Positions 1 through 64,000 of a DNA stretch of 64,000 bases are shown in pieces. Numbering within the stretch: position 1 is the stretch's first letter; every line of letters begins with the position of its first letter. The position numbers and the translations under genes are program-made. Below the pieces are notes generated by a model. The model did no database searches, had not been told where the DNA came from, and was given only the letters and a program-made list of their open reading frames with translations. Where the stretch lies: NCBI GenBank assembly GCA_001636495.1, contig KV440964.1:3426666-3490665 (forward strand), read 5' to 3'. The DNA is from Sutcliffiella horikoshii (lineage in GTDB: Bacteria; Bacillota; Bacilli; Bacillales; Bacillaceae_I).

Positions 1-814
1 TAATCGAATTGATGGCAATCTCTTTGGACTCTTCCGGATTTTCCGAGATAAAGTCGACTGAATCTTGATGTGCATCAACAAGTTTTTGTACCAACTCATT
101 ATTTTCTTCTATTAACTTTCCACTTGTAACAAAGATGGTGTTAGGTAGAGTCGTTCCAAATGAAATCTCATCACTATCCACTAGGATATTTGCACCATGT
201 TCAATAGAAAGAAGAGAAGCCCACGGTTCTGGAACAGCTGCTGCATCTACACTTTTGGATTCGAACATTCCACCGTATTGTGCCGGGTTACCTGTTACAT
301 GCTTCATACTTCCGCCAATACGCGCTGACGTCAATCCAAAGTCTTTCAGGAATGTTTCCATCTGTACATCATGTGTGCAACCAACCCCTGGCGTGATGAA
401 TGTTGCCCCATCAAGTCCTTCAACGGATGTAATACCACTTTCCTTACTTGCGATGATTACCGTACCACCAGAAGAGGCTCCTGCCACAACCTTTACATCC
501 GCTCCACTTACATAGTTGTTCATTGCCGGACCAGGTCCAACCAATCCTCCATGGATATCCCCTGTCTTTAATGCCGTCATGAATGCGCCACCGTCAGGGA
601 AAGTTTTGTATTCCACTATATACTTGTCACCGAGAGCTTCTTCATACAAAGCCTTCTCACGCGCAACCATTGCTGGTACGTGATCGATATTTGGAAAATA
701 TCCAATAACGACTTTCTCTTTTCCATCGGATCCACTCGTGCTTGATCCACAACCAGCGAGAACCCCCATTAATAGTAGAAACATTGCACTAACAACCAAC
801 CAACCTTTTTTCAT
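1..814 (-). CDS. ABC transporter substrate-binding lipoprotein, sulfonate/nitrate/taurine type (3' end off window)
   Basis: Captures a small oxyanion-type substrate outside the membrane and hands it to the permease next door. The protein starts MKKGWLVVSA, has a hydrophobic signal segment and a lipobox LAGC with Cys22 as the lipid-modified residue. The mature part resembles the SsuA/NMT1 family (GYFPNIDHVPAM near the N terminus, then a TGDIHGG segment). It is the last gene of a three-gene operon read right to left (ATPase, permease, binding protein). The C terminus lies beyond base 1, so the exact substrate subfamily cannot be judged. Sulfonate, taurine and nitrate are all possible; no monooxygenase gene is visible here to decide. 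Confidence 0.85.
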   Translation of the reverse strand, partial: MKKGWLVVSAMFLLLMGVLAGCGSSTSGSDGKEKVVIGYFPNIDHVPAMVAREKALYEEALGDKYIVEYKTFPDGGAFMTALKTGDIHGGLVGPGPAMNNYVSGADVKVVAGASSGGTVIIASKESGITSVEGLDGATFITPGVGCTHDVQMETFLKDFGLTSARIGGSMKHVTGNPAQYGGMFESKSVDAAAVPEPWASLLSIEHGANILVDSDEISFGTTLPNTIFVTSGKLIEENNELVQKLVDAHQDSVDFISENPEESKEIAINSI

Positions 815-838
815 CTCTTTTCCTCCCATACTCTCTAT

Positions 839-1594
839 TTATGATTCTAAGCCCCATCGTTTGATAACATTTTTCTCAAAGCGCTGGAAGATAATTAAAT
901 CTACTACAGAACCGATGACACAAATAATAATGATAACTCCAAAAACTAGACTCATTTGACCAAAATCAGCTGCATATTTCAGCGTGTATCCTAAACCAGG
1001 TCCCATACTCAGTAATTCAGCAGCCATAAGCGCTCTCCAAGCAAAAGCCCAAGCAAGCCTTGCACCAGTCACCGCATATGGAATGGAAGCCGGTAAAATG
1101 ATTTTCCAAAACATCTCAATGCCGGATGCCCCCATGGTAGAAGCGGCTTTTATATATAATGGAGGGACACTCTTGATTCCCATCCTCATATTAATTGTCA
1201 TAACTAGCGTTCCACCTAGAGTAACGATGAAGATGATCGCTGTCTCATTAAAACCGAACCAGATGATAGCAAGTGGTAACCATACGATACTTGGTACGCT
1301 TTGAAGAGCAAGTACGAGTGTTCCTACTGTTTCATCCGCTGTTTTTGACTTGGCAAGCCAGATGCCGAGCAGCGTTCCAATAGTTAACGCGAGTAATAAT
1401 CCGATTCCAAGCCTTTTAAAACTCGCAGCCAAATCATAAACTAACGTCATATCCATAAAACCCTGATATAGCGCCACCGCCACATTCGAAGGTTTCGGCA
1501 TGACAGCCGGTGACCACCCGATAAGCAACACGGCAACTTCCCAGATAATAAACAATGAGGCAAAAAATATGAGGCGCTTCACTCCTGCTTTCAT
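839..1594 (-). CDS. ABC transporter permease, SsuC-like
   Basis: Integral membrane subunit of the importer. The 251-residue protein has about six hydrophobic segments and a BPD-permease EAA-type loop near residues 155-175 (MFWKIILPASIP), which docks onto the ATPase. The length is normal for SsuC/TauC permeases. The start ATG overlaps the stop of the ATPase gene by 4 bases (ATGA), so the two are translationally coupled. The binding-protein gene follows after about 25 bases. Family assignment is firm; substrate is inferred only from family resemblance. Confidence 0.9.
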   Translation of the reverse strand: MKAGVKRLIFFASLFIIWEVAVLLIGWSPAVMPKPSNVAVALYQGFMDMTLVYDLAASFKRLGIGLLLALTIGTLLGIWLAKSKTADETVGTLVLALQSVPSIVWLPLAIIWFGFNETAIIFIVTLGGTLVMTINMRMGIKSVPPLYIKAASTMGASGIEMFWKIILPASIPYAVTGARLAWAFAWRALMAAELLSMGPGLGYTLKYAADFGQMSLVFGVIIIICVIGSVVDLIIFQRFEKNVIKRWGLES

Positions 1595-2373
1595 CGGCTC
1601 AGCTCCTCTTGTACGACCTTGTCGATCTCTTTTTCCAGCATGGCACTAATTTGTGTTTCCAATTGCGCCACTTTTTCATTCGTACGTAAGCGCGGGCGTT
1701 CTGCATCCACTTTTATATCAGCAATAATGGTTCCGGGCCTCGTTCCCATCACCAGTATCCTATCTGATAGCTTGATAGATTCATGGATACTGTGTGTGAC
1801 AAACAGCACCGTTTTTTTAGTCTGGAGCCAGATAGTCTCCAATTCCTGCTGCATTCTTAAACGAGTTTGTTCATCAAGTGCACCGAATGGTTCATCCATT
1901 AAAAGGACTATCGGATCCATTGCTAATGCACGTGCAATGGAAACCCTTTGTTGCATCCCGCCGGATAGTTCATGAGGATACTGGTTTAGGTTACTACCAA
2001 GCTGCACCATCTTTAGGTAATGTAGCGCCCTCGCCTCTCTTTCTTCCTTGTTTTTCATATCACGGATGGCAAATAGGACATTCTCTTCCACCGTCATCCA
2101 AGGAAACAAAGCAGCCTGCTGGAACACCATCCCCCTGTCTTTGCCCGGCTTGGTTATAGCCGATTCTTTGAGTCGGATTTCACCTTCTGTGGGTTTAAGT
2201 AAGCCTGCCACCATAGAGAGAAGCGTGGACTTTCCACAACCAGAGGGTCCAAGAATGGAAACGAATTCCCCTTCCTGTATGTCAACATTTATAGAAGAAA
2301 GTACGGTATTATCAATATTTTGTTGTGTGTAAACTTTTGAGATATTTGAGATCTGTAAAAACAACATATGCAC
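1591..2373 (-). CDS. ABC transporter ATP-binding protein, SsuB-like
   Basis: Energises the importer by ATP hydrolysis on the cytoplasmic face. Visible motifs are Walker A (GPSGCGKST, near residue 43), the Q-loop, the signature LSGGMQQR, Walker B LLMDEPFGALD and the switch His (FVTHS). The 260-residue length is normal for the nitrate/sulfonate/taurine ATPase family. The listed start begins MHMLFLQIS; the second Met two codons later is an alternative. It is the first gene of the operon and lies about 60 bases downstream of a good SigA promoter with a nearby palindrome. Confidence 0.9.
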   Translation of the reverse strand: MHMLFLQISNISKVYTQQNIDNTVLSSINVDIQEGEFVSILGPSGCGKSTLLSMVAGLLKPTEGEIRLKESAITKPGKDRGMVFQQAALFPWMTVEENVLFAIRDMKNKEEREARALHYLKMVQLGSNLNQYPHELSGGMQQRVSIARALAMDPIVLLMDEPFGALDEQTRLRMQQELETIWLQTKKTVLFVTHSIHESIKLSDRILVMGTRPGTIIADIKVDAERPRLRTNEKVAQLETQISAMLEKEIDKVVQEELSR

Positions 2374-2406
2374 CTACTTTACACGTTTCATATAATCCTT
2401 ATTAGT

Positions 2407-2460
2407 TTAATCGGATTAATGGGATAAAATATATTATATAACGTATGTGCAAAAGGTCAA
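2407..2460 (-). promoter_or_regulatory. SigA promoter and putative operator for the ABC operon
   Basis: On the minus strand TTGACC (2460-2455) is followed 16 bases later by TATAAT (2438-2433). Just downstream, around the expected transcription start, lies the palindrome TTAATC-G-GATTAA (2407-2419). Its position suits a repressor of the importer. The regulator is not identified; CymR or another Rrf2-type factor is only a guess. Confidence 0.5.
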
Positions 2461-2526
2461 TATATTGACAGAAAATAATTGAAATTTTTTTTCCAAGTAA
2501 ACACAATCAGTTCAAGTCGACATTAA

Positions 2527-2585
2527 GTCTTACCATTCAACAAACCGGGGTAAGATATGGTATGATAGTGGGTAAAGCGCTTACC
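2527..2585 (+). promoter_or_regulatory. Repeated half-sites upstream of yjcH
   Basis: TCTTACC (2527-2533) and GGTAAGA (about 2549-2555) form an inverted pair. A second near-palindrome, GGTAAAGCGCTTACC, sits at 2571-2585, just after a TATGAT -10-like box and 34 bases before the yjcH start. The shared GGTAAG half-site suggests an operator. It matches the cre consensus poorly, so no regulator is named. Confidence 0.3.
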
Positions 2586-2619
2586 AGAATAGATAAGGCA
2601 CCATGGGAGGTAATATACA

Positions 2620-3345
2620 ATGAGCAAAAACGTTGGGCGTATCGAGGAATTCACCCTTTTCAGCAATGAATTAAATGAAGATATGACATTGATGGTATAT
2701 ACACCAGCTAATTATTCGCCACTCTATAAATACAACATTCTGATCGCACAGGATGGAAAAGATTATTTCACGCTCGGGCGCATCGGTAGCACAACCGATA
2801 AATTGCTTGCAGCCAATGAAATGCAAAACACCATTATAGTAGGAATTCCATATAAAGATGTGAAAGACCGATGGGACAAGTATCATCCCGACGGCAGCAA
2901 GAACAGCGCCTACATCCGCTTCCTTGCACATGAGTTGACTCCATATATCGATGAAAAATATCCATCGTACCAGATGGGGATGGGACGGGCATTAATCGGG
3001 GATTCACTGGCAGCAACGGTTTCCTTGATGACGGCACTATCTTATCCGCATACATTCGGTAAAGTTATCATGCAGTCTCCATATGTAGATGAAAAAGTGA
3101 TGATGAAAGTGGAAGAGTTTGCACAACCACCCTTCCTTTCCCTTTATCATGTGATTGGCACAAAGGAAACCGAAGTACCGACTACAAAAGGGGAAACGAA
3201 GAACTTCATCGAACCGAATCGTGCCATGCATGAGTTAATGAAGGAAAAAGGATTTTCTGTCTTTTATGAAGAATTCGAAGGAAACCACACCTGGACCTAC
3301 TGGCAACCAGACTTAAAACAAGCCCTGCCGAAAATGTTATCCTAG
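2620..3345 (+). CDS. yjcH: Putative esterase, YjcH-like alpha/beta hydrolase
   Basis: A 241-residue enzyme of the esterase-D/enterochelin-esterase fold. A nucleophile-elbow-like segment GDSLA lies near residue 128, and the C-terminal part has a plausible catalytic His (EGNHTW, near residue 223). The start follows GGGAGG with good spacing. The yjcH, yjcG, yjcF set is conserved as a neighbourhood in B. subtilis, which supports the name; here one copy of the dispersed repeat separates yjcH from yjcG. No signal peptide, so it should act in the cytoplasm. The natural substrate is unknown. Confidence 0.8.
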   Translation: MSKNVGRIEEFTLFSNELNEDMTLMVYTPANYSPLYKYNILIAQDGKDYFTLGRIGSTTDKLLAANEMQNTIIVGIPYKDVKDRWDKYHPDGSKNSAYIRFLAHELTPYIDEKYPSYQMGMGRALIGDSLAATVSLMTALSYPHTFGKVIMQSPYVDEKVMMKVEEFAQPPFLSLYHVIGTKETEVPTTKGETKNFIEPNRAMHELMKEKGFSVFYEEFEGNHTWTYWQPDLKQALPKMLS

Positions 3346-3421
3346 CCTAAGGGCCTTAGTGTGTTAAACAGAGTACTTAACTCTATTTGTTGAAAAGAAG
3401 CAAATCACGTATAAAGGATTT

Positions 3422-3553
3422 CCCCTGTAGCTTGGAGTGCAGGATGTGAGACTCCTGCGGGAGGGAAGCGGTAGCTTGAGACCCCGCAACGAAGTGAGGA
3501 GGCTCAAGCAACGCCCCGCGGAAAGCGAACATCCGGAACGGAAAGCTACAGGG
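3422..3553 (+). repeat. Dispersed structured repeat, copy 1
   Basis: The ends pair as TGTAGCTT/AAGCTACA. Inner stems pair as GGATGT/ACATCC and TTGAG/CTCAA around the conserved ACCCCGCAACG and GAGGAGG loops. This copy differs from the others in all three stems yet keeps pairing. It sits between yjcH and yjcG. Confidence 0.85.
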
Positions 3554-3680
3554 AGTAATATAGGATAGTTAAATAGTTATTTAAGAATGATAAACAAACT
3601 TTCCTATTCATTTCAAAAAAATTAAGATAAAATAAACTCATAAGCCACTATATCGCAAAAGCAAACAGGAGGGATATTGG

Positions 3681-4202
3681 ATGAAATATGGAATAGCTAT
3701 TTTTCCAACAAAAAAATTACAAGATCTCGCGAATTCATTTCGAAAACGCTATGATGCACACTATGCATTGATTCCACCGCATGTGACATTAAAAACAGCC
3801 TTTGAAATTGATGAAAATGATATGAAATCTGTGACAGATGAGCTTGCGGCCATCGCCAAAGACACAGCTCCAATCCCTTTGAACATCTATAAAGTGAGCT
3901 CCTTTGCTCCTGTAAACAATGTAATATACCTTAAAGTAGACCCAACAGATGAACTGTTATCCTTACATGAAAAACTTCATTCCGGAATTGGTTACTTCCA
4001 GGATAACCGTGAATTTTCATATGTTCCCCACATTACCATCGGACAGAACCTATCGGATGACGAGCATTCCGATGTGTTGGGTACACTGAAAATGACGAAT
4101 ATAGAGCATGAAGAAATGGTCGACCGCTTCCATCTTCTTTACCAATTGGAAGATGGCATGTGGACCGTGTATGAAACATTCCGCTTCGGAAAGGACTGCT
4201 GA
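3681..4202 (+). CDS. yjcG: YjcG, 2H phosphoesterase family (2'-5' RNA ligase-like)
   Basis: Cytoplasmic 173-residue protein of the 2H superfamily. The two catalytic His-x-Thr motifs are visible as PPHVTLK (about residues 34-40) and VPHITIG (about 115-121), spaced as in the family. Such enzymes act on 2'-5' or cyclic phosphodiester bonds; the physiological substrate of YjcG is unknown. The start follows AGGAGGG. Only 3 bases separate it from yjcF, so the two form an operon ending at the terminator at 4631. Confidence 0.88.
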
Positions 4203-4205
4203 ATC

Positions 4206-4631
4206 TTGCATGTACAAGTAGTGGATACTGAAAAAGAACTACAGGATGCGTATTCCGTTCGCAAGACGGTTTTTGTCGAAGAACAGAACGTTCCGTTAGA
4301 GGAAGAAATAGACCAATACGAAGAAGGTGCCACTCATTTTGTGTTATACGATGAGGAACAGGCAGTTGGGGCAGGACGATTCCGTATCGTAGAAGGGATT
4401 GGAAAAGTGGAACGCATCTGTGTCCTTCCTTCCTACCGTACATCCAAAGGGGCTGGACGCCTTATTATGGATACAATCGAAGAATATGCAAAAACAAAAG
4501 AAATGCATGTGCTGAAATTGAATGCTCAAACACATGCAGAACCATTTTATGCGAAGCTTGGCTATGAAACCGTCTCCGATGTTTTCATGGATGCCGGCAT
4601 CCCGCATGTAACGATGACTAAAAATATTTAA
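4206..4631 (+). CDS. yjcF: YjcF, GNAT-family N-acetyltransferase
   Basis: A 141-residue GNAT protein. The N-terminal YSVRKTVFVEEQNVP and the acetyl-CoA pyrophosphate-binding part RICVLPSYRTSKGAGRLIM (about residues 70-90) are typical of the ElaA/YjcF group. The start is TTG directly after the yjcG stop; no in-frame ATG is near. The acceptor is unknown, a small molecule rather than ribosomal protein by family habit. Confidence 0.85.
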   Translation: MHVQVVDTEKELQDAYSVRKTVFVEEQNVPLEEEIDQYEEGATHFVLYDEEQAVGAGRFRIVEGIGKVERICVLPSYRTSKGAGRLIMDTIEEYAKTKEMHVLKLNAQTHAEPFYAKLGYETVSDVFMDAGIPHVTMTKNI

Positions 4632-4676
4632 AGGATGTCTCTCCTAAGGTAATCTGCGGAGAGACATCCTTTTTTT
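4631..4676 (+). terminator. Terminator after yjcF
   Basis: Perfect 14-bp stem (AAGGATGTCTCTCC with its complement) and a T7 tract, starting at the yjcF stop. Confidence 0.9.
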
Positions 4677-4739
4677 CATAGTTTCCTTTTCCATTACCCA
4701 TACTACTGTTATGGACAAAAAAAAGGATGACGACATATT

Positions 4740-5441
4740 ATGATGGATTACGGTCGCATAGCAGTGGAATTGGCAATCGGGTTTTCCGCCTTATTTATCA
4801 TTACACAGCTACTAGGAAAAACACAGATTACCCAAATTACTCCCTTTGACTTCATTTCAGCCCTTGTATTAGGGGAACTCGTGGGAAATGCCTTGTATGA
4901 TAATGAAATAGGCGTGGTGAAAATCCTTTTTGCTTTAGGATTATGGGGGCTACTCATTTTTTTATTGGAAACCATTACACAAAAATGGCGTAAAACCAGA
5001 GGAATATTAGAAGGACGGCCAAACATTGTCATACATAAAGGGGTCATTAATAAAAAGGAACTAAAAAAATCGAAGCTCGATATTGATCAACTTCGCCACC
5101 TGCTTCGCTCTAAAGGTGCTTTTTCCATACAAGAAGTGGAATATGCCATTCTTGAAACTGACGGAACGGTGAGCGTACTTAAGAAGCATCCATATGCCGC
5201 TCCGACGAATAAGGATATGAATATTCCATTCAGTAAGGTTATCCTTCCCATCCCGATTATTTCTGATGGAGAAATCCTTACTGACAACCTGGATGAATTC
5301 AATATTAATGAACAATGGGTATTAAATGAACTAAAAAAGATAGGCTATCACACTCCCAAGGAAATCGTTTTCGCCGAATGGGAAGAAGGAAAGCCTATCT
5401 ATGTGATGCCTTATTCAAAAGAGGACTCCACCACCAATTGA
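4740..5441 (+). CDS. DUF421 (YetF/YcaP-type) membrane protein
   Basis: A 233-residue protein with three N-terminal membrane segments (about residues 8-80) and a soluble DUF421 domain after it. The family signature is clear: LLGKTQITQITPFDFI near residue 25, then the LDIDQLRHLLRSKGAFSIQEVEYA region (about 118-142) and the ILETDGTVSV strand. DUF421 proteins are common in sporulating Bacillaceae; relatives such as YetF and YdfS have been linked to spore inner-membrane properties. The last 31 bases overlap the end of the convergent MBL gene. A second DUF421 gene (11383) lies in this window. Confidence 0.85.
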   Translation: MMDYGRIAVELAIGFSALFIITQLLGKTQITQITPFDFISALVLGELVGNALYDNEIGVVKILFALGLWGLLIFLLETITQKWRKTRGILEGRPNIVIHKGVINKKELKKSKLDIDQLRHLLRSKGAFSIQEVEYAILETDGTVSVLKKHPYAAPTNKDMNIPFSKVILPIPIISDGEILTDNLDEFNINEQWVLNELKKIGYHTPKEIVFAEWEEGKPIYVMPYSKEDSTTN

Positions 5442-6319
5442 TTGTCACGGATTTGAAAGCTGACTTTTTGTTCCTTCATCAACTTTGTCAAATAGGCGGT
5501 AACGGCGGTTCGAAACAGCATGAAGCTAGTTACATTTCTAATGGTGATGCCTTTTTGGGTGCAAGCCTTTGTAACTAACTGTTCAAAGGGAACACCTGCT
5601 GATTCTCCGGTTATCAAGGTAAAAAGCATAGCTTCGATTTGATGATGCACCTTTATGTTCTCTTCTATCGTCTCGAGGAAGTCCGTTTCATAGCTCCCAT
5701 GTCCAGGAACCGCTCCTTTGCATGGGAGTTTTTTTATTTTTTCCAAGGTTTCTAGTGTTAGATGCGCATCCACAATATATGGGATGCCGTGCTTATGTAT
5801 GATGTCTTTACCGAAATAAGCGTCCGCAGCAAAGAGAATATCATTCGTCATGACACCGAATTGATGGTAGCTGTGCCCCGGTAGCGCGATGGTACGAAAT
5901 TGAATTTCTCCCCGTTCTACAACCCCCTCCCCTTTTAACTCCAAATCGACATGGATCGGTTTGCCTTCGAGAAATTTATTGCGCCACTCCGGTATCGGGT
6001 TGGTGCCGTGAAACAGGTACAAGGGCTCGAGCATCGGCTCTTGAAGGATGGCAGACTCAAATCCAGGCGCTATCGTATAGACCTGCCTGTTTTTCTGCAG
6101 GTAAGCAGCCCCACCATAGTGATCGGCATGCGCATGGGTGATGAACAGATGAGTCAACGGAAGGCCCTTTTCGTCCAGTTTTTTCAAGACCTTCTTCATC
6201 GTCTGATCTTCGAGTCCCGCATCAATGAGCATTCCTGTCTTTTCGGTAAATTGCACGTAACCGATGTTGACAGAGGTCTGAAAATAATAGACGTTATCTG
6301 TTAATTGATGAAGTTCCAC
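5411..6319 (-). CDS. MBL-fold metallo-hydrolase
   Basis: A 302-residue metallo-beta-lactamase-fold enzyme. The zinc ligand motif THAHADH is at residues 61-67, followed by the expected downstream ligands (GHSYHQFG and an FAADAYFG Asp, and a PGHGS motif). The C-terminal 90 residues look helical, as in the glyoxalase II-like/YqgX-type hydrolases. It starts at GTG after AAGGAGTG. Substrate unknown. It is convergent with, and overlaps, the DUF421 gene. Confidence 0.85.
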   Translation of the reverse strand: MELHQLTDNVYYFQTSVNIGYVQFTEKTGMLIDAGLEDQTMKKVLKKLDEKGLPLTHLFITHAHADHYGGAAYLQKNRQVYTIAPGFESAILQEPMLEPLYLFHGTNPIPEWRNKFLEGKPIHVDLELKGEGVVERGEIQFRTIALPGHSYHQFGVMTNDILFAADAYFGKDIIHKHGIPYIVDAHLTLETLEKIKKLPCKGAVPGHGSYETDFLETIEENIKVHHQIEAMLFTLITGESAGVPFEQLVTKACTQKGITIRNVTSFMLFRTAVTAYLTKLMKEQKVSFQIRDNQLVVESSFE

Positions 6320-6349
6320 TATTAAAGCACTCCTTGCATTTATGAACTG

Positions 6350-6613
6350 CTAAATGGATTCGTTAAAGTACCGCCCTTTTCCTGTTAAATCCGCAATTAA
6401 TTTTTCGGAAATACGGGAGGCCTGCTTTTCTTTTTTAAGGTTTAGATTGTTATGCTGGGCATTTCTGTGAATCTCTTGCCAGGAAAGTTGTGGATCCATC
6501 CTGTAGAAGGTCGGCCTGATTACCGGATCCAGCCTGATCTGTTGTTTTTCGGAAACAGTCCGGTTCGCATATTGTGTGTAGGCATCCATTTGCACTGGTA
6601 AAACATATCCCAT
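6350..6613 (-). CDS. Small conserved-looking protein of unknown function
   Basis: 87 residues, hydrophilic, with a central tract of basic and polar residues (NLNLKKEKQASRISEK) and no membrane segment. The ATG at 6613 follows AAAGGGGAG with good spacing; an adjacent GTG one codon earlier is possible. The gene is divergent from yjcD. I do not recognise a family. Real coding is supported by the RBS and clean start rather than by homology. Confidence 0.6.
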   Translation of the reverse strand: MGYVLPVQMDAYTQYANRTVSEKQQIRLDPVIRPTFYRMDPQLSWQEIHRNAQHNNLNLKKEKQASRISEKLIADLTGKGRYFNESI

Positions 6614-6748
6614 CACGTTTCTCCCCTTTCTGAACTACTTATATTTTTCCCTTTATTTGCAAAACACAAACTTCATTCGACTCGTGTTCTCTCTATATAA
6701 TATGTGTTACTATGAATTAGATTGACTGTTATAAAGGAGTCTTTACGT

Positions 6749-9037
6749 ATGAAGTCAGCTTTATGGAATGAACGCGCAATACATATTGGAACCATGGCAA
6801 GAGAGCTGTATCAGGAGGTTTATGACGCTGGAGTGAAAGGCGGACTCTCTTGTAAAATTTGCGGCGAAAAGGTAAAGCTTTACCTTGGCTTGCAAAAAGA
6901 ACCTCATTTTTATCACATAGATGCGGGAATAAATCATGAAGAAGAAAAGGAATTGCCCCAAACAAATAAAAAGGTGACGGAGCAAAAGGAATACGTCGAA
7001 CGGGATGGCTTCCGATATCCAAAATCAAGGACCATTGTAGCGGAGAAAGAAAGCCCGGATGATCAATGGAAGGCACCAAAGCCCCTTGCCCATCTACCTA
7101 TCTTTATTAAAGAACATACGAAAAGCCACAAGAATTTAAGTGGGTTTTTCCATACTTTGCAAGAAAAAAATATATTTCTAGATTCCACGCAACAGGAAGC
7201 TGTTTCAACCGTTGATGGACCTCTACTTGTATTGGCAGGTGCCGGAAGCGGAAAAACTAGGGTGTTAATAACGCGAGTGGCCTATATGGTTCAGGAGCAG
7301 CAGATTAATCCTAAAACCATCATGCTGATCACCTTTACTGCCAAGGCAGCCAATGAGATGAAGGAAAGGCTCCGTTTATATGAAACACCAGGTTCCCGCA
7401 GGTTTGCGAACCTCCTTTCCGGCACGTTTCATAGCATTTTCTACCGAATGTTACAGCATCATAACCCCGCCCGCTGGAATGGGGACAACCTATTGAAATG
7501 GGATTGGCAGAAGGAGCAATTTCTTAAAACTGCCGGACGTAAACTTGGTCTCGATGAAAAGGATTTTCCTTTTGACCAGGCTATTCAGCAAATTGGCTAT
7601 TGGAAAAACAACATGCAAACTCCCAAAATGATCAAATCGGAAACGAAGCTAGAAGAACAATTTCAATCATTGTATCAGGACTACGAGGACTGGAAGAAAG
7701 AAAAGAATGTCTTTGATTTTGATGACATGCTGCTCGGCTGTTATGAACTGCTTTTGGAAAATCCTGCTCTGTTGGCTAAATACCAAGAGCGTTTCCGTTA
7801 TTTCCTAATAGATGAGTTTCAGGACATCAATAAAGTTCAATATGAAACCATGAAACTATTAGCTAAAAGCGGGAATATCTGTGCCGTCGGCGATGATGAC
7901 CAGTCCATCTACGCATTCCGCGGCAGCAGCCCCGACTATATCTTGAATTTTCACCGTGATTTTCCGTTGACGAAAGTTGTGACACTTTCTGAAAATTATC
8001 GTTCTACCCATGCCGTTGTAGCCGCTGCAAATCAGGTGATTGAAAAGAACAAAAGCCGTCGTGTGAAGAGTATGAATGCCCAGCGTGATAACAAACAGTT
8101 GCCAATTCTTTTCTATCCATATGATGAGGAAGAAGAAGCCACCATCATTGTGCAGGATATGAAAGAACAGATTGAAAAAGGCGCCATTCCCGCTGACCTT
8201 GCTGTCCTATACCGTACCCATAGTGCTGCACGGGCTATTTTCGAAAGGCTGTCACAATCAGGTCTTCCGTTCAAGCTGGACCAGGATTATGAGAGCTTTT
8301 ATAAAAGAAGAATTGTTAAAGGGATATTGGGTTTCTTACGTCTGAGCAAGGATTCAAATGACGTTCAAGCTTTGTCGGACGTACTTCCCGCACTTTTTCT
8401 GAAACAATCCAACCTTCAAGATGCAAAAGCGATTAGTATATTGGAAGATTGCAGTTTAGTAAAGTCATTGAGTCATCTGACAAATGTCCAGCCTTTTCAG
8501 GTGAAAAAAATCAAGCGAATTATTCCTCTGTTCCAAACACTTGCCAACGTCTCTCCTTCTGTTGCGCTGGAGATGATTGAAAAGGACATGGGCTTTGATG
8601 ACTATATTAAAAAGCGGGGAAATGAAGGAAATGCGCTGGAAAAGGGCTCCGATGACATCAGAGATCTGAAGGTGGTTGCCCGAAAATTCAAGACCACCAC
8701 GGAATTTCTTGACCATGTGGAAGATATGATTGCCAAAACGGAGGAAATGAAAAAGCTGAGCAAACAATACAGCAATGCCATCCATCTTTCGACCATCCAC
8801 CGTTCCAAGGGATTGGAATATACAAACGTTTATGTCCTGAGTACCGTCGACGGCAGTCTGCCCCACGACTTTGCCCTGGAATCTTTTCGAAACGGAGAAC
8901 CCCTGGCCCTTGAGGAAGAACGCCGCCTCCTGTATGTGGCCATGACACGGGCCAAAGAAACGTTGCATCTCTCCGTCCCAATGAATCGCCGTGGCAAGAA
9001 GGCTTACGTGAGCCGATTTCTTAAAGATATTCTATAG
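6749..9037 (+). CDS. yjcD: YjcD, UvrD/PcrA-like superfamily I DNA helicase with N-terminal Zn-ribbon-like part
   Basis: A 762-residue 3'-5' SF1 helicase. Walker A AGAGSGKT lies at about 163-170, motif Ia ITFTAKAANEMKERL follows, Walker B is FLIDEFQDIN, motif III GDDDQSIYAFRGS, and motif VI YVAMTRAKETLHL is near the C terminus. The N-terminal 60 residues carry CKIC (35-38) and HFYH (53-56), a spacing like the zinc-binding N terminus of CoiA. The ATG at 6749 is 8 bases after AAAGGAG; a TTG 27 bases upstream lacks an RBS. It probably acts in DNA repair or recombination; its specific role is not established. Confidence 0.9.
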   Translation: MKSALWNERAIHIGTMARELYQEVYDAGVKGGLSCKICGEKVKLYLGLQKEPHFYHIDAGINHEEEKELPQTNKKVTEQKEYVERDGFRYPKSRTIVAEKESPDDQWKAPKPLAHLPIFIKEHTKSHKNLSGFFHTLQEKNIFLDSTQQEAVSTVDGPLLVLAGAGSGKTRVLITRVAYMVQEQQINPKTIMLITFTAKAANEMKERLRLYETPGSRRFANLLSGTFHSIFYRMLQHHNPARWNGDNLLKWDWQKEQFLKTAGRKLGLDEKDFPFDQAIQQIGYWKNNMQTPKMIKSETKLEEQFQSLYQDYEDWKKEKNVFDFDDMLLGCYELLLENPALLAKYQERFRYFLIDEFQDINKVQYETMKLLAKSGNICAVGDDDQSIYAFRGSSPDYILNFHRDFPLTKVVTLSENYRSTHAVVAAANQVIEKNKSRRVKSMNAQRDNKQLPILFYPYDEEEEATIIVQDMKEQIEKGAIPADLAVLYRTHSAARAIFERLSQSGLPFKLDQDYESFYKRRIVKGILGFLRLSKDSNDVQALSDVLPALFLKQSNLQDAKAISILEDCSLVKSLSHLTNVQPFQVKKIKRIIPLFQTLANVSPSVALEMIEKDMGFDDYIKKRGNEGNALEKGSDDIRDLKVVARKFKTTTEFLDHVEDMIAKTEEMKKLSKQYSNAIHLSTIHRSKGLEYTNVYVLSTVDGSLPHDFALESFRNGEPLALEEERRLLYVAMTRAKETLHLSVPMNRRGKKAYVSRFLKDIL

Positions 9038-9086
9038 GAAAGAACGCAATCCCTCCTTTGTTTCAGGGATTGCGTTCTTTCTTTTT
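9038..9086 (+). terminator. Terminator after yjcD
   Basis: 17-bp perfect stem beginning at the base after the stop codon (GAAAGAACGCAATCCCT and complement), 10-base loop, T tract. Confidence 0.92.
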
Positions 9087-9198
9087 GTCAACCTTATTTG
9101 AAGTAAAAAACTTTATTTTTTGAATAGTACAAAAGTACGTTTAGTCTACTCCTATCTGGGTATGTACCTCTTATATGAGTAGAAAGGGGGACATGTAT

Positions 9199-9399
9199 AT
9201 GAGAACATTGGATCCTCATTATAACTGTTCCATCCAACAACTGTCCGATGAATCCCTCCAATTCGCATACGACAATGCGATTGCGGAAAACCTCGACCAC
9301 TATTTCATAAAGCTGCTTGAAGTCGAGCTCTTAAAACGCCAAAAATGGCCTTTGTACAACCTAACCTCTCTTTCCGAAATGAAAAATGTTATTATTTAA
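9199..9399 (+). CDS. sda: Sda-family sporulation histidine kinase inhibitor
   Basis: A 66-residue protein containing the Sda helical-hairpin pattern: LSDESLQFAYDNAIAENLD then HYFIKLLEVELLKR matches LSDELL...YFKATEMNL...FIELIENEIKRR of B. subtilis Sda as I recall it. Sda binds the DHp domain of KinA and blocks entry into sporulation when replication is disturbed. The protein is longer than B. subtilis Sda at both ends. ATG 9199 is 8 bases after GAAAGGGGG; ATGs at 9175 and 9193 are less well spaced. Confidence 0.75.
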   Translation: MRTLDPHYNCSIQQLSDESLQFAYDNAIAENLDHYFIKLLEVELLKRQKWPLYNLTSLSEMKNVII

Positions 9400-9431
9400 A
9401 TATAGATAATAAATGGAAAAGAGGTTATGAA

Positions 9432-9902
9432 ATGACTAACGTGACACAAAACGGAAATGATCTGCAATTTGAATTTCATAAAAAAACAGCAATTAATCTA
9501 TTCAATGAAGTATGGAACCTTATGGAGAAGAAAGATCGCACTCCCGAAGAGGATTTCCTTATGATACATAAAGCACACGCCTCCTGCTTCCATTGGGGAG
9601 AAATCGGCGAACCGATCAATTTCTCCCGTGGAGAATGGCAGGTTTCCAGGGTTTATGCCGTCCTGAACCGCCCGGAGCCCTGCCTAGTGCACGCCAAAAG
9701 AAATTTAGAAATAGTATTGAATCATGACATCAAGGATTTCGACCTGGCATTTGCCTATGAAGCCCTTGCCCGAGGGTATAGTTTGAGTGGGGATGCGATG
9801 TTAAAAGAGAAGTATTTGAAGCTAGCGGAAGAAGCTGCAACCGCCATCGAGAAGGACGGAGACCGTAAAGTTGTCCTGCAAGACTTAGGGACGATTGAGT
9901 AG
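9432..9902 (+). CDS. Conserved helical (TPR-like) protein of unknown function
   Basis: A 156-residue cytoplasmic protein made mostly of amphipathic helices. The block HKAHASCFHWGEIGEPINF followed by helices with ALxRGYSLSGD resembles TPR-type helix pairs. I do not recognise a named family member. ATG 9432 is preceded by AAGAGG; reading frames upstream of it have no RBS. It ends close to a repeat copy and is convergent with spoVIF. Confidence 0.7.
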   Translation: MTNVTQNGNDLQFEFHKKTAINLFNEVWNLMEKKDRTPEEDFLMIHKAHASCFHWGEIGEPINFSRGEWQVSRVYAVLNRPEPCLVHAKRNLEIVLNHDIKDFDLAFAYEALARGYSLSGDAMLKEKYLKLAEEAATAIEKDGDRKVVLQDLGTIE

Positions 9903-9959
9903 GATCTTGTACAACAGTTAAACTATTAAAAAAAAGATTTGCTTTTTCTATACAATATC

Positions 9960-10090
9960 CCCCTGATGGCTGAAGTGCAGGGTGTGAGACTCCTGCGGGA
10001 GGAAGGGACAAGGGAGACCCCGCAGGCTTGCCGAGGAGGCTCCCGGACCGCCCGCGGAAAGCGAACACCTGGAACGGAAGCCAGAAGGGC
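9960..10090 (+). repeat. Dispersed structured repeat, copy 2
   Basis: Ends pair as CCCT..GGCT/AGCC..AGGG. Inner stems are GGTGT/ACACC and GGGAG/CTCCC. It lies between two convergent genes. Confidence 0.85.
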
Positions 10091-10108
10091 GTTTTACAGC
10101 TTATATCT

Positions 10109-10160
10109 AAAAAAAAACATCTGCCCTATCCACATAAACGTGGTAGGCAGATGTTTTTTT
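10109..10160 (-). terminator. Bidirectional terminator of spoVIF
   Basis: AAAAACATCTGCC and its complement enclose a smaller inner hairpin; A and T tracts flank both sides, so it can also stop the convergent gene at 9432. Confidence 0.85.
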
Positions 10161-10419
10161 ACTTTTTCTTCTCATTCAACATCTTCGAAATAGTCCCCAT
10201 ATCCACAGGCTTATTCCCATTAATCAATGTATTGACAATCTTATCTTCCAATTCCTTAGGCACCTTTTTATTAGCCAAAGTCGCCACTCGCGAAACCAGG
10301 TTGCGCACAGTCTGCTCATCCTTGAAATTCGCATTCTGCATGGAATTAGCAAGCTCAAAAACGTCCTTCATACTTACCCCAGTTTTCTTCTCAATGCCCT
10401 TAAATATATTATTATCCAC
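10159..10419 (-). CDS. spoVIF: Stage VI sporulation protein F
   Basis: An 86-residue protein that begins MDNNIFKGIEKKTGVSMKD and closely follows SpoVIF (YjcC), a mother-cell regulator needed for normal coat assembly with GerE. The hallmark segment NANFKDEQTVRNLV is present, and the C-terminal GTISKML motif too. GTG 10419 is chosen because it is 7 bases after GAGGAGG and matches the known N terminus; a TTG one codon earlier is less well placed. Location beside yjcD and yjcZ agrees with B. subtilis order. Confidence 0.9.
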   Translation of the reverse strand: MDNNIFKGIEKKTGVSMKDVFELANSMQNANFKDEQTVRNLVSRVATLANKKVPKELEDKIVNTLINGNKPVDMGTISKMLNEKKK

Positions 10420-10510
10420 CAAACATCCTCCTCTCGGATATATCACATTGTATGTGAGAGAGCCTATCGGTGTGACTTCATGAAAAAAGATGATGTAGTG
10501 TGTAAACAGA

Positions 10511-10541
10511 AAAGCACGGGGACAGTTCCCGCACTTTCCTT
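10511..10541 (-). terminator. Probable terminator of the YjcZ-type gene
   Basis: AAAGTGCGGGAACTGTCCCCGTGCTTT hairpin read on the minus strand, just after the small gene; the T run is short. Confidence 0.55.
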
Positions 10542-10557
10542 ATTTCCACTCTAAATA

Positions 10558-10698
10558 TTAATAGAATTTAGACGCACCAACGATGATCAAAAGAATGAAT
10601 AGAACAACGATTAACACGAATGTGCCGCCTTGGTTTCCACAACCGTAGCCATAGCCAGCGCCACCTACGCCATAAGGATAGCCTCCATAATAACCCAT
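10558..10698 (-). CDS. YjcZ-family sporulation peptide
   Basis: A 46-residue peptide. The first half is Gly/Tyr-rich ([10 protein letters not shown], then [13 protein letters not shown]) and the second half is one hydrophobic segment ([14 protein letters not shown]) ending in GASKFY. This is the typical build of the YjcZ family, small spore-associated membrane peptides. ATG follows AAGGAGGTG. A SigK-type promoter (10731-10758) sits 33 bases upstream, which predicts late mother-cell expression. Confidence 0.88.
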
Positions 10699-10730
10699 AA
10701 TCTCGCACCTCCTTAATGAAGATTCCCTAA

Positions 10731-10758
10731 TACTATATGTATCTTTTGAGAAACGGTA
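10731..10758 (-). promoter_or_regulatory. SigK-type promoter of the YjcZ-type gene
   Basis: Minus-strand AC, 16-base spacer, then CATATAGTA, matching the SigK pattern AC-N16/17-CATANNNTA. Confidence 0.6.
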
Positions 10759-10862
10759 TGGGCGCTTTTACGGGCAATGTGTTGTTTTGCGGAATTTTTT
10801 TGAGTTGGGGCTGTTTGCTGGGAGGGTGATCCTTTTGTAGATGAATTAATTGGATGCTGTTT

Positions 10863-10990
10863 GGGGTGATTCTTCATTTCCCAACTCTACTTCTCAATTT
10901 CCCAGCCAACCTTCTACACTTCAGTGCGCCACTTCTACTGTTTAAAGCCGACATTCTACAACTTGGCGGCAAACTTCTACACCTTATAAA
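10863..10990 (+). repeat. Six-unit, 21-nt-period degenerate tandem repeat
   Basis: The core TTCT recurs at 10870, 10891, 10912, 10933, 10954 and 10975, exactly 21 bases apart. In the plus frame each unit reads (L/I)-L-x-(F/L)-x-x-x. No RBS-supported gene covers it. The rest of the gap 10700-11085 holds only the SigK promoter at its left end. Confidence 0.75.
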
Positions 10991-11085
10991 AAAACACTTC
11001 AAAGCACATACGTACGTAACCGAAATTCCTCTTCTAAAACACAAAAAAAGCGAAGGAGCACTCCCCTCGCAACACACAACACCAA

Positions 11086-11334
11086 TCATTGATCAATTTC
11101 CTCATCATCAAATTCAAAATCCAACCCAGTACTCGCCTTCCCTTCCATCCATCGTTCCAGATTTCCGATATACTTATTTATCCGGGCTTCCAACTGCTGA
11201 ATCTGCACAAAACCATCATCTGCACTTTTGATATTTATTTTCGCTTGCTTATCGGTCTCTGTTAGTCCCTCATGCACTTTCCACCGCTCAAAAAGAAACT
11301 TCAAATGTTCTTCACCGAAATCAAATTCGCTCAT
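11086..11334 (-). CDS. Small acidic protein of unknown function
   Basis: 82 residues, no membrane segment, mainly helical, with an acidic C terminus (DFEFDDEEID). ATG follows GAGGTGAG with good spacing. It lies 48 bases downstream of the DUF421-DUF1657 gene in the same direction, so it may be the last gene of the spoVA operon. I do not recognise a family. Confidence 0.6.
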   Translation of the reverse strand: MSEFDFGEEHLKFLFERWKVHEGLTETDKQAKINIKSADDGFVQIQQLEARINKYIGNLERWMEGKASTGLDFEFDDEEIDQ

Positions 11335-11382
11335 TCACACTCACCTCACGCTAATATATGAGTGAGGCGTGATACAGGTAGC

Positions 11383-12243
11383 TTAGCCCTCCAACAATGG
11401 GCGGAGCTTTTTCCCCACCTCTTCCAGACTAGCGGCGGAACTATTATAGAAAGCTTTGGTTTCTGTAGAGGCGACTGTCATACTCAAAAATGCCAGATCT
11501 GAAGCGCATTTGTCTAATGTTGCGAGCGTCAACAATTTTTCTTTCATGGGAGTGGCCTTTAGATGATCATTATAGAGATCCACACTCATGTCCCCCCATG
11601 AATTCACCTGGGCTATAAAAACATTTTCAATCAGGATATTCCGTTTTTCCAGTTCCGCATCCAACCACGCCCTGTTCAACCCAAGCTGCGAAAGTGGTTC
11701 ATCCAGGATGTCCCCGTCCATAATCACCGTCTGGGGTTCTTTCAAATGTGGAACATCAGGATGCAAGTCACCATAAGTGGCCGGCTGCTTCGCCTTCTTC
11801 AACAGCACACTCAAATCACCGTTTGATTCAAGCGTTGCGAATTCAATATCTTCTATCGAAAAGATATCCTTTTTTCGCAACTGCTCGAGAAACTCATCGA
11901 TCGTGTACTTTTCCTTCCTCAAGTTCTGCTCCAGTATTTTTCCATCCCTGACAAACACCGTTGCATTCCCTTCGATAAAGTCACGGAACCGTTTATTCCT
12001 CAAAGATATTTGCGAGGTCACCAACGGGAAGAGGGACCAGATAAGGATACTTGTCACCCCATTCTTCAAATCTAAATCCCTGTCCATGGACAACGTACCC
12101 GCAATATCCCCCACTGTGATGCCCACTATGTATTCAAAAAAAGACAGCTTCGACAGCTGCTTCTTCCCCAAAAGCTTCGTAATCAAAAACAACCCAACAA
12201 TAATACAAAACGACCGAACACCAACCTCCACCCACTGCGGCAC
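11383..12243 (-). CDS. DUF421-DUF1657 membrane protein (2Duf type)
   Basis: A 286-residue protein with three N-terminal membrane segments (to about residue 80), a DUF421 domain (KYTIDEFLEQLRKKDIFSIEDIEFA, about 112-136) and a C-terminal DUF1657-like helical part (MTVASTETKAFYNSS). This two-domain build is that of the 2Duf protein of the spoVA2mob operon, reported to raise spore wet-heat resistance and slow germination. GTG 12243 (MPQWVEVG) is 8 bases after GGAGG and fits the family; GTGs at 12246 and 12252 are alternatives. It follows the SpoVA genes after a 147-base gap. Confidence 0.85.
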   Translation of the reverse strand: MPQWVEVGVRSFCIIVGLFLITKLLGKKQLSKLSFFEYIVGITVGDIAGTLSMDRDLDLKNGVTSILIWSLFPLVTSQISLRNKRFRDFIEGNATVFVRDGKILEQNLRKEKYTIDEFLEQLRKKDIFSIEDIEFATLESNGDLSVLLKKAKQPATYGDLHPDVPHLKEPQTVIMDGDILDEPLSQLGLNRAWLDAELEKRNILIENVFIAQVNSWGDMSVDLYNDHLKATPMKEKLLTLATLDKCASDLAFLSMTVASTETKAFYNSSAASLEEVGKKLRPLLEG

Positions 12244-12286
12244 CACACACACCTCCTTCCATCAGAACGAATTGGGGGCGGGTTAC

Positions 12287-12341
12287 TTTAGCACTTTAAA
12301 ACACTGAGGGTCAGACCCCTTAGCACTACATTAAAGCATTA
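12287..12341. repeat. Short palindromic motif with flanking direct repeats
   Basis: Palindromic core GGGTCAGACCC (in GAGGGTCAGACCCC) is flanked by TTAGCACT on both sides. It sits in the gap between DUF1657 and DUF421 genes. Similar GGGGTCTGACCC motifs are, from memory, common between genes in bacilli. Confidence 0.45.
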
Positions 12342-12390
12342 AACCAACTCCCCCACACACCACCATTCCCCCTTTTTCCATTCCTCCCTT

Positions 12391-12567
12391 TCACAACCCC
12401 TTCAGTTTCTGGTCGATATTTGCGAGCAGGTCGTCGATTTTCATCATGGATTCGTGGTAGGTGGTTTGTGCAACCGGGTCACTGGCTTCCATGGCGTAGA
12501 CGTGCAGGTTGTTTCGTATCATCTTTAGGCTTGCCTGGTTGTAAGTGAGCATTAACTTCTCGTCCAC
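12391..12567 (-). CDS. DUF1657 protein of the spoVA operon
   Basis: A 58-residue protein of two helices; QASLKMIRNNLHVYAME and VAQTTYHESMMKIDDL fit the DUF1657 pattern of xASLKxxxAxLxxYAxxxxxPxAxxxFxEA. GTG 12567 gives the usual ten residues before the ASLK motif; ATG 12552 would shorten it by five. It sits between spoVAEb and the DUF421-DUF1657 gene, as in spoVA2mob operons. The function is not known at the biochemical level. Confidence 0.75.
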   Translation of the reverse strand: MDEKLMLTYNQASLKMIRNNLHVYAMEASDPVAQTTYHESMMKIDDLLANIDQKLKGL

Positions 12568-12586
12568 CTCACCAAACCCCCTTCCC

Positions 12587-12943
12587 CTATCCTTTTGGTT
12601 TAAAGATCAACGCACCGATGAACCCAAACACAATCGCTGCCGAAATACCGGAGCTTGTTACTTCAAACATCCCTGTCAACACACCGACCAACCCGTGTTT
12701 CTGCGCCTCTTCCAACGCTCCGTGCACCAAAGCGTTACCAAAGCTTGTAATCGGCACCGTTGCACCCGCTCCAGCAAAGGCAATCAACGGCTCATACAGC
12801 CCTAAACCATCTAGTACCGCCCCGGCAACCACCAATATGCTCAACGTATGTGCTGGAGTCAGTTTAAACACATCAAACATAATCTGACCGATCACGCAAA
12901 TTAGGCCACCAACCACAAAAGCCCAAAAAAAGGATAAAAACAT
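12587..12943 (-). CDS. spoVAE: SpoVAE-b, spore dipicolinate channel component
   Basis: A 118-residue integral membrane protein with about four membrane segments. The motif GAGATVPITSFGNALVHGA (about 58-76) is the SpoVAC/SpoVAE signature also seen in the SpoVAC of this operon. SpoVA proteins move Ca-dipicolinate into the forespore and out at germination. Its start codon abuts the SpoVAD stop with a one-base overlap, showing tight coupling. Confidence 0.9.
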   Translation of the reverse strand: MFLSFFWAFVVGGLICVIGQIMFDVFKLTPAHTLSILVVAGAVLDGLGLYEPLIAFAGAGATVPITSFGNALVHGALEEAQKHGLVGVLTGMFEVTSSGISAAIVFGFIGALIFKPKG

Positions 12944-13962
12944 CAGCTGACACCCCCTATCCCCATCTCAATGGATACCGCATGTGCAATACAAGGGATG
13001 GATTCTTTTTGTTGAAAGGAAACCGGTGAGAGCAATGCGCCTGTCGCAACAAGCAGGATCCGTTTATACGTCCCTTTTTTCATCTCATTCAATAGATGCC
13101 CGTACAACACTACCGCAGAACAACCAGCTCCACTTCCACCGGCAAGTACAGGCTGGCTCTTGTCATAAATCATCAACCCGCAATCCTGATACTGAGCGTC
13201 TTCAATCTTTAACCCTTTTTCCTTCAAAAGCTCAAAGGATACCTCTCTACCGATTGCCCCGAGGTCTCCTGTGGCAATCAAATCATAGTAGGAAGGATCT
13301 CTCCCGGTATCCTTAAAGTGTGCCTCAATCGTATCCACGGCAGCCGGAGCCATGGCGCCTCCCATATTGAAGGGATCCTTTAGTCCCATATTGACCACCT
13401 TCCCAATCGTAGCGGAAGTCACACACGGTCCTGTTCCAATCTTGCTTACCAGCCCAACACCAGCCCCTGTGACGGTCCACTGAGCCGTCGGTGGCTTCTG
13501 ACCGCCATATTCCGTCGGATAACGGAATTGCTTCTCAACGGCTGCATTGTGGCTGGAAGCGCCTGTCAAACAGTAATTGGCACCTCCATAGTTGACGAGA
13601 AAGCTTGCAAGGGCAAGCCCCTCCATCGACGTCGAGCAGGCGCCGAAAACCCCGAGATACGGTACTTCCAATGCTTCTGCAGCAAAATTGGAAGGTGTCA
13701 TTTGGTTGATAAGGTCTCCTGCCAGCAAGAACTGTACATCTGACATCGCCAAACCGGCCTTCTTTAACGCCGTCTCGCACGCCTCCTCGAGCAGCACCCT
13801 GTGCGCTTTTTCATAACTGTCCTGTTCCAGCCAAAGATCTTTATGCAACATGTCAAAGTCATCGGCGAGCAGTCCATTCGCCTCAAAAGGGCCTCCGATG
13901 GCTGCACTTGATGTGATGATTGGTTTATTGGCAAATATCCATGATTGTTTTCCCTGCAGCAT
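12943..13962 (-). CDS. spoVAD: SpoVAD, dipicolinate-binding spore protein
   Basis: A 339-residue protein with a thiolase/ketoacyl synthase-like fold. The N terminus LQGKQSWIFANKP, the ACSTSMEG segment around the former active-site Cys, and LAGGSGAGCSAVVLYGHLL near the C terminus are typical. In B. subtilis SpoVAD binds dipicolinate and sits on the outer face of the spore inner membrane. Length is the family norm. Overlaps both neighbours by one base within the operon. Confidence 0.93.
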   Translation of the reverse strand: MLQGKQSWIFANKPIITSSAAIGGPFEANGLLADDFDMLHKDLWLEQDSYEKAHRVLLEEACETALKKAGLAMSDVQFLLAGDLINQMTPSNFAAEALEVPYLGVFGACSTSMEGLALASFLVNYGGANYCLTGASSHNAAVEKQFRYPTEYGGQKPPTAQWTVTGAGVGLVSKIGTGPCVTSATIGKVVNMGLKDPFNMGGAMAPAAVDTIEAHFKDTGRDPSYYDLIATGDLGAIGREVSFELLKEKGLKIEDAQYQDCGLMIYDKSQPVLAGGSGAGCSAVVLYGHLLNEMKKGTYKRILLVATGALLSPVSFQQKESIPCIAHAVSIEMGIGGVS

Positions 13963-14438
13963 CAGAACCCTCCTAACGAAACCACAATTGTTTTAATCAA
14001 TGCGACCACAAATGCAGAAAATACCCCGAACAAAATGACCGACCCGGCAAGTTTGAACATGTTAGATCCCACTCCAAGCACGAAGCCTTCCGTCTTATGT
14101 TCGATGCAGGCCGAAATGACGGCATTCCCGAAACCTGTTACCGGAACCGCACTACCAGCTCCAGCAAACTGGGCGATGCGATCGTACACACCGAAGCCTG
14201 TCAGCAGCATAGCAATGAATATCATCGTCGCAACCGTTGGGTTCCCAGCCGTCACTTCCGTAAAATTGAAAAAATATATGTACATCAGCTGAATAGCCTG
14301 TCCAACGATACAAAAGAGTCCGCCAACCAGAAATGCGATGATGCAGTTTTTCCAGACAGGTCGCTTCCATTCCTTAGTCTGTTCAAATTGTTGATACGTC
14401 TTTTGCTCTGGGGTAAGTTGCTTGTCTTTTCCGCTCAT
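13962..14438 (-). CDS. spoVAC: SpoVAC, mechanosensitive dipicolinate channel protein
   Basis: A 158-residue membrane protein with four to five membrane segments and the motif GAGSAVPVTGFGNAV near residue 92. SpoVAC of B. subtilis forms a mechanosensitive channel for dipicolinate release. ATG 14438 (MSGKDKQ) is 7 bases after TAGGAGGTG; a longer reading from 14468 would overlap the lipoprotein gene and lacks an RBS. It is the second gene of the operon. Confidence 0.9.
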   Translation of the reverse strand: MSGKDKQLTPEQKTYQQFEQTKEWKRPVWKNCIIAFLVGGLFCIVGQAIQLMYIYFFNFTEVTAGNPTVATMIFIAMLLTGFGVYDRIAQFAGAGSAVPVTGFGNAVISACIEHKTEGFVLGVGSNMFKLAGSVILFGVFSAFVVALIKTIVVSLGGF

Positions 14439-14451
14439 CCACCGACACCTC

Positions 14452-14904
14452 CTACGCTTTTTCTTCACGTAACGTCTTCATTTTCTCAATCCGCTTTTCC
14501 AATTCCTTTTCCGAAATGTCGCCCTTCCCGACATCCCGTCTAAGCCTCTCGATTTCCAAACGGATCTTCAGGTCATGGGAAACGACCACATTTTCATCCG
14601 GGAATTCTTTTTCCAGTGCCTTTTTCACTTTCTTCTCAATCTTTTCCGTAAAAAACTTTTGATATTGAGTGACATGGAAGGCCACGACCAATTCATCTTC
14701 GGTGTCATAGGCAATCGCCCCCTTCACCTCTTTGAAGTCTATGGCAATTTCTTCTGCACGTTGTTCTTTATCCGTTTTCTCCTTCTGTTCATTGGAGGTC
14801 CTCATGACGGTATCCTCCACTCTCTCCTTGACCTCCCCTTGCCCGCAAGCGCCAAGCACGGCAAGAGAGACCATCAACACGATCTTACAAGTTACAGCTT
14901 TCAT
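14452..14904 (-). CDS. YhcN/YlaJ-family sporulation lipoprotein
   Basis: A 150-residue protein with a signal segment and lipobox VLGAC (Cys20), so it is lipid-anchored, probably in the spore inner membrane. The mature part has the YhcN/YlaJ pattern (ELVVAFHVTQYQ, then helices with KKALEKEFP and VSHDLKIRLEIERLRRD). It is the first gene of the SpoVA set, exactly as in spoVA2mob operons. Expression in the forespore under SigG is expected from the family, but I could not find a clear SigG promoter upstream. Confidence 0.88.
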   Translation of the reverse strand: MKAVTCKIVLMVSLAVLGACGQGEVKERVEDTVMRTSNEQKEKTDKEQRAEEIAIDFKEVKGAIAYDTEDELVVAFHVTQYQKFFTEKIEKKVKKALEKEFPDENVVVSHDLKIRLEIERLRRDVGKGDISEKELEKRIEKMKTLREEKA

Positions 14905-14982
14905 TTCCTCACCTCAATTTCCATAGATACTCTACCCCTTAATATTCATATCTCTATTGGAAATTATGTATAAGGATTCCAA

Positions 14983-15013
14983 GAAAAATAGCCCTCCAAA
15001 AAGGAGAGCCAAA
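14983..15013 (-). terminator. Terminator after yjcA
   Basis: GGCTCTCC-TTTTT-GGAGGGCT with two wobble pairs, then a T5 tract, read on the minus strand. Confidence 0.65.
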
Positions 15014-15014
15014 T

Positions 15015-15386
15015 TCAATCAATGATTCTTGCCACGATACTTTCTAGAATTCCTGCAATACCTGCCGCAGCAAAGATAATTAAGACCGGTTTCCCGGCAA
15101 TCGGATAGAACGTCATCAAGAGAAACAATCCGGTCGTAACCCATATCCCTGTGCACCAATAGCAGCTAAGCAACTCCCCGATCCAACGCCTGAGTCCTCT
15201 CCCTTTAATAACGATATACTCCTCTATCTCGCCTTTATCATTTTTCTCCTCGATTTCTTCCATAAAAGGCCTCCGGATAAAACCCGCTATCTTATCCAAC
15301 ACAATCAGCCGGGTCACACGGAAACTGGCAAGTCCCAGCAAAAGAAACCAAAACCAGCTTTCAAGCAAAAAAATTCCCCCTTTCAT
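15015..15386 (-). CDS. yjcA: YjcA-like DUF1360 sporulation membrane protein
   Basis: A 123-residue membrane protein. The N-terminal segment FRVTRLIVLDKI and the loop SCYWCTGIWVT (two Cys) are the DUF1360 signature; three hydrophobic segments are visible. B. subtilis YjcA belongs to this family and lies next to the cot genes and spoVIF, matching the location here. Function unknown, sporulation-associated by regulation in B. subtilis. Confidence 0.78.
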   Translation of the reverse strand: MKGGIFLLESWFWFLLLGLASFRVTRLIVLDKIAGFIRRPFMEEIEEKNDKGEIEEYIVIKGRGLRRWIGELLSCYWCTGIWVTTGLFLLMTFYPIAGKPVLIIFAAAGIAGILESIVARIID

Positions 15387-15428
15387 ATTGATGATATGTA
15401 TGAAAAAGGGAAATAGTCTTTATGAAAT

Positions 15429-15584
15429 TTAATCTTCTTGAATAACTTTTGCTTTTTTTCCACAGCCACAACCGGAGGATTTCTTTTTTTTGTTGGAGGA
15501 AGAGGATTTGGTACTAGAAGAAATGATTTTCACCTGACCACCAGCTGTAGGTTTATTTTGGCCTGAGTAATGATAGTAGTTCAT
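15429..15584 (-). CDS. Small Ser/Lys/Cys-rich spore protein candidate
   Basis: A 51-residue protein: Tyr-rich start (MNYYHYSGQ), a Ser-rich and Lys-rich middle, and SSGCGCGKKAKV near the end. Cys-rich Lys-rich short proteins are typical of coats and crusts. ATG follows TGGAGG, and a SigK-type promoter lies 37 bases upstream. No family is recognised; the locus is where B. subtilis has cotV/cotW. Confidence 0.7.
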   Translation of the reverse strand: MNYYHYSGQNKPTAGGQVKIISSSTKSSSSNKKKKSSGCGCGKKAKVIQED

Positions 15585-15621
15585 ATGCAAACCTCCAATA
15601 TGTTTGTAGTTAAGATACTAC

Positions 15622-15648
15622 TATGTTATGCCATTTCGACAAAAAGGT
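15622..15648 (-). promoter_or_regulatory. SigK-type promoter of the small Cys-rich protein gene
   Basis: Minus-strand AC, 16-base spacer, then CATAACATA. Confidence 0.6.
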
Positions 15649-15677
15649 TTTCCGCATATGTCATCACCTCAGTAGAC

Positions 15678-16574
15678 TTATGTGTTTTTTTTCACATTAT
15701 TATAGAACCATGATTGCATCCGTTTATCTTGTTCATAGACAGGAGGCTCCTTTTTCTTTGCCACCAGATTGGACACGACCGTTGATTCATGAATTAACTT
15801 ATCTCCTTTTCTTTCAAGCTCTCCTAAAGATTCCTTCAACTCTTTCATCTCATCAACCAGATGAGCATTTTCATCATGAAGCGTCTTCACTTCCTCATCC
15901 AGTTCCGCAATCACCTTCCTATAAGACTGATTCTCCTCTTCTAACTTATCATTAATATCTGCAATGGTTTGATAGCCCTCATGCGCTTGATTGGAGCTCT
16001 CAATCTTTACCAATAGGCTTTTTACCGTTTCCTTCACCATCTCATATTCTTTCTCGAGATCCATGTTTATGGCGCTTTGTTTATCCACCTCTCTTTTCAA
16101 TTCCTCAAGCTTTTCAGTCAGGGACTCATTCACCTCGATTGCCTTAAGGTGAGCTGTTCTTTCTTTTTCACATTGTTGTTTCAAATGAAGGACCTCGTTG
16201 CTGATGGTCATCAGTTTCCCTTGATGATCCTCCTTCTGTTTTCCAAGTTCTTTTTTTAATTCAAACACTTCATCCTGCAAGGTGGCGGTCCGGCTTACAT
16301 GCACCTCCCTTTGCTTGGAAAGCTCTTGCTGATACTGCACTATCTCTTGCTGAAGGCTGATGACCTTTTCGTTCTCTTCCGCTTCCCGTTCTGCAAGCTG
16401 ATTGGTTAGCACTTCAATTTTCTGTTCATATGCTATTCTTTCTTTTTCCATATTCTTTAAGAAGGGCTTACTGTTCAGTCTTTCCACGTCCGCAGTAAGG
16501 CGTCTCACTTCTGCCCCCAGATGGATTATCTTTTGCTGCAAGATTACTTTATCTTCGTTCCTGAAGTTCTTCAT
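15678..16574 (-). CDS. Long coiled-coil protein, probable spore-surface or coat structural protein
   Basis: A 298-residue protein that is almost one continuous coiled coil (residues 8-275), rich in Glu, Lys and Leu with heptad spacing (e.g. LEELKREVDKQS, VIAELDEEVKTLHDENAHL). It ends in an aromatic basic tail (MQSWFYNNVKKNT). No signal peptide or membrane segment. ATG follows GGAGGG. It is divergent from the Cys-rich 246-residue gene. Function is unknown; position among spore genes suggests a morphogenetic or coat role. Confidence 0.75.
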   Translation of the reverse strand: MKNFRNEDKVILQQKIIHLGAEVRRLTADVERLNSKPFLKNMEKERIAYEQKIEVLTNQLAEREAEENEKVISLQQEIVQYQQELSKQREVHVSRTATLQDEVFELKKELGKQKEDHQGKLMTISNEVLHLKQQCEKERTAHLKAIEVNESLTEKLEELKREVDKQSAINMDLEKEYEMVKETVKSLLVKIESSNQAHEGYQTIADINDKLEEENQSYRKVIAELDEEVKTLHDENAHLVDEMKELKESLGELERKGDKLIHESTVVSNLVAKKKEPPVYEQDKRMQSWFYNNVKKNT

Positions 16575-16673
16575 GCTTATCCCTCCATAAAACTTTCCCT
16601 TTTTACAAGTAATTCTTTACAGTCGGGAATTATGACAATCTGATGCAAAAATAAAATTTGGGTCATTGTCTCG

Positions 16674-16702
16674 GCACACTTAACCTCCAAATTCATACTA
16701 TA
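16674..16702 (+). promoter_or_regulatory. SigK-type promoter of the 246-residue Cys-rich protein gene
   Basis: GCAC (16674-16677), 16-base spacer, CATACTATA (16694-16702): a near-ideal SigK match 51 bases before the start codon. Confidence 0.65.
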
Positions 16703-16752
16703 CAGTAGTCCCGTAACCCAAATGGGTATTAAATGAATAGGAGGAGTTTTTA

Positions 16753-17493
16753 GTGAGTCATAAAGAAACTGAAAGAGTCTGCATTAAGGCTCGTAAAGTT
16801 TACGACTGGGTAACTCGTCAAGTGCAGGTTTCCCCTAAAAGTATATGTAACTCTGAGTTAGAAGGAATTTTTGCATGCGATTGGGATCATGATGATGATG
16901 CTAACATTGCAGACATTTTATGTGAGTTAGATCCTAAGGTCGGTCCCCTAGCAGTAGAATGTTATCTATCCGACGATCACGGTCGTAAAATTGATGTAAT
17001 GGCAGCTCACCACCACCGCCATCACAAAGGCTTTATCTGTAAAGAAATCGAGCAACCAGGTGGACGCCCGACTGTAGACGTAGAACTACCAGACGGAACA
17101 GAAATTGAATTACAACGCGTTAAAGTTCTTATCAAAGGATTCGTAACCGTTGTATTAGTAGACGAAAAAGGTCGCGTAAGATGCTGCTCCAAAGCACTTC
17201 CATTCGCGACAGTTCAAACATTCCTGTTATGTGCTCCAGACGGCACAGAGCTAGACTGCCATGTAACATACTTTGAGTGCGATTCCAACCTAATCGCAAC
17301 AGACGAATTCTCTCAACTAGACGTAACACTTGCACTTTGCTTAGACATCCAAATGGAAGCTGACGTTAAACTAGAAGTGGAAGCAAGAATCTGCCGTCCA
17401 CGCGAGGAAATTATCGAAGGCCTAATCTGCCCACCAAAACAATTTCCAGAACAGTGCCCAGAAATCTTCCCAGCACATAGACGCCCAAGATAA
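16753..17493 (+). CDS. Cys- and His-containing spore-surface protein candidate
   Basis: A 246-residue soluble protein that begins ERVCIKARKVYDWVTRQV, has a His-rich loop (HHHRHHK, about 81-87), about 16 cysteines spread through beta-rich segments including an RCCSK pair, and a Pro/Cys-rich end (ICPPKQFPEQCPEIF). No signal peptide. GTG start follows AGGAGGAG. The VCIxxxKVYDWV opening recalls a family of bacillus spore proteins, but I cannot name it surely. The SigK-type promoter and Cys content support a cross-linked coat or crust role. Confidence 0.7.
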   Translation: MSHKETERVCIKARKVYDWVTRQVQVSPKSICNSELEGIFACDWDHDDDANIADILCELDPKVGPLAVECYLSDDHGRKIDVMAAHHHRHHKGFICKEIEQPGGRPTVDVELPDGTEIELQRVKVLIKGFVTVVLVDEKGRVRCCSKALPFATVQTFLLCAPDGTELDCHVTYFECDSNLIATDEFSQLDVTLALCLDIQMEADVKLEVEARICRPREEIIEGLICPPKQFPEQCPEIFPAHRRPR

Positions 17494-17521
17494 CTTCCAC
17501 ATACAAATAAAACACTTTCTA

Positions 17522-17573
17522 GAACAGCCAAAAGGATCGGAACACCATCCGATGCTCTTTGGCTGTTTTGTTG
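17522..17573 (+). terminator. Terminator after the Cys-rich gene
   Basis: AACAGCCAAA..GATCGG paired with CCGAT..TTTGGCTGTT, followed by TTG-TTG tail. Confidence 0.85.
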
Positions 17574-17598
17574 TGTTCATAGCGAGAATTGTCCAATA

Positions 17599-17607
17599 CA
17601 TAAGCTA
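17599..17607 (+). promoter_or_regulatory. SigK -10 candidate
   Basis: CATAAGCTA 30 bases before the start at 17638; the -35 AC is not well placed. Confidence 0.4.
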
Positions 17608-17637
17608 ATAGTAGAAGATATTTTGGAGGTGTGTTGA

Positions 17638-18402
17638 ATGGATCAAAACGCAGAAATTATACGGTTAAAACAAAAAATCCTATATTATAAAGCGGAATTA
17701 GATAAATATGACAAAAAGACATTGGAATTAGAAAGAGCTACACAGAAAGAAATCATTAGAAATAAATTTCTTCAGGAAAAAAGGAAGGCATGGAACGCGG
17801 AAAAAGATTCTTATATAAGAGAAATAAACAAATTACAACAAAAAATATTGGAACTTGAAGTCTCTTTAGAGGAGGAGAAGCAACCTCTATCTCAAAATGA
17901 TATTTCAATTTCTCATCAATCCAATATGATGAACCATTTCCTTAGAGAACCCTACGGATATTTTAACTACTCTATTATATTGCCGATGCCTGACGAAAAT
18001 GCACTAACTGTATATGGGGACTTTCATTTAGTAAATGAAGCAAGTGTCCCTCTGGAAGATTTGATTATCTGTTTTAAAGTACATCCTATTGGTACTGTAA
18101 CTTTTTCAGGAAAAATTTCTGATCCGAAATTTATAAAAAAAACAGAAGGCAGTCAGGAAAGTATAGATTGGATCTTTGCAAGTGAGGACTGGAAAAAAGC
18201 ATCCCTTGTTAAAGGTGAATACTGGGTTAAGCCAATTGAATTAGCCAAAACCAAAATTGATCGTATTAGTCTAAAAGGATGGGAATTGACAGTACCTACC
18301 GACTTGAATATTCGTAAAGCAAAGGTCGAGGCTTTTCTTTATTTAAGTAAAGAATCCTCCCCAGTTCCATCCATTAATAAAATAAATATACAAATCCCAT
18401 AG
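17638..18402 (+). CDS. Coiled-coil plus beta-domain protein of unknown function
   Basis: A 254-residue protein. Residues 1-82 form a coiled coil (IIRLKQKILYYKAELDKYD and a second heptad segment), followed by a 160-residue domain rich in strands (LTVYGDFHLVNEASVPLEDLIICFKVHP, a pattern suggesting an Ig-like or appendage fold). ATG follows TTGGAGG. No membrane segment. I do not recognise the family. It is flanked by Cys-rich spore-type proteins, so a role in the spore surface is likely but inferred. Confidence 0.7.
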   Translation: MDQNAEIIRLKQKILYYKAELDKYDKKTLELERATQKEIIRNKFLQEKRKAWNAEKDSYIREINKLQQKILELEVSLEEEKQPLSQNDISISHQSNMMNHFLREPYGYFNYSIILPMPDENALTVYGDFHLVNEASVPLEDLIICFKVHPIGTVTFSGKISDPKFIKKTEGSQESIDWIFASEDWKKASLVKGEYWVKPIELAKTKIDRISLKGWELTVPTDLNIRKAKVEAFLYLSKESSPVPSINKINIQIP

Positions 18403-18536
18403 GCTCCTTTACTAGATTTAGTAGAAAACAGGCGCTTGTACTAAGGTAAAAGCCCTCTCATAATAGACCAACTAGAATACATTAATGTAGGAAGTAAAAA
18501 TTCCTAATAACTTAAAATTTAGAGGGAGGCAACATA

Positions 18537-18827
18537 ATGAGTTTTTATTATGAGCAAAAAGGATGTTGTGGGCGTAAGAAGGAAGATCACAAGAAGGAAG
18601 ATCACAAGAAGGAAGAGAAACATGAGTTGGACTGTTTCTGTGGCAAATATCTAAAAAACTTCTTAGGTGACGATGTTGAACTAACTGTAGTAGGCCAAAC
18701 AGCAACAATTGACGGAACTATTGCTTGTATTGATGAAAAGTCAGGTGTAGTTACTGTCGCTGGACTTGAAGGATTAACTTATGTATGCTGCAAATTTATT
18801 ATTGCAGTAACACCTGCAACAGCATAA
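18537..18827 (+). CDS. CFCG/CCK-family small Cys-rich protein 1
   Basis: A 96-residue protein with an N-terminal GCCGRK, a charged tandem repeat (KKEDH three times, with variation), then a 60-residue domain: CFCGKYLKNFLGDDVEL, an IACIDEKSGVVTV core and YVCCKFI. The same domain recurs at 18888 and 40032. ATG follows AGGGAGG. Six Cys in total suggest disulfide cross-links. Family unknown to me; the position suggests a spore coat or crust protein. Confidence 0.75.
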   Translation: MSFYYEQKGCCGRKKEDHKKEDHKKEEKHELDCFCGKYLKNFLGDDVELTVVGQTATIDGTIACIDEKSGVVTVAGLEGLTYVCCKFIIAVTPATA

Positions 18828-18887
18828 ATGAGAAAAAATTAAATGTTTGCAATTCCTTTTAGCAACCTATGAAAGGTGGTTTATATA

Positions 18888-19109
18888 ATGAGTGATCATA
18901 AACAAGATTGCTTCTGTGGGAAATTCTTAAAAAGATTTCTTGGTGATGAGGTTAACTTGCTCTTAGTTAACGGAGATGAATTATTTGAAGTTACCATCGC
19001 TTGTATTGATGAAAAATCAGGTGTTGTAACAATTACTGATGGCGGAGACATATCTTATATTTGTTGTAAATCTATTGTTGCAGTGTTACCTGCAGCAGCA
19101 TCAGTGTAA
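18888..19109 (+). CDS. CFCG/CCK-family small Cys-rich protein 2
   Basis: A 73-residue tandem paralog of the gene at 18537. It is just the domain: CFCGKFLKRFLGDEV, IACIDEKSGVVTI, YICCKSIVAV. The identical IACIDEKSGVVT stretch shows recent duplication. ATG 18888 follows AAAGGTGG; upstream GTG lacks spacing. It ends at a terminator. Confidence 0.75.
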   Translation: MSDHKQDCFCGKFLKRFLGDEVNLLLVNGDELFEVTIACIDEKSGVVTITDGGDISYICCKSIVAVLPAAASV

Positions 19110-19114
19110 TTTAT

Positions 19115-19147
19115 AAAAAACCCCTTCCCTTTGGGTAGGGTTTTTTA
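19115..19147 (+). terminator. Terminator after the Cys-rich pair
   Basis: AAAAAACCC and GGGTTTTTT arms with an internal TCCC/GGGT pair, then T tract. Confidence 0.75.
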
Positions 19148-19164
19148 TTTAAGGTGGTAGAGAT

Positions 19165-19989
19165 ATGAACAAAAAATCTATCAAGAATTTATTATTAGAC
19201 TTTTCAAATGAAATGAATAAAAGTAAACCTCATCAAACACCTCCAGTACCATTATGTATTGGGATCTCTTTAAAAAGTAAACAAGTTTGTAACAACTGGA
19301 CTATTGTACAAAAAAACCTCTCAAATACTCTGAAATCTATTTTAAATAATACTGCTTCCAACTATATTATTGTTATTGCTGGACATGAAAAGCCAATCAT
19401 AGATGAAATTGACCATCATAAGGTAACCTGGTTAACAGCTGATTTTCTACCACCAAGTACTCCTCATGGTTTTACATTAGATAAAAGAAAAAAAAGGATG
19501 ATTATTGGTGCACATTTACGAAGATTGAATTTCTCCGGATATTATATGCATTTAGATGCAGATGATTTATTGCACACAAGATTCATAGAATATGTTAACA
19601 GCTTTCCTATTAAAAAGGGCTTTATCCTTGAAAAAGGAATAATGATTAACACTCATCTAGCAGAAATGTGGGTTGTCAATAAATTTCATCAGCACTGCGG
19701 TTCAAGTAGTATTTTATATTTTGATACTTCAGAATTTCCGTTAAACAGCATAAAAGACGATAGTAATTTCTCTATGTTTACATTTTTAAGTCACCGTCAC
19801 ATTCATAGAAAGCTAAGAAAATCCAAAGGTAACATGTTATTTATTAACTTTCCAATTGTGCTTAGGGTTTTTGGATACGGTGATAACAATATGACTCTAA
19901 AAAATACCCTGAAGCTTTCGGTAAGCGCAAAATACTTTAAAGCTATGGGTGAAAAGGTTGAAGAATGGGTTTTTAATAACTTTAAATGA
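19165..19989 (+). CDS. Putative glycosyltransferase, GT-A like
   Basis: A 274-residue soluble protein. LDADD (near residue 131) resembles the metal-binding DxD of GT-A transferases, preceded by a GYYMHLDADD strand. Other features include KKRMIIGAHLRRL before it and an EKGIMINTHL segment after it. It is AT-rich, with a good RBS (AAGGTGG). Its neighbour at 20032 is a family 2 transferase, so both probably add sugars to the same spore-surface glycan or glycoprotein. Donor and acceptor are unknown. Confidence 0.65.
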   Translation: MNKKSIKNLLLDFSNEMNKSKPHQTPPVPLCIGISLKSKQVCNNWTIVQKNLSNTLKSILNNTASNYIIVIAGHEKPIIDEIDHHKVTWLTADFLPPSTPHGFTLDKRKKRMIIGAHLRRLNFSGYYMHLDADDLLHTRFIEYVNSFPIKKGFILEKGIMINTHLAEMWVVNKFHQHCGSSSILYFDTSEFPLNSIKDDSNFSMFTFLSHRHIHRKLRKSKGNMLFINFPIVLRVFGYGDNNMTLKNTLKLSVSAKYFKAMGEKVEEWVFNNFK

Positions 19990-20031
19990 TAAAGGACTGT
20001 ATGTTTGTGAAAAAAAGGAGGGCCTATTAAA

Positions 20032-20766
20032 GTGATTTCCATCGTTTTATGTACTATGAGACCAGCATTCAAAGAAAATATTTACAATAATTTTTTCCGT
20101 CAAAGTTTTGAAGACAAAGAAATGATCATTGTTTTAAATAATAATGAACTGTGTATCAACGAATGGGAAAATGAAACAAAAGAATATGATAATATTCATG
20201 TCTATGAAATTCCAGAAGAAACAACTCTCGGTGAATGTCTGAATTTCGCCATCAGCAAATCATCCTATGATATTATTGCAAAATTTGATGATGATGACTA
20301 TTATTCAAGTCAATACTTAACGGAAGCATACGATGCATTAGTAGAAAATGATGTGGATATTGTAGGAAAAAATACTTCTTATATATATTTCGATGAATAT
20401 CAAAAATTAATGGTTTTTAGACCAGGAAATGAAAATACGTTAAAAAAAACATTAAAAGGAGGCACACTTGTTTTCAAGAAAAAGGTTTGGCAAAAAATTA
20501 AATTTCAAAACAGAGCTGTAAGTAGTGATTCCTACTTTTTAAAGGATGCAAATAAAAATGGCTATAAAATATATTCTACTTCAAAAGGCAACTACCTTTG
20601 TGTTAGAAGAAAAGATGTTAAGTCTCATACTCAAAAGCTTCAATCCAAAAAGTATATGAGAAAATGTATACTTGTTGCTGAAACTACTGATCCGATTCAA
20701 ATTGTCGATTTAAACAAAGAGGTTGCTTTCCAAAGAAATTCACGCTTAAGAAAACGAAAAAGATAG
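20032..20766 (+). CDS. Family 2 glycosyltransferase
   Basis: A 244-residue GT2-type enzyme. SIVLCTMRP at the start, then the nucleotide-sugar strands, and FDDDDYYSSQYL (about 84-95) with the DxD metal motif. The C terminus is highly basic (NSRLRKRKR). GTG start 7 bases after AAGGAGGG. AT-rich as its neighbour. It is convergent with the heparinase-like gene. Acceptor unknown. Confidence 0.8.
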   Translation: MISIVLCTMRPAFKENIYNNFFRQSFEDKEMIIVLNNNELCINEWENETKEYDNIHVYEIPEETTLGECLNFAISKSSYDIIAKFDDDDYYSSQYLTEAYDALVENDVDIVGKNTSYIYFDEYQKLMVFRPGNENTLKKTLKGGTLVFKKKVWQKIKFQNRAVSSDSYFLKDANKNGYKIYSTSKGNYLCVRRKDVKSHTQKLQSKKYMRKCILVAETTDPIQIVDLNKEVAFQRNSRLRKRKR

Positions 20767-20791
20767 AAAATATTGTTATTTATTTTGGCTA

Positions 20792-22636
20792 TTAGTTTTC
20801 CATTTTTAAAAGTATCTCTTCCAATTTAGGTTTTATAATAGAATGTGCTTGGAGAGCTTTTCCATTGATGAATATGTCGTTATTTACAGAGTTGATATTA
20901 ATCTGAAATACGTTTCCATTTAAGCTCCCTTGTATCACGTTATCTTGCCAACTGATAGGAGTAGTTGGAATTTTCGTATCAAAACTAATTAATGTGGCAA
21001 AACGAGATATTTCCCCTTTCTTTGCAAAACGAAGTGAATAGCTAGGAGCTAATGAAGAGTAAGAATTAGAATACCATCCATTTAAAGGATTTTTTTCTCC
21101 TTTATAAAGATTTATTTTAAGATCAGATTCATCAAGAAGCGAACGTAAAAGAACGACTTTTTTACACTTTATTTTTCCAAAAATGTCTTTATTAGATGGT
21201 TGGCATTTAATGTTTGGATAAAAATTAAAAACCTGCTCACAATAATGTGCTTTATTACCTTTAATGTAATCAAAAATAATAATGGAATAGGGTTTTAAAA
21301 AAAGCACCATTCTCTTTATAATAATATTTTTATATAAGTTGTGCGCAGCAGCTATATATGATATACCTGCTGAATAATTATATTCAATTAAACCAGAATG
21401 ACCAATGTTCAATCTTTTTGTATCAAAATCTTTATTATCAATCATAACTGTATTGTGAGCTCTCGTTGATTCCACGAACTTTCTACCCTCACTTTTATAA
21501 TTATAATTATATTTCCCCGCATCCACTAATATAGGTTGTCCGTATCCATATATATTTATGGAAAGATCATCTTTGTGCTTATGAACTCTAGAGTGAAAGC
21601 TAGAATAGAAAACTGTTTGAACGGTATCGGAATTATAGTCCCATGAATTTCTAAGAATTGCATAGCCACCATCAGGGTATATACTATCAAGATTTTCAGG
21701 GACCTGCCCTGTAAGTCCTTTGGAAACCAAATATTCTAGTGCCTTTACAGATGGGTAGTTAAGTTTTTTTAATTTATTTATATTTAAAGGTTTCTCTTCA
21801 CTGTCCCCAATCGATGGAAGAAAACCATTAGGTTGTAGGATGTCTTTAATGAAATTCACTAAATTAGTAAGAATAATTTCTAACCTTTTATATGTTTTAT
21901 TATCACAATCTCTTAGAAATTCGAACAAATCTATCAATCTGTTGCAAATTAAATTGGCATATTCCGGAGAATGCTCTAAGTAACTTCCGTCAATTCCAAT
22001 TAATTCATTTATTTGCATCCACATCCTTTCTATTGCGAGTTTTCTTAATTTAAGAATGTCTGGAATTTCACTAAATGTATAGGATGCCACTAACAATGCA
22101 ATATCTTGGTCCAATCCGTGATTATGCTTTTCCATGTAAAAATTTTCATCCGCTAATTTTGAACTATGTGTATTGATCGCGCTCTCAAATAGTTTGACTT
22201 TAGTTATATTCCAACATTCCTTTCGCCAATTTTCATACAAATTACATATAATTATCAACCTTAATGCTGTGGCATGGTCATGCCACGCCATTTCTGCTGT
22301 TTCAGAGTCTATATTTTTTTCCATCCAATTTTCAAAAAACCACATTGCTTTTACGATATACTTTTTATCACCTGACTTTTTATATCCATTCACTAAATAT
22401 TCTACATGAAAGAAACTGTGTAATTTAAAACACCACGTTCTATCTTTAAAGGGATTCATTTTCCATAAATTTTTTTTCTGATCAAACTTAACAAGCTTAT
22501 ATTTATTATTCAAAAAAATATTGTTCTGCATAATTAACTCGCATTTTTCATATAAATCCTTGTTGTTGTATTCGAATTTACATATATTAAAAATATTTAC
22601 CTCTTTGCCACTATTCCACTCTTTATATTTCGTCAT
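20792..22636 (-). CDS. Heparinase II/III-family protein (putative polyuronate lyase)
   Basis: A 614-residue protein: an N-terminal alpha/alpha-toroid region with WMEKN and AWHDHATALR (about residues 125-145), HNHGLDQDIAL (about 186-196), and a C-terminal heparinase II/III beta region with SSFHSRVHKHKDDLSINIYG. The NHGLDQ and HxHKDDLS motifs are the lyase active-site regions of the family. No signal peptide is evident, so it would work in the mother cell or reach the spore surface by other means. It is the second gene after the CgeB-like gene (17-base gap). Confidence 0.85.
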   Translation of the reverse strand: MTKYKEWNSGKEVNIFNICKFEYNNKDLYEKCELIMQNNIFLNNKYKLVKFDQKKNLWKMNPFKDRTWCFKLHSFFHVEYLVNGYKKSGDKKYIVKAMWFFENWMEKNIDSETAEMAWHDHATALRLIIICNLYENWRKECWNITKVKLFESAINTHSSKLADENFYMEKHNHGLDQDIALLVASYTFSEIPDILKLRKLAIERMWMQINELIGIDGSYLEHSPEYANLICNRLIDLFEFLRDCDNKTYKRLEIILTNLVNFIKDILQPNGFLPSIGDSEEKPLNINKLKKLNYPSVKALEYLVSKGLTGQVPENLDSIYPDGGYAILRNSWDYNSDTVQTVFYSSFHSRVHKHKDDLSINIYGYGQPILVDAGKYNYNYKSEGRKFVESTRAHNTVMIDNKDFDTKRLNIGHSGLIEYNYSAGISYIAAAHNLYKNIIIKRMVLFLKPYSIIIFDYIKGNKAHYCEQVFNFYPNIKCQPSNKDIFGKIKCKKVVLLRSLLDESDLKINLYKGEKNPLNGWYSNSYSSLAPSYSLRFAKKGEISRFATLISFDTKIPTTPISWQDNVIQGSLNGNVFQININSVNNDIFINGKALQAHSIIKPKLEEILLKMEN

Positions 22637-22653
22637 ATAATCACCCTCCTATT

Positions 22654-24366
22654 TTAAACAGTTATTAAAGAGGTAATTTTTTTGTCTAATAGTAAACCTT
22701 TTTTAGAGTTAGTTTTTTTGGTCTCATCAATAATCATTAAATAATTGAAAGAGTCTGTTACGAATATCTGGTGCGATTTATTTATATTGATATATGTTCT
22801 AACTAGTCCATTTTCTTCAATTATTTGTGAAGTCAGATTAAGGTAATTCTTTTTAGCAATAAATGCCGGTGTTGTTACTTTCAAATAAGAATATTCACTT
22901 CCATTTTCCACTTTTTTTAACTCTTTTTTTTGAGTATTATAGGAATAATAATTAATTTTCCCTATTATGTTTGCGGTTGTGTACTGGAATGCATGCATCA
23001 GGTCTCTTAGATAAAAAGTGGAATAGAAATCTGATTCGTTGAAATATGTTACATAATCACCACTTATTTTCTCTTTAACAAAATTCTGTAGCTCTTTAAG
23101 AGGCCTATTAAAAAAATAAGCAGATATATCTTGGTATTTTTCCATTTTCTGTTTTAATGTTTTATTTATTTTATTTTGATTATTTATTACTAGTAATATT
23201 AACTCTTTCTCCATCCAGTCCTGTCGAGAGTAATTTTCTAGAACATGGTCAATATAATTTATATTTTTTACTAATGAAATTACTGATACTTTCTTGGGAA
23301 TGTCTTTAGGTATCTCCAGAGTATTAATTTTCGTTAAAATTTCTTTAAATCTATGACTATATAAATGATGATTATATATTTCTCTTATACCTAGCAAACC
23401 TAACTTACTCCTTTTTTCTGAATCATTTAATAAATTTTTGATTATACTTTCTGTTTCTTTTTGGTGATGCACGATTGGGACAATACCTGGAAATAACATT
23501 TCAATGCCTTTTGAGTAAGTGCTGACCACGACTGTGCCGCTTGCTAACACTTCAAACACCCTCCTAGAAAACATTGACGGGCTTTCGCGAACAGAATTGA
23601 CATTTAAGAAAACATTATAAAGCTTATATGCAATGGTCATGTCTAAATAATCTAATGATCCAATGATAGATTTTTGATAAAGTTTTGGGAATATATTATT
23701 TTTCTGGTTTACGAGGCCATGATTCCTGTCAAAAATATGACAACCATATTTTAATGACGGTTTGAGCAGAACATCCATATCTTCTTTGCGTTGCAAGTGT
23801 TTTTTTTCATACCAAGAACCTGCAAATGCAAGGTTAAATTTTTTTGCTTTGTTTCTATTAATGGGGTTATGTATACGAGGTTGTGCTGCAAAGGGAAGTG
23901 TAAAAACATTGTTATGTTTAAGGTCTTTTTTATATTTTTCTACACAGTCTGAATCACTTGTGAAAATGTAATCAAATAATTTTGCTGTTTGTATAAAATG
24001 TCCATAGTTAGGTGGATCCTCTTTATTCCAGAATACAGTAGGAATGTTATTAGCATTACAATAGAAAATTAATTCCGTGATTTCATTTTTCATTTCACCT
24101 GTAAGATTAACTAATTTGTTACGCCACTCATCATTAATCCCTCTCCAAGCTGATTCAACGAAGAGAAAGGCTGGCTTTTCTTCTTCTATTTGTAATTTCC
24201 AATTTTTAATACTCAGTTGAATAAGGTTGCATTCATACTGAAAGCATTCGTAACTAAATCTATCCAAGATACACACAACCGTAATAGCTGGCGTATCTTT
24301 TTTTCTTTTGTCTGGAACCTCTATTTTTTGAATACTCCTACGCACTTCTTTTAGGATTTTTCTCAT
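22654..24366 (-). CDS. CgeB-like glycosyltransferase with C-terminal GT2-like half
   Basis: A 570-residue protein. The first half has the CgeB/DUF3880 layout: FWNKEDPPNYGHF, an FNLAFAGSWYEKKH strand and the RRVFEVLASGTVVVSTYS motif typical of a GT4-like C-terminal region. After about residue 380 a second domain begins (KKVSVISLVKNINYIDHVLENYSRQDW) that resembles a GT2 fold. CgeB acts in B. subtilis spore crust formation. ATG follows AAAGGAG. Upstream at 24431-24439 is a SigK -10 candidate. Confidence 0.8.
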   Translation of the reverse strand: MRKILKEVRRSIQKIEVPDKRKKDTPAITVVCILDRFSYECFQYECNLIQLSIKNWKLQIEEEKPAFLFVESAWRGINDEWRNKLVNLTGEMKNEITELIFYCNANNIPTVFWNKEDPPNYGHFIQTAKLFDYIFTSDSDCVEKYKKDLKHNNVFTLPFAAQPRIHNPINRNKAKKFNLAFAGSWYEKKHLQRKEDMDVLLKPSLKYGCHIFDRNHGLVNQKNNIFPKLYQKSIIGSLDYLDMTIAYKLYNVFLNVNSVRESPSMFSRRVFEVLASGTVVVSTYSKGIEMLFPGIVPIVHHQKETESIIKNLLNDSEKRSKLGLLGIREIYNHHLYSHRFKEILTKINTLEIPKDIPKKVSVISLVKNINYIDHVLENYSRQDWMEKELILLVINNQNKINKTLKQKMEKYQDISAYFFNRPLKELQNFVKEKISGDYVTYFNESDFYSTFYLRDLMHAFQYTTANIIGKINYYSYNTQKKELKKVENGSEYSYLKVTTPAFIAKKNYLNLTSQIIEENGLVRTYININKSHQIFVTDSFNYLMIIDETKKTNSKKGLLLDKKITSLITV

Positions 24367-24430
24367 CTTTTTATCTCCTTTAAATTCATCCAGATATTGT
24401 ACTCAGTTATCTTCATCTATATTTACTAAA

Positions 24431-24439
24431 TACTATATG
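24431..24439 (-). promoter_or_regulatory. SigK -10 candidate for the CgeB-lyase operon
   Basis: Minus-strand CATATAGTA, 65 bases before the start; the AC of a -35 lies 18 bases upstream, slightly long. Confidence 0.45.
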
Positions 24440-24479
24440 ATATTAAAAACGTTTTATGTAAAACATCTTAGTATATGAA

Positions 24480-24541
24480 AATAACCAGATGTATATTTAT
24501 TTTCCAAAGAAATTTGGAAAGTGAATATACATCTGGTTATT
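24480..24541 (-). terminator. Terminator of the UDP-sugar dehydrogenase gene
   Basis: Long near-perfect stem (AATAACCAGATGTATATT and complement, then TTTCCAAA/TTTGGAAA) with flanking A/T runs. Confidence 0.85.
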
Positions 24542-24580
24542 AAAATCTTTAATGTTTACATTATACTCAAATCTATTCAA

Positions 24581-25834
24581 TCAATTACCTACAACAATTA
24601 CTTCAAAGCCATTTTTAACAAGAAAATCTTTGTCAAGTAAATTCCTGGTATCAATAATAATATGGTTTCTTAATAGTTTTTTTCCTTCTAAGAAGTTCAA
24701 TTCTTTGAATATATGATGATCTGTTAATATAACAACACAATCTGCCTCTGTGATAGCCTCTTCAAAACTGTTTACTAAACCTAAATTCTTAGTGCTTTTT
24801 TCTACAACCGGGTCGAATATCCTTAATGTAAAACCTTTGTGCTGGAGATAATTAATAATACTTAGGGAAGGACTTTCCCTTATATCCTCCGAGTTACCTT
24901 TGTATGCCAATCCGAAAATAGAAACCGTTTTTCCATTCTTGCTTTTCATTACTTTTTCAATAAGTTGGCCAATTCTTAGTGGTGTTTTATCATTTATTTC
25001 TCTCGCAAGCGAAATAAGCTTTGACTCTTCGGGGAATTTTTCAATAATAAACCATGGATCAATTGCAATACAATGACCACCCACACCTGGCCCAGGATTA
25101 TGAATGTTTACACGAGGATGACAGTTTGCCAATTTTATTGCTTCCCAAATGTTAATACCTAATCGTTCACCAATTATTGCAAATTCATTTGCCAAAGCTA
25201 TGTTAACATCTCTGTAGGTATTTTCCATTAATTTAACCATTTCTGCTATGGTCGTACTAGTTGTATATATTTTCCCTTTAACGAACATTTTATATAACTC
25301 TACAGCTCTATCAATTGATTCTTGGTTGAACCCACCTATGACTCTATCATTATTAATTAATTCTTCAATTAACTTCCCTGGCAAAACTCTTTCAGGAGAA
25401 TGTGCTATGAAAATGTCTCCTTTCTCTATTCCGTTCTCTTTTAAAAACGGTAACACCTCTTCTTTAATACAATTTGGTGTAATAGTGGATTCAATAATGA
25501 TTAAATTCTCTTTTTCTAAAAATGGGATAATCATTTTTATAGCATTTAAAACGTACGTTAAGTTTGCCGTCTTATTTTTATTAATTGGTGTAGGTACCGC
25601 AATAATAAAAGCATCGGCTTTGGTTGGAACAGTACTTGCTTTAAATTGTTTTTGGTCAACTGCTTCAATTAGCAATTCTAGTAACCCATCTTCTTGAATA
25701 AGTATTTCTTTTTTATTGATTTTATTAACTAATTCTTTATTAATATCTACTCCCCTAACCATAGCTCCTGATTTAGCAAACATTAAGGCTGTCGGCAAGC
25801 CAATATAACCTAATCCCAATACACATACTTTCAT
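24581..25834 (-). CDS. UDP-N-acetyl-D-mannosamine dehydrogenase-like nucleotide-sugar dehydrogenase
   Basis: A 417-residue NAD-dependent enzyme of the WecC/MnaB type. The N terminus MKVCVLGLGYIGLPTALMFA is the Rossmann motif, PTPINKN and STITPNCIKEEVLPF follow, and PGPGVGGHCIAIDPWF holds the catalytic Cys in the GGHCIxxDP form of UDP-ManNAc dehydrogenases rather than the GSCFPKD of UDP-Glc enzymes. It would oxidise UDP-ManNAc to UDP-ManNAcA; MnaA at 27489 would supply the substrate. ATG 25834 follows AGGTTAGGTG. An upstream CATATTCTA lies at 25900-25908 with no clear -35. Confidence 0.85.
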   Translation of the reverse strand: MKVCVLGLGYIGLPTALMFAKSGAMVRGVDINKELVNKINKKEILIQEDGLLELLIEAVDQKQFKASTVPTKADAFIIAVPTPINKNKTANLTYVLNAIKMIIPFLEKENLIIIESTITPNCIKEEVLPFLKENGIEKGDIFIAHSPERVLPGKLIEELINNDRVIGGFNQESIDRAVELYKMFVKGKIYTTSTTIAEMVKLMENTYRDVNIALANEFAIIGERLGINIWEAIKLANCHPRVNIHNPGPGVGGHCIAIDPWFIIEKFPEESKLISLAREINDKTPLRIGQLIEKVMKSKNGKTVSIFGLAYKGNSEDIRESPSLSIINYLQHKGFTLRIFDPVVEKSTKNLGLVNSFEEAITEADCVVILTDHHIFKELNFLEGKKLLRNHIIIDTRNLLDKDFLVKNGFEVIVVGN

Positions 25835-26097
25835 TAATAGCACCTAACCTTCAAGTTTAGTAACCAAAAAGAACAAAATGGTTTATCTATCATATAGATT
25901 AGAATATGAAAATGTCGAAATATTGGGAACGGCACATACCTAATGGCTGCTAGATATCAATTCAATTTTTTCATATAAAATATTTGTCCATTGGTAGAAC
26001 ATCAAAGCTATTTGGATTATCCTATCATTATTTCAGTGGATAAATACCTGTAACATGCCGCTTATTCGCTGTAGCCAGTCCTATTTGTAAATAAGCC

Positions 26098-26129
26098 AAA
26101 ATGTCAAAATTGTTATTCTGACATTTTTA
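26098..26129 (-). terminator. Terminator of gtaB copy 1
   Basis: AAAATGTCAGAAT/AATTTTGACATTTT hairpin, similar to that of gtaB copy 2. Confidence 0.7.
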
Positions 26130-26951
26130 ATCGATCTTTTTGTTAGATCTCTCAATCTCATTAATCAGATTTATATAATCCTCATTAATACCAATATCAT
26201 ATCGTCTACCGCTAACAACTTTTCCATAGCAATCGTCCATAAATAATAGGTCCTTAATTGCATCAGTAAGCTGAAATTCTCCTCCAGCACCAACTGAAGT
26301 ACTTTTATTCTCCAATACAGAAAGTAATCCTGGAGTAAATATATATCTGCCAATTACAGCACAGTTAGAAGGAGGATTACTTTTTGGCTTTTCCACTATA
26401 TTATCTAATTTAATTAGACCTTTAGTCTTTTCCTCACCACTGATAACTCCATAATGTTTTAATTTCGATTCTTCCACTTCTTTTACTCCAATAATTGTCT
26501 TTCCATATTTAGAAAACTGATTGATTAATTGTTTTAAAGCTGGTTCTATCCTTGAAAGCATAATATCATCAGGTAAAAGCACAGCAAATGGCTCGTCTCC
26601 AATAAACGACTTTCCTAGCCTTATTGCATCACCCAGACCTTTGGCATAAGGTTGACGGATATAGTGAATAGGTATAGCGGGAACTGGAACAAGCTCAATT
26701 AGATGATGCTTATTTTCTCTTTCCAGAAATGCCTCCAGTTCTAATGATTCATCAAAGTAATCAACAATCATGTTTTTCTTTTTTGATACAATCATCAATA
26801 TTTGTTCTATCCCGGATTCGATGGCTTCCTCCACTACATAGTGTATAGCTGGTTTTAGTCCTATCGGGAACATCTCCTTTGGTAAAACCTTAGTGATGGG
26901 TAATCCTCGTGTTCCGTAACCTGCTGCTGGTATTATCGCTTTTTTTATCAC
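26127..26951 (-). CDS. gtaB: UTP-glucose-1-phosphate uridylyltransferase, copy 1
   Basis: A 274-residue enzyme making UDP-glucose from UTP and glucose-1-phosphate. It has the nucleotidyltransferase signature PAAGYGTRGLPITK followed by VLPKEMFP, the LLPDDI metal region and KGLGDAIRLGKSF. GTG start follows GAGGGG. It is about as long as B. subtilis GtaB. A very similar copy lies at 30640 in the same strand; upstream 100 bases are also similar, so the promoter was copied too. UDP-glucose feeds YtcA. Confidence 0.92.
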   Translation of the reverse strand: MIKKAIIPAAGYGTRGLPITKVLPKEMFPIGLKPAIHYVVEEAIESGIEQILMIVSKKKNMIVDYFDESLELEAFLERENKHHLIELVPVPAIPIHYIRQPYAKGLGDAIRLGKSFIGDEPFAVLLPDDIMLSRIEPALKQLINQFSKYGKTIIGVKEVEESKLKHYGVISGEEKTKGLIKLDNIVEKPKSNPPSNCAVIGRYIFTPGLLSVLENKSTSVGAGGEFQLTDAIKDLLFMDDCYGKVVSGRRYDIGINEDYINLINEIERSNKKID

Positions 26952-27098
26952 AATAACCCCTCAATTTCTGTTTTTTTTATGGTATTCAATATAATTTGCC
27001 CAGAAAGTTGTCTTGTGAAAAAAACGCGATTTTAGTTCAATTTATTTTTGAACTGACCTGGTTGTTATTCATCCCACAACCTTGTTTAATCATCTTAT

Positions 27099-27139
27099 AA
27101 AAATAGTACCTTTGCATAAATGCAGAGGTACTATTTTTT
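27099..27139. terminator. Bidirectional terminator
   Basis: AAAAATAGTACCTTTGCAT and TGCAGAGGTACTATTTTTT arms; ends just before the small gene at 27148. Confidence 0.8.
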
Positions 27140-27147
27140 ACCAATAA

Positions 27148-27264
27148 TTAGAAGTAGCATTTCCATTCTTTCTTTTTGTTTTTTCGTTCTTTTTTAGCAT
27201 TTCTTTTTGCTCGAAGCTCTTCAGAAACCAGCTTTTTTTCACCCATTACGCGAACTACTTTCAT
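27148..27264 (-). CDS. Small very basic peptide, unknown
   Basis: A 38-residue peptide MKVVRVMGEKKL... with many Lys/Arg (KERKNKKKEWK) and one Cys near the end. ATG is preceded by AAGGAGTGGAAGG and the frame ends right at a terminator. That supports expression, but the length is short and I know no homolog. Could be spurious. Confidence 0.4.
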   Translation of the reverse strand: MKVVRVMGEKKLVSEELRAKRNAKKERKNKKKEWKCYF

Positions 27265-27488
27265 TGTCCTTCCACTCCTTTCTTCTTGTCTATATACAAT
27301 CTATTCACTGTATCGGAAAAGGTTTGTACTTCTGTCAAAGTTGTCTCAGAGAATTTTCGGTTTTGGGTAGGTATGTTTGAAAAATAAAAGGAAATTGTAC
27401 AAATCCATTCTTCAACAGTGTTTACGGATCATAGAATATATTAGGTGGCTAAGAGAATATATTGGCATCGTGGAAAGGGAGTGTAGAA

Positions 27489-28571
27489 TTGAAAATTGCC
27501 GTAATCGTCGGAACAAGACCGGAATTAATAAAAATGGGTGTACTCATCAAGGAACTCAAACAGAGGGACCATCGACACCTTTTTATTCATTCCGGCCAGC
27601 ACTATGATTATCACATGGACGGGATGGTGAGCGACGCCTTTAACCTACCCACCCCCGATTACCATTTGGCGGTAGGGTCGGGTACACACGCAAAGATGAC
27701 CGCTACTCTCATGGAGCAGCTGGAACCCATTCTAGTAAAAGAAAAAGTCAATAAGGTAATTGTCCATGGTGATACGAATACCACTTTGGGGGCTGGCCTC
27801 ACTGCTGCAAAAATGAACATTGAGGTTGCTCATGTCGAAGCTGGACTGAGAAGCCTTGATCGTAAGATGCCCGAAGAAATAAACCGCATCCTCATTGATC
27901 ATCTATCTTCTCATCTGTTTTGTCCGACCTCGGAAGCTGTCGGGAACTTAAAGAAAGAAGGAATAACGAAAAATGTCTACCTTGTCGGACAGACAGTGGT
28001 TGATGCAGTGGATTCTATTTTGTCCTCCAATCTATACAATGCGCTTGAAAAATTCGGCCTGAAGTCAAAGGATTATTTTTTTCTCACTGTTCACCGCCAA
28101 GAGAATACGGACGATTTCCAGAAACTAAGCTCAATATTCTATACAATGGAGGAATTATCTAAGAAATACTCCCACTCTCTTGTATGGGCATTACATCCAC
28201 GCACAAAAAAGATTCTACAACAGCACGACATGTTCGATCATTTAACAAAAGCAACGAGTATTCAGCTATTAGATCCACCACCCAATTTCTATGAAACCAT
28301 TCATCTACAAAAGCATGCAAAAGTCGTTCTGACCGACAGCGGTGGCCTCCAGGAAGAGTCTTGCATTCTTGGGACCCCATGCATCACGCTAAGGGAGAAC
28401 ACGGAAAGACCGGAAACCATCTTTTGTGGTGCTAACCAAATTGCAGGATACAAAAGAAGTTCCATTTTAAAAGCAGTCGACAAGTATTTGACTCAATCAA
28501 TATCCTGGGTCCACCCTTACGGAAGGACTGGGGTCAGTATAAACATTCTCGATACTTTATTCCGAAACTGA
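27489..28571 (+). CDS. mnaA: UDP-N-acetylglucosamine 2-epimerase
   Basis: A 360-residue enzyme that interconverts UDP-GlcNAc and UDP-ManNAc. Motifs: VGTRPELIKM at the start, HGDTNTTLGAGL (residue 87 on), VEAGLRS, FLTVHRQEN, and SGGLQEES near the C-terminal active site. TTG 27489 follows AAAGGGAG with 7-base spacing; a longer reading from 27462 lacks an RBS. The product is the substrate for the dehydrogenase at 24581. It is a second function besides wall teichoic acid linkage in bacilli, so a paralog elsewhere is likely. Confidence 0.9.
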   Translation: MKIAVIVGTRPELIKMGVLIKELKQRDHRHLFIHSGQHYDYHMDGMVSDAFNLPTPDYHLAVGSGTHAKMTATLMEQLEPILVKEKVNKVIVHGDTNTTLGAGLTAAKMNIEVAHVEAGLRSLDRKMPEEINRILIDHLSSHLFCPTSEAVGNLKKEGITKNVYLVGQTVVDAVDSILSSNLYNALEKFGLKSKDYFFLTVHRQENTDDFQKLSSIFYTMEELSKKYSHSLVWALHPRTKKILQQHDMFDHLTKATSIQLLDPPPNFYETIHLQKHAKVVLTDSGGLQEESCILGTPCITLRENTERPETIFCGANQIAGYKRSSILKAVDKYLTQSISWVHPYGRTGVSINILDTLFRN

Positions 28572-28647
28572 CGTGGTGCAGGGAATGCTGGTGTATAATT
28601 ACATTGCGTGATATTAAAAAGTATTCTCCTTCTCAAAATAGATTCAT

Positions 28648-28681
28648 AAAAAAAAGCAGCCAATGCGCTGGCTGCTTTTTT
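28648..28681. terminator. Bidirectional terminator after mnaA
   Basis: AAAAAGCAGCCA and complement around ATGCGC, flanked by A8 and T6. Confidence 0.9.
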
Positions 28682-28687
28682 ACGTCC

Positions 28688-28891
28688 TTATTCTTCCTCT
28701 TCTTCCCCATCAAATGACCCGTCCGCATCATCATCGTTATATTCCACTGCAATGTTAACCTCTTTTGCTTCCCCATTCTTTACAGCTTTCAATACAGCAT
28801 TCAATGCCTCTTCTGCACTGAGTTCTGGAGAAAGGGTGAAGCCGCTTTTAAATTTCACCTTCAGGTTCGCATGTGAAACTTCAATAGACAT
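28688..28891 (-). CDS. Small protein with acidic tail, paralog 1
   Basis: A 67-residue protein. The core KVKFKSGFTLSPELSAEEALN, VLKAVKNGEAKEVNIAVEY matches that of the gene at 35103; the last 16 residues are acidic (DDDADGSFDGEEEEE). ATG follows TAGGAGTG, the same leader as the paralog. It is convergent with mnaA. Family not recognised; acidic tails are found in some spore-surface proteins. Confidence 0.65.
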   Translation of the reverse strand: MSIEVSHANLKVKFKSGFTLSPELSAEEALNAVLKAVKNGEAKEVNIAVEYNDDDADGSFDGEEEEE

Positions 28892-29000
28892 ACTATTCAC
28901 TCCTATTGTATGAATTACACTCTACACAAACATATGCAGAAAGGGAACCGTTTCATGTGTCCTTTTTGAAAGGTAGGTCCTAAATAATGATTCTCTTTAG

Positions 29001-30428
29001 TTAATTATTACTTCTTACCTCCACCAGAACATCCCGCATCTTTTCCAATTCTTCCTGTTTAACCGTTATGGTCTCTTCCAGCATTTTCTCATATATTTTT
29101 ATAATAAGCTGTCCATACTGCGTGCCTGGTACAGCCCAACGACCGTTTAAATCAAACCAGCCTGGGGCAATTCCCCTTGTTACAAGGTCAAAACGAGGAT
29201 CTACTTTTGGGTAGGTTGTAGGCAAAGGCTTCCGGTTCGCGTAAGCGTATAGGTGCTGCAGGTGTGCGAGCACGCCTTCTTCCTGAGTAGAAAAAGTCGC
29301 CCCTCTCACTTCCCCTCCAGTAGCACCGATTCCTGCATAGTTGTTTTGTTTTTGCTTGACAATTCCCGTAAAGCGGAAATAGTTCGTTTCATGGATGGCT
29401 TGTGCGAAAGCTACATCTCCCCGGATGTTGTAAGCTTTTCCAAGTTCAATATAATACTCACCAAGCAAAGGGGCATTAGGGTTGATTGTTTTCACAAAGG
29501 CATTAAGTTCTTCCGCTTTTATTACCGACTGCCCTTCGATGGACAATCCAGTCGGTACTGGCGCAGGTAAAGGGGGATTTGGTGTTGGTGTTGGTGTTGG
29601 AGCAGGAGTTGGTACAGGTGCTGCCGGCATGGTGGCTTCGACTAGAATGAATGCTTCTACACCAAGCTTCTTGATTTGTTCAACTAGTTTTTCGGCATTT
29701 GCCCTCTCTTTAAATGCACCCGCTTGCACACGGAAGTATGGCGCGCCATTTAATGTTGTCGTTAAAATCAATGCAGTTAAGCCTTTTTCTTGCAAAAATT
29801 TCAATCTTGCTTCTGCATTCTTCCTATCTTTAAATGAACCTGCAATTACTTTAAACAAATTCGTGGTCACCTTCCTTGGCAAGGCCAAAGCTTTAGCGAT
29901 TCCTTCCCCTATTGCTACCGACACATCATCCTTGAAACTTTCATGCTGGATAAGTTCACGGTCCTCTGTGGTATCAAGGAAAAGGATCTCCAACAGAACA
30001 GATGGCATCGACGTTTCTCTTAACACATGGAAGTTCGCCGCTTTGATTCCTCTATCTCTTCTATTGTATTTACCTGTAACCACATTAATGACTTCTCTAT
30101 GAATGATTTCCTGATAAGTCTTTGCTTTACTAGAGAAGCTATTCGTACCATTGAAGCGATAACTTTCAAAGCCTGTCCCTCCACCGGCGTTGTGGTGAAT
30201 TGAGCAGAAATAATCCGCTTTAACAGAGTTTGCGAGATTGGTTCTAGCTTCCAAACTGACGGTGGAATCCCCCTCTCTTGTCATCATCACCTTCACTTCA
30301 TATTCTTTTTCCAAATATGCCCTTACTCTTTTGGCAATATCTAAATTCACTGCTTTTTCTTGGAGCCTCTGAAACACAGCCCCCGGATCCTGTCCACCAT
30401 GACCAGGGTCTAAAACTATCAATTTCAT
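29001..30428 (-). CDS. CwlC-like N-acetylmuramoyl-L-alanine amidase fused to a glucosaminidase, without signal peptide
   Basis: A 475-residue protein with four parts: amidase_3 domain (residues 1-175; VLDPGHGGQDPGA with the zinc His, SIHHNAGG, LLEILFLDTTED), two SPOR-type repeats (about 188-268), a Pro/Thr linker (about 270-297) and a glucosaminidase-type domain (about 298-445; HETNYFRFTG, NYAGIGATGG). It begins MKLIVLDPGH with no signal peptide, like the mother-cell lysis amidase CwlC of B. subtilis, so it likely helps lyse the mother cell. The leader has a CATATTCTA box (30452-30460). Confidence 0.82.
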   Translation of the reverse strand: MKLIVLDPGHGGQDPGAVFQRLQEKAVNLDIAKRVRAYLEKEYEVKVMMTREGDSTVSLEARTNLANSVKADYFCSIHHNAGGGTGFESYRFNGTNSFSSKAKTYQEIIHREVINVVTGKYNRRDRGIKAANFHVLRETSMPSVLLEILFLDTTEDRELIQHESFKDDVSVAIGEGIAKALALPRKVTTNLFKVIAGSFKDRKNAEARLKFLQEKGLTALILTTTLNGAPYFRVQAGAFKERANAEKLVEQIKKLGVEAFILVEATMPAAPVPTPAPTPTPTPNPPLPAPVPTGLSIEGQSVIKAEELNAFVKTINPNAPLLGEYYIELGKAYNIRGDVAFAQAIHETNYFRFTGIVKQKQNNYAGIGATGGEVRGATFSTQEEGVLAHLQHLYAYANRKPLPTTYPKVDPRFDLVTRGIAPGWFDLNGRWAVPGTQYGQLIIKIYEKMLEETITVKQEELEKMRDVLVEVRSNN

Positions 30429-30451
30429 CTGGTGATTCCCTCCTTTTGCTA

Positions 30452-30460
30452 TAGAATATG
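30452..30460 (-). promoter_or_regulatory. SigK -10 candidate of the amidase gene
   Basis: CATATTCTA, 24 bases before the start; no AC at 16-17 bases upstream, so it is a weak match, but the surrounding 60 bases are repeated at 39804. Confidence 0.35.
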
Positions 30461-30607
30461 CTAGATTCGGGAGGGGGATTGGGTGATTGAGGAGTTCGCT
30501 GTCTTTTTTTATTAGGATAATCAGAAGAATCGAACCAGAGGCAACTCTATCAACTTAAGTTTGAATTCAACTCCGCGGGGCTAGAGCCAGTCCAATTTTA
30601 TTTCAGA

Positions 30608-30640
30608 ACAAAATGTCAGAAATATTTGTCCTGACATCTT
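30608..30640 (-). terminator. Terminator of gtaB copy 2
   Basis: TGTCAG/CTGACA arms near the stop codon, similar to copy 1's. Confidence 0.6.
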
Positions 30641-31458
30641 TACTTTTTCCTTTTCCTAGCTTGCTCGATAGTATTTACTAAATTTAAATACTCTTCATAT
30701 ATCCCGATATCAAACCGCTCACCGTCAACCACTTTCCCAAAACAATCTTCTTCTGATAACAGATCTTTGATTGCTTCAGTTAGTTGCAGCTCTCCCCCTG
30801 CGGGTTGTTGTTTATCATCCAATATGGAAAGAATCTCAGGAGTAAAAACATATCTGCCAATCACCGCATAATTGGAAGGCGCATTCTTACTTGGTTTTTC
30901 TACCATATCATCCAATTTAAATAATCCTTTTCCTTTTTCCTTGCCACTTATCACACCGTAGTTCTTCAATTTCGACTCTTCCACTTCTTTTATTCCAATG
31001 ATTGTTTTTCCGTATTTATTGAACTGGTTTATAAGTTGTTTTAAAGCAGGTTCTTTTTCTGAAATCATAATATCATCCGGCAAAAGTACAGCAAATGGCT
31101 CATCCCCAATAAATGACTTACCGAGTCTTATTGCATCTCCCAGACCTTTTGCATATGGTTGACGGATATAATGAATCGGGACTGAGGGTACTGGAACAAT
31201 TTCAATTAGATGATGTTTGTTTTCCCTTTCTAGAAAGGCTTCAAGCTCTAAGGATTCATCAAAGTAATCAACAATCATGTTTTTCTTTCTTGATACAATC
31301 ATCAATATTTGTTCAATCCCTGATTCGATTGCTTCTTCCACTACATAGTGAATTGCAGGCTTTAAACCTATCGGGAACATTTCTTTAGGCAGTACCTTTG
31401 TGATGGGTAAGCCCCGTGTCCCGTAGCCTGCTGCTGGAATTATCGCTTTTTTCACCAC
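30640..31458 (-). CDS. gtaB: UTP-glucose-1-phosphate uridylyltransferase, copy 2
   Basis: A 272-residue paralog of the gene at 26127, about 80 per cent alike by eye, with the same motifs (PAAGYGTRGLP, LLPDDIM). GTG 31458 follows GAGGGG; a longer frame start to 31548 is not RBS-backed. It is divergent from ytcA, so it may be co-regulated with ytcABC. Two copies in 5 kb suggest high demand for UDP-glucose in the mother cell. Confidence 0.92.
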   Translation of the reverse strand: MVKKAIIPAAGYGTRGLPITKVLPKEMFPIGLKPAIHYVVEEAIESGIEQILMIVSRKKNMIVDYFDESLELEAFLERENKHHLIEIVPVPSVPIHYIRQPYAKGLGDAIRLGKSFIGDEPFAVLLPDDIMISEKEPALKQLINQFNKYGKTIIGIKEVEESKLKNYGVISGKEKGKGLFKLDDMVEKPSKNAPSNYAVIGRYVFTPEILSILDDKQQPAGGELQLTEAIKDLLSEEDCFGKVVDGERFDIGIYEEYLNLVNTIEQARKRKK

Positions 31459-31662
31459 ACTAAACCCCTCAATTCCTGTCTTTTTTTTATCGTATTCATT
31501 ATTAATAAACCAGAATGTTGTCTTATGGAAAAAGGGCTTTATACTCAATTTCCTTCATTCTTTTTGGGCGGTGGATTCGTCACACTCCTCCTTTGTCCAG
31601 TAATAGTATATAAAATGAAATTGCCTGGTTTATATTGGTTAAACCAAAAGGGAGTGTAAGCC

Positions 31663-32952
31663 TTGAACATCTGCATCATAGGGGCCGGTTATGTAGGCCT
31701 CACCACCTCTGCCGTACTGGCGGAATTCGGACATCTTATTCATTGTGTGGATATCAATTCAGATAAAATACAGAAGCTTCAAGAAGGGAATGTTCCTATT
31801 TATGAGCCGCAATTAAAAGAATTAATCTGTAAAAATAGCGATAAAATAACTTTTTCAACAAATCTACCCGATTCTATTCAGAAGTGTACCGTCATCTTTG
31901 TGACAGTAGGAACTCCTGGATTAGTAGACGGAAGCACTGATTTAAGTTTTCTTCAATCTGTTTTCACAACCATTGCACAACATCTTCAAAGTTATAAAAC
32001 CATCATTATTAAAAGCACCGTGCCACCTGGGACAAATCAAAAAATGCACCAGTATCTGCTGGCAAAAGGAGTTTCCCCTTTCATGTATAATATCGTGTCC
32101 AACCCTGAATTTCTGCGGGAGGGTTCTGCGATAAATGATATGTTCCATCCTGATAGAACGGTCATTGGGATAGCAGAAGATGATAAACGATCGGAAGTGA
32201 TTATAAGGGATATTTATCAATCTTTACGCTCCCCATTTATCGTCACAAGCTGGAATGGAGCAGAAATGATCAAGTATGCATCAAACGCCTTCCTTGCAAC
32301 TAAAATTTCATTTATAAATGAGATTGCTCGAATTTGCGACTTTTATGGAGCGGATGTCTTGGATGTTGCAAAAGGCTTGGGAGCTGACCCAAGGATAGGC
32401 CCTCTTTTTCTTCAAGCCGGGATAGGCTACGGTGGGTCTTGTTTTCCAAAGGATTTACAAGCATTGCAGCATATTGCTGCTGCCAAATTAGTCTGCACCC
32501 CCCTTTTGGATGCGGTGCATGAAGTAAATGCCACTCAATTGGAATGGTATATAAAAAAAATGCAGGAGGAGCTTCCTTCTATCCGGGATAAAAAAGTGAC
32601 CGTTCTTGGAATTGCGTTTAAACCGAATACAGATGATATAAGGCATTCCCCTGCTATAACAATTATTCAACAGCTGCATTCCCTTGGAGCCGACGTCCAT
32701 ACGTATGATCCGAAAGCTTTTTTACCGGCTGATTTACGTCATATAGCCACTCAGCATAAATCATTGAAATCATCCTATATTGATTCAGAAGCGATCATCA
32801 TCGCGACAGATTGGCCGGAGATATGTCAACTAGACTGGAAGCATGTTCAAGCACATATTAAGGGTAATCTAATCCTCGACGGCAGAAACTGTATAAATAG
32901 GGAAGAAGTATTAGGATTTGGACTGAACTATAAAGGGGTGGGACGTGGATGA
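31663..32952 (+). CDS. ytcA: UDP-glucose 6-dehydrogenase, YtcA-like
   Basis: A 429-residue enzyme converting UDP-glucose to UDP-glucuronate. Motifs are the Rossmann MNICIIGAGYVGLTTSA, PTGTP-like VTVGTPGLVDGSTDLSF, STVPPGTN, FLREG and the catalytic GYGGSCFPKDLQAL (Cys near residue 261). TTG start follows AAAGGGAG. It overlaps ytcB by 4 bases. B. subtilis has ytcA-ytcB-ytcC, an operon late in sporulation, and the same order is found here. Confidence 0.9.
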   Translation: MNICIIGAGYVGLTTSAVLAEFGHLIHCVDINSDKIQKLQEGNVPIYEPQLKELICKNSDKITFSTNLPDSIQKCTVIFVTVGTPGLVDGSTDLSFLQSVFTTIAQHLQSYKTIIIKSTVPPGTNQKMHQYLLAKGVSPFMYNIVSNPEFLREGSAINDMFHPDRTVIGIAEDDKRSEVIIRDIYQSLRSPFIVTSWNGAEMIKYASNAFLATKISFINEIARICDFYGADVLDVAKGLGADPRIGPLFLQAGIGYGGSCFPKDLQALQHIAAAKLVCTPLLDAVHEVNATQLEWYIKKMQEELPSIRDKKVTVLGIAFKPNTDDIRHSPAITIIQQLHSLGADVHTYDPKAFLPADLRHIATQHKSLKSSYIDSEAIIIATDWPEICQLDWKHVQAHIKGNLILDGRNCINREEVLGFGLNYKGVGRG

Positions 32953-33905
32953 GAGTTTTAGTTACGGGAGCTGCCGGTTTTATAGGCTCGCACCTATGTG
33001 AAAAACTACTACTGGAGCCAACCTGCGAAGTAATCGGAGTGGATACCTTCATCGGTCCTACACCACCATCCTTTAAAAAAAAGAACATTCAAGCATTAAG
33101 GAAGCACTCTCTCTTCACCTTTCAAGATTTGAATCTATTACACTGTGACCTTCATCAACTATTAAAAGGTGTGGATGTCATCTATCACCTGGCAGCAATA
33201 CCTGGAGTGAGAACGAGCTGGGGAGAAGAATTTACCCCTTACGTGAACCATAACATCCTCATGACACAACGCCTATTGGAAGCGGCGAAAGATTACAGCA
33301 TTAAGCGATTCATCTATATATCCACATCCTCTGTATATGGAGAAAAAGCTGGAAAGGTAACAGAAGAAGCAATTACAGCACCGTTGTCACCCTATGGCAT
33401 AACAAAGCTTTCCGGGGAGCATTTATGCAGAGTTTATGAAGAAAGCTTTGGACTTCCGCTTGTCATATTGCGCTACTTTACCGTATATGGACCTAGACAG
33501 CGACCTGACATGGCCTTCCATCGCTTCATCAAACAACTGCTGACAAAACAGCACATCACTGTTTTTGGAGATGGGTTGCAGTCGAGGGATTTTACCTATA
33601 TCGATGATTGTGTGACAGCAACGAAAGCGGCATTGTCCTCGGACGAAGCGATAGGTGAAACTATTAATATTGGTGGCAAAGAAAGAGCATCTGTACTGGA
33701 TATCATCGGATTATTAGAACATATTACAGGAAAAAAAGCTTTGCTTACTTTTTCTGATACGGTAAAAGGAGAGCCAAAGCACACATGGGCGGATGTTGGT
33801 AAAGCTGAGAAATTACTTAATTATTCACCCTCCATGCCCTTAACAGAAGGACTGGAAAGGGAATACCATTATCTGAAGAACTTATATGGAGAAATGTGGA
33901 CATGA
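32949..33905 (+). CDS. ytcB: NAD-dependent sugar epimerase, YtcB-like (probably UDP-glucuronate 4-epimerase)
   Basis: A 318-residue extended SDR. GAAGFIGSH is the NAD motif, the catalytic Tyr-x3-Lys is YGITK (SPYGITKLSG), and YGPRQRPDMAF is the segment typical of UDP-GlcA 4-epimerases. It would make UDP-GalA from YtcA's product. Its last bases overlap the start of ytcC (ATGA). The substrate call is inference from the neighbour and motif. Confidence 0.88.
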   Translation: MRVLVTGAAGFIGSHLCEKLLLEPTCEVIGVDTFIGPTPPSFKKKNIQALRKHSLFTFQDLNLLHCDLHQLLKGVDVIYHLAAIPGVRTSWGEEFTPYVNHNILMTQRLLEAAKDYSIKRFIYISTSSVYGEKAGKVTEEAITAPLSPYGITKLSGEHLCRVYEESFGLPLVILRYFTVYGPRQRPDMAFHRFIKQLLTKQHITVFGDGLQSRDFTYIDDCVTATKAALSSDEAIGETINIGGKERASVLDIIGLLEHITGKKALLTFSDTVKGEPKHTWADVGKAEKLLNYSPSMPLTEGLEREYHYLKNLYGEMWT

Positions 33906-35038
33906 AATTAGCGATTATTTGTACAGAGAAGCTTCCGGCACCCTCAGTAAAAGGAGGGGCCATTCAAATGATGATTGATGGGGTGACCCCTTATCTTTCA
34001 AAAATTTATGAGTTGACCATTTTTTCTGTTTCAGATCCAGACCTTCCAGATCGTGAAGAAGATAATGGTGTCCAGTATATCCGATTTCCACGGGAAGAGT
34101 ATCGGCTCCATGTTGCCAACGAGCTTATGCATCACCAATTTGATGTGATTCATATATGTAACAGGCCAAAGAATGTTCTCTTATATAAACAATCTGCTCC
34201 TGATAGTAAGATCGTCTTAAGCCTTCATAATGAAATGTTTTCTTTAAGAAAACTTTCCGAAGCTGAAGGGAGAGAAGTGGTGGAGGTCGTTAGTGCCATT
34301 ACGACAGTAAGTAACTTTATTAAAGAAACTGTTATCAAACGCTTTCCAGAAGCAGAAAACAAAATAAGGGTCGTGTACTCCGGGGTGGATTTGTCCTCCT
34401 ATCCATTAAGAAAAAGTAAAGAATGGCAGCAGATAAGAAGTAATTTTCGCAAGAGGTACAATCTAGAAGATAAAAAAGTCATTCTTTTTGTTGGGCGCTT
34501 AAGTAAAACGAAAGGTCCACACTTACTTATCCAAGCAATGCAAGCATTAGAAAAAAAACACGATAATCTTGTATTGCTGATAGTTGGGGGGAAATGGTTC
34601 AGTGACGATGGTATGAATAGCTATGTGCGTTCCCTATACAAATTAGCTCAGCGGTTAAAAGAGAAGGTGGTATTCACTAAGTACATTCCTGCAGAATTAA
34701 TCCATGAAGCATTTATCTCCGGTGATGTGTTTGTATGCAGCTCCCAATGGAATGAACCATTAGCAAGAGTGCACTATGAGGCTATGGCAGCTGGAATTCC
34801 ATTGATTACTACCAATCGGGGCGGAAATGCCGAAGTAATCCTTGATAACTTCAATGGCTTTATTATTGACGATTACAGTAACCCTTCCGCTTTTGCAAAA
34901 TCTATACATTATGTACTCAAAGAGCCGGAAATTTGTGGATGGATTTGCCATAATGGAAGAAAATTCATTGAGGTCAACTTCACCTTCAAACACGTTGCCG
35001 ATCGCCTTATTGCTGTATATGAGAAGGCAAAACTCTAA
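33902..35038 (+). CDS. ytcC: GT4 glycosyltransferase, YtcC/CotSA family
   Basis: A 378-residue GT4 enzyme. The N terminus MKLAIICTEKLPAPSVKGGAIQ, HLCNRP-type motif HICNRPKNV, FVGRLSKTKGPH and CSSQWNEPLARVHYEAMAAG mark it as a paralog of CotSA (37023). ATG 33902 overlaps the ytcB stop; a GTG two codons earlier has no better RBS. Probably transfers a sugar to spore-surface glycan. It ends at a bidirectional terminator. Confidence 0.88.
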   Translation: MKLAIICTEKLPAPSVKGGAIQMMIDGVTPYLSKIYELTIFSVSDPDLPDREEDNGVQYIRFPREEYRLHVANELMHHQFDVIHICNRPKNVLLYKQSAPDSKIVLSLHNEMFSLRKLSEAEGREVVEVVSAITTVSNFIKETVIKRFPEAENKIRVVYSGVDLSSYPLRKSKEWQQIRSNFRKRYNLEDKKVILFVGRLSKTKGPHLLIQAMQALEKKHDNLVLLIVGGKWFSDDGMNSYVRSLYKLAQRLKEKVVFTKYIPAELIHEAFISGDVFVCSSQWNEPLARVHYEAMAAGIPLITTNRGGNAEVILDNFNGFIIDDYSNPSAFAKSIHYVLKEPEICGWICHNGRKFIEVNFTFKHVADRLIAVYEKAKL

Positions 35039-35052
35039 TTTGGAACAAAGAG

Positions 35053-35092
35053 AAAAGTGCCAGATTCCCGTTAAAGGATTCTGGCACTTATT
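35053..35092. terminator. Bidirectional terminator
   Basis: AAGTGCCAGA and TCTGGCACTT arms; between ytcC and the convergent acidic-tail gene. Confidence 0.85.
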
Positions 35093-35102
35093 TCGTATTA
35101 CT

Positions 35103-35435
35103 CTATTCCTCTTCTTCTTCGTCGTCATCTTCGTCTTCATCTTCATCTTCATCTTCGTCTTCATCTTCATCTTCATCTTCGTCTTCGTCGTCTTCATCTT
35201 CGTCTTCGTCGTCAGCTTCTTCTACCTCTTCATCATCTTCATCTTCGTCGTCATAATGATAATCCTTTTTTAAACCATCACTATACTCTGCGGCAATTTT
35301 CACCTCAGCTACTTCTCCATCTCTAATTGCTTTTAAAAGAGCATTTAAAGCTTCTTCTGCACTAAGATCTGGAGATAAACTAAAACCATTGTCAAAATCA
35401 AGTTTCAATTTTGCTTTACGTAATTCATTTGACAT
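35103..35435 (-). CDS. Small protein with long Asp/Glu tail, paralog 2
   Basis: A 110-residue protein. The core KLKLDFDNGFSLSPDLSAEE then ALNALLKAIRDGEVAEVKIAAEY matches the gene at 28688. After about residue 63 the tail is nearly all Asp and Glu (over 40 acidic residues, about 150 bp of GA-rich codons). ATG 35435 follows TAGGAGTG. The tail would bind Ca or basic proteins; function unknown. The tail DNA is low-complexity and may vary in length. Confidence 0.7.
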   Translation of the reverse strand: MSNELRKAKLKLDFDNGFSLSPDLSAEEALNALLKAIRDGEVAEVKIAAEYSDGLKKDYHYDDEDEDDEEVEEADDEDEDEDDEDEDEDEDEDEDEDEDEDEDDDEEEEE

Positions 35436-35514
35436 TCTTCTCACTCCTACTCATCTAAATAATTGATATATTACCAATTTATGCAATTACCTAGACCTTT
35501 AATGAACACATTTT

Positions 35515-35943
35515 TTAATTTCCGCGCTTTTTTTGACTAGAGGTTGACTTAAAGGTAATCCAAGGTAACTTTAAGGCTTTTTCCTCCACGATTATGGTTA
35601 CTTTTATATTGGAAACCGGTATTTTTTCTTCTTCTTCTTCTTCAATGATTTCTTCATTTTCCATAATAATATCCAGTTCAATAACTTCTTCACTTTCTGA
35701 AAGAGGTCTCTTCTTTATAGCTACCTGTTCCTGACCCTTAAATTCACCACTCATCGACAGCTCCACTAAATCATTCTTTAGCAGGGAGTGTAACTGAGAA
35801 TTAACAGCTGTCTCGTTTAATACAAGCTCGTCAGGATTTTGCAGCATTTTTTCATATTCCGCCATATTCCATCCCATTGGACCGGGAGGCGAGAAGGTGA
35901 ATTTCCCCAAATCCAACTTTGGTATTTTAGGACTTTCCGCCAT
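35515..35943 (-). CDS. YtxO-like/unknown spore protein in cotSA operon
   Basis: A 142-residue soluble protein. N terminus Pro-rich (KIPKLDLGKFTFSPPGPMGW), a middle acidic run (EEIIEEEEEEKI), then strands (VSNIKVTIIVEEKA), ending in basic SSQKKRGN. It follows cotS with 1 base between stop and start, RBS GGAGGGG. B. subtilis has ytxO of similar length beside cotSA; I cannot confirm identity. It is probably a coat protein. Confidence 0.65.
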   Translation of the reverse strand: MAESPKIPKLDLGKFTFSPPGPMGWNMAEYEKMLQNPDELVLNETAVNSQLHSLLKNDLVELSMSGEFKGQEQVAIKKRPLSESEEVIELDIIMENEEIIEEEEEEKIPVSNIKVTIIVEEKALKLPWITFKSTSSQKKRGN

Positions 35944-35944
35944 T

Positions 35945-37006
35945 TTAGATCCCCTCCTTGTTTGAAGAAGTGATTTCTTTAAAAATGGAAGGATAATGTT
36001 TTAGGAAGTTCCCCTTGGACTCTTCAAGTGCAATGATATTCTGTAATGCCCAGATATATTTTTCATCTGACCATGACCTTTTTTGGGCTAAAAAATATTT
36101 ATGGGCAATCGCACAAAAAAGATGAGGAAATTTTAAATCGATCGAGAGAATACGGTAGTACTCCTCAGTCAACGGATTAGCTCTTTGATAGGCGCGTAAT
36201 AAATCAAATACAAGGTTCTCATCCCAAACAGAAAACTTCTTCATCATTTTGTTTAAAATTATTCGTATATCACGGGTTGGTAGATCATAAGTTACCGAGT
36301 GTAGCTCCTTCATAAACAGGGCGTCTTCCACTTCTGTAAATCTTGCTAAAGTGAAATCTTGCTGACAGAAGCCTTTTAAACTACTAACCTCTCTGGAAAT
36401 ATCCGTATAGATTGGTTCTTCCAGAGCAGTCAATGCCGATTGTGCCCGGGAAATCATTTCATCTACATGCTCTAAAAATAATAGGGAGAAAACATCATCA
36501 GGATACGATTGTGCAATCGTTTTATTTCCTTCCAGCTCTTGAAGTTTCCAACGAAATAATTTATGCCACTTACCTAGTCTGCTTCGTGTTTTACTCTCTT
36601 CCGCCGGAACATACCCTTTTGAAGCTTGATAGAAGTTACCAGAAAACTCCATAGCCTTTAGCATTTGCTCTTTGTTGTAATAAATCACTTCATTTCCTTC
36701 TACTTTATCGAACAGCACATAACTAACCGACCCTGCACCAATGCAAATTCCACCATTTTTTGTTTCATGAATCGGTGTTATGGCAAGCCCTTTTTTGTGT
36801 AAATGCTGATGAGCACCAGCAAGAAAAAGCATTCTCTCTGGCTTCATGCTTGCTTGCTTTAAAATCTTTTTTCCTTCGGTGGTATCAACTTCCCAAGTAG
36901 TTCTTCCACTTCTGCTGGAAATTAGCCGAACATCGGAAATACCAAACGAATAAAAATCCAGTACTAGTTGCAAGTGATCTTTTTCCATCTCATGATTTTG
37001 TTCCAA
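35945..37006 (-). CDS. cotS: CotS-family spore coat protein (kinase-like)
   Basis: A 353-residue protein of the CotS/YsxE kinase-like family (phosphotransferase fold). Features: SRSGRTTWEVDTTEGKKILKQ at the N-terminal lobe, CQQDFTLARFTEVE as the degenerate catalytic loop (H-x-D replaced), and DLPTRDIRIILNKMM as the metal-motif region. TTG start follows AGAGGTGATG. It sits directly after cotSA as in B. subtilis, and is a paralog of cotI at 38380. Deposited in the coat; enzymic activity not shown here. Confidence 0.85.
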   Translation of the reverse strand: MEQNHEMEKDHLQLVLDFYSFGISDVRLISSRSGRTTWEVDTTEGKKILKQASMKPERMLFLAGAHQHLHKKGLAITPIHETKNGGICIGAGSVSYVLFDKVEGNEVIYYNKEQMLKAMEFSGNFYQASKGYVPAEESKTRSRLGKWHKLFRWKLQELEGNKTIAQSYPDDVFSLLFLEHVDEMISRAQSALTALEEPIYTDISREVSSLKGFCQQDFTLARFTEVEDALFMKELHSVTYDLPTRDIRIILNKMMKKFSVWDENLVFDLLRAYQRANPLTEEYYRILSIDLKFPHLFCAIAHKYFLAQKRSWSDEKYIWALQNIIALEESKGNFLKHYPSIFKEITSSNKEGI

Positions 37007-37022
37007 AAGTCATCACCTCTCT

Positions 37023-38162
37023 TTAATTACCAGTAGCTTCTTTATACACCGCCATCAGATTATTCTCTACATTCCTCCAGCTGAAGTCCCTTTCTACTTT
37101 TTCACGCCCATATCTTCCTAGTCTTTCTCTCTTATTGGAATCATGTAATAAGGAGTTAATTAGAGTCGCATAACTTTCAGGATCTTCGAATTGATCAACA
37201 ACATATCCGTTTTTCCCCTCATTGATGACCTCGGGATTCCCACCACGCTTACTCGTAATAATTGGCAACCCGGCAGCCATGGCTTCATAATGGACCCGTG
37301 CTAGTGGTTCCTGCCATTGGGAAGAACATACAAATACATCCGACATGGCAAATAATTTCGGAATATCCACTGGTTTAACAAACTTAATGAACATTACATT
37401 TTCTTGATACATGGCACCGAGTGTATAAAGATGTTTAACGTAATTATTGACCTGATCATCACCAAACCACTTGGATCCAATGAATACCATCGTGACATTT
37501 TGATGCTCTTTTTTTATAGACGGAAGAGCTTGTAACAAAATATGAGGTCCTTTTACCTTACTGAGCCTTCCTACAAAAAGAATTACCTTTCTATTAGAAA
37601 GTCCGAGCTCGTTTCTTATACTGCTTCTCCCCTGACCTCCCTTTGAAGTCCAGGGCGGCTGGAATGTATCTAAATCTACTCCAGAATATACGGTTTTTAC
37701 TTTCGATTTCGCAAATGGAAATCGATCTGTAATGGTTCTTCCAATAAAGTCACTGACTGTAACTACCTTTGACACAAGGTTTAAGCACTCTTTTCCTTCT
37801 TGATCACTCAATTTCTCATAAGTAAACATTTCGTTATGGACACTTAATACTATTTTGGATGCAGGTGTCGCTTCCTTTACTGATTTCACCCATAACGGGC
37901 GATTACATAAATGGATGACATCATAGGTTTCTTGTTGAAGATGAGAGATGATTGAAGTCAGATAATTTTTTTCGTCAAAACGAATGTAGCGTACATTTCC
38001 TCTCTTCTCCTGCTTCTCCAGTTCCTCATGCTGAATCGAAAAAATGGTTACATCATGGTTTTTACCAATAATGGCAGCAACAGAGTCAATATATATTTGA
38101 ATTGCACCACCACGAATTGCCGGTACCGGAAGTTTTTCTGTAGCAATATAGGCTATTTTCAT
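37023..38162 (-). CDS. cotSA: CotSA, spore coat GT4 glycosyltransferase-like protein
   Basis: A 379-residue GT4 protein. Strong match to B. subtilis CotSA: TEKLPVPAIRGGAIQIY, VHNEMFTYEKLS, FVGRLSKVKGPHILLQALP, VFIGSKWFGDDQVNNYVKHL and SSQWQEPLARVHYEAMAAGLPI. It helps coat assembly and is found in the coat. ATG follows AAAAGGAGG. Followed by cotS (16-base gap) and the 142-residue gene. Divergent from cotI with a shared 218-base control region. Confidence 0.93.
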   Translation of the reverse strand: MKIAYIATEKLPVPAIRGGAIQIYIDSVAAIIGKNHDVTIFSIQHEELEKQEKRGNVRYIRFDEKNYLTSIISHLQQETYDVIHLCNRPLWVKSVKEATPASKIVLSVHNEMFTYEKLSDQEGKECLNLVSKVVTVSDFIGRTITDRFPFAKSKVKTVYSGVDLDTFQPPWTSKGGQGRSSIRNELGLSNRKVILFVGRLSKVKGPHILLQALPSIKKEHQNVTMVFIGSKWFGDDQVNNYVKHLYTLGAMYQENVMFIKFVKPVDIPKLFAMSDVFVCSSQWQEPLARVHYEAMAAGLPIITSKRGGNPEVINEGKNGYVVDQFEDPESYATLINSLLHDSNKRERLGRYGREKVERDFSWRNVENNLMAVYKEATGN

Positions 38163-38309
38163 TTGTGACCTCCTTTTACCTAAAAACGGTAGTTTATAAG
38201 TATGGTATGGATGAGCAGGTTTAAAAGTACCTTTTCCTCTTATTCTTTTAGGAAAAAGGGCAAATAACTTAATTGATATTCTTCTGCTGAAAAAACACTC
38301 CGGTCAATA

Positions 38310-38337
38310 ACATTTCTACCGTAAGGACCATACCTTA
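38310..38337 (+). promoter_or_regulatory. SigK-type promoter of cotI
   Basis: AC (38310-38311), 17-base spacer, CATACCTTA (38329-38337). The B. subtilis counterpart is expressed late in the mother cell. Confidence 0.6.
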
Positions 38338-38343
38338 AAGTAA

Positions 38344-39495
<1,152 letters not shown>

Positions 39496-39803
39496 CCCTT
39501 CAATCAATTTTTATAATGATTAGGGGGAGATGGATAACCACGTCCCTCTCAAACCATCTTTCGTACACATAAGTGTTTTACACTTTAAATTATATATAAT
39601 TCTTGAATTCTTGATTTCGTCGGTAATCAGAACCAAGGGTGTATGACTTAGTCCCTGCTCTCCATGGCCAGGGGCTAAATCGGTTGGTCAACCTTAAGGA
39701 GGCTAAAAAAACCTTATATCTAAAATGATTGCTAACTGGATATGGAGAGTTCCGGTGAAGCCAAAGTCGTTAGCTAGGAGCCGTCTATTCTGAGTGAGTA
39801 ACT
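39496..39803. other. Gap 39496-40031: GC-richer structured stretch, no gene
   Basis: Between cotI and the Cys-rich gene. Around 39640-39680 a hairpin TTAGTCCCTG/CAGGGGCTAA can form, followed by GGTTGGTCAACC and CCTTAAGG. The segment 39740-39790 (GAGAGTTCCGGTGAAGCC and TAGGAGCCG) faintly recalls group II intron domain I. No open frame with RBS was seen. Confidence 0.35.
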
Positions 39804-39879
39804 TAATTTCATATGTTGATTCCCCTTTTGCTATATAACATGCTAGATTCTGGAGGGTGATTAGGGTAAATGAGAAGTT
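39804..39879 (-). repeat. Relic copy of the amidase gene leader and first codons
   Basis: Matches 30422-30500 base by base over much of about 70 bases (AATTTCAT, GATTCCCCTTTTGCTATA, ATGCTAGATTC, GGAGGG), including the start codon region, then diverges. Reading on gives only about a dozen codons before a stop. Confidence 0.7.
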
Positions 39880-40031
39880 GATAAATTTATTTTAATAGAA
39901 AATAGCAAATGCAAATCTATTCTTTCTATTAAAAAAGAGGCAAGCGCACTTCCAAAATCCTAGTAAATGAATAGTATGTGATAGAGAAAATAGTTTTCTC
40001 ACACTACTAAATTGGAAGGGGGGATTAATTT

Positions 40032-40334
40032 ATGGGAATACAATTTCATACTTCTTTAGGAAGCTCGTATTTTTCAAAAGATGAGGAATCATGTTTCTGT
40101 GGAAAGTATCTTTTCAGGTTTTTAGATGAAGAGGTAGCGGTCCGGGTTGTTGGTGGTCCTAGCGGCGGTGGTATCATTCGTGGGATTCTGACAAAAATCA
40201 ATGTCAAATCGGGCATCTTTATTGTGGAGTCTTTTGAAAACGGCAGTTCGGCAGTTCATCACATTTGTTGTAAGGCTGTTTCTAGCATTGAACAATCACG
40301 TTTTCCAAATGTCGATGCCAATAGCACCAATTAG
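40032..40334 (+). CDS. CFCG/CCK-family small Cys-rich protein 3
   Basis: A 100-residue protein. CFCGKYLFRFLDEEVAVRVVG, KINVKSGIFIVESF and HHICCKAVSSI align with the two genes at 18537 and 18888, 21 kb away, though the loop is longer (GGPSGGGI) and the C terminus unlike. ATG follows GAAGGGGGG. It borders the island at the fabI side; the paralog pair borders it at the other side. Function unknown, spore-surface role inferred. Confidence 0.72.
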   Translation: MGIQFHTSLGSSYFSKDEESCFCGKYLFRFLDEEVAVRVVGGPSGGGIIRGILTKINVKSGIFIVESFENGSSAVHHICCKAVSSIEQSRFPNVDANSTN

Positions 40335-40353
40335 ATCCTAGCTCCTGAAACAG

Positions 40354-40396
40354 AAAAATCCGACCTTGGCTTAAAGATCAAGATCGGATTTTTTAT
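40354..40396. terminator. Bidirectional terminator
   Basis: AAAAATCCGA and TCGGATTTTT arms with CTTG/CAAG inner pairs; between the Cys-rich gene and fabI. Confidence 0.8.
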
Positions 40397-40429
40397 TTAT
40401 GTTTTTTGTAAGCTGCAAAATGAACCTTA

Positions 40430-41200
40430 TTAAAAGATATGATACCCGGAATCCACATGAATGTTTTCCCCAGTAATTCCACGAGAAAGGTTACTGAACA
40501 AGAACAATGCCGTATCCCCTACTTCTTCCTGTGTCGTCACTCTGCGCAACGGAGCTGTTTCTTCAATTTCTTTTAAAATCGAGTTAAAGTCACTTACACC
40601 TTTAGCAGATAGTGTACGGATTGGACCCGCGGAAATAGAGTTCACTCTGATTCCAACTTTACCTAAGTCATTAGCTAAGTATTTCACACTTGCATCAAGG
40701 CTTGCTTTTGCGACGCCCATAACGTTGTAGTTTGGAACCACTTTTTCACCGCCAAGGTATGTCAGTGTTACGATGCTTCCGCCTTCTGTCATTAAGTCTT
40801 TCGCTTCTTTCGCTACTGCAGTTAAAGAGTAGGAGCTGATATTGTGTGCAAGCAAGAAACCGTCTCTAGTAGTGTTCATATAATCGCCTTGCAACTCTTC
40901 TTTGTTCGCGAAAGCTATGCAATGCGCCAGTCCATGTATAACTCCGACTTCTTCTTTGATTTGTTGGAAACAAGTATGGATTTCCTCGTCCTTTGTTATG
41001 TCACAAGGAAGTACCAAAGAATCGTTTCTATCAAGAGATTCTGCAAGTTCACGAACACTTTTCTCTAAGCGCTCACCAGCGTAGGTAAACACAAGACGTG
41101 CTCCTGCATCATGCAAGGAACGTGCAATTCCCCATGCAATACTTCTTTTATTTGCAACACCCATTACTACGTATGTACGACCATCTAAGGATAAATTCAT
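40430..41200 (-). CDS. fabI: Enoyl-[acyl-carrier-protein] reductase FabI
   Basis: A 256-residue NADH-dependent enzyme of fatty-acid elongation. It has the FabI-type coenzyme motif (GVANKRSIAWGIA, residues 14-26), and the catalytic Tyr-x6-Lys in YNVMGVAKASLD, preceded by TLTYLGGEKVVPNYN. The C-terminal GITGENIHVDSGYHIF is canonical. RBS TAGGAGG. Sits at the same place as B. subtilis fabI (yjbW). A FapR site lies 30 bases upstream. Confidence 0.96.
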   Translation of the reverse strand: MNLSLDGRTYVVMGVANKRSIAWGIARSLHDAGARLVFTYAGERLEKSVRELAESLDRNDSLVLPCDITKDEEIHTCFQQIKEEVGVIHGLAHCIAFANKEELQGDYMNTTRDGFLLAHNISSYSLTAVAKEAKDLMTEGGSIVTLTYLGGEKVVPNYNVMGVAKASLDASVKYLANDLGKVGIRVNSISAGPIRTLSAKGVSDFNSILKEIEETAPLRRVTTQEEVGDTALFLFSNLSRGITGENIHVDSGYHIF

Positions 41201-41230
41201 TGTTTTATATCCTCCTATTTATATAAGTTA

Positions 41231-41250
41231 TTAGTACCTAGTCATAATTA
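41231..41250 (-). promoter_or_regulatory. FapR operator and promoter of fabI
   Basis: TTAGTACCTAGTCATAATTA matches the FapR box (TTAGTACCTnnnnnTAATT-like). A TATAAT (minus strand, about 41250-41257) immediately upstream serves as -10. FapR represses lipid genes until malonyl-CoA binds it. Confidence 0.75.
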
Positions 41251-41316
41251 TAGCATATAGTTGTCGAAAAGCGAACTTATTATTTTTTGGTTTAGCACCT
41301 GGTTCTGCAAATCACC

Positions 41317-41444
41317 GCTGTTGATTTCCATAAATGGCTTCGCTTTCCGCGGGGCGACCTTGAGCCTCCTCGCTACGCTGAGCGGTCTCAAGATAGTCGC
41401 TACTCCCCCGCTGGAGTCTACGCAATTTGCTTCAATCCACAGCT
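41317..41444 (-). repeat. Dispersed structured repeat, copy 3 (inverted)
   Basis: Starts CTGTTGATTTCC and ends at CAATCCACAG, with the GCTTCGCTTTCCGCGGGGCG and AGCCTCCTCG blocks. Faces copy 4, 87 bases away. Confidence 0.85.
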
Positions 41445-41531
41445 AGAAATTACTAGAACGAAACATTAAATACTTTTTCAGTTAAATTGGGTAGATAGGT
41501 TTAAGTTATCCTTTCGGTGAAAGTAATTACC

Positions 41532-41657
41532 TTGTTGATTGTAGTGGAAGGCGCGCAGACTCCTGCGGGAGGAAGGGACTGGAAAGACCCCGCAACGCAG
41601 TGAGGAGGCTTTCGGACCGCCCGCGGAAAGCGAAGCGCCTGGAACGGAAATCAACAG
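41532..41657 (+). repeat. Dispersed structured repeat, copy 4
   Basis: TTGATT/AATCAA ends, GGCGC/GCGCC and GAAAG/CTTTC stems. The 40 bases before it (TTTAAGTTATCCTTTCGG) recur before copy 9. Confidence 0.88.
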
Positions 41658-41676
41658 AATTATATACTTTCTCCTA

Positions 41677-41713
41677 TAAAAAAGAAGACCGGCTCTGTTA
41701 TGAACCGGGCTTC
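41677..41713 (-). terminator. Terminator of the antiporter gene
   Basis: GGAAGCCCGG/CCGGTCTTC arms and T6 read on the minus strand. Confidence 0.75.
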
Positions 41714-41715
41714 CA

Positions 41716-43779
41716 TTAATCGTAATCCCTTCCCAATAATACCTCTTTCGGTATCTCCGTCCCTCGTGTACCACGAAGATCCTCTTTTTCTTCTCTTGGG
41801 TAGAAGACGATAAAGCTTTCTGGATTGATTTTTGCAAGCTTCCCCGGAATTTTCTCGAGCTGTGGATGCCAGCCAGTTGTTCCTTTTCTGGCGCTGAGCA
41901 CGACCACTAGATCATCTGGTTCCAAGGTGGGCAGTTTGTTCTCATATAAAGCTGTCCAGCCCTCGACCCATTCCACGACCGTTGGCGGATTCGGCTTGAT
42001 CTCGCGCATATGTGCTTTGTACACATCAGGGAATCCCTTGATAACATAACATTGAATCGTTGCACCAAGGTTGCTCGCAATCAGTTTGATGGTCGCAAGG
42101 GCATCCCAGTAACCAGGCTTATGATCGATTCCTTTAGGAAGAATCAATACAATACGCTTCGTTGTATTCAAAGGATGACCAAGTTTGGATATCAATACAG
42201 AAACGTTAGTCTGATCGAGAACTTGATCGATGACCCCACCGAATATCTTCTGTGGTGCTGTCCTCTCCCCGTTCCATCCAGCTACAAGGGTCGTTATCCG
42301 CTCTTCCGCAATGGCGCGGTTAATTCCGATGGCAATGTTCCGGTCCACCCTTGTGGTTACACGGATTGGCACATCGGCTCCACTTGAGTAGGAAACGGCC
42401 TGCCCAAGCATCTTCTCGGCCTTGGCCACATCCCCATCTGCTTTCCACATGTCACGTTGCACAACACTGAGCGCATATAGTGGGTGCTCGACCGAATTGG
42501 ACTGTCGGATGACAAACGCCAGGTCCATCAAGGACTCCATGGTGTTCGGATTGGCGATCGGAATCAAGATACGCTCAGGTGCATCACCTTTTTGAACAGG
42601 TTTCATCTCTTCTTCAAGCGCAAGTTTCCGTCCGTATTTTTCCACCATATACGGGCCGAAGATACAAGTGATGAGAATCATGATGATGACCCCGTTCACG
42701 GTTGCCTGATCAAGCAGCCCTACATTGAATCCGACAAGGGTTGCGGCAAGGGTTGCAGCTGCCTGTGGCGTCGTAAGACCGAAAATGACCAAGCGCTCGT
42801 CCTTGGAATACTTGTAAAACTTACTCGTTAATGCTGCCGCAATGTATTTACTCAAAAGCAAGCCAATGACAATCGCAATCGTTAAAACCCATGCTTTTGG
42901 ATTGCCGATAAGAACACTTAGGTCCATCAGCATTCCAACCGACAACAGGAAAAATGGAATAAAAATGCTGTTGGCCGTGAAACGGATCCGGTTCATGAGC
43001 GGGCCCTGATCAAAAATAAAGCGGTTAAGGGCAAGCCCTACCAAAAATGCCCCGATGATCGGCTGTAACCCTGCAATCAGTGCCAAGGAGCCAGCTGTAA
43101 AAAGCAGAACCATAACATAGATGAACTCGCCAGTCCCTTCTGTTGCCACGTTCCGGAAAAACCATCTAGATAAAAACGGCGTTCCGAGGAAAATAATAGC
43201 GACAAAAACAATCAAGGAAAATGTCAATTTCACCCCAAAATAAATATCTAGTTCTCCGGCAGCCGCACCGGTAATAACCGCCAGCACCAATAATGCAAAG
43301 GTGTCTGTCAGAATGCTTCCGCCAACTGCCGTAGTGATGGCTTTACTTTTTCCGATTCCAAGACGGCTGGCAATCGGGTAGCCTAGAAGGGTATGAGACC
43401 CTAATATCGAACCGATCAGGATAGCAGCTGCGACACTATAGCCAAGCAGCAAACTGATCAAGGTTCCCACCGCTAACGGTATCCAAAACGACATCATTCC
43501 AAAGACGATGCTCCTGTTTCGGTATTTCTTGAATCCATCCAGGTCCATTTCAAGACCTGCAATGAACATGATAAAAAGTAAACCGACCGTGCCCAGCAGT
43601 TCAATGGTTGAACTTCTCTCCAATACGGCCAACCCATTTGGGCCAATAATGACTCCTGCTAAAATTGGTCCGATCAAACCCGGTATTCGCAACAATTTCA
43701 TGAAATAGGGAAAAATGAAAAAGATGATCATGGCGATAGTAAAAACTAATACCGGTTCCTTGATTGGTAGCTCAAACAT
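41716..43779 (-). CDS. yjbQ: Cation:proton antiporter (CPA2, YjbQ-like) with C-terminal stress-type domain
   Basis: A 687-residue protein. The first 390 residues hold about 12 membrane segments of the Na/H exchanger fold; then a soluble region (about 405-687) that contains a USP/adenine-nucleotide-like part (ERILIPIANPNTMESLMD and VLISKLGHPLNTTKRIVLIL). Longer than the 614 I recall for B. subtilis YjbQ. Ion specificity (K or Na) cannot be told. Located between fabI and prpE as in B. subtilis. Confidence 0.85.
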   Translation of the reverse strand: MFELPIKEPVLVFTIAMIIFFIFPYFMKLLRIPGLIGPILAGVIIGPNGLAVLERSSTIELLGTVGLLFIMFIAGLEMDLDGFKKYRNRSIVFGMMSFWIPLAVGTLISLLLGYSVAAAILIGSILGSHTLLGYPIASRLGIGKSKAITTAVGGSILTDTFALLVLAVITGAAAGELDIYFGVKLTFSLIVFVAIIFLGTPFLSRWFFRNVATEGTGEFIYVMVLLFTAGSLALIAGLQPIIGAFLVGLALNRFIFDQGPLMNRIRFTANSIFIPFFLLSVGMLMDLSVLIGNPKAWVLTIAIVIGLLLSKYIAAALTSKFYKYSKDERLVIFGLTTPQAAATLAATLVGFNVGLLDQATVNGVIIMILITCIFGPYMVEKYGRKLALEEEMKPVQKGDAPERILIPIANPNTMESLMDLAFVIRQSNSVEHPLYALSVVQRDMWKADGDVAKAEKMLGQAVSYSSGADVPIRVTTRVDRNIAIGINRAIAEERITTLVAGWNGERTAPQKIFGGVIDQVLDQTNVSVLISKLGHPLNTTKRIVLILPKGIDHKPGYWDALATIKLIASNLGATIQCYVIKGFPDVYKAHMREIKPNPPTVVEWVEGWTALYENKLPTLEPDDLVVVLSARKGTTGWHPQLEKIPGKLAKINPESFIVFYPREEKEDLRGTRGTEIPKEVLLGRDYD

Positions 43780-44001
43780 TCTATCTACCCCAATCAGTTC
43801 TATTTTTTGTATGTAATAAGCAAGAATTATATCACGTTTTTATCACGCTAATACAGCAATCAGATAAAATTTTCATGAAAATTTTACAAAAATGATACAA
43901 TGAAGATATTAACAGTAGTATGAGCTTTTACCTTTTTCCTCACTCATTTGTATGGGGGAAATGCGATATTTATGAGTACATTAAAGGAGTGTTTACGCTT
44001 T

Positions 44002-44742
44002 ATGAAAATAGATGTTATCGGGGATATCCATGGGTGTATCGAGGAATTCAAAGCCCTGCTTTCTCAATTGAGATACTCAGAGGTAAATGGGGTGTACAAA
44101 CATGCTGAAGGTAGAAAATTAGCCTTTGTCGGGGATTTGACAGACCGCGGTCCGGACTCAATCGGGGTCGTGAAAATTGTTTCCACTTTAGTGGAGGAAA
44201 GACTTGGCTATTATGTTCCTGGCAATCATTGCAACAAACTCTACCGTTTTCTCCTAGGAAACAAAGTCCAGCATACTCATGGACTTGAGACGACTGTGGC
44301 TGAATTCGAGGCACTTTCCGGCGCAGAACAGGAAAGCTTCCGGAAGACATTTATAAAACTGTATGAGGGCGCCCCGCTCTATCAGGTATTAGATAAAGGC
44401 AAACTGATTGTCGCCCACGCCGGCATTAAGAAGGAATACATAGGCCAACAGGGTAAGAAAGTGAAAACCTTTGTACTTTACGGGGATATTACCGGAGAGT
44501 TCCATGAGAACGGGATGCCTGTCAGGCGCGACTGGGCACAAGAGTATGACGGCGATGCCTGGATTGTCTATGGTCACACCCCGGTTCGCGAAGTAAGAAT
44601 CGTAAACAAAACGGCAAACATTGATACCGGTGCGGTGTTTGGCGGAAAGCTTTCAGCTCTTCGCTATCCTGAGATGGAGACGGTTTCTGTGGATTCCGGG
44701 ATGCCGTTTGTGAAGGAGAAGTTTCGGGAGCTGTGGGATTGA
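44002..44742 (+). CDS. prpE: Bis(5'-nucleosyl)-tetraphosphatase PrpE
   Basis: A 246-residue calcineurin-type phosphoesterase hydrolysing Ap4A. Metal motifs [22 protein letters not shown] and VAHAGI appear in order, plus VYGHTPV. ATG 44002 follows AAAGGAGTG; a longer reading from 43948 is not RBS-supported. B. subtilis PrpE is involved in spore germination. Single gene, divergent from yjbQ. Confidence 0.92.
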
Positions 44743-44869
44743 TTCAGGTCGGGGGGCTGGTTGGCTCCCTTTTTAGGCGGTCAGCTATGTGACTGGGGAA
44801 TTGGGCGACTGCCATTTCCCGCCGACCATCGTTGACCCTCGTTTCCTCTATTCCGCTTCCCAAATCAGG

Positions 44870-44887
44870 CCCCCCCCCCCAAAAAAA
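44870..44887. repeat. C11-A7 homopolymer tract
   Basis: Eleven C then seven A in the gap after prpE, adjacent to the yjbO terminator; may vary in length or be a sequencing artefact. Confidence 0.6.
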
Positions 44888-44919
44888 GAAAGCCGACATC
44901 CCACAATGGATCGTCAGCT
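44881..44919 (-). terminator. Terminator of the yjbL-relQ-nadF-yjbO operon
   Basis: AGCTGACGATCC/GGGATGTCGGCT arms with T7 tail, minus strand. Confidence 0.85.
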
Positions 44920-45822
44920 CTACCCCAATACCTTTCTCATATCCTCCGGCAACTCGCAGCGGAATGTCATGTCACGCTCTTCCACCGGATGAAAAAAACT
45001 TAACTCACAGCTATGCAACGCCTGGCGCACCATGCCGGCCAATTCCTCGCCTCCATATAAGTTATCTCCAAGCAACGGATGATTGATATGCGCCATGTGC
45101 ACTCGGATCTGGTGAGTGCGCCCTGTCTCCAAGCGCAAAGACACATGGCTCCATCCTTCTTCAGCACGTAGCACCTCATAATGGGTAACTGCATGCTGTC
45201 CGTCCTCCCGCACTTCACGCTCAATGATACTGGTCTCCTTCCGACCAATTGGTGCATCCACCGTTCCGCAAACAGATCCGCCTTCTCCACTCATTTCGCC
45301 ATGCACCAACGCTTCATATCTCCGCTTCACCCCAAGCTCCCGCTGTTGCAAGGAGAAAAGATGATGTGCATGACGATGCTTGGCTATAAGCATCAGACCT
45401 GATGTATCACGGTCAAGCCTAGTCACAATATGAATGGTCGCATGAATCCCTTTGGAATGATAATAGCCTAAAACTCCATTGGCAAGTGTGCCATATCGGT
45501 GCTCACGAGAAGGAATGGAAGCTACCCCTGCCGGTTTATTTACAACAAGTACATACTCATCCTCAAACACAATATCAAGCGGCATTTCCTCCGGGGACAG
45601 GTCATCACTTGGCTCCTCTTTTGGAAAAAACACTTCTACTGTATCGCCCTCATTCATAACGTAGCGCACAGTAACGGCGCTGCCATTTACAAGCAGCGCC
45701 CCTCCGTTGAATTTTATATCGATCAAGGCAGCTTTTGAAATCTGCCTTTCTTTTAAAAAACCCCGAAGCAGTTTACCTTCGTCTTGTGCTCCGGCTTTAT
45801 AGACTAGACAAAATTTCTCCAT
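44920..45822 (-). CDS. yjbO: RluA/RluD-family pseudouridine synthase, YjbO
   Basis: A 300-residue enzyme. S4-like N-terminal RNA-binding part (residues 12-80), then the catalytic motif VTRLDRDTSGLMLIAK with the Asp near residue 140, and RPHTGRTHQIRVHM-like LETGRTHQIRVHMAH. The RNA target (rRNA or tRNA) cannot be told. Last gene of a minus-strand operon with nadF and relQ. Confidence 0.9.
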   Translation of the reverse strand: MEKFCLVYKAGAQDEGKLLRGFLKERQISKAALIDIKFNGGALLVNGSAVTVRYVMNEGDTVEVFFPKEEPSDDLSPEEMPLDIVFEDEYVLVVNKPAGVASIPSREHRYGTLANGVLGYYHSKGIHATIHIVTRLDRDTSGLMLIAKHRHAHHLFSLQQRELGVKRRYEALVHGEMSGEGGSVCGTVDAPIGRKETSIIEREVREDGQHAVTHYEVLRAEEGWSHVSLRLETGRTHQIRVHMAHINHPLLGDNLYGGEELAGMVRQALHSCELSFFHPVEERDMTFRCELPEDMRKVLG

Positions 45823-45834
45823 AACAACCGTCCC

Positions 45835-46632
45835 TTATTTGTCCGTGATAAATGAATCGCTGACCCGCTTCCAAAATGGGAATGGACGGAAGCGTGCAAA
45901 GCGTATTTTCTCTTTTGCCACTCTGCACTGAATGGATTTGACATCTTTATGGAGCAATGTCAGATGATCGATCGTAATCTGATAGTCGACATCGTTCACC
46001 GGCTTCAATAGACAGGTGTGGTGCTGAGGCAACACCAGCGGGGATCCGATGGTACGGAATACCCGGTTGTTGATGGAAGCCATTTCTGCCAGCTGGATGG
46101 CCGGTAGGGATGGATGGAGAATGGCTCCACCCAACGCTTTGTTATATGCCGTACTTCCTGATGGAGTGGAGATACAGAGCCCGTCGCCCCGGAACGTTTC
46201 AAAAAGCTGTCCCTTAATTTCCACATCCATCACGAGCGTGCCCTCGACACTTTTGACGGTACATTCGTTCAAGGCCAAATAGCGCGCTTCACGACCACCA
46301 TCTATGTAACGAATGATAACCTCCAGTAGAGGATATTCCACCGTTTGATAAGGTGTTTTCGCAATGGCAATCACCAGTTTTTCAATCTCTTCTGGCACCC
46401 AGTCCGCGTAGAATCCAAGGTGCCCAGTATGTACGCCTATGAAGGCAGTCTTATCCAGACGGCTGCGGTAGCGATGGAATGCGTAGAGAAGTGTTCCATC
46501 CCCTCCGACAGAGACAACCAAATCTGGTTTGTCTTCATCATAGGTCAAATCAAAATCTTGCAAGTATGTTCGCATTTTGTGCATCAATGTATTTGAAACC
46601 GAGTCCCCTTTGGAGGTTATGGCAAACTTCAT
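45835..46632 (-). CDS. nadF: NAD kinase
   Basis: A 265-residue enzyme making NADP from NAD and ATP. Motifs: [15 protein letters not shown] with the GGDGT loop near residue 45, LNECTVKS and [11 protein letters not shown]. Length matches PpnKA of B. subtilis. Follows relQ after about 18 bases. Confidence 0.94.
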
Positions 46633-46650
46633 ACTCCCACCCCTATTCCG

Positions 46651-47283
46651 TTATTGCGAATCCAGTTCTTTTTTTCTTGAAAAGATGGCTTGTGCTTCTT
46701 GAATTTCTCCGCGTATCTGCGACATTTCTGCATCGAGTAGATAGGCCGCTTCCGCTGCACGGACAAGTCTTTCTTTTATTTCTTGCGGGAACTGTCCGCT
46801 ATACTTGTAATTAAGAGAATGCTCAATCGTTGCCCAAAAGTTCATGGCAAGGGTCCTAATCTGAATCTCTACCAGAATTTTCTTTTCCCCATCGATCGTC
46901 TGAACAGGATAACGTACCACTACATGGTAAGAACGGTATCCACTGTTCTTTCTGGAAGAGATATAATCACGCTCCTCCACAATTTCAAAGTCATTGCGGA
47001 TACGGAGGATCTCCACCACTCTATGTATATCGTCCACAAACTGGCACATCATTCGGACGCCAGCTATGTCCTGCATTTCGTCTTCCAGCTTTTCAAGGGA
47101 TATCCCCTTACGCGTTGCCTTGTCCAAAATGCTTGCAATCGGCTTGACCCGTCCCGTGACAAATTCAATCGGCGAGTGCTCCGACTGCATCATAAACTGA
47201 CCACGCATCCCCTTTAATTTCACTTTCATCTCATCTATAGCCTGTTTATAAGGCGCTAAAAACAAATCCCAGTGTTGTATCAT
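46651..47283 (-). CDS. relQ: GTP pyrophosphokinase RelQ (small alarmone synthetase)
   Basis: A 210-residue small alarmone synthetase making pppGpp/ppGpp. RelA/SpoT synthetase motifs are visible: KPIASILDKATRK, DIAGVRMMCQF, RKNSGYRSYHVVV and EIQIRTLAMNFWATIEHSLNYKY. No hydrolase domain, as for RelQ. ATG follows AAGGGG. Downstream of yjbL in the operon. Confidence 0.94.
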   Translation of the reverse strand: MIQHWDLFLAPYKQAIDEMKVKLKGMRGQFMMQSEHSPIEFVTGRVKPIASILDKATRKGISLEKLEDEMQDIAGVRMMCQFVDDIHRVVEILRIRNDFEIVEERDYISSRKNSGYRSYHVVVRYPVQTIDGEKKILVEIQIRTLAMNFWATIEHSLNYKYSGQFPQEIKERLVRAAEAAYLLDAEMSQIRGEIQEAQAIFSRKKELDSQ

Positions 47284-47298
47284 AATTGGCCAAACCCC

Positions 47299-47667
47299 TT
47301 AAAAAATCTCGTTTACTCTTCTCTCCATCTCTTCACCATAATTGGCATTGTCTCTGATGTTTTCTATTAGATAGCCGAGCTCTTCCTCTATGTTTGTCAG
47401 CAATAATGCCATTTTATCCACAACAAGTACAATGGCCTTCTTTTCTTGTAATGCCTGCTTCAGGTCCATCCAGAAATCATCCTTGATGCTTACATAAATG
47501 AATTCAGTCGCTGTTTCTAACTTGTAAATAAACGCAAGATTGTCTGAATCCACCAGCATTTGATTGCTTGCAGTCACCTGATCAAGCGGAAAAGAAACCG
47601 TATCGGCTTCCAGCAAAAGTTGATGTTCATTCCATGATGTATTCTTAATTTCCATTCTTTTTTGCAT
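47299..47667 (-). CDS. yjbL: UPF0738 family protein, YjbL
   Basis: A 122-residue acidic soluble protein; strand-rich first 60 residues and helical end. Length, location and sequence (SFPLDQVTASNQMLVDSDN, YVSIKDDFW) agree with YjbL. RBS AAGGAG. Function unknown. First gene of the operon that runs to yjbO. Confidence 0.82.
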   Translation of the reverse strand: MQKRMEIKNTSWNEHQLLLEADTVSFPLDQVTASNQMLVDSDNLAFIYKLETATEFIYVSIKDDFWMDLKQALQEKKAIVLVVDKMALLLTNIEEELGYLIENIRDNANYGEEMERRVNEIF

Positions 47668-47783
47668 AATAATCTCCTTCCAACCTAAATCCTACTCATA
47701 TATTATCATAATTCCCATGTTTCAACGAAATGGAAACCTCACTTTTTCCCAATTTCGTAATTTTACTTATTTTCACTCCCACT

Positions 47784-47914
47784 CCCTGTTTCCTTTCGTT
47801 CCAGGTGTTCGCTTTCCTCGGGGCGGTGCTTGAGCCTCCTCACTTCGTTGCGGGGTCTCAACCTACCGCTACCCTCCCGAAGGAGTCTCACACCTTGCAC
47901 TTCAGTCAACAGGG
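47784..47914 (-). repeat. Dispersed structured repeat, copy 5 (inverted)
   Basis: CCCTGTTTCCTTT...CAACAGGGG ends; inner stems GGTGT/ACACC and TTGAG/CTCAA in the reverse strand. Between divergent yjbL and yjbK; the rest of this 375-base gap shows no gene. Confidence 0.82.
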
Positions 47915-48042
47915 GAAATCTGCATTTAAGAAATAATAAATTATCTCGGTTTCCACAATTCCTAGAAGAATGCACTTTATCGTTGCCTTCATTGGAAAAC
48001 AAAGTAATAATAGAAGTATAACAAAACAGGAGAGGTAAAATT

Positions 48043-48654
48043 ATGAGCCACCAAGAAATCGAAATTGAATTTAAAAATTTACTAACCTTTGATGAATTCA
48101 CATCTCTCTGTTCGGCATTCAAAGTGAAATCCGAAGACTTTTTCTCACAAGAAAACCACTATTTTGACACTCCCGGTTTTTCATTAAAAGAAAAAGGGTG
48201 CGCGCTACGTGTTCGTAGAAAAGGGGACAACTTGACCCTGACATTAAAACAACCAGCTATGGAAGGGTTATTGGAAACTCATCAGACGGTGTCTGAAGAA
48301 GAATTCGTCTCCATGAAAGATGGCACAGTTGGTTTGATCGATGGGACCATCTCCTCCATTTTAAAAAATGAGCTAAATATTAATCCTTCTGAAGTGCTCT
48401 ATTTCGGATCGTTACGAACAAATCGCGTAGAACTTCCTTATAAAAATGGCCTCTTAGTTCTTGACGAAAGCAACTACATGGAAACCAGTGACTTTGAAGT
48501 GGAATTTGAAGTGAAGAATTTTGCGGAAGGGGAAAAACTATTCCAAGAGTTGTTGACCTCTTACGGCATTCCACTCCGTGAGACCAAAAACAAAATTGTC
48601 CGTTTCTATGAAGCAAAAGCATGCGCATTAACAACGAAAGGGGAAACGAAATGA
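48043..48654 (+). CDS. yjbK: CYTH-domain protein, YjbK
   Basis: A 203-residue triphosphate-tunnel enzyme. EIEIEFK (residues 5-11) is the ExExK signature; further charged strands ([29 protein letters not shown]) line the tunnel. Family members hydrolyse inorganic triphosphate or cyclise ATP; YjbK's substrate is uncertain. The stop overlaps the start of cwlQ. Confidence 0.88.
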
Positions 48655-49328
48655 ACGTAGAACAGCTTCGGTCGTTGATGCAGCTACAGGCAATGCAAAG
48701 CTTTCAAGGAAACCGGACTCCGAACAGCCCTGGACCTCAACATCCTTTTGCTTCTATCTTAGGAGGAATGCTTGAGAATGGAAATGGCAACTCGGGATTA
48801 CCTGGACAAAGCCTGGGCGCCACCGCTCCCCTTCCCTTTACGCATCCGCTAAACAATGCAGCGCTAAACCATTCTACTTCCAGCTATTTGCAAGCAGCTG
48901 CGACCAGTAACGTGGAAGGAATTCCGAATGTGAAAAAAAGTGCAGCGAAACGCTCTGACTTTGACGAGATTATCATGGAAGCCTCTCAAAGGTATGGTGT
49001 TGATCCGAAATTAATCAAATCCATCATCCAGCACGAGTCCAACTTCAACCCAACAGCTATAAGCCATGCCGGGGCAGCTGGCCTGATGCAACTTATGCCC
49101 TTAACTGCTAAAGGTCTAGGCGTAACCAATTCCATGGACCCTCGTCAAAACATTATGGGTGGCACCAAATACATCCGTCAGATGCTGGACAAGTACAACG
49201 GCAATATAACACTCGCACTTGCAGCATATAATGCCGGTCCCGGGAATGTGGACAAGTACAATGGAGTCCCACCATTCAAGGAAACGATGAATTATGTTAG
49301 AAAAGTAACCGGCAGTTTCAATGCCTGA
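48651..49328 (+). CDS. cwlQ: CwlQ/YjbJ lytic transglycosylase
   Basis: A 225-residue protein. N-terminal 110 residues are low-complexity (Pro, Asn, Gly-rich) with no signal peptide; the SLT domain follows: [23 protein letters not shown] with the catalytic Glu, then [17 protein letters not shown]. subtilis CwlQ is shown to have both muramidase and transglycosylase activity. Start ATG 48651 overlaps yjbK by 4 bases; a longer frame from 48621 is unlikely. Confidence 0.88.
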
Positions 49329-49341
49329 ATATGATAATCCC

Positions 49342-49377
49342 AAACCACTTGTCCAAAATGGCACGAGTGGTTTTTTA
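49342..49377 (+). terminator. Terminator after cwlQ
   Basis: AACCACT/AGTGGTT arms and T6. Confidence 0.8.
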
Positions 49378-49429
49378 ATGTTCCTTGCAAAAACTAGTGG
49401 AAGACGCGAATATAGCTTTAATGGTCTCT

Positions 49430-49557
49430 AGCTGGTGATTGGAGCAAAAGGCGTAGACTCCAGCGGGGGAGTAGCGACAATCTTGAGACCCCACAGTGAA
49501 ACGAGGAGGCTCAAGGTCGCCCCGCGGAAAGCGAAGCCATTTGCGGAAATCAACAGC
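49430..49557 (+). repeat. Dispersed structured repeat, copy 6
   Basis: GCTG..GATT/AATCAACAGC ends, GCAAA..GGC/GCC..TTTGC and CTTGAG/CTCAAG stems. Fills the cwlQ-yjbI gap. Confidence 0.85.
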
Positions 49558-49698
49558 GGTGTTTAACCAATCACCTCCCACACAAATCCCTTTTTTCCCT
49601 GTTTTTTGCAAGGGTGGAATCGAATTGTTTGAGATATAATAACCACATTGCTAAAATATACATACAATCGTTACTTTGAAATTGATAAGGAGTTAAAA

Positions 49699-50115
49699 AT
49701 GATGGATAACATACAATCACCTTTTGAAGCTGTTGGCGGAGAACAAGTTATTCATGAACTTGTAGATGCATTTTACGATCGTGTAGGTCGCCATCCCAGT
49801 TTAGCTCCGATTTTCCCAAATGATTTAACGGAAACCGCAAGAAAGCAAAAGCAATTTCTTACCCAGTATTTAGGCGGTCCACCTCTTTATACGAGTGAGC
49901 ACGGGCATCCGATGCTTCGTGCACGCCATATGCCTTTTGAAATTACCCCTAAGCGTGCGAATGCATGGCTTGCATGCATGGAAGAGGCGATGGATGAAAT
50001 TGGACTTGAGGGTTCATATCGAAAAGAATTTTTTCAGCGTTTAGTTTTAACGGCTCAACATATGATCAATACCCCAGACAAACCTGAAGAAAAGGAAGAT
50101 TCATGTGACCTGTAA
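49699..50115 (+). CDS. yjbI: Truncated hemoglobin YjbI
   Basis: A 138-residue group II truncated hemoglobin. [30 protein letters not shown] and [15 protein letters not shown] (proximal His region) are typical. Very like B. subtilis YjbI. ATG 49699 is 6 bases after AAGGAG. Overlaps spxH by 11 bases. Possibly protects SpxH against peroxide, as in other bacilli. Confidence 0.93.
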
Positions 50116-50977
50116 AGATAAGAAATTATTCTATTTAGAAAATATCCAACATACGACCAATAAACCAATCGAAATATACTTTTTCATCGATCCCCTCTGC
50201 CCCGAATGCTGGGCATTGGAGCCGATGCTGAAGAAGCTATATGTTCAATACGGTCAATATTTCACCATAAAGCATATAGTGACTGGCCAGTTGACTTCCC
50301 TTAACTTGGCAAAAAAACATTATGCAGCCTCGATGGCGCAGGTATGGGAACGTACTGCTACCCGCTCTGGCATGTCCTGTGATGGGTCCTTGTGGCTTGA
50401 AAACCCGATTGAATCACCATATGTTGCATCTGTTGCCATCAAGGCGGCCGAGCTTCAAGGACGCAGGGCAGGAATAAAGTTTCTGAGAAAACTGCAAGAG
50501 GTGCTATTTCTAGAAAAACAGAACATATCCGAACTGCCCGTCTTAATGGAATGTGCCGAGTCGGTCGGACTCGACATGGAGGAATTCACAAAGGATATGA
50601 ACGGGGATTGTGCGTCCAAGGCCTTGAACTGTGATTTCAAGATCACAAATGAGATGGACGTTTCTGAGATACCGACACTTGTTTTCTTTAACGAAAACAT
50701 TGAAGAAGAAGGCATCAAGGTATCCGGCTATCATTCCTACGAGGTCTATGTGCATATTTTGCAGGACATGCTCGGGGAGCAACCTTTCCCGAAAATGCTG
50801 CCACCTTTGGAGGATTTCCTATCACAGTTTTCGTTTGTTGCGACAAAAGAAATATCCGTCGTCTATAATTTGCCGATTGTGGAAGTGGAACATGAGTTAA
50901 AGAAGCTTCAACTGGCGCAGCGAGTGGAGAAAGTTCCAGTAAAGTACGGGACGTTTTGGAGATATATTGCGAATTAA
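50105..50977 (+). CDS. spxH: SpxH (YjbH), ClpXP adaptor for Spx
   Basis: A 290-residue DsbA-like protein. [15 protein letters not shown] (residues 21-35) carries the CxxCW-type motif. It delivers Spx to ClpXP; Spx is encoded at 59335 in this window. GTG start follows AAGGAAG and overlaps yjbI, so the two are co-translated. Confidence 0.92.
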
Positions 50978-50994
50978 ATATTAGTCTATTCATA

Positions 50995-51038
50995 AAAGCA
51001 GAGCGAAAACCCACAACGGTTATCCCCTCTGCTTTTTG
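50995..51038 (+). terminator. Terminator after spxH
   Basis: AAAGCAGAG/CTCTGCTTT arms, T5. Confidence 0.8.
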
Positions 51039-51070
51039 GTTTATATAAGTATTTATATAAAATTCAAACT

Positions 51071-51134
51071 CTGTTGATTGTAGTGGAAGGCGCGCATACG
51101 CCTGCAGGCAAGCGAAGCGCCTGAAACAAAATTT
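51071..51134 (+). repeat. Dispersed structured repeat, internally deleted copy 7
   Basis: Left end CTGTTGATTGTAGTGGAAGG and right end GCGAAGCGCCTGAAAC joined, central 65 bases missing. Confidence 0.75.
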
Positions 51135-51159
51135 AATGAAAGTCCAAGAGTTTCTCAAA

Positions 51160-51278
51160 ATACGAAAAGCCCCGGTCAACGGGACCAGGGCTTTTCATCT
51201 TGTCATTAAAGACAACAAAGGGGATGGGAGAAATTTTTCACGGTCAAACAAAGGGGTATATGTTTGTTTGTGAATCGT
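51160..51278 (-). ncRNA. roxS: RoxS (RsaE) regulatory sRNA
   Basis: Read on the minus strand this holds two C-rich seed regions, CCCCTTTGTTTGACC and CCATCCCCTTTGTTGTC, as in RoxS/RsaE, and ends at its own terminator (51163-51197). RoxS pairs with ribosome-binding sites of redox and TCA-cycle mRNAs. Location beside spxH matches B. subtilis. The 5' end is estimated from the promoter, within about 10 bases. Confidence 0.88.
51163..51197 (-). terminator. RoxS terminator
   Basis: GAAAAGCCC..GGTC/GACC..GGGCTTTTC stem; overlaps the 3' end of the RNA. Confidence 0.9.
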
Positions 51279-51320
51279 TTCACAGTTATAAATATATCAG
51301 ATATTGTCGACTTTTGACAA
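51268..51320 (-). promoter_or_regulatory. roxS promoter with Rex operator
   Basis: TTGTCA (51320-51315) and TATATT (about 51296-51291) form the promoter. TTGTGAATCGTTTCACAG (51268-51285) matches the Rex operator (TTGTGAAnnnnTTCACAA) and covers the transcription start; Rex is known to repress roxS in B. subtilis. Confidence 0.8.
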
Positions 51321-51457
51321 GTGGTTAGACGTCTAATTCACAACATTGTCACAAACGACATCAAATGAACACATTATAGAATTGTGTAATAGAAACATAG
51401 CTCTTAACGTACATATTACTAATAAAGGTACAAGTCCGTTCGAAAGGAGCCATATAC

Positions 51458-51634
51458 ATGTCCAAATTGCCGTTCACCCTTTGTATATTGTTCATCTTGT
51501 TTAGTCTCTTTATCAATGTCCTGGGTTTAATGAAACTTTATCCTATCTATTTTACCTCTCCCCTTTTATTCCTATCTGTTTTTCTTTTTATTTCCCTATT
51601 GAATAATCACAAGCGGTTCAGAGGGTTCAAATAG
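51458..51634 (+). CDS. Small two-segment membrane peptide
   Basis: A 58-residue peptide with two hydrophobic segments (LPFTLCILFILFSLFINVLGL and SPLLFLSVFLFISLL, separated by a short loop) and a basic tail. ATG is 8 bases after AAAGGAG. Likely the counterpart of YizD, which sits between pepF and roxS in B. subtilis, from memory. Function unknown. Confidence 0.7.
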   Translation: MSKLPFTLCILFILFSLFINVLGLMKLYPIYFTSPLLFLSVFLFISLLNNHKRFRGFK

Positions 51635-51655
51635 AGCACTCCTCTCCTAGATACA

Positions 51656-51699
51656 AATAAAACCACCCCGCACAGTAAATCTCACTGCACAAGGTGGTC
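51656..51699. terminator. Terminator of pepF
   Basis: ACCACC/GGTGGT outer arms plus AGT/ACT inner pair; T4 tail on the minus strand. Confidence 0.7.
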
Positions 51700-51709
51700 C
51701 CCACTTATA

Positions 51710-53524
51710 TTAAGAAAGTAACTCTTCCATTTCTTTTAACTTCTCTTCAAATACTTTGCAAGCTTCTTCGATCGGATTGGATTCGGTCATGTCCACTCCA
51801 GCCTTCTTCAGCACTTCGATTGGATAATCGGAGCTTCCCGCTTTCAGGAATTCGAGGTAACGGTCAACGGCAGGCTGCCCTTCTTCAAGGATCTGCTTGC
51901 TTAGTGCTGTTGCCGCACTGTAGCCTGTAGCATATTGGTACACATAATAGTTGTAGTAGAAGTGAGGGATTCTCGCCCACTCCAACCCAATTTCCTCATC
52001 AATCGTGATGTTCTCACCGAAATATTTCTTGTTCAACTCATAGTAGGTTTCCGTCAATAGATCTGCCGTCAGCGCTTCCCCGTTTTGTGCTAGCTCATGG
52101 ATTTTGTGCTCAAACTCAGCAAACATGGTCTGACGGAATACCGTTCCACGGAATCCTTCTAGGTAATGATTCAACAAGTATAGGCGTTTTTTATCGTCGT
52201 CGATTGTTTTTAATAAATAATCATTCAATAATGCTTCGTTACATGTGGAAGCCACTTCTGCTACGAAAATGGAATAGTTTCCGTATGGGTACGGTTGTGT
52301 TTTCCTTGTATAGTAACTGTGTACGGAGTGTCCGAATTCATGAGCAAGTGTGAACAAGTTATTCACATTGTCCTGCCAGTTCATCAGGATGTAAGGATTT
52401 GTCCCGTATGTTCCGGAAGAGTAGGCACCGGAACGCTTGCCTTTGTTCTCTTGAACGTCCACCCATCTGTTATCAAAGCCTTCTTTTACGATATCCAGGT
52501 ACTCTTGGCCAAGTGGCGCAAGGCCTTTTAGCAAGTAATTCTTTGCTTCGTCATAGGATACGTTCATATTCGCCTCTTTGACAAGTGGCGTGTAGAGGTC
52601 ATACATATGCAATTCTTCTACACCAAGGACCTTTTTACGCAGGTCTACATAACGGTGCAACAGGTGAAGATTTTTGTTTATGGTGTTTACCAGGTTATCA
52701 TAAACCGTTTCTGGGATATTGTTGTTGCTTAAGGCCGCCTGGCGAGCGGAATCATAGTTACGGACCTTCGCCTGGAAGTTGTCCTTTTTCACAGCACCGC
52801 CAAGTGTGCTAGAGAATGTGTTTCGGTATTTGCCGTAAGTTTCATAGACCGCTTTAAATGCATTCTTACGCACTTCCTGTTCTTCACTTTCTAGAAACCG
52901 GATGTAACGGCCATGAGTGATTTCCACTTCTTCCCCGTTCTCATCTTTTACAGACGGGAAGGTGATATCGGCGTTATTCAGCATACCGAATGTATTAGAA
53001 GATGCGGACAATACTTCAGACGCCTCAGCAAGCAACGCTTCTTCCTTTGCGGATAGCACGTGAGGACGCTGACGGTTAATTTCGTCCAAGGAGTGTTCAT
53101 ATAATGCCAGCTCCTTGTTTTCTTGAAGGAACTTCGCAATATCCTCTTCCTTCATCGTGAGGATTTCTGGTACCAAGAATGATAGTGCGCTTGCCACTTG
53201 AGTGTATAGGTTTGTTGCACGGTCGTTCAATCCTTGATAGAAGGAATTCGTTGTATCTTGGTCATAACGCATGTGTGCATATGTATAAAGTTTCCCTAAT
53301 CTGCTGGAGATGGAGTCCTGGTATTGCAACGCTTCAAATAATGTGTCAGCGGATTCGGAAAGCTTTCCTTCATAATCCTTGATCTTCCCGATCAGTCCCT
53401 TAACTTCTTGAAACTCTTTTTCCCATGCCTCATCACTTGAGAAAATATCTTCTAATCTCCATGTATCCTCCACAGAGATGTCTTTGCGTTCTTGTAATTT
53501 CTTAACAGCAGTCTGTTCCGCCAT
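51710..53524 (-). CDS. pepF: Oligoendopeptidase F
   Basis: A 604-residue M3 metallopeptidase. HEFGH zinc site in FTLAHEFGHSVHSYY, further Glu ligand in EVASTCNEALLNDYLL. Cytoplasmic, degrades short peptides; in B. subtilis PepF overproduction blocks sporulation by cleaving PhrA-type peptides. Normal length. ATG follows AAGGGGG. Confidence 0.95.
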   Translation of the reverse strand: MAEQTAVKKLQERKDISVEDTWRLEDIFSSDEAWEKEFQEVKGLIGKIKDYEGKLSESADTLFEALQYQDSISSRLGKLYTYAHMRYDQDTTNSFYQGLNDRATNLYTQVASALSFLVPEILTMKEEDIAKFLQENKELALYEHSLDEINRQRPHVLSAKEEALLAEASEVLSASSNTFGMLNNADITFPSVKDENGEEVEITHGRYIRFLESEEQEVRKNAFKAVYETYGKYRNTFSSTLGGAVKKDNFQAKVRNYDSARQAALSNNNIPETVYDNLVNTINKNLHLLHRYVDLRKKVLGVEELHMYDLYTPLVKEANMNVSYDEAKNYLLKGLAPLGQEYLDIVKEGFDNRWVDVQENKGKRSGAYSSGTYGTNPYILMNWQDNVNNLFTLAHEFGHSVHSYYTRKTQPYPYGNYSIFVAEVASTCNEALLNDYLLKTIDDDKKRLYLLNHYLEGFRGTVFRQTMFAEFEHKIHELAQNGEALTADLLTETYYELNKKYFGENITIDEEIGLEWARIPHFYYNYYVYQYATGYSAATALSKQILEEGQPAVDRYLEFLKAGSSDYPIEVLKKAGVDMTESNPIEEACKVFEEKLKEMEELLS

Positions 53525-53616
53525 TATTAAACCCCCTTTGAAAATAAAAAGTGCATCCTTATAACTATTCGACGTGACTTTATTATTCCCTTTTTTCTTT
53601 TAATAATCGCTTATTC

Positions 53617-54798
53617 TTATTGTTTCGTTCTTAAGAAGGTTTCCAATACAAAGCGGTCCCGCCTCAATGCTTCATCCAGTGATGGAAGGCGTCCGCTGTC
53701 ATGCAGCTTCCGGTAAATGGTCGGTGTTTCCCTTCTTAATACACCGATGGCAACTAGCGCATCCAAGTATTCGACAATAGCATTTTCATAAGAGCCTACC
53801 TTTATTAAGGGTAAATCTCTTTTTACAATATCGGAACTTTTCAATCGGAATCGGAAGTTCTTTAATACAGAAGGGAGAAGAATCATGGATGAAGCGGGCG
53901 CATGGTAAATGGAGTCAAAATAGAGCCATGCCTGCCATTCAATGATGGATGTGTGAATGTGATAAAAGGACGGAACAGGAAGACCGATCTCAGGGGGAAA
54001 TAGGGATAAGGGGAAATGCATCTTTCCATAGCAGTAACTCCTTAGCTTTTGATAAGGTTTGTAGAATGAATATTCATATCTCCATTTCTTTTTATAATGA
54101 AGATAATGATCTTTCCATAAAGTAGATTGTTCTTTTTTAAAAACTGGTTGCTCTATCCAGTTTTTACTGGTCTTCATGGTGATATAGGTGGTGGAGCTAT
54201 TAAGGGAAAAAGTAGGTTGAATATAGGAAAATATCGAACGATGTGGACAGAAGCTTGTGATGTAGGGTGAGCTATGTGGAGCAGGTCTTTGTAGAAATCG
54301 CCATTGAAACGGCGAGAGCTTAAGTGGGGAAACCGTCCTGTCTTGTGGTCCAAGCTTTTCGCGGCCGATGATCCAGATGGGGCGGATGCCTTCCTTTTCG
54401 TAGAGCTTTGTTCGACGATTGAAATCTGCTGCTGACAGGCTCGAGCATTGAAATTCAAATGCATACCTTCCATAGTCCGTTTCCATATATATATCTGCTC
54501 GTTGATTAGTAGTGGGAATGTAATGTTCAAGAATGGGTTGATTGTTTTGGAGGAGAGTTTCATATAATTTGACTTTTCCTTCAAGATGGTAGGGACTTTC
54601 GGATTCAGTCGATGCTTTGCAGGAGTTGTTTGTGTGGGCGAAGTGAATTCTGCGTACCTGACCTTGCTTAATTTGAAGCCTGCTATCACATGCGGGACAA
54701 TAAAACGATTCACCTTTCGTAAGGCGCTCAATATCCTCCCTCTTTTTCCAATCCAGCAGGGAGAAGAAAGAACCATTTTTCATTTTGGCAACAAACAT
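53617..54798 (-). CDS. coiA: Competence protein CoiA (YjbF)
   Basis: A 393-residue protein. N-terminal zinc part CPACDSRL...RIHFAH (about 34-56), then a nuclease-like core NQRADIYM...YAFEFQCSSLSAADFNRR (about 99-129), as in CoiA. In competence CoiA limits cutting of transforming DNA and promotes RecA action. The C-terminal 240 residues are family-variable. Located next to mecA in B. subtilis. Confidence 0.88.
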   Translation of the reverse strand: MFVAKMKNGSFFSLLDWKKREDIERLTKGESFYCPACDSRLQIKQGQVRRIHFAHTNNSCKASTESESPYHLEGKVKLYETLLQNNQPILEHYIPTTNQRADIYMETDYGRYAFEFQCSSLSAADFNRRTKLYEKEGIRPIWIIGREKLGPQDRTVSPLKLSPFQWRFLQRPAPHSSPYITSFCPHRSIFSYIQPTFSLNSSTTYITMKTSKNWIEQPVFKKEQSTLWKDHYLHYKKKWRYEYSFYKPYQKLRSYCYGKMHFPLSLFPPEIGLPVPSFYHIHTSIIEWQAWLYFDSIYHAPASSMILLPSVLKNFRFRLKSSDIVKRDLPLIKVGSYENAIVEYLDALVAIGVLRRETPTIYRKLHDSGRLPSLDEALRRDRFVLETFLRTKQ

Positions 54799-54972
54799 TG
54801 AAACACACCTTTCCTATTCATATTTTCTTACCACTGTTAATTTTCGTCACCATCAGACAAATTCCTGCTAAAAACGCAAAAAAAATAATTTAAAATAGAC
54901 TCAGGAAAAAAACGGGCAAAACGCTCCCGGTTCTTTTGAAATCTCTATGGCCAGGATGTCTTTTCTAACCAG

Positions 54973-55128
54973 GATGAGGACCTCTCCACTTCGATTTTCA
55001 CGACAGAGAGGTCTTCATAACTCAGATGAGGACCTCTCCACTTCGATTTTCACGCCAAAGAAGTCTTCATAACTCAGATGAGGACCTCTTCACTTCGATT
55101 TCCACGCCAAAGAGGTCTTCATAATTAT
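54973..55128. repeat. Three 52-bp tandem repeats with internal palindrome
   Basis: Units start at 54973, 55025 and 55077. Each has GACCTCT..AGAGGTC (one mismatch in unit 2), so each can form a hairpin of 7 pairs. No gene in 54799-55497; the remainder contains repeat copies 8 and 9. Confidence 0.85.
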
Positions 55129-55206
55129 GATGATGAAATTGCTACTCGCCCGATGGACAAGACAGGCTGCGAAAGCGATACATCGCTCACAGATAATACC
55201 ATTTTT

Positions 55207-55246
55207 AAGGAGTCTACTCCATTTGCTCCAATCCACTGCTAGATAC
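55207..55246 (-). repeat. Dispersed structured repeat, remnant copy 8
   Basis: AAGGAGTCTACTCCATTTGC and CAATCCACTGCTAG resemble the right end of copy 3; the rest is lost or degraded. Confidence 0.55.
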
Positions 55247-55299
55247 CAGTCACCGCTGTTAGATAGTTTTAAGTTATCCTCTCGGCGAATGGTATTTCC

Positions 55300-55427
55300 C
55301 TGTTGATTGGAGTGGAAGGCGCGCAGACGCCCGCGGGAGGAAGGGACAGGTGAGACCCCGCACCGGAGGGAGGAGGCTCACGGACCGCCCGCAGGCAAGC
55401 GAAGCGCCTGGAACGGAAATCAACTGT
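55300..55427 (+). repeat. Dispersed structured repeat, copy 9
   Basis: CTGTTGATT/AATCAACTG ends, GGCGC/GCGCC and GTGAG/CTCAC stems. Upstream 40 bases resemble those of copy 4. Confidence 0.88.
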
Positions 55428-55447
55428 TCTTAAAATACACCCCTCGC

Positions 55448-55481
55448 AAAAAAAATGCCGGAAACCCGGCATTTTCATTTT
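55448..55481. terminator. Terminator of cls
   Basis: AAAATGCCGG/CCGGCATTTT around GTTT, with A8 and T4 flanks. Confidence 0.85.
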
Positions 55482-55497
55482 GCATATATCTTAACTC

Positions 55498-57009
55498 TTA
55501 TAATAGCGGCGAAGCCAATCTAGACAAGGACTCAAACACCTTCTGATAAAACGGACGGTTCGCAAAGACCTCTTTCGCAATCGGTTTGGCATCATGCAGA
55601 TCTTGCTCGTAATCCCCCACCAAGGTTTCTACACTCTCTGTATTGTATAAGAACGCGTTGACCTCAAAATTAAGGTGGAAGCTCCTCATGTCCATATTTG
55701 CTGTCCCGATCGAAGCGACCTGGTCATCCACGATTACTACCTTGCTGTGCAAAAATCCCTTTTCATATTGAAAGATTTTCACACCAGCATCCATCATTTC
55801 TGGAAAGTAAGATCTAGAAGCATAGTAGACTATTCGCTTGTCCGGCCTTTTGGGTACCAGCAGACGTACATCCAATCCACTTAAAGCTGCCACCTTGAGA
55901 GCGGTAAAAATATCATCATCCGGTACAAAATAAGGCGAAGCAATCCAGATGGATTTCCTTGAAGAGGTAATCATGGCAAAGTATAAGCTTTTAATGACTT
56001 CCCATTCCTGGTCCGGCCCTCCAGCAATCATCTGTACCCCACCATACCTTTTCTCACAGGCTGGAGTTGGGGTCAGATAGGTTGGGGTCAGGAGGGATTC
56101 GTCTGTCGCATAATACCAATCTTGCAAAAAGATAAGCTGAAGGGTTCTGACCGCTTCCCCTCTCACGTAGAGGTGCGTGTCCCTCCAAAAACCGAAGTAA
56201 TCATCTCGTCCAAGATATTCGTCTCCAATATTGAGGCCACCAACAAATCCCACTTCCCCATCTACCACAATTATTTTGCGGTGATTACGGAAGTTAACTT
56301 TATTGTTGAATACGGGAACTCTTACAGGAGAAAAGGAGACAATTTCCACTCCTGCTGCACGAAGATCTTTTATGAATTTACTCCCTAACTGGAAACTGCC
56401 CACAGCGTCGAATAGGAACCTTACTTGAACCCCTGCTTTGGCTTTCTCGATTAATAGATCCTTAATCTGCGTACCAATCTCATCATCTCTTACTATGTAA
56501 TATTCAAAATGGATATGATGCTTCGCTTTACTGATCTCCTCTAGAATTCTGGTGAAAGTCTGATTTCCATTAGTCAGAACCACCGTTTCTGTTTCAAAGG
56601 AGATGGGACTTCTTCCGATATTTTGGGACAATTGAAAAATGCCTTTTTTGCTCTCATCAAGAAGACGCATATCTTCCTCAGAGTACTCCCTGATCCCTTC
56701 CACCTCTTCTAACACTTCTTTATCAAGTAAAGCTTTTCTTTGAAAAAGTCTGCGCTTTCTTACATTCCTTCCAAAAATTAAGTAAAAGAAGAATCCAAGT
56801 ACTGGAAAACTGCCAAGTACAACAAGCCAAGTCAATGTTCTCGTAGGGTGCCGATTTTCTAGTGAAATTAGGAATGCGATAAAAACGACGGAGATGGTGA
56901 AAAATACGGAAATGGATCCTAGCAGCCACCCTTCCCAAAGACCTTGAGTGGCAAATAGCAGAGCCCCGATGACTAAAATAAATACGATAACCCGAATGGT
57001 GTTTTTCAA
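55498..57009 (-). CDS. cls: Cardiolipin synthase
   Basis: A 503-residue phospholipase-D-type enzyme. Two HxKxxxxD motifs: NHRKIIVVDGEVGFVGG (about 237-253) and HSKVVIVDDQVASIGTANMD (about 415-434). Two membrane segments at the N terminus. Start TTG 57009 after GAGGAGATG; spacing is long. Not in this place in B. subtilis as I recall. Makes cardiolipin from phosphatidylglycerol. Confidence 0.93.
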   Translation of the reverse strand: MKNTIRVIVFILVIGALLFATQGLWEGWLLGSISVFFTISVVFIAFLISLENRHPTRTLTWLVVLGSFPVLGFFFYLIFGRNVRKRRLFQRKALLDKEVLEEVEGIREYSEEDMRLLDESKKGIFQLSQNIGRSPISFETETVVLTNGNQTFTRILEEISKAKHHIHFEYYIVRDDEIGTQIKDLLIEKAKAGVQVRFLFDAVGSFQLGSKFIKDLRAAGVEIVSFSPVRVPVFNNKVNFRNHRKIIVVDGEVGFVGGLNIGDEYLGRDDYFGFWRDTHLYVRGEAVRTLQLIFLQDWYYATDESLLTPTYLTPTPACEKRYGGVQMIAGGPDQEWEVIKSLYFAMITSSRKSIWIASPYFVPDDDIFTALKVAALSGLDVRLLVPKRPDKRIVYYASRSYFPEMMDAGVKIFQYEKGFLHSKVVIVDDQVASIGTANMDMRSFHLNFEVNAFLYNTESVETLVGDYEQDLHDAKPIAKEVFANRPFYQKVFESLSRLASPLL

Positions 57010-57056
57010 AAGAATCTCATCTCCTCATCCAAAAGCGAAAGCTCTCTGTTTACTCC

Positions 57057-57184
57057 GCTGTTGATTTCCGCACCGGGCTTCGCTTTCCTCGTGGCGCTTG
57101 TGGAGCCTCCTCGGCTTGGCCTGCGGGGTCTCCCCTAACCGCTACCTCCCAAAGGAGTCTGCGTCCTATGCTACAATCAACAGC
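57057..57184 (-). repeat. Dispersed structured repeat, copy 10 (inverted)
   Basis: GCTGTTGATT/AATCAACAGC ends, GCTTCGCTTTCCTCG and AGCCTCCTCGG blocks. Between cls and mecA. Confidence 0.85.
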
Positions 57185-57231
57185 TAGAAATCATTTTTTC
57201 ATATAGCTAATTATAATAACCATGAATTTGA

Positions 57232-57267
57232 AAAAAACCGATTTCAACTTCGTGAAATCGGTCTTTC
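57232..57267 (-). terminator. Terminator of mecA
   Basis: AAACCGATTTC/GAAATCGGT stem with a TT-rich tail, minus strand. Confidence 0.8.
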
Positions 57268-57268
57268 G

Positions 57269-57961
57269 TTATTTTAGAGGAAAATGTTTGGTCATTTCCT
57301 TCATTGCATCTTCCTTGGCAACTTCCGATCCATACTCTTGGAGACGGTGAATGGAGATGGCAGATTCTTCCCCAAATTCGAGTAACACACTCAACACATT
57401 ATCGATTTCTTCATCGGTATAGTGTTCACTTGAGAAATCAACATAGAGATAGTAGTTCTTCTCATAGAAGTACAAGTGGTTGCTCAGATTCTCCAAGTGC
57501 TGTAAACGATGACTGGCTGAAATGATATACTCCAAATCTTTGAAACGCATCATGAACTGCAGAAGATCTTTTTCTTCTTCTAGCTTGTCGTCTTTGGACT
57601 CATCCGTTTTTGCCGAGGAATTGAAATGCTGATCCAGTAGAGCCTCTATTCTTTCATCAACTGGAATGTCAATTCGCTTATCATCTGAAACCGGAACTTC
57701 AAAGTTTTTTCCATCCTTTGATAGTTGTGCACGAGTCACGATAACTTCCAACCCTTTATCGAGTGCCTGAACCTGAATCCATAGTGGACCTTCCACCATG
57801 AAATCCTCCTCATCGTGGGCTTCATCCATCATTTCCCAGAAGAGTTCTTCACTACGCTCACGGTTATACCAGATTTCTTCACGGTCAAATCCGCGTTCTT
57901 CTATATCACCATATGAAATGTAAAACTTTACTGTATGATCATTTATACGTTCAATTTCCAT
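57269..57961 (-). CDS. mecA: MecA, ClpC adaptor protein
   Basis: A 230-residue adaptor. N-terminal substrate-binding part (MEIERINDHTVKFYISYGDIEERGF) and C-terminal ClpC-binding part (FKDLEYIISASHRLQH...LYFYEKNYYLYVDF). Delivers ComK and others to ClpC/ClpP; also controls Spx-related and sporulation pathways. ATG 57961 after AAGGGAG; upstream TTG at 57970 less likely. Confidence 0.94.
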   Translation of the reverse strand: MEIERINDHTVKFYISYGDIEERGFDREEIWYNRERSEELFWEMMDEAHDEEDFMVEGPLWIQVQALDKGLEVIVTRAQLSKDGKNFEVPVSDDKRIDIPVDERIEALLDQHFNSSAKTDESKDDKLEEEKDLLQFMMRFKDLEYIISASHRLQHLENLSNHLYFYEKNYYLYVDFSSEHYTDEEIDNVLSVLLEFGEESAISIHRLQEYGSEVAKEDAMKEMTKHFPLK

Positions 57962-58581
57962 TCTTAACAACTCCCTTCTGATTCGGTAAATGATTAGCGT
58001 GCTCTTTTTCGAACAAACCTCATAGTTGAATATTTTTCATGAGATATGTCAGTCTCTTATTGTCCGCTCCTCATTTTCCTCCGTCTTTCCTTGGAAGGGA
58101 CCCTCCACAATTTTCTAATACCTTATTGTTACAATTTATCCATTTAGCATAGCGAGTAAACCTTAAATCTATGCAAAAAGAAAAGCATATGCGGTTGGTT
58201 CCGGTCCATTAGGCAAAAAACATAGATAGTTATGCATCCCGGTTAGAGACGAATTTGTGACCTCAAGTACCCAGCCTCCAAAGCTGTACCATGACCGCAA
58301 CATAGATTAAGCACATTGTACTATAAAGATTTATACTTGTACTGTTATTTTATGATAAAAAAAGGGAGAATGGAAACAAAAATGCTCACAAATTTAAAAA
58401 TCGTTAAAATGCCTAACCTGTAAAAACAAGATGCCACTCTTCGTGACACTTAGATCGGCAATATACCTGCATCCTATACGCTTGAGATGTCATTCTTTGC
58501 CTCCTTGTAGGATAAAACAGTCATATTCTCCCCCCTACACCACTATATTTATATAGGACTGGGACAAGAAGGGGCGATATA
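57962..58581. other. Gap between mecA and yjbE
   Basis: No gene with RBS is evident. A structured stretch lies around 58185-58305: TGCGGT near its left end pairs with ACCGCA near its right end, enclosing GTAC-pairs and a CCAGCC/AGCT hairpin. It does not match the yybP-ykoY, M-box, c-di-AMP or SAM consensus I know. The left part holds the divergent start regions of mecA. Confidence 0.4.
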
Positions 58582-59244
58582 GTGGAGCTAGAACTGATTA
58601 CTTCCATTCTCATCATAATAGGCATTGATATTGTACTTGGCGGAGATAATGCCATTGTCATAGCACTAGCATGCAGAAACCTCCCAGAACGGTACCGGAA
58701 CAAAGCAATTGTCATCGGGACACTACTGGCTATAATCTGCAGAATCATCCTTACTGTTGGTGCAGTCTATCTCTTAGCTATTCCATTTCTCCAGTTCGTC
58801 GGAGGAGTTTTATTGATATATATTGCTGTGCAGCTGATTATGGACCATGGTGAAGAGACGATTGTAAAAGGCAGTAGTTCTCTTGCTGTCGCCATTAAGA
58901 CCATAGTAGTTGCCGATATTGTTATGGGAATAGATAATGTCATGGCCGTGGCCGGTGCTGCTCATGGTAATTTTTATTTGGTGATCATTGGCTTGGTATT
59001 TTCCATTCCAATTATTATATGGGGGAGTAAGATTATATTAGTGGCAATGGAGAAATATCCTATAATTATTCATTTAGGAGCAAGCATTTTGTGCTATACG
59101 GCCGGTAAGATGATTATTAATGAGCCACGGGTCGCTGTCATGCTTCCAACTGGCGATTGGCAGACATTTTTTCCTTTTGTGCTTATAGTAGGTGTGTTGG
59201 TTTTTACTGGGTTGCAAAAGAGACAGCTTTTTAGAACTCGGTAA
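58582..59244 (+). CDS. yjbE: TerC-family integral membrane protein, YjbE
   Basis: A 220-residue protein with seven membrane segments. TerC motifs: GGDNAIVIALA (near residue 20) and DIVMGIDNVMAVAGAAHGN (near 112), with acidic residues that may bind metal. Likely a Mn or other divalent exporter in the family sense. GTG start follows AAGGGGCG. Convergent with spx at a bidirectional terminator. Confidence 0.9.
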   Translation: MELELITSILIIIGIDIVLGGDNAIVIALACRNLPERYRNKAIVIGTLLAIICRIILTVGAVYLLAIPFLQFVGGVLLIYIAVQLIMDHGEETIVKGSSSLAVAIKTIVVADIVMGIDNVMAVAGAAHGNFYLVIIGLVFSIPIIIWGSKIILVAMEKYPIIIHLGASILCYTAGKMIINEPRVAVMLPTGDWQTFFPFVLIVGVLVFTGLQKRQLFRTR

Positions 59245-59290
59245 AAGAGTTGCTAGTTTATCGCTTATTGATTCACTTGAAATTTGGGAT

Positions 59291-59328
59291 AAAAAAACTT
59301 CTACATGGCGTGCATGTAGAAGTTTTTT
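59291..59328. terminator. Bidirectional terminator between yjbE and spx
   Basis: AAAAAACTTCTACAT and ATGTAGAAGTTTTTT arms. Confidence 0.92.
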
Positions 59329-59334
59329 GTTATA

Positions 59335-59733
59335 TTAGCTATTAACTAAGCGCTGTGCTTCTCTTAATTGGAACGTTCTTACTTTTCTTGGTAAGAAGCG
59401 GCGGATTTCATCTTCGTTGTACCCTACTTGCAGTCGTTTTTCGTCTATGATGATAGGTCTTCTTAAAAGGCCAGGGTGTTCTTTTATAACAGAATATAAT
59501 TCTTGTAGTGGCATTGCTTCCACATTTATATTCAGTTTTTGGAAGATTTTAGATCTGGTGGAGATGATCTCATCTGTTCCGTCTTCCGTCATTCGTAGAA
59601 TCTCTTTAATCTCATCGATGGATAAGGATTCTGAGAAAATATTTCTTTCTGTATATGGAATGTTATGTTCTTCTAACCAATTTTTTGCTTTACGACAAGA
59701 GGTACAACTTGGAGACGTATATAGTGTTACCAT
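59335..59733 (-). CDS. spx: Spx, redox-stress transcription regulator
   Basis: A 132-residue ArsC-like regulator that binds the RNA polymerase alpha subunit. The CTSC redox switch is at residues 10-13 and [25 protein letters not shown] is the interaction region. ATG follows AGAGGAAAG. Controlled post-translationally by SpxH (50105) and MecA-linked proteolysis pathways, both in this window. Confidence 0.95.
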
Positions 59734-59950
59734 GAACTTTCCTCTCCTTTTTTTATCTAGTATTATTCGAAAAGAACATGCGGAACGTTTCTAATTGTGA
59801 ATCGCTCTCAATTTGAAATTACTCTAAAGAAGTAATCTCTATTGTTTATTATACACGATTTCCGACTGAAAAGGTATAGTATTTTAAAAGTCGGACAAGT
59901 TGTCACAACATGTTCAAATTTTTTCGAATTGCATTAACTCTCCATTAACT

Positions 59951-60084
59951 CCCTGTAGATTTCCGTTCCAGGTGTTCGCTTTCCTAGGGGCGGTGCTTGA
60001 GCCTCCTCGGCTGCGCCTGTGGGGTCTCAAGCTACCGCTATCTCCCTCAGGAGTCTCACACCTTGCACTTCAATCTTCAGGGGG
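59951..60084 (-). repeat. Dispersed structured repeat, copy 11 (inverted)
   Basis: Ends pair AGATT/AATCT in CCCTG..CAGGG context; inner stems GGTGT/ACACC and TTGAG/CTCAA. Between divergent spx and the RND adaptor; rest of 59734-60301 shows no gene. Confidence 0.85.
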
Positions 60085-60301
60085 TGGTTTATGAATAGCT
60101 TATCTTTTATCCTTACATATATACAGACGTTTGCTTGTCCTTGAAAGTTTCATATAAATGAAATTAGTTCTCAATCTTTTTTACATGTTCACAAAGTGGT
60201 AACAATTGACCTGTTTCGAATGCCTGTAGATAGTTAGGAATTGTAAGGGTTTGTAATACATGTTAGTTTTATATTTAGACAAGATAAGTATGAGGTGATA
60301 T

Positions 60302-61522
60302 ATGTTGAAAAAATATTGGCTGCTTCCAGCTATGTTCGTGCTCTTATTTTCAACCGCTTGCAGTCAGAAAGAGATTACAAGCCAGAATACAGAGTCCAAT
60401 AAGATCCCGGTCACAGTTGCTGAAGTTACAGAAAAGAACATCAGCGATACCATTGAATTGGTTGGATTGGCTGTACCGGAAACACAAGTACCACTCCTAA
60501 CTACCTCCCCCCTTACCGTTGAATCTGTTCATGTAAAAATTGGTGATATAGTCAAAAAGGGCGATATGATCGTTTCATTGGATTCCGAAGCTGCAACCGA
60601 GCAGGTGACGCAAGCTCAAAGTGCAGTGACAGAACTGGAAAATGCCCTTTCAAAAATGAAAGAAATGCAACAGGCAGCTGAAAATCAGGCCTCTTTATCT
60701 GATATACCCAAGTTGCAGGAAGAATTAAACCAAAGTTTAGAAAAATCTCAAGCACTTTTGGATGGTGTGGATACAGGCGCTGTCACTTCACTGGATTTGG
60801 TGCAAAGTACGGTTGATGTCATGGTGAAACAGGCACAACTTGCGAACGCAGCTAGTCAGTTGCAACAGATGCCGACTTTTAACACGATGGAAATGGAAGC
60901 CCAGTTGAATCAGGCCCGCCAAGGTCTGAAGCAGGCGCAACAAATGGCGGATGCCACTTCCATTACAAGCCCGATAGATGGAATCGTTTCTGAACTGAAC
61001 GTAGTCGCGGATGGTATCGCCTCCCCCAATGTTCCAATCGGTACGGTTATTCAATTGGAAAAAATCGCAGCAACCTTTCAGGTGAACAGCTACCAGGTAA
61101 GTAAGCTTAAGGCTGGGCAGGATGCGACGATTTCTTTTGAAGGACTTTCAGATACGTTTGAATCAAAAATTGAAACCGTTTCGCCTACAGTAAACCAGCA
61201 GACAAACATGTTCTCTGTCAGCATTCCTATTAGTAATTCCGAGTTATCTATTAAAGGCGGCATGAGGGCCACCGCATTTGTAGCCGTTGATAACCTGGAA
61301 GCACAGACGGTTGTTCCGATGGACGCTATTTTATATGAAGAAACCAATCCTTATTTGTATGTAATTGAGGAAGGAAAAGCGGTTAGGAAAGATGTCACAA
61401 CTGGTTTCCGTGACAATGAATATATGCAAATCATTGAAGGTTTAAACAAAGGCCAGAAAGTAGCCGTAAACGGAAAAGAAAGATTAAAAGACGGTGCAGA
61501 AATATCAGAACAAAGTGAGTGA
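60302..61522 (+). CDS. RND efflux adaptor lipoprotein (membrane fusion protein)
   Basis: A 406-residue HlyD/MFP-type protein. Signal segment and lipobox FSTAC (Cys20). Lipoyl-like part around VHVKIGDIVKKGD, coiled-coil hairpin (about 100-220), then beta-barrel (IDGIVSELNVVADG). Nine bases separate it from the pump. ATG after TGAGGTGAT. Forms with the next gene an efflux or polymer export pump in the monoderm envelope. Confidence 0.9.
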   Translation: MLKKYWLLPAMFVLLFSTACSQKEITSQNTESNKIPVTVAEVTEKNISDTIELVGLAVPETQVPLLTTSPLTVESVHVKIGDIVKKGDMIVSLDSEAATEQVTQAQSAVTELENALSKMKEMQQAAENQASLSDIPKLQEELNQSLEKSQALLDGVDTGAVTSLDLVQSTVDVMVKQAQLANAASQLQQMPTFNTMEMEAQLNQARQGLKQAQQMADATSITSPIDGIVSELNVVADGIASPNVPIGTVIQLEKIAATFQVNSYQVSKLKAGQDATISFEGLSDTFESKIETVSPTVNQQTNMFSVSIPISNSELSIKGGMRATAFVAVDNLEAQTVVPMDAILYEETNPYLYVIEEGKAVRKDVTTGFRDNEYMQIIEGLNKGQKVAVNGKERLKDGAEISEQSE

Positions 61523-61531
61523 ACCTATTAG

Positions 61532-64000
61532 ATGAAAATTGCCAAGCTTTCCGTATTACGTCCCATTGCCATGTCAATGGTCATCATACTTATGTTAATT
61601 CTCGGCGCCGTCAGCATGCGTGGAATGCCAGTCGATTTGTTTCCGGAGCTGACATTTCCCATTGTAGCAGTCACTACCACTTATGAGGGAGCGGGTCCGG
61701 AAGAAATAGAGAATCTCATCTCTTCCCCACTTGAGGATGCTATGAGCACTCTGCCGAATGTGGAGTCTGTTAGTTCCATTTCACGGACAGGCGGTTCTCT
61801 TGTTCTCGTTTCCTTTACCTGGGGGACCAATATGGATTTTGCCTCCCTTGATATGAGGGAGCGCATAGATTCTGTACGGGATTTCCTGCCTCCAGGTGCC
61901 AATTTACCAAGAGTGCTACGTTTCAATCCTAGTGACCTTCCCATTGTTCAGTTAGCTATCACAGACCCTTCAGGGGAAATGACCAAAGCCAAGCAATTGG
62001 CAGAACAGGATATAGAGCCGCAATTGAGTAGTGTGGACGGAATCGCCTCCATCTCAGTGGAAGGTGGTGCCGAAAATGAAGTGAGGATCACCTTGGATCC
62101 GAACGCCCTCTCTTCCTTTGACGTTTCCATTGATCAGCTACAGCAAATCATCGCTGCTGAAAACTTGAACCTCCCAGGTGGTTCCTTGACCGATCAGAAT
62201 CAGAATCTGCCAATCAGGATTACCGGTGAATACAAATCTATCTTTGATATTCAATCACTTCCGATTCCCACCTCCAAAGGCGTAATCCAGCTGGATCAAC
62301 TCGGAGAAGTGAAGGAAACCTTACAGCCGACCAACCAGCTCAGTTATTTGAATGGGGAGCCAGCTGTAGGCATGTCCATATTGAAGCAATCCGGGAGCAA
62401 CACGGTAACAGTTGCCAATGACATTGAAAAGAAATTGGATGAAATCAGGAAGACATTGCCTCCAGGTGTTGAGATTAAACCAATATTTGACCAGAGTGAA
62501 TTCATCGAAAAATCGATTCGTGCAGTCGCAACCAACATGATTCTTGGTAGTTTACTTGCAGCTCTAGTACTGTTCCTCTTTTTGAGGAATATCCGCAGTA
62601 CCTTGATCATTTTATTTTCGATCCCTGTTTCCATTGTGGCCACGTTCATCTTCATGTATTTCAGTGGTCAGACATTGAATCTATTGACATTAGGTGGACT
62701 TGCACTGGGAATCGGTATGATGGTGGACAACGCCATCGTCATTCTCGAAAATATCTATCGACTACGGCAAAAAGGATATTCCATGAAAGACGCTGCCATT
62801 GAGGGAACAAGTGAAGTTGGTCCTGCCATCATCGCTTCGACTCTGACTACGGTTATCGTTTTCCTGCCAATCGTATTCGTGGACGGTTTGGCCGCACAGC
62901 TGTTCAAGCCACTGGCACTTGTTGTTTCGTTCTCTTTACTTGCCTCTTTGTTTACGGCATTGATTATAGTTCCTTTGTTCTCTTCGCTTCTATTAAAAGT
63001 TAATACGAAGAGTTCCCGCTTTGAAGAGAGATTTACGGGCTTTACCAACTGGTACCGTTCCATTTTGGAAAAAGCATTAAGGAATCCCAAAAAAACAGTC
63101 ACATCCATCTTCATCCTTTTCTTGATTTCCCTAATCGGCATCCCGTTTATCGGAAAAGAGTTCCTCCCACAGCAGGACCAGAGCTTCATCTCCATGACCG
63201 TACGATTACCGGATGGCAGTTCTCTTGATGCCACCTACGATGTAATGGAGGAAATTGATGAACGTTTGGGAGATATTTCTGAAATCGACCTGGCTTTTGT
63301 AACCGTCGGTGGGACAGACAACTTCTCTGTATCTGCAGGCACTCAAACGAACCGTGCGAATTACAGCATTCTTTTGACACCGGTAACGGATCGTAGCCGA
63401 TCTGATAAAATTATAGGGGATGAGATTAGACAAAAGCTTGAAAATATTCCTGGAGCGGAAATTCGACTTTCCTCCGGTGATTCAGGCTTCTCCCAAAACC
63501 CGGTCTCCTTAAGCATCACAGGACCGGATTTGACCACCCTTAAGGCGATGGCGGACGAAACGGTTGAACTTCTATCTGAAATTGAAGGAATCCGGGAGCC
63601 TTCGTCCAACTATACAGAAGGCAACCCTGAAATTGTGGTCGATATCGACCGTGTAAAAGCCAGCCAGTTCGGTATTGGAAGCGGACAGATTGCCTCAGCC
63701 GTCTCTAGTGCCACAAAAGGGCTTGTTGCAACAAGAATGGCTCGGGACGGAGCGGAGCTTGATATCCGTTTGACAATTGAAGACACCTATACGGCTTCCA
63801 TTCAAGATTTGGAAAAGCTACTTATCAATACACCGACTGGCGAGAACATCCCTCTTCAGGCCGTTGCAACAGTTGAAAGAGGACAAGGCCCTAGCCAAAT
63901 TAACCGAACGAATCGAAACCGTGAAATTACGGTGAATGCCGATATCGTCAACCGTGACCTTGGAAGCGTGATTGATGATGTGGAAAAAACATTGAAAGAA
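61532..64000 (+). CDS. RND-family efflux transporter, HAE1/SwrC-like (3' end off window)
   Basis: Open to the right edge (823 codons visible). N-terminal MKIAKLSVLRPIAMSMVIIL membrane anchor, PVDLFPELTFPIVAVTT, then large loop; GIGMMVDNAIVILENIYR in TM4, and long second loop after RNPKKTVTSIFI. Resembles SwrC of B. subtilis (drug and surfactin tolerance), but TM4 has a single Asp where many RND pumps have two. Start ATG has a weak RBS and probably relies on coupling. Confidence 0.9.
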   Translation, partial: MKIAKLSVLRPIAMSMVIILMLILGAVSMRGMPVDLFPELTFPIVAVTTTYEGAGPEEIENLISSPLEDAMSTLPNVESVSSISRTGGSLVLVSFTWGTNMDFASLDMRERIDSVRDFLPPGANLPRVLRFNPSDLPIVQLAITDPSGEMTKAKQLAEQDIEPQLSSVDGIASISVEGGAENEVRITLDPNALSSFDVSIDQLQQIIAAENLNLPGGSLTDQNQNLPIRITGEYKSIFDIQSLPIPTSKGVIQLDQLGEVKETLQPTNQLSYLNGEPAVGMSILKQSGSNTVTVANDIEKKLDEIRKTLPPGVEIKPIFDQSEFIEKSIRAVATNMILGSLLAALVLFLFLRNIRSTLIILFSIPVSIVATFIFMYFSGQTLNLLTLGGLALGIGMMVDNAIVILENIYRLRQKGYSMKDAAIEGTSEVGPAIIASTLTTVIVFLPIVFVDGLAAQLFKPLALVVSFSLLASLFTALIIVPLFSSLLLKVNTKSSRFEERFTGFTNWYRSILEKALRNPKKTVTSIFILFLISLIGIPFIGKEFLPQQDQSFISMTVRLPDGSSLDATYDVMEEIDERLGDISEIDLAFVTVGGTDNFSVSAGTQTNRANYSILLTPVTDRSRSDKIIGDEIRQKLENIPGAEIRLSSGDSGFSQNPVSLSITGPDLTTLKAMADETVELLSEIEGIREPSSNYTEGNPEIVVDIDRVKASQFGIGSGQIASAVSSATKGLVATRMARDGAELDIRLTIEDTYTASIQDLEKLLINTPTGENIPLQAVATVERGQGPSQINRTNRNREITVNADIVNRDLGSVIDDVEKTLKE

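Follow-up and report, generated by a model that had tools for sequence, protein, structure and literature searches.

Within the 64,000 nucleotides of Sutcliffiella horikoshii analysed here (contig KV440964.1, hereafter the window), a short sequence that can fold upon itself recurs between the genes. This raises the question of what keeps the fold intact, and whether it is as RNA or as single-stranded DNA that it matters.

Distribution of the element

The nine full copies and two remnants listed in a first-pass annotation were all recovered within a few bases of where it had placed them. The full copies are 136-141 nt each, with ends as chosen by us, and all of them, like the remnants, lie in intergenic DNA. 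An A-type copy at 3418..3556 (plus strand) is present in all four comparable relatives, and the site of the copy at 9956..10091 (plus) is empty in one of three (G012). A C-type copy at 41312..41449 (minus) and a B-type copy at 41526..41662 (plus) form the left and right halves of a head-to-head C-B pair, with a spacer at 41450..41525 resembling those at other loci that have the same pair. The site of the A-type copy at 47781..47919 (minus) is empty in G022, G001 and G006, with the copy interrupted or decayed in G023 and G012. A further C-type copy, at 49425..49562 (plus), occupies a polymorphic site and lies about 45 nt downstream of a hairpin that by eye is terminator-like, and a B-type copy at 51071..51137 (plus) has lost its middle. 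The left end of a C-type copy (55209..55248, minus) is followed by a full B-type copy (55293..55430, plus), and the two together resemble the pair at 41312/41526 in decayed form. The C-type copy at 57053..57190 (minus), with a PLD-domain gene on one side and a MecA-family gene on the other, is at a site that is empty in all five relatives compared, and the A-type copy at 59947..60087 (minus) is present in all five, upstream of and in sense orientation to an ArsC-family gene that we read as Spx-like.

The genome as a whole has at least 150 copies. No predicted ORF runs across 268 of the 287 copies examined; 40 of the 268 sit at locus edges. The suggestion that similar elements are widespread in Bacillaceae holds, as 110 of the 150 genomes examined in the order match a covariance model. 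This is a covarying repeat found in 62 of the 83 genera sampled, yet one without an Rfam match: across the whole window the only Rfam family detected was RsaE, elsewhere in the window, and a permissive search of 41250-41700 gave four sub-threshold matches only (15.4-16.4 bits). With one copy as query no match was found in phages, and seven plasmid records, named as Peribacillus, Priestia, Bacillus or Niallia, did match. The element was not met in the literature searched, including the portions consulted of PMC2267715, PMC1590033, PMC3733652, PMC12306157 and PMC2817692, and the string 'covaria' is absent from the text of PMC2267715. The element may explain many of the GC-rich intergenic hairpins and spurious short ORFs of Bacillaceae.

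Structure and covariation

Three separate stems had been proposed at first; instead each full copy folds as a single long imperfect hairpin, made from about 130-140 nt of one strand, in which stacked helices are interrupted by conserved internal loops. The outer helix is variable and in most types is interrupted by GNA/GNA internal loops. Inside it is a conserved core, GACTCC...GGAAAGCGAA, and then a conserved apical helix, GAGACCCC...GAGGAGGCTC, capped most often by a C(GNA)G loop. The motifs 'GAGACCCCGCA' and GAGGAGG, thought to be fixed loops, are indeed conserved but are not free loops, as they lie opposite one another in the apical helix, from which A's bulge. The flanks have the consensus TTcCCCC in the A type and TTTCTAGC in the C type.

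The loops are themselves informative. Of the 244 copies with an exact match to the core, 148 carry C(GNA)G at the apex, with all four N represented; other apical loops include TT/CTTG (16), GNYA (11) and GNRA (9). The outer internal loop is GNA/GNA in 42 of 42 copies from the own genome, and the inner loop is so in 35, being fully paired in five. In the 132 copies from across genera, the GNA/GGA loops are found less consistently (84/132 and 41/132), and in 33 of them the inner loop pairs as AAA/TTT; the core remains recognisable even where the sequence of the outer helix is unrelated.

That the arms of the stems change together, as had been seen by inspection, is borne out, and the covariation is strong. 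RNAalifold finds 31 pairs in the nine window copies, 12 of them changed on both sides. When 42 own-genome copies were aligned without reference to structure, 92.0% of cells were paired against 85.2% when shuffled, and there were 101 double-change cells, where shuffling gave 23.5 and sliding by 1-3 columns 10-19; an alignment fitted to the model has 755, against 211 shuffled and 111-155 slid. A tree-aware covariation test on 132 copies gives eight significant column pairs, all eight inside the structure. The earlier proposal that folding is under selection, as RNA or as single-stranded DNA, is therefore supported, since significant pairs exist and all fall in the shared fold. Orthologous copies at two sites also show compensatory change by descent, one stem passing through a C-G / U.G / U-A series.

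Compensation need not come from selection, and arm complementarity could be produced neutrally, by template switching during replication (quasipalindrome correction) or by gene conversion between copies. In favour of this are direct T-A / A-T exchanges with few intermediates (columns 12 and 140: 23 and 14, with 5 others), the differing types of apical loop exchanged between orthologous copies, and the presence of tandem arrays. The constant outer GNA/GNA loop, lying next to helices that co-change, speaks against template switching between the arms. Also against the neutral reading are the rarity of a fully paired inner loop in the own genome, although it is paired more often across genera, and the survival of the core where the outer helix has an unrelated sequence. 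We regard a purely neutral origin as improbable.

Mobility and arrangement

The ends of the element are sharp. Five pairs of copies are 95-97% identical with unrelated flanks, their homology stopping near the foot of the hairpin; L011 and L023, which align poorly at the ends, were left out of these boundary calls. Occupied and empty orthologous sites show that insertions are polymorphic between species, with flanks too diverged for exact junctions to be fixed from empty sites. Outside tandem arrays and MITEs no target duplication at a fixed offset was found for the A and B types using exact 7-mers, a search that could miss old duplications. Tandem arrays of copies occur, and inverted neighbours are head-to-head in 18 cases and otherwise arranged in one, this lone case and one of the 18 being due to IS1182 nesting. 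Two sites are retained in all relatives compared, where by eye the element aligns better than its flanks, and this could reflect host function or gene conversion. No insertion bias by replication strand is evident among the 150 copies listed, with 50 plus and 40 minus before 2.1 Mb and 38 plus and 22 minus beyond, the position of the origin being assumed.

Folded DNA or structured RNA

The reading we prefer, with a probability of about 0.45, is that of a non-autonomous mobile hairpin family, REP/BIME-like, selected as one folded strand and probably as single-stranded DNA. The strand would fold when exposed, either in replication or as the non-template strand in transcription, and an enzyme acting in trans might recognise it and copy or move the element without target duplication. 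Selection on this recognition would maintain the pairs whilst the letters drift, and copies would settle near gene ends, with those in transcribed DNA mostly sense, as if passed through a second filter at the RNA level. GNA and GNNA are described as extraordinarily stable DNA mini-hairpin loops in the parts seen of PMC4686876, and enterobacterial REPs with such loops are reported in the sections consulted of Nunvar et al. 2010 (PMC2817692). The element is a case in which loop type, strand asymmetry and orientation may distinguish folding of DNA from folding of RNA. On the second of these, GU mismatches outnumber AC mismatches by 67 to 34 at the 32 best pairs; in the unfitted own-genome alignment there is no GU excess over all pairs (21 GU, 26 AC) and a weak one at the better pairs (15:8). 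As for the first, GNA/GNA 3x3 loops are stable in RNA too.

A structured RNA domain, acting in transcripts (in 3' UTRs or leaders) as a site for binding or for processing, and spread by recombination or by a carrier, is the alternative that fares best, yet we consider it unlikely. It draws on orientation, for between codirectional genes 117 of 154 copies are sense (under stricter gene calling, 102-108 are sense and 33-43 antisense), and fewer copies lie between divergent genes (22) than between convergent ones (52). The bias is 79 sense to 13 where no terminator-like site stands between the upstream stop and the copy, and 38 to 24 where one does (Fisher p 0.0009 for the contrast). It is alike for presumed leading (24:7) and lagging (11:3) genes, the origin being assumed near coordinate 0, where GC skew gave no confirmation. 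Because codirectional copies are mostly sense, and more so without an upstream terminator, RNA-level effects exist, which tells against a reading in DNA alone, and the U.G intermediate in compensatory change by descent also suits RNA. Such a bias can, however, also arise with no function in RNA, if antisense copies are selected against. Moreover, a terminator-like site precedes 62 of the 154 codirectional copies, species differ at several of the element's sites, the apical loops are chiefly GNA triloops with GNRA rare, and Rfam has no match.

Returning to single-stranded DNA, a more specific form of that reading is distinctly unlikely when taken whole: that the cap and two internal loops, all three of them GNA motifs, form together with the core the ligand of the enzyme, that spread as a single strand is independent of RAYT, that sense copies are also filtered as RNA, and that the structure is kept across the order.

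Candidate mobilisers

That the element is simply a MITE family mobilised by an IS1182-type DDE transposase is very unlikely for the copies as a whole, though some do travel in this way. C-type copies are found within larger units, about 212-222 bp long (274 bp in one case), that terminate in GAGGCCACTGAAAAAC and, where the case is cleaner, show duplications of 8-9 bp. These ends are shared by a complete IS of 1,687 bp that codes for an IS1182 transposase. In another genus, a 634-bp unit of Priestia koreensis (L113), which has ends of this kind and a perfect duplication of 8 bp, also holds a copy; the unit has no ORF of 75 aa or more. Against this, paired IS1182-type ends lie within 70 nt of none of the window copies and are missing from 249 of the 274 copies checked, the 25 with ends including stretches fetched because they carry those ends. 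In the A and B types no duplication at a fixed offset was seen, and the exact end pattern occurs in six of nine genomes searched, all six of the own genus, and in none of the other three, which include G015 with its 115 model matches. A wider search, for IS1182-type ends within 600 nt, was uninformative (14 of 224 copies, where ten shuffled versions of the end motif gave 0-10).

IS1182-type MITEs were also seen to insert into the apical loops of copies, besides carrying some. A weak loop criterion separates their targets little from random sites (18/24 against 150/300); under a strict one 7 of 16 clean sites pass, compared with 111 of 1500 random ones, and the six sites in loops of the element and three others fail.

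Of 13 own-genus genomes, 12 have one or two copies of a Y1/RAYT gene; the RAYT gene of the own genome has, by eye, a different hairpin alongside. At least 19 model matches are found in 47 of 92 RAYT-positive and 11 of 58 RAYT-negative genomes, so that a high copy number goes with RAYT without requiring it. RAYT as sole mobiliser is rejected, as the element lies within 1.5 kb at only one of 30 Y1-transposase loci (a few shortened by contig ends) and copy-rich genomes without it exist. These are the 11 genomes with at least 19 matches, and they point to another mobiliser; 16 copy-bearing genomes have no Y1 match at E 1e-5.

Comparison with known systems

Several families of bacterial repeats invite comparison. 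Bhal-1 of B. halodurans is, in the portion consulted of PMC2267715, an intergenic stem-loop family of 74 nt with 36 copies; going by description only, its length is near that of the conserved core of the element. The same portion has a second family, Bhal-2, said to contain CRISPR repeats. With bcr1 and other bacterial MITEs the element shares a length of about 150 nt, an intergenic position, a stem-loop and features of mobility, as far as the parts seen of PMC2267715 and PMC3733652 describe them. Unlike bcr1, which a reference title in PMC2267715 calls B. cereus group-specific, it has no inverted ends past the hairpin and, in the A and B types, no fixed duplication. The marks of a MITE, inverted ends shared with an IS and target duplication, are present for the IS1182-type units around some copies, and an IS1182-family MITE accounts only for those bearing its ends (25/274).

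The REP/BIME system is the one to which the preferred reading likens the element. A REP is defined, in the sections seen of PMC3733652, as a palindrome of 20-40 nt with GTAG or CGTC at the foot of its hairpin, whereas the element is 130-140 nt and its consensus feet have neither. A REP is also expected next to its cognate RAYT, which is not the arrangement at 29 of the 30 Y1 loci. Unlike REP/BIME, the element is also rich in genomes where this RAYT was not found, and its core is conserved across genera. What it shares with REP/BIME is a high copy number in intergenic DNA, pairs in opposite orientation (18 head-to-head to 1), a lack of any fixed duplication found, a Y1/RAYT gene in nearly all own-genus genomes, and an imperfect hairpin with conserved mismatches and GNA (and CTTG) apical loops.

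Copies, fold and covariation

The nine full copies and two remnants that the first-pass annotation had listed are all present in the window where it had placed them (the window being positions 3426666-3490665 of contig 1 in a genome of 4.26 Mb). The covariance-model search of this genome and its relatives that the annotation had called for was carried out with R1, a model built from 42 copies, and gave at least 150 copies in the source genome; the total must exceed 150, as window copies 41312 and 57053 are absent among the 150 matches listed. Genomes of the same genus (n=12) had between 57 and at least 150 R1 matches apiece, and across the order, surveyed with stricter filters and a ceiling of 21 scored candidates per genome, matches were found in 110 of 150 genomes and 62 of 83 genera. 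A search by DNA pattern gave copies, among the matches listed, in Halobacillus, Ornithinibacillus, Oceanobacillus, Virgibacillus, Neobacillus, Mesobacillus, Rossellomorea, Priestia, Peribacillus and others.

Each copy forms a single long hairpin, with z-scores of -1.1 to -6.8 for the nine window copies. From the foot upwards, an outer helix of 10 bp is followed by a 3x3 internal loop, 2 pairs and another 3x3 loop; next come a helix of 5 bp, an asymmetric loop that is conserved (about AGA opposite AAGCGAA), a CTCC-GCGGG/CCCGCGG helix, in the A type a GCGGT/ACCGC helix, and at the top a GAG-A-CCCC/GG-A-GG-CTC helix with the A's bulged, the cap being variable (ACGAAGT, GGCGAAGCC, GGCGTAGCC, GGCTTGCC and others). 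Several copies have, adjoining their GACTCC, a recurrent sequence about 50 nt long that contains TCTTCGTGCGATGAATCGCTGCCGAAGC or a near match and is like an exchangeable 5' module (L191 4580-5023; L212 and L263, one locus; L138 2438-2561; L206 6847-6926; and relative G023 at the site of window copy 47781).

That the stems co-vary was the central claim of the first-pass annotation, and it withstands the test proposed for it. When 42 own-genome copies were aligned by MAFFT with no use of structure, 92.0% of cells were paired against 85.2% when shuffled, pairs with double changes numbered 22 against 11.1, and double-change cells 101 against 23.5 shuffled and 10-19 slid; in 132 copies from many genera, in a model-fitted alignment, double-change cells were 755 against 211 shuffled and 111-155 slid. 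A purpose-written test modelled on R-scape, using a tree from FastTree, Fitch substitution counts and 60 null alignments on a structure-fitted alignment, gave E <0.05 for 8 column pairs, 8/8 within the 42-pair structure; its tree does not model the recombination copies may undergo. Compensatory change by descent is also seen among orthologues of the copies at 3418 (in 4 relatives) and at 59947 (in 5), one stem reading TAGCTT/AAGCTA, TAGTTT/AAGCTA, TAGTTT/AAACTA and TAGATT/AATCTA across orthologues. In those Halobacillus and Ornithinibacillus copies that were folded the outer helix is unrelated in sequence, with pairing kept and the core the same.

Other features of the window are an RsaE/RoxS sRNA gene at 51164-51283 (-) (Rfam RF01820, 92.8 bits), with an internally deleted copy (51071-51137) about 27 nt past its 3' end; a 52-bp unit repeated three times in tandem at 54966-55136, with no evident resemblance to the element; a direct repeat of about 122 bp at 18709-19106 (two copies, 72% alike, 276 bp between); and a 42-bp repeat at 30442-30483 and 39824-39865 (88% identity, 9.4 kb between).

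Mobility and arrangement

Site 57053 is empty in 5/5 relatives compared, at site 47781 three relatives have no copy and two an interrupted or decayed one, site 9956 is empty in 1/3 comparable relatives and site 49425 is variable between relatives; sites 41312, 41526 and 55293 gave no clean comparison and are left out of these results. Sites 3418 and 59947 are occupied in 4/4 and 5/5 comparable relatives. The copy at 59947-60087 precedes an ArsC-family gene, read as Spx-like, in the sense orientation, and with its site filled in all five relatives it is a candidate for a co-opted leader.

Five near-identical pairs of copies have differing flanks, the likeness stopping close to the hairpin foot. 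A-type copies also occur in tandem arrays with a period near 164 bp, a spacer of 27-34 nt and outer stems that vary from unit to unit (seven copies at L090 1744-2869, six at L091 1482-2439, three at L092 1546-2005), one such array being immediately upstream of a putative acpP, as read from its sequence. Inverted neighbours at most 400 bp apart are head-to-head in 18 cases and opposite in one, a nested case. By eye, 8 of 17 head-to-head pairs examined resemble a single composite, made of a B and a C type with a similar spacer, mostly of 77-79 nt; it is found in the window intact at 41312-41662 and decayed at 55209-55430.

Some C-type copies are enclosed by units, about 212-222 bp long, that bear the ends GAGGCCACTGAAAAAC and in the cleaner cases show duplications of 8-9 bp. 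An IS1182-family element of 1,687 bp (L248 674-2360, G005:C66) is their autonomous partner; it and its MITEs insert into the loops of terminator-like hairpins and of element copies, the duplications equalling the hairpin loop in some cases. In the source genome the end sequence occurs at 12 places, and at 7 of them a partial second element adjoins the unit, on both flanks in four cases; a unit so flanked by element parts is inserted in the apical loop of an element. Clean sites outside elements were strong-hairpin loops, by a strict criterion, in 7 of 10 cases against 111/1500 at random. This insertion into loops is taken as a hint, short of proof, that the element's apical loop can be reached as folded DNA inside the cell. 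Paired ends lay within 70 nt of 25/274 copies checked, a count that includes stretches picked for carrying the ends (shuffled motifs, 0 in 10/10 trials), and around none of the window copies. A Priestia koreensis unit of 634 bp (L113 63-696), bounded by IS1182-type ends, contains a single element copy and lacks any ORF of at least 75 aa; it sits in a terminator-like hairpin with a perfect 8-bp duplication.

As for a mobiliser, Y1 transposases (PF01797) occur in 121/150 genomes and relatives of the source genome's REP-associated tyrosine transposase (RAYT) in 92/150. Ignoring kinship, copies were present in 94/121 genomes with Y1 and 16/29 without (p 0.02), and in 74/92 with a RAYT relative and 36/58 without (p 0.02); high copy number (at least 19 matches) was found in 47/92 and 11/58 respectively (p 7e-5). 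The source genome's RAYT scores 77.2 bits, the NCBI cut-off for REP-associated tyrosine transposases being 80, and its gene, near 823.6 kb, has upstream of it a hairpin unlike the element (L234 1260-1375; GGGTCAGACCCC ... GGGGTCTGACCC); a copy lies near 1/30 Y1 loci. On these findings RAYT may help, but is not required.

RNA or DNA

As RNA, GNA and GNNA mini-hairpins are much less stable than their DNA counterparts. On G-C stems such loops are the DNA mini-hairpins described by Hirao and colleagues (PMC4686876). Among the 244 copies whose core matches exactly the loop is C(GNA)G in 148, TT/CTTG in 16, GNYA in 11 and GNRA in 9. GNA/GNA forms the outer internal loop in 42/42 own-genome copies and the inner one in 35/42; across genera, in a fitted alignment, GNA/GGA is found in 84/132 and 41/132. 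The C(GNA)G loops, the GNA internal loops and the likeness to enterobacterial REPs, which have the same loop type in Table 1 of PMC2817692, are counted for DNA.

Counted for RNA is the sense bias of copies between codirectional genes, where 117/154 are in sense (p 7e-11; stricter gene calling gives 1e-6 to 2e-10). The 287 copies placed comprised 154 codirectional, 52 convergent, 22 divergent, 40 at edges and 19 ORF-spanned, genes being called by plain ORF length without a gene finder. Where no terminator-like site lay upstream, sense to antisense was 79:13; where one did, it was 38:24 (Fisher p 0.0009). Among mismatches at the 32 pairs whose Watson-Crick share is at least 85%, GU outnumbered AC by 67:34, against 21:26 when all pairs of the own-genome alignment were counted; the excess at the best pairs is consistent with one folded strand, whether RNA or DNA. 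We lean towards a fold conserved as DNA, with the orientation reflecting a second, RNA-level filter.

Relation to known elements

Rfam has no family matching the element, and it was not found described in those parts of the literature searched. The 74-nt family Bhal-1 of B. halodurans, listed in PMC2267715, may by its description be the same core. Three defining features of REP/BIME elements fail here, namely a palindrome of 20-40 nt, a GTAG/CGTC foot and a RAYT gene accompanied by the repeat, and the element is for this reason not classed with them, but it works alike.
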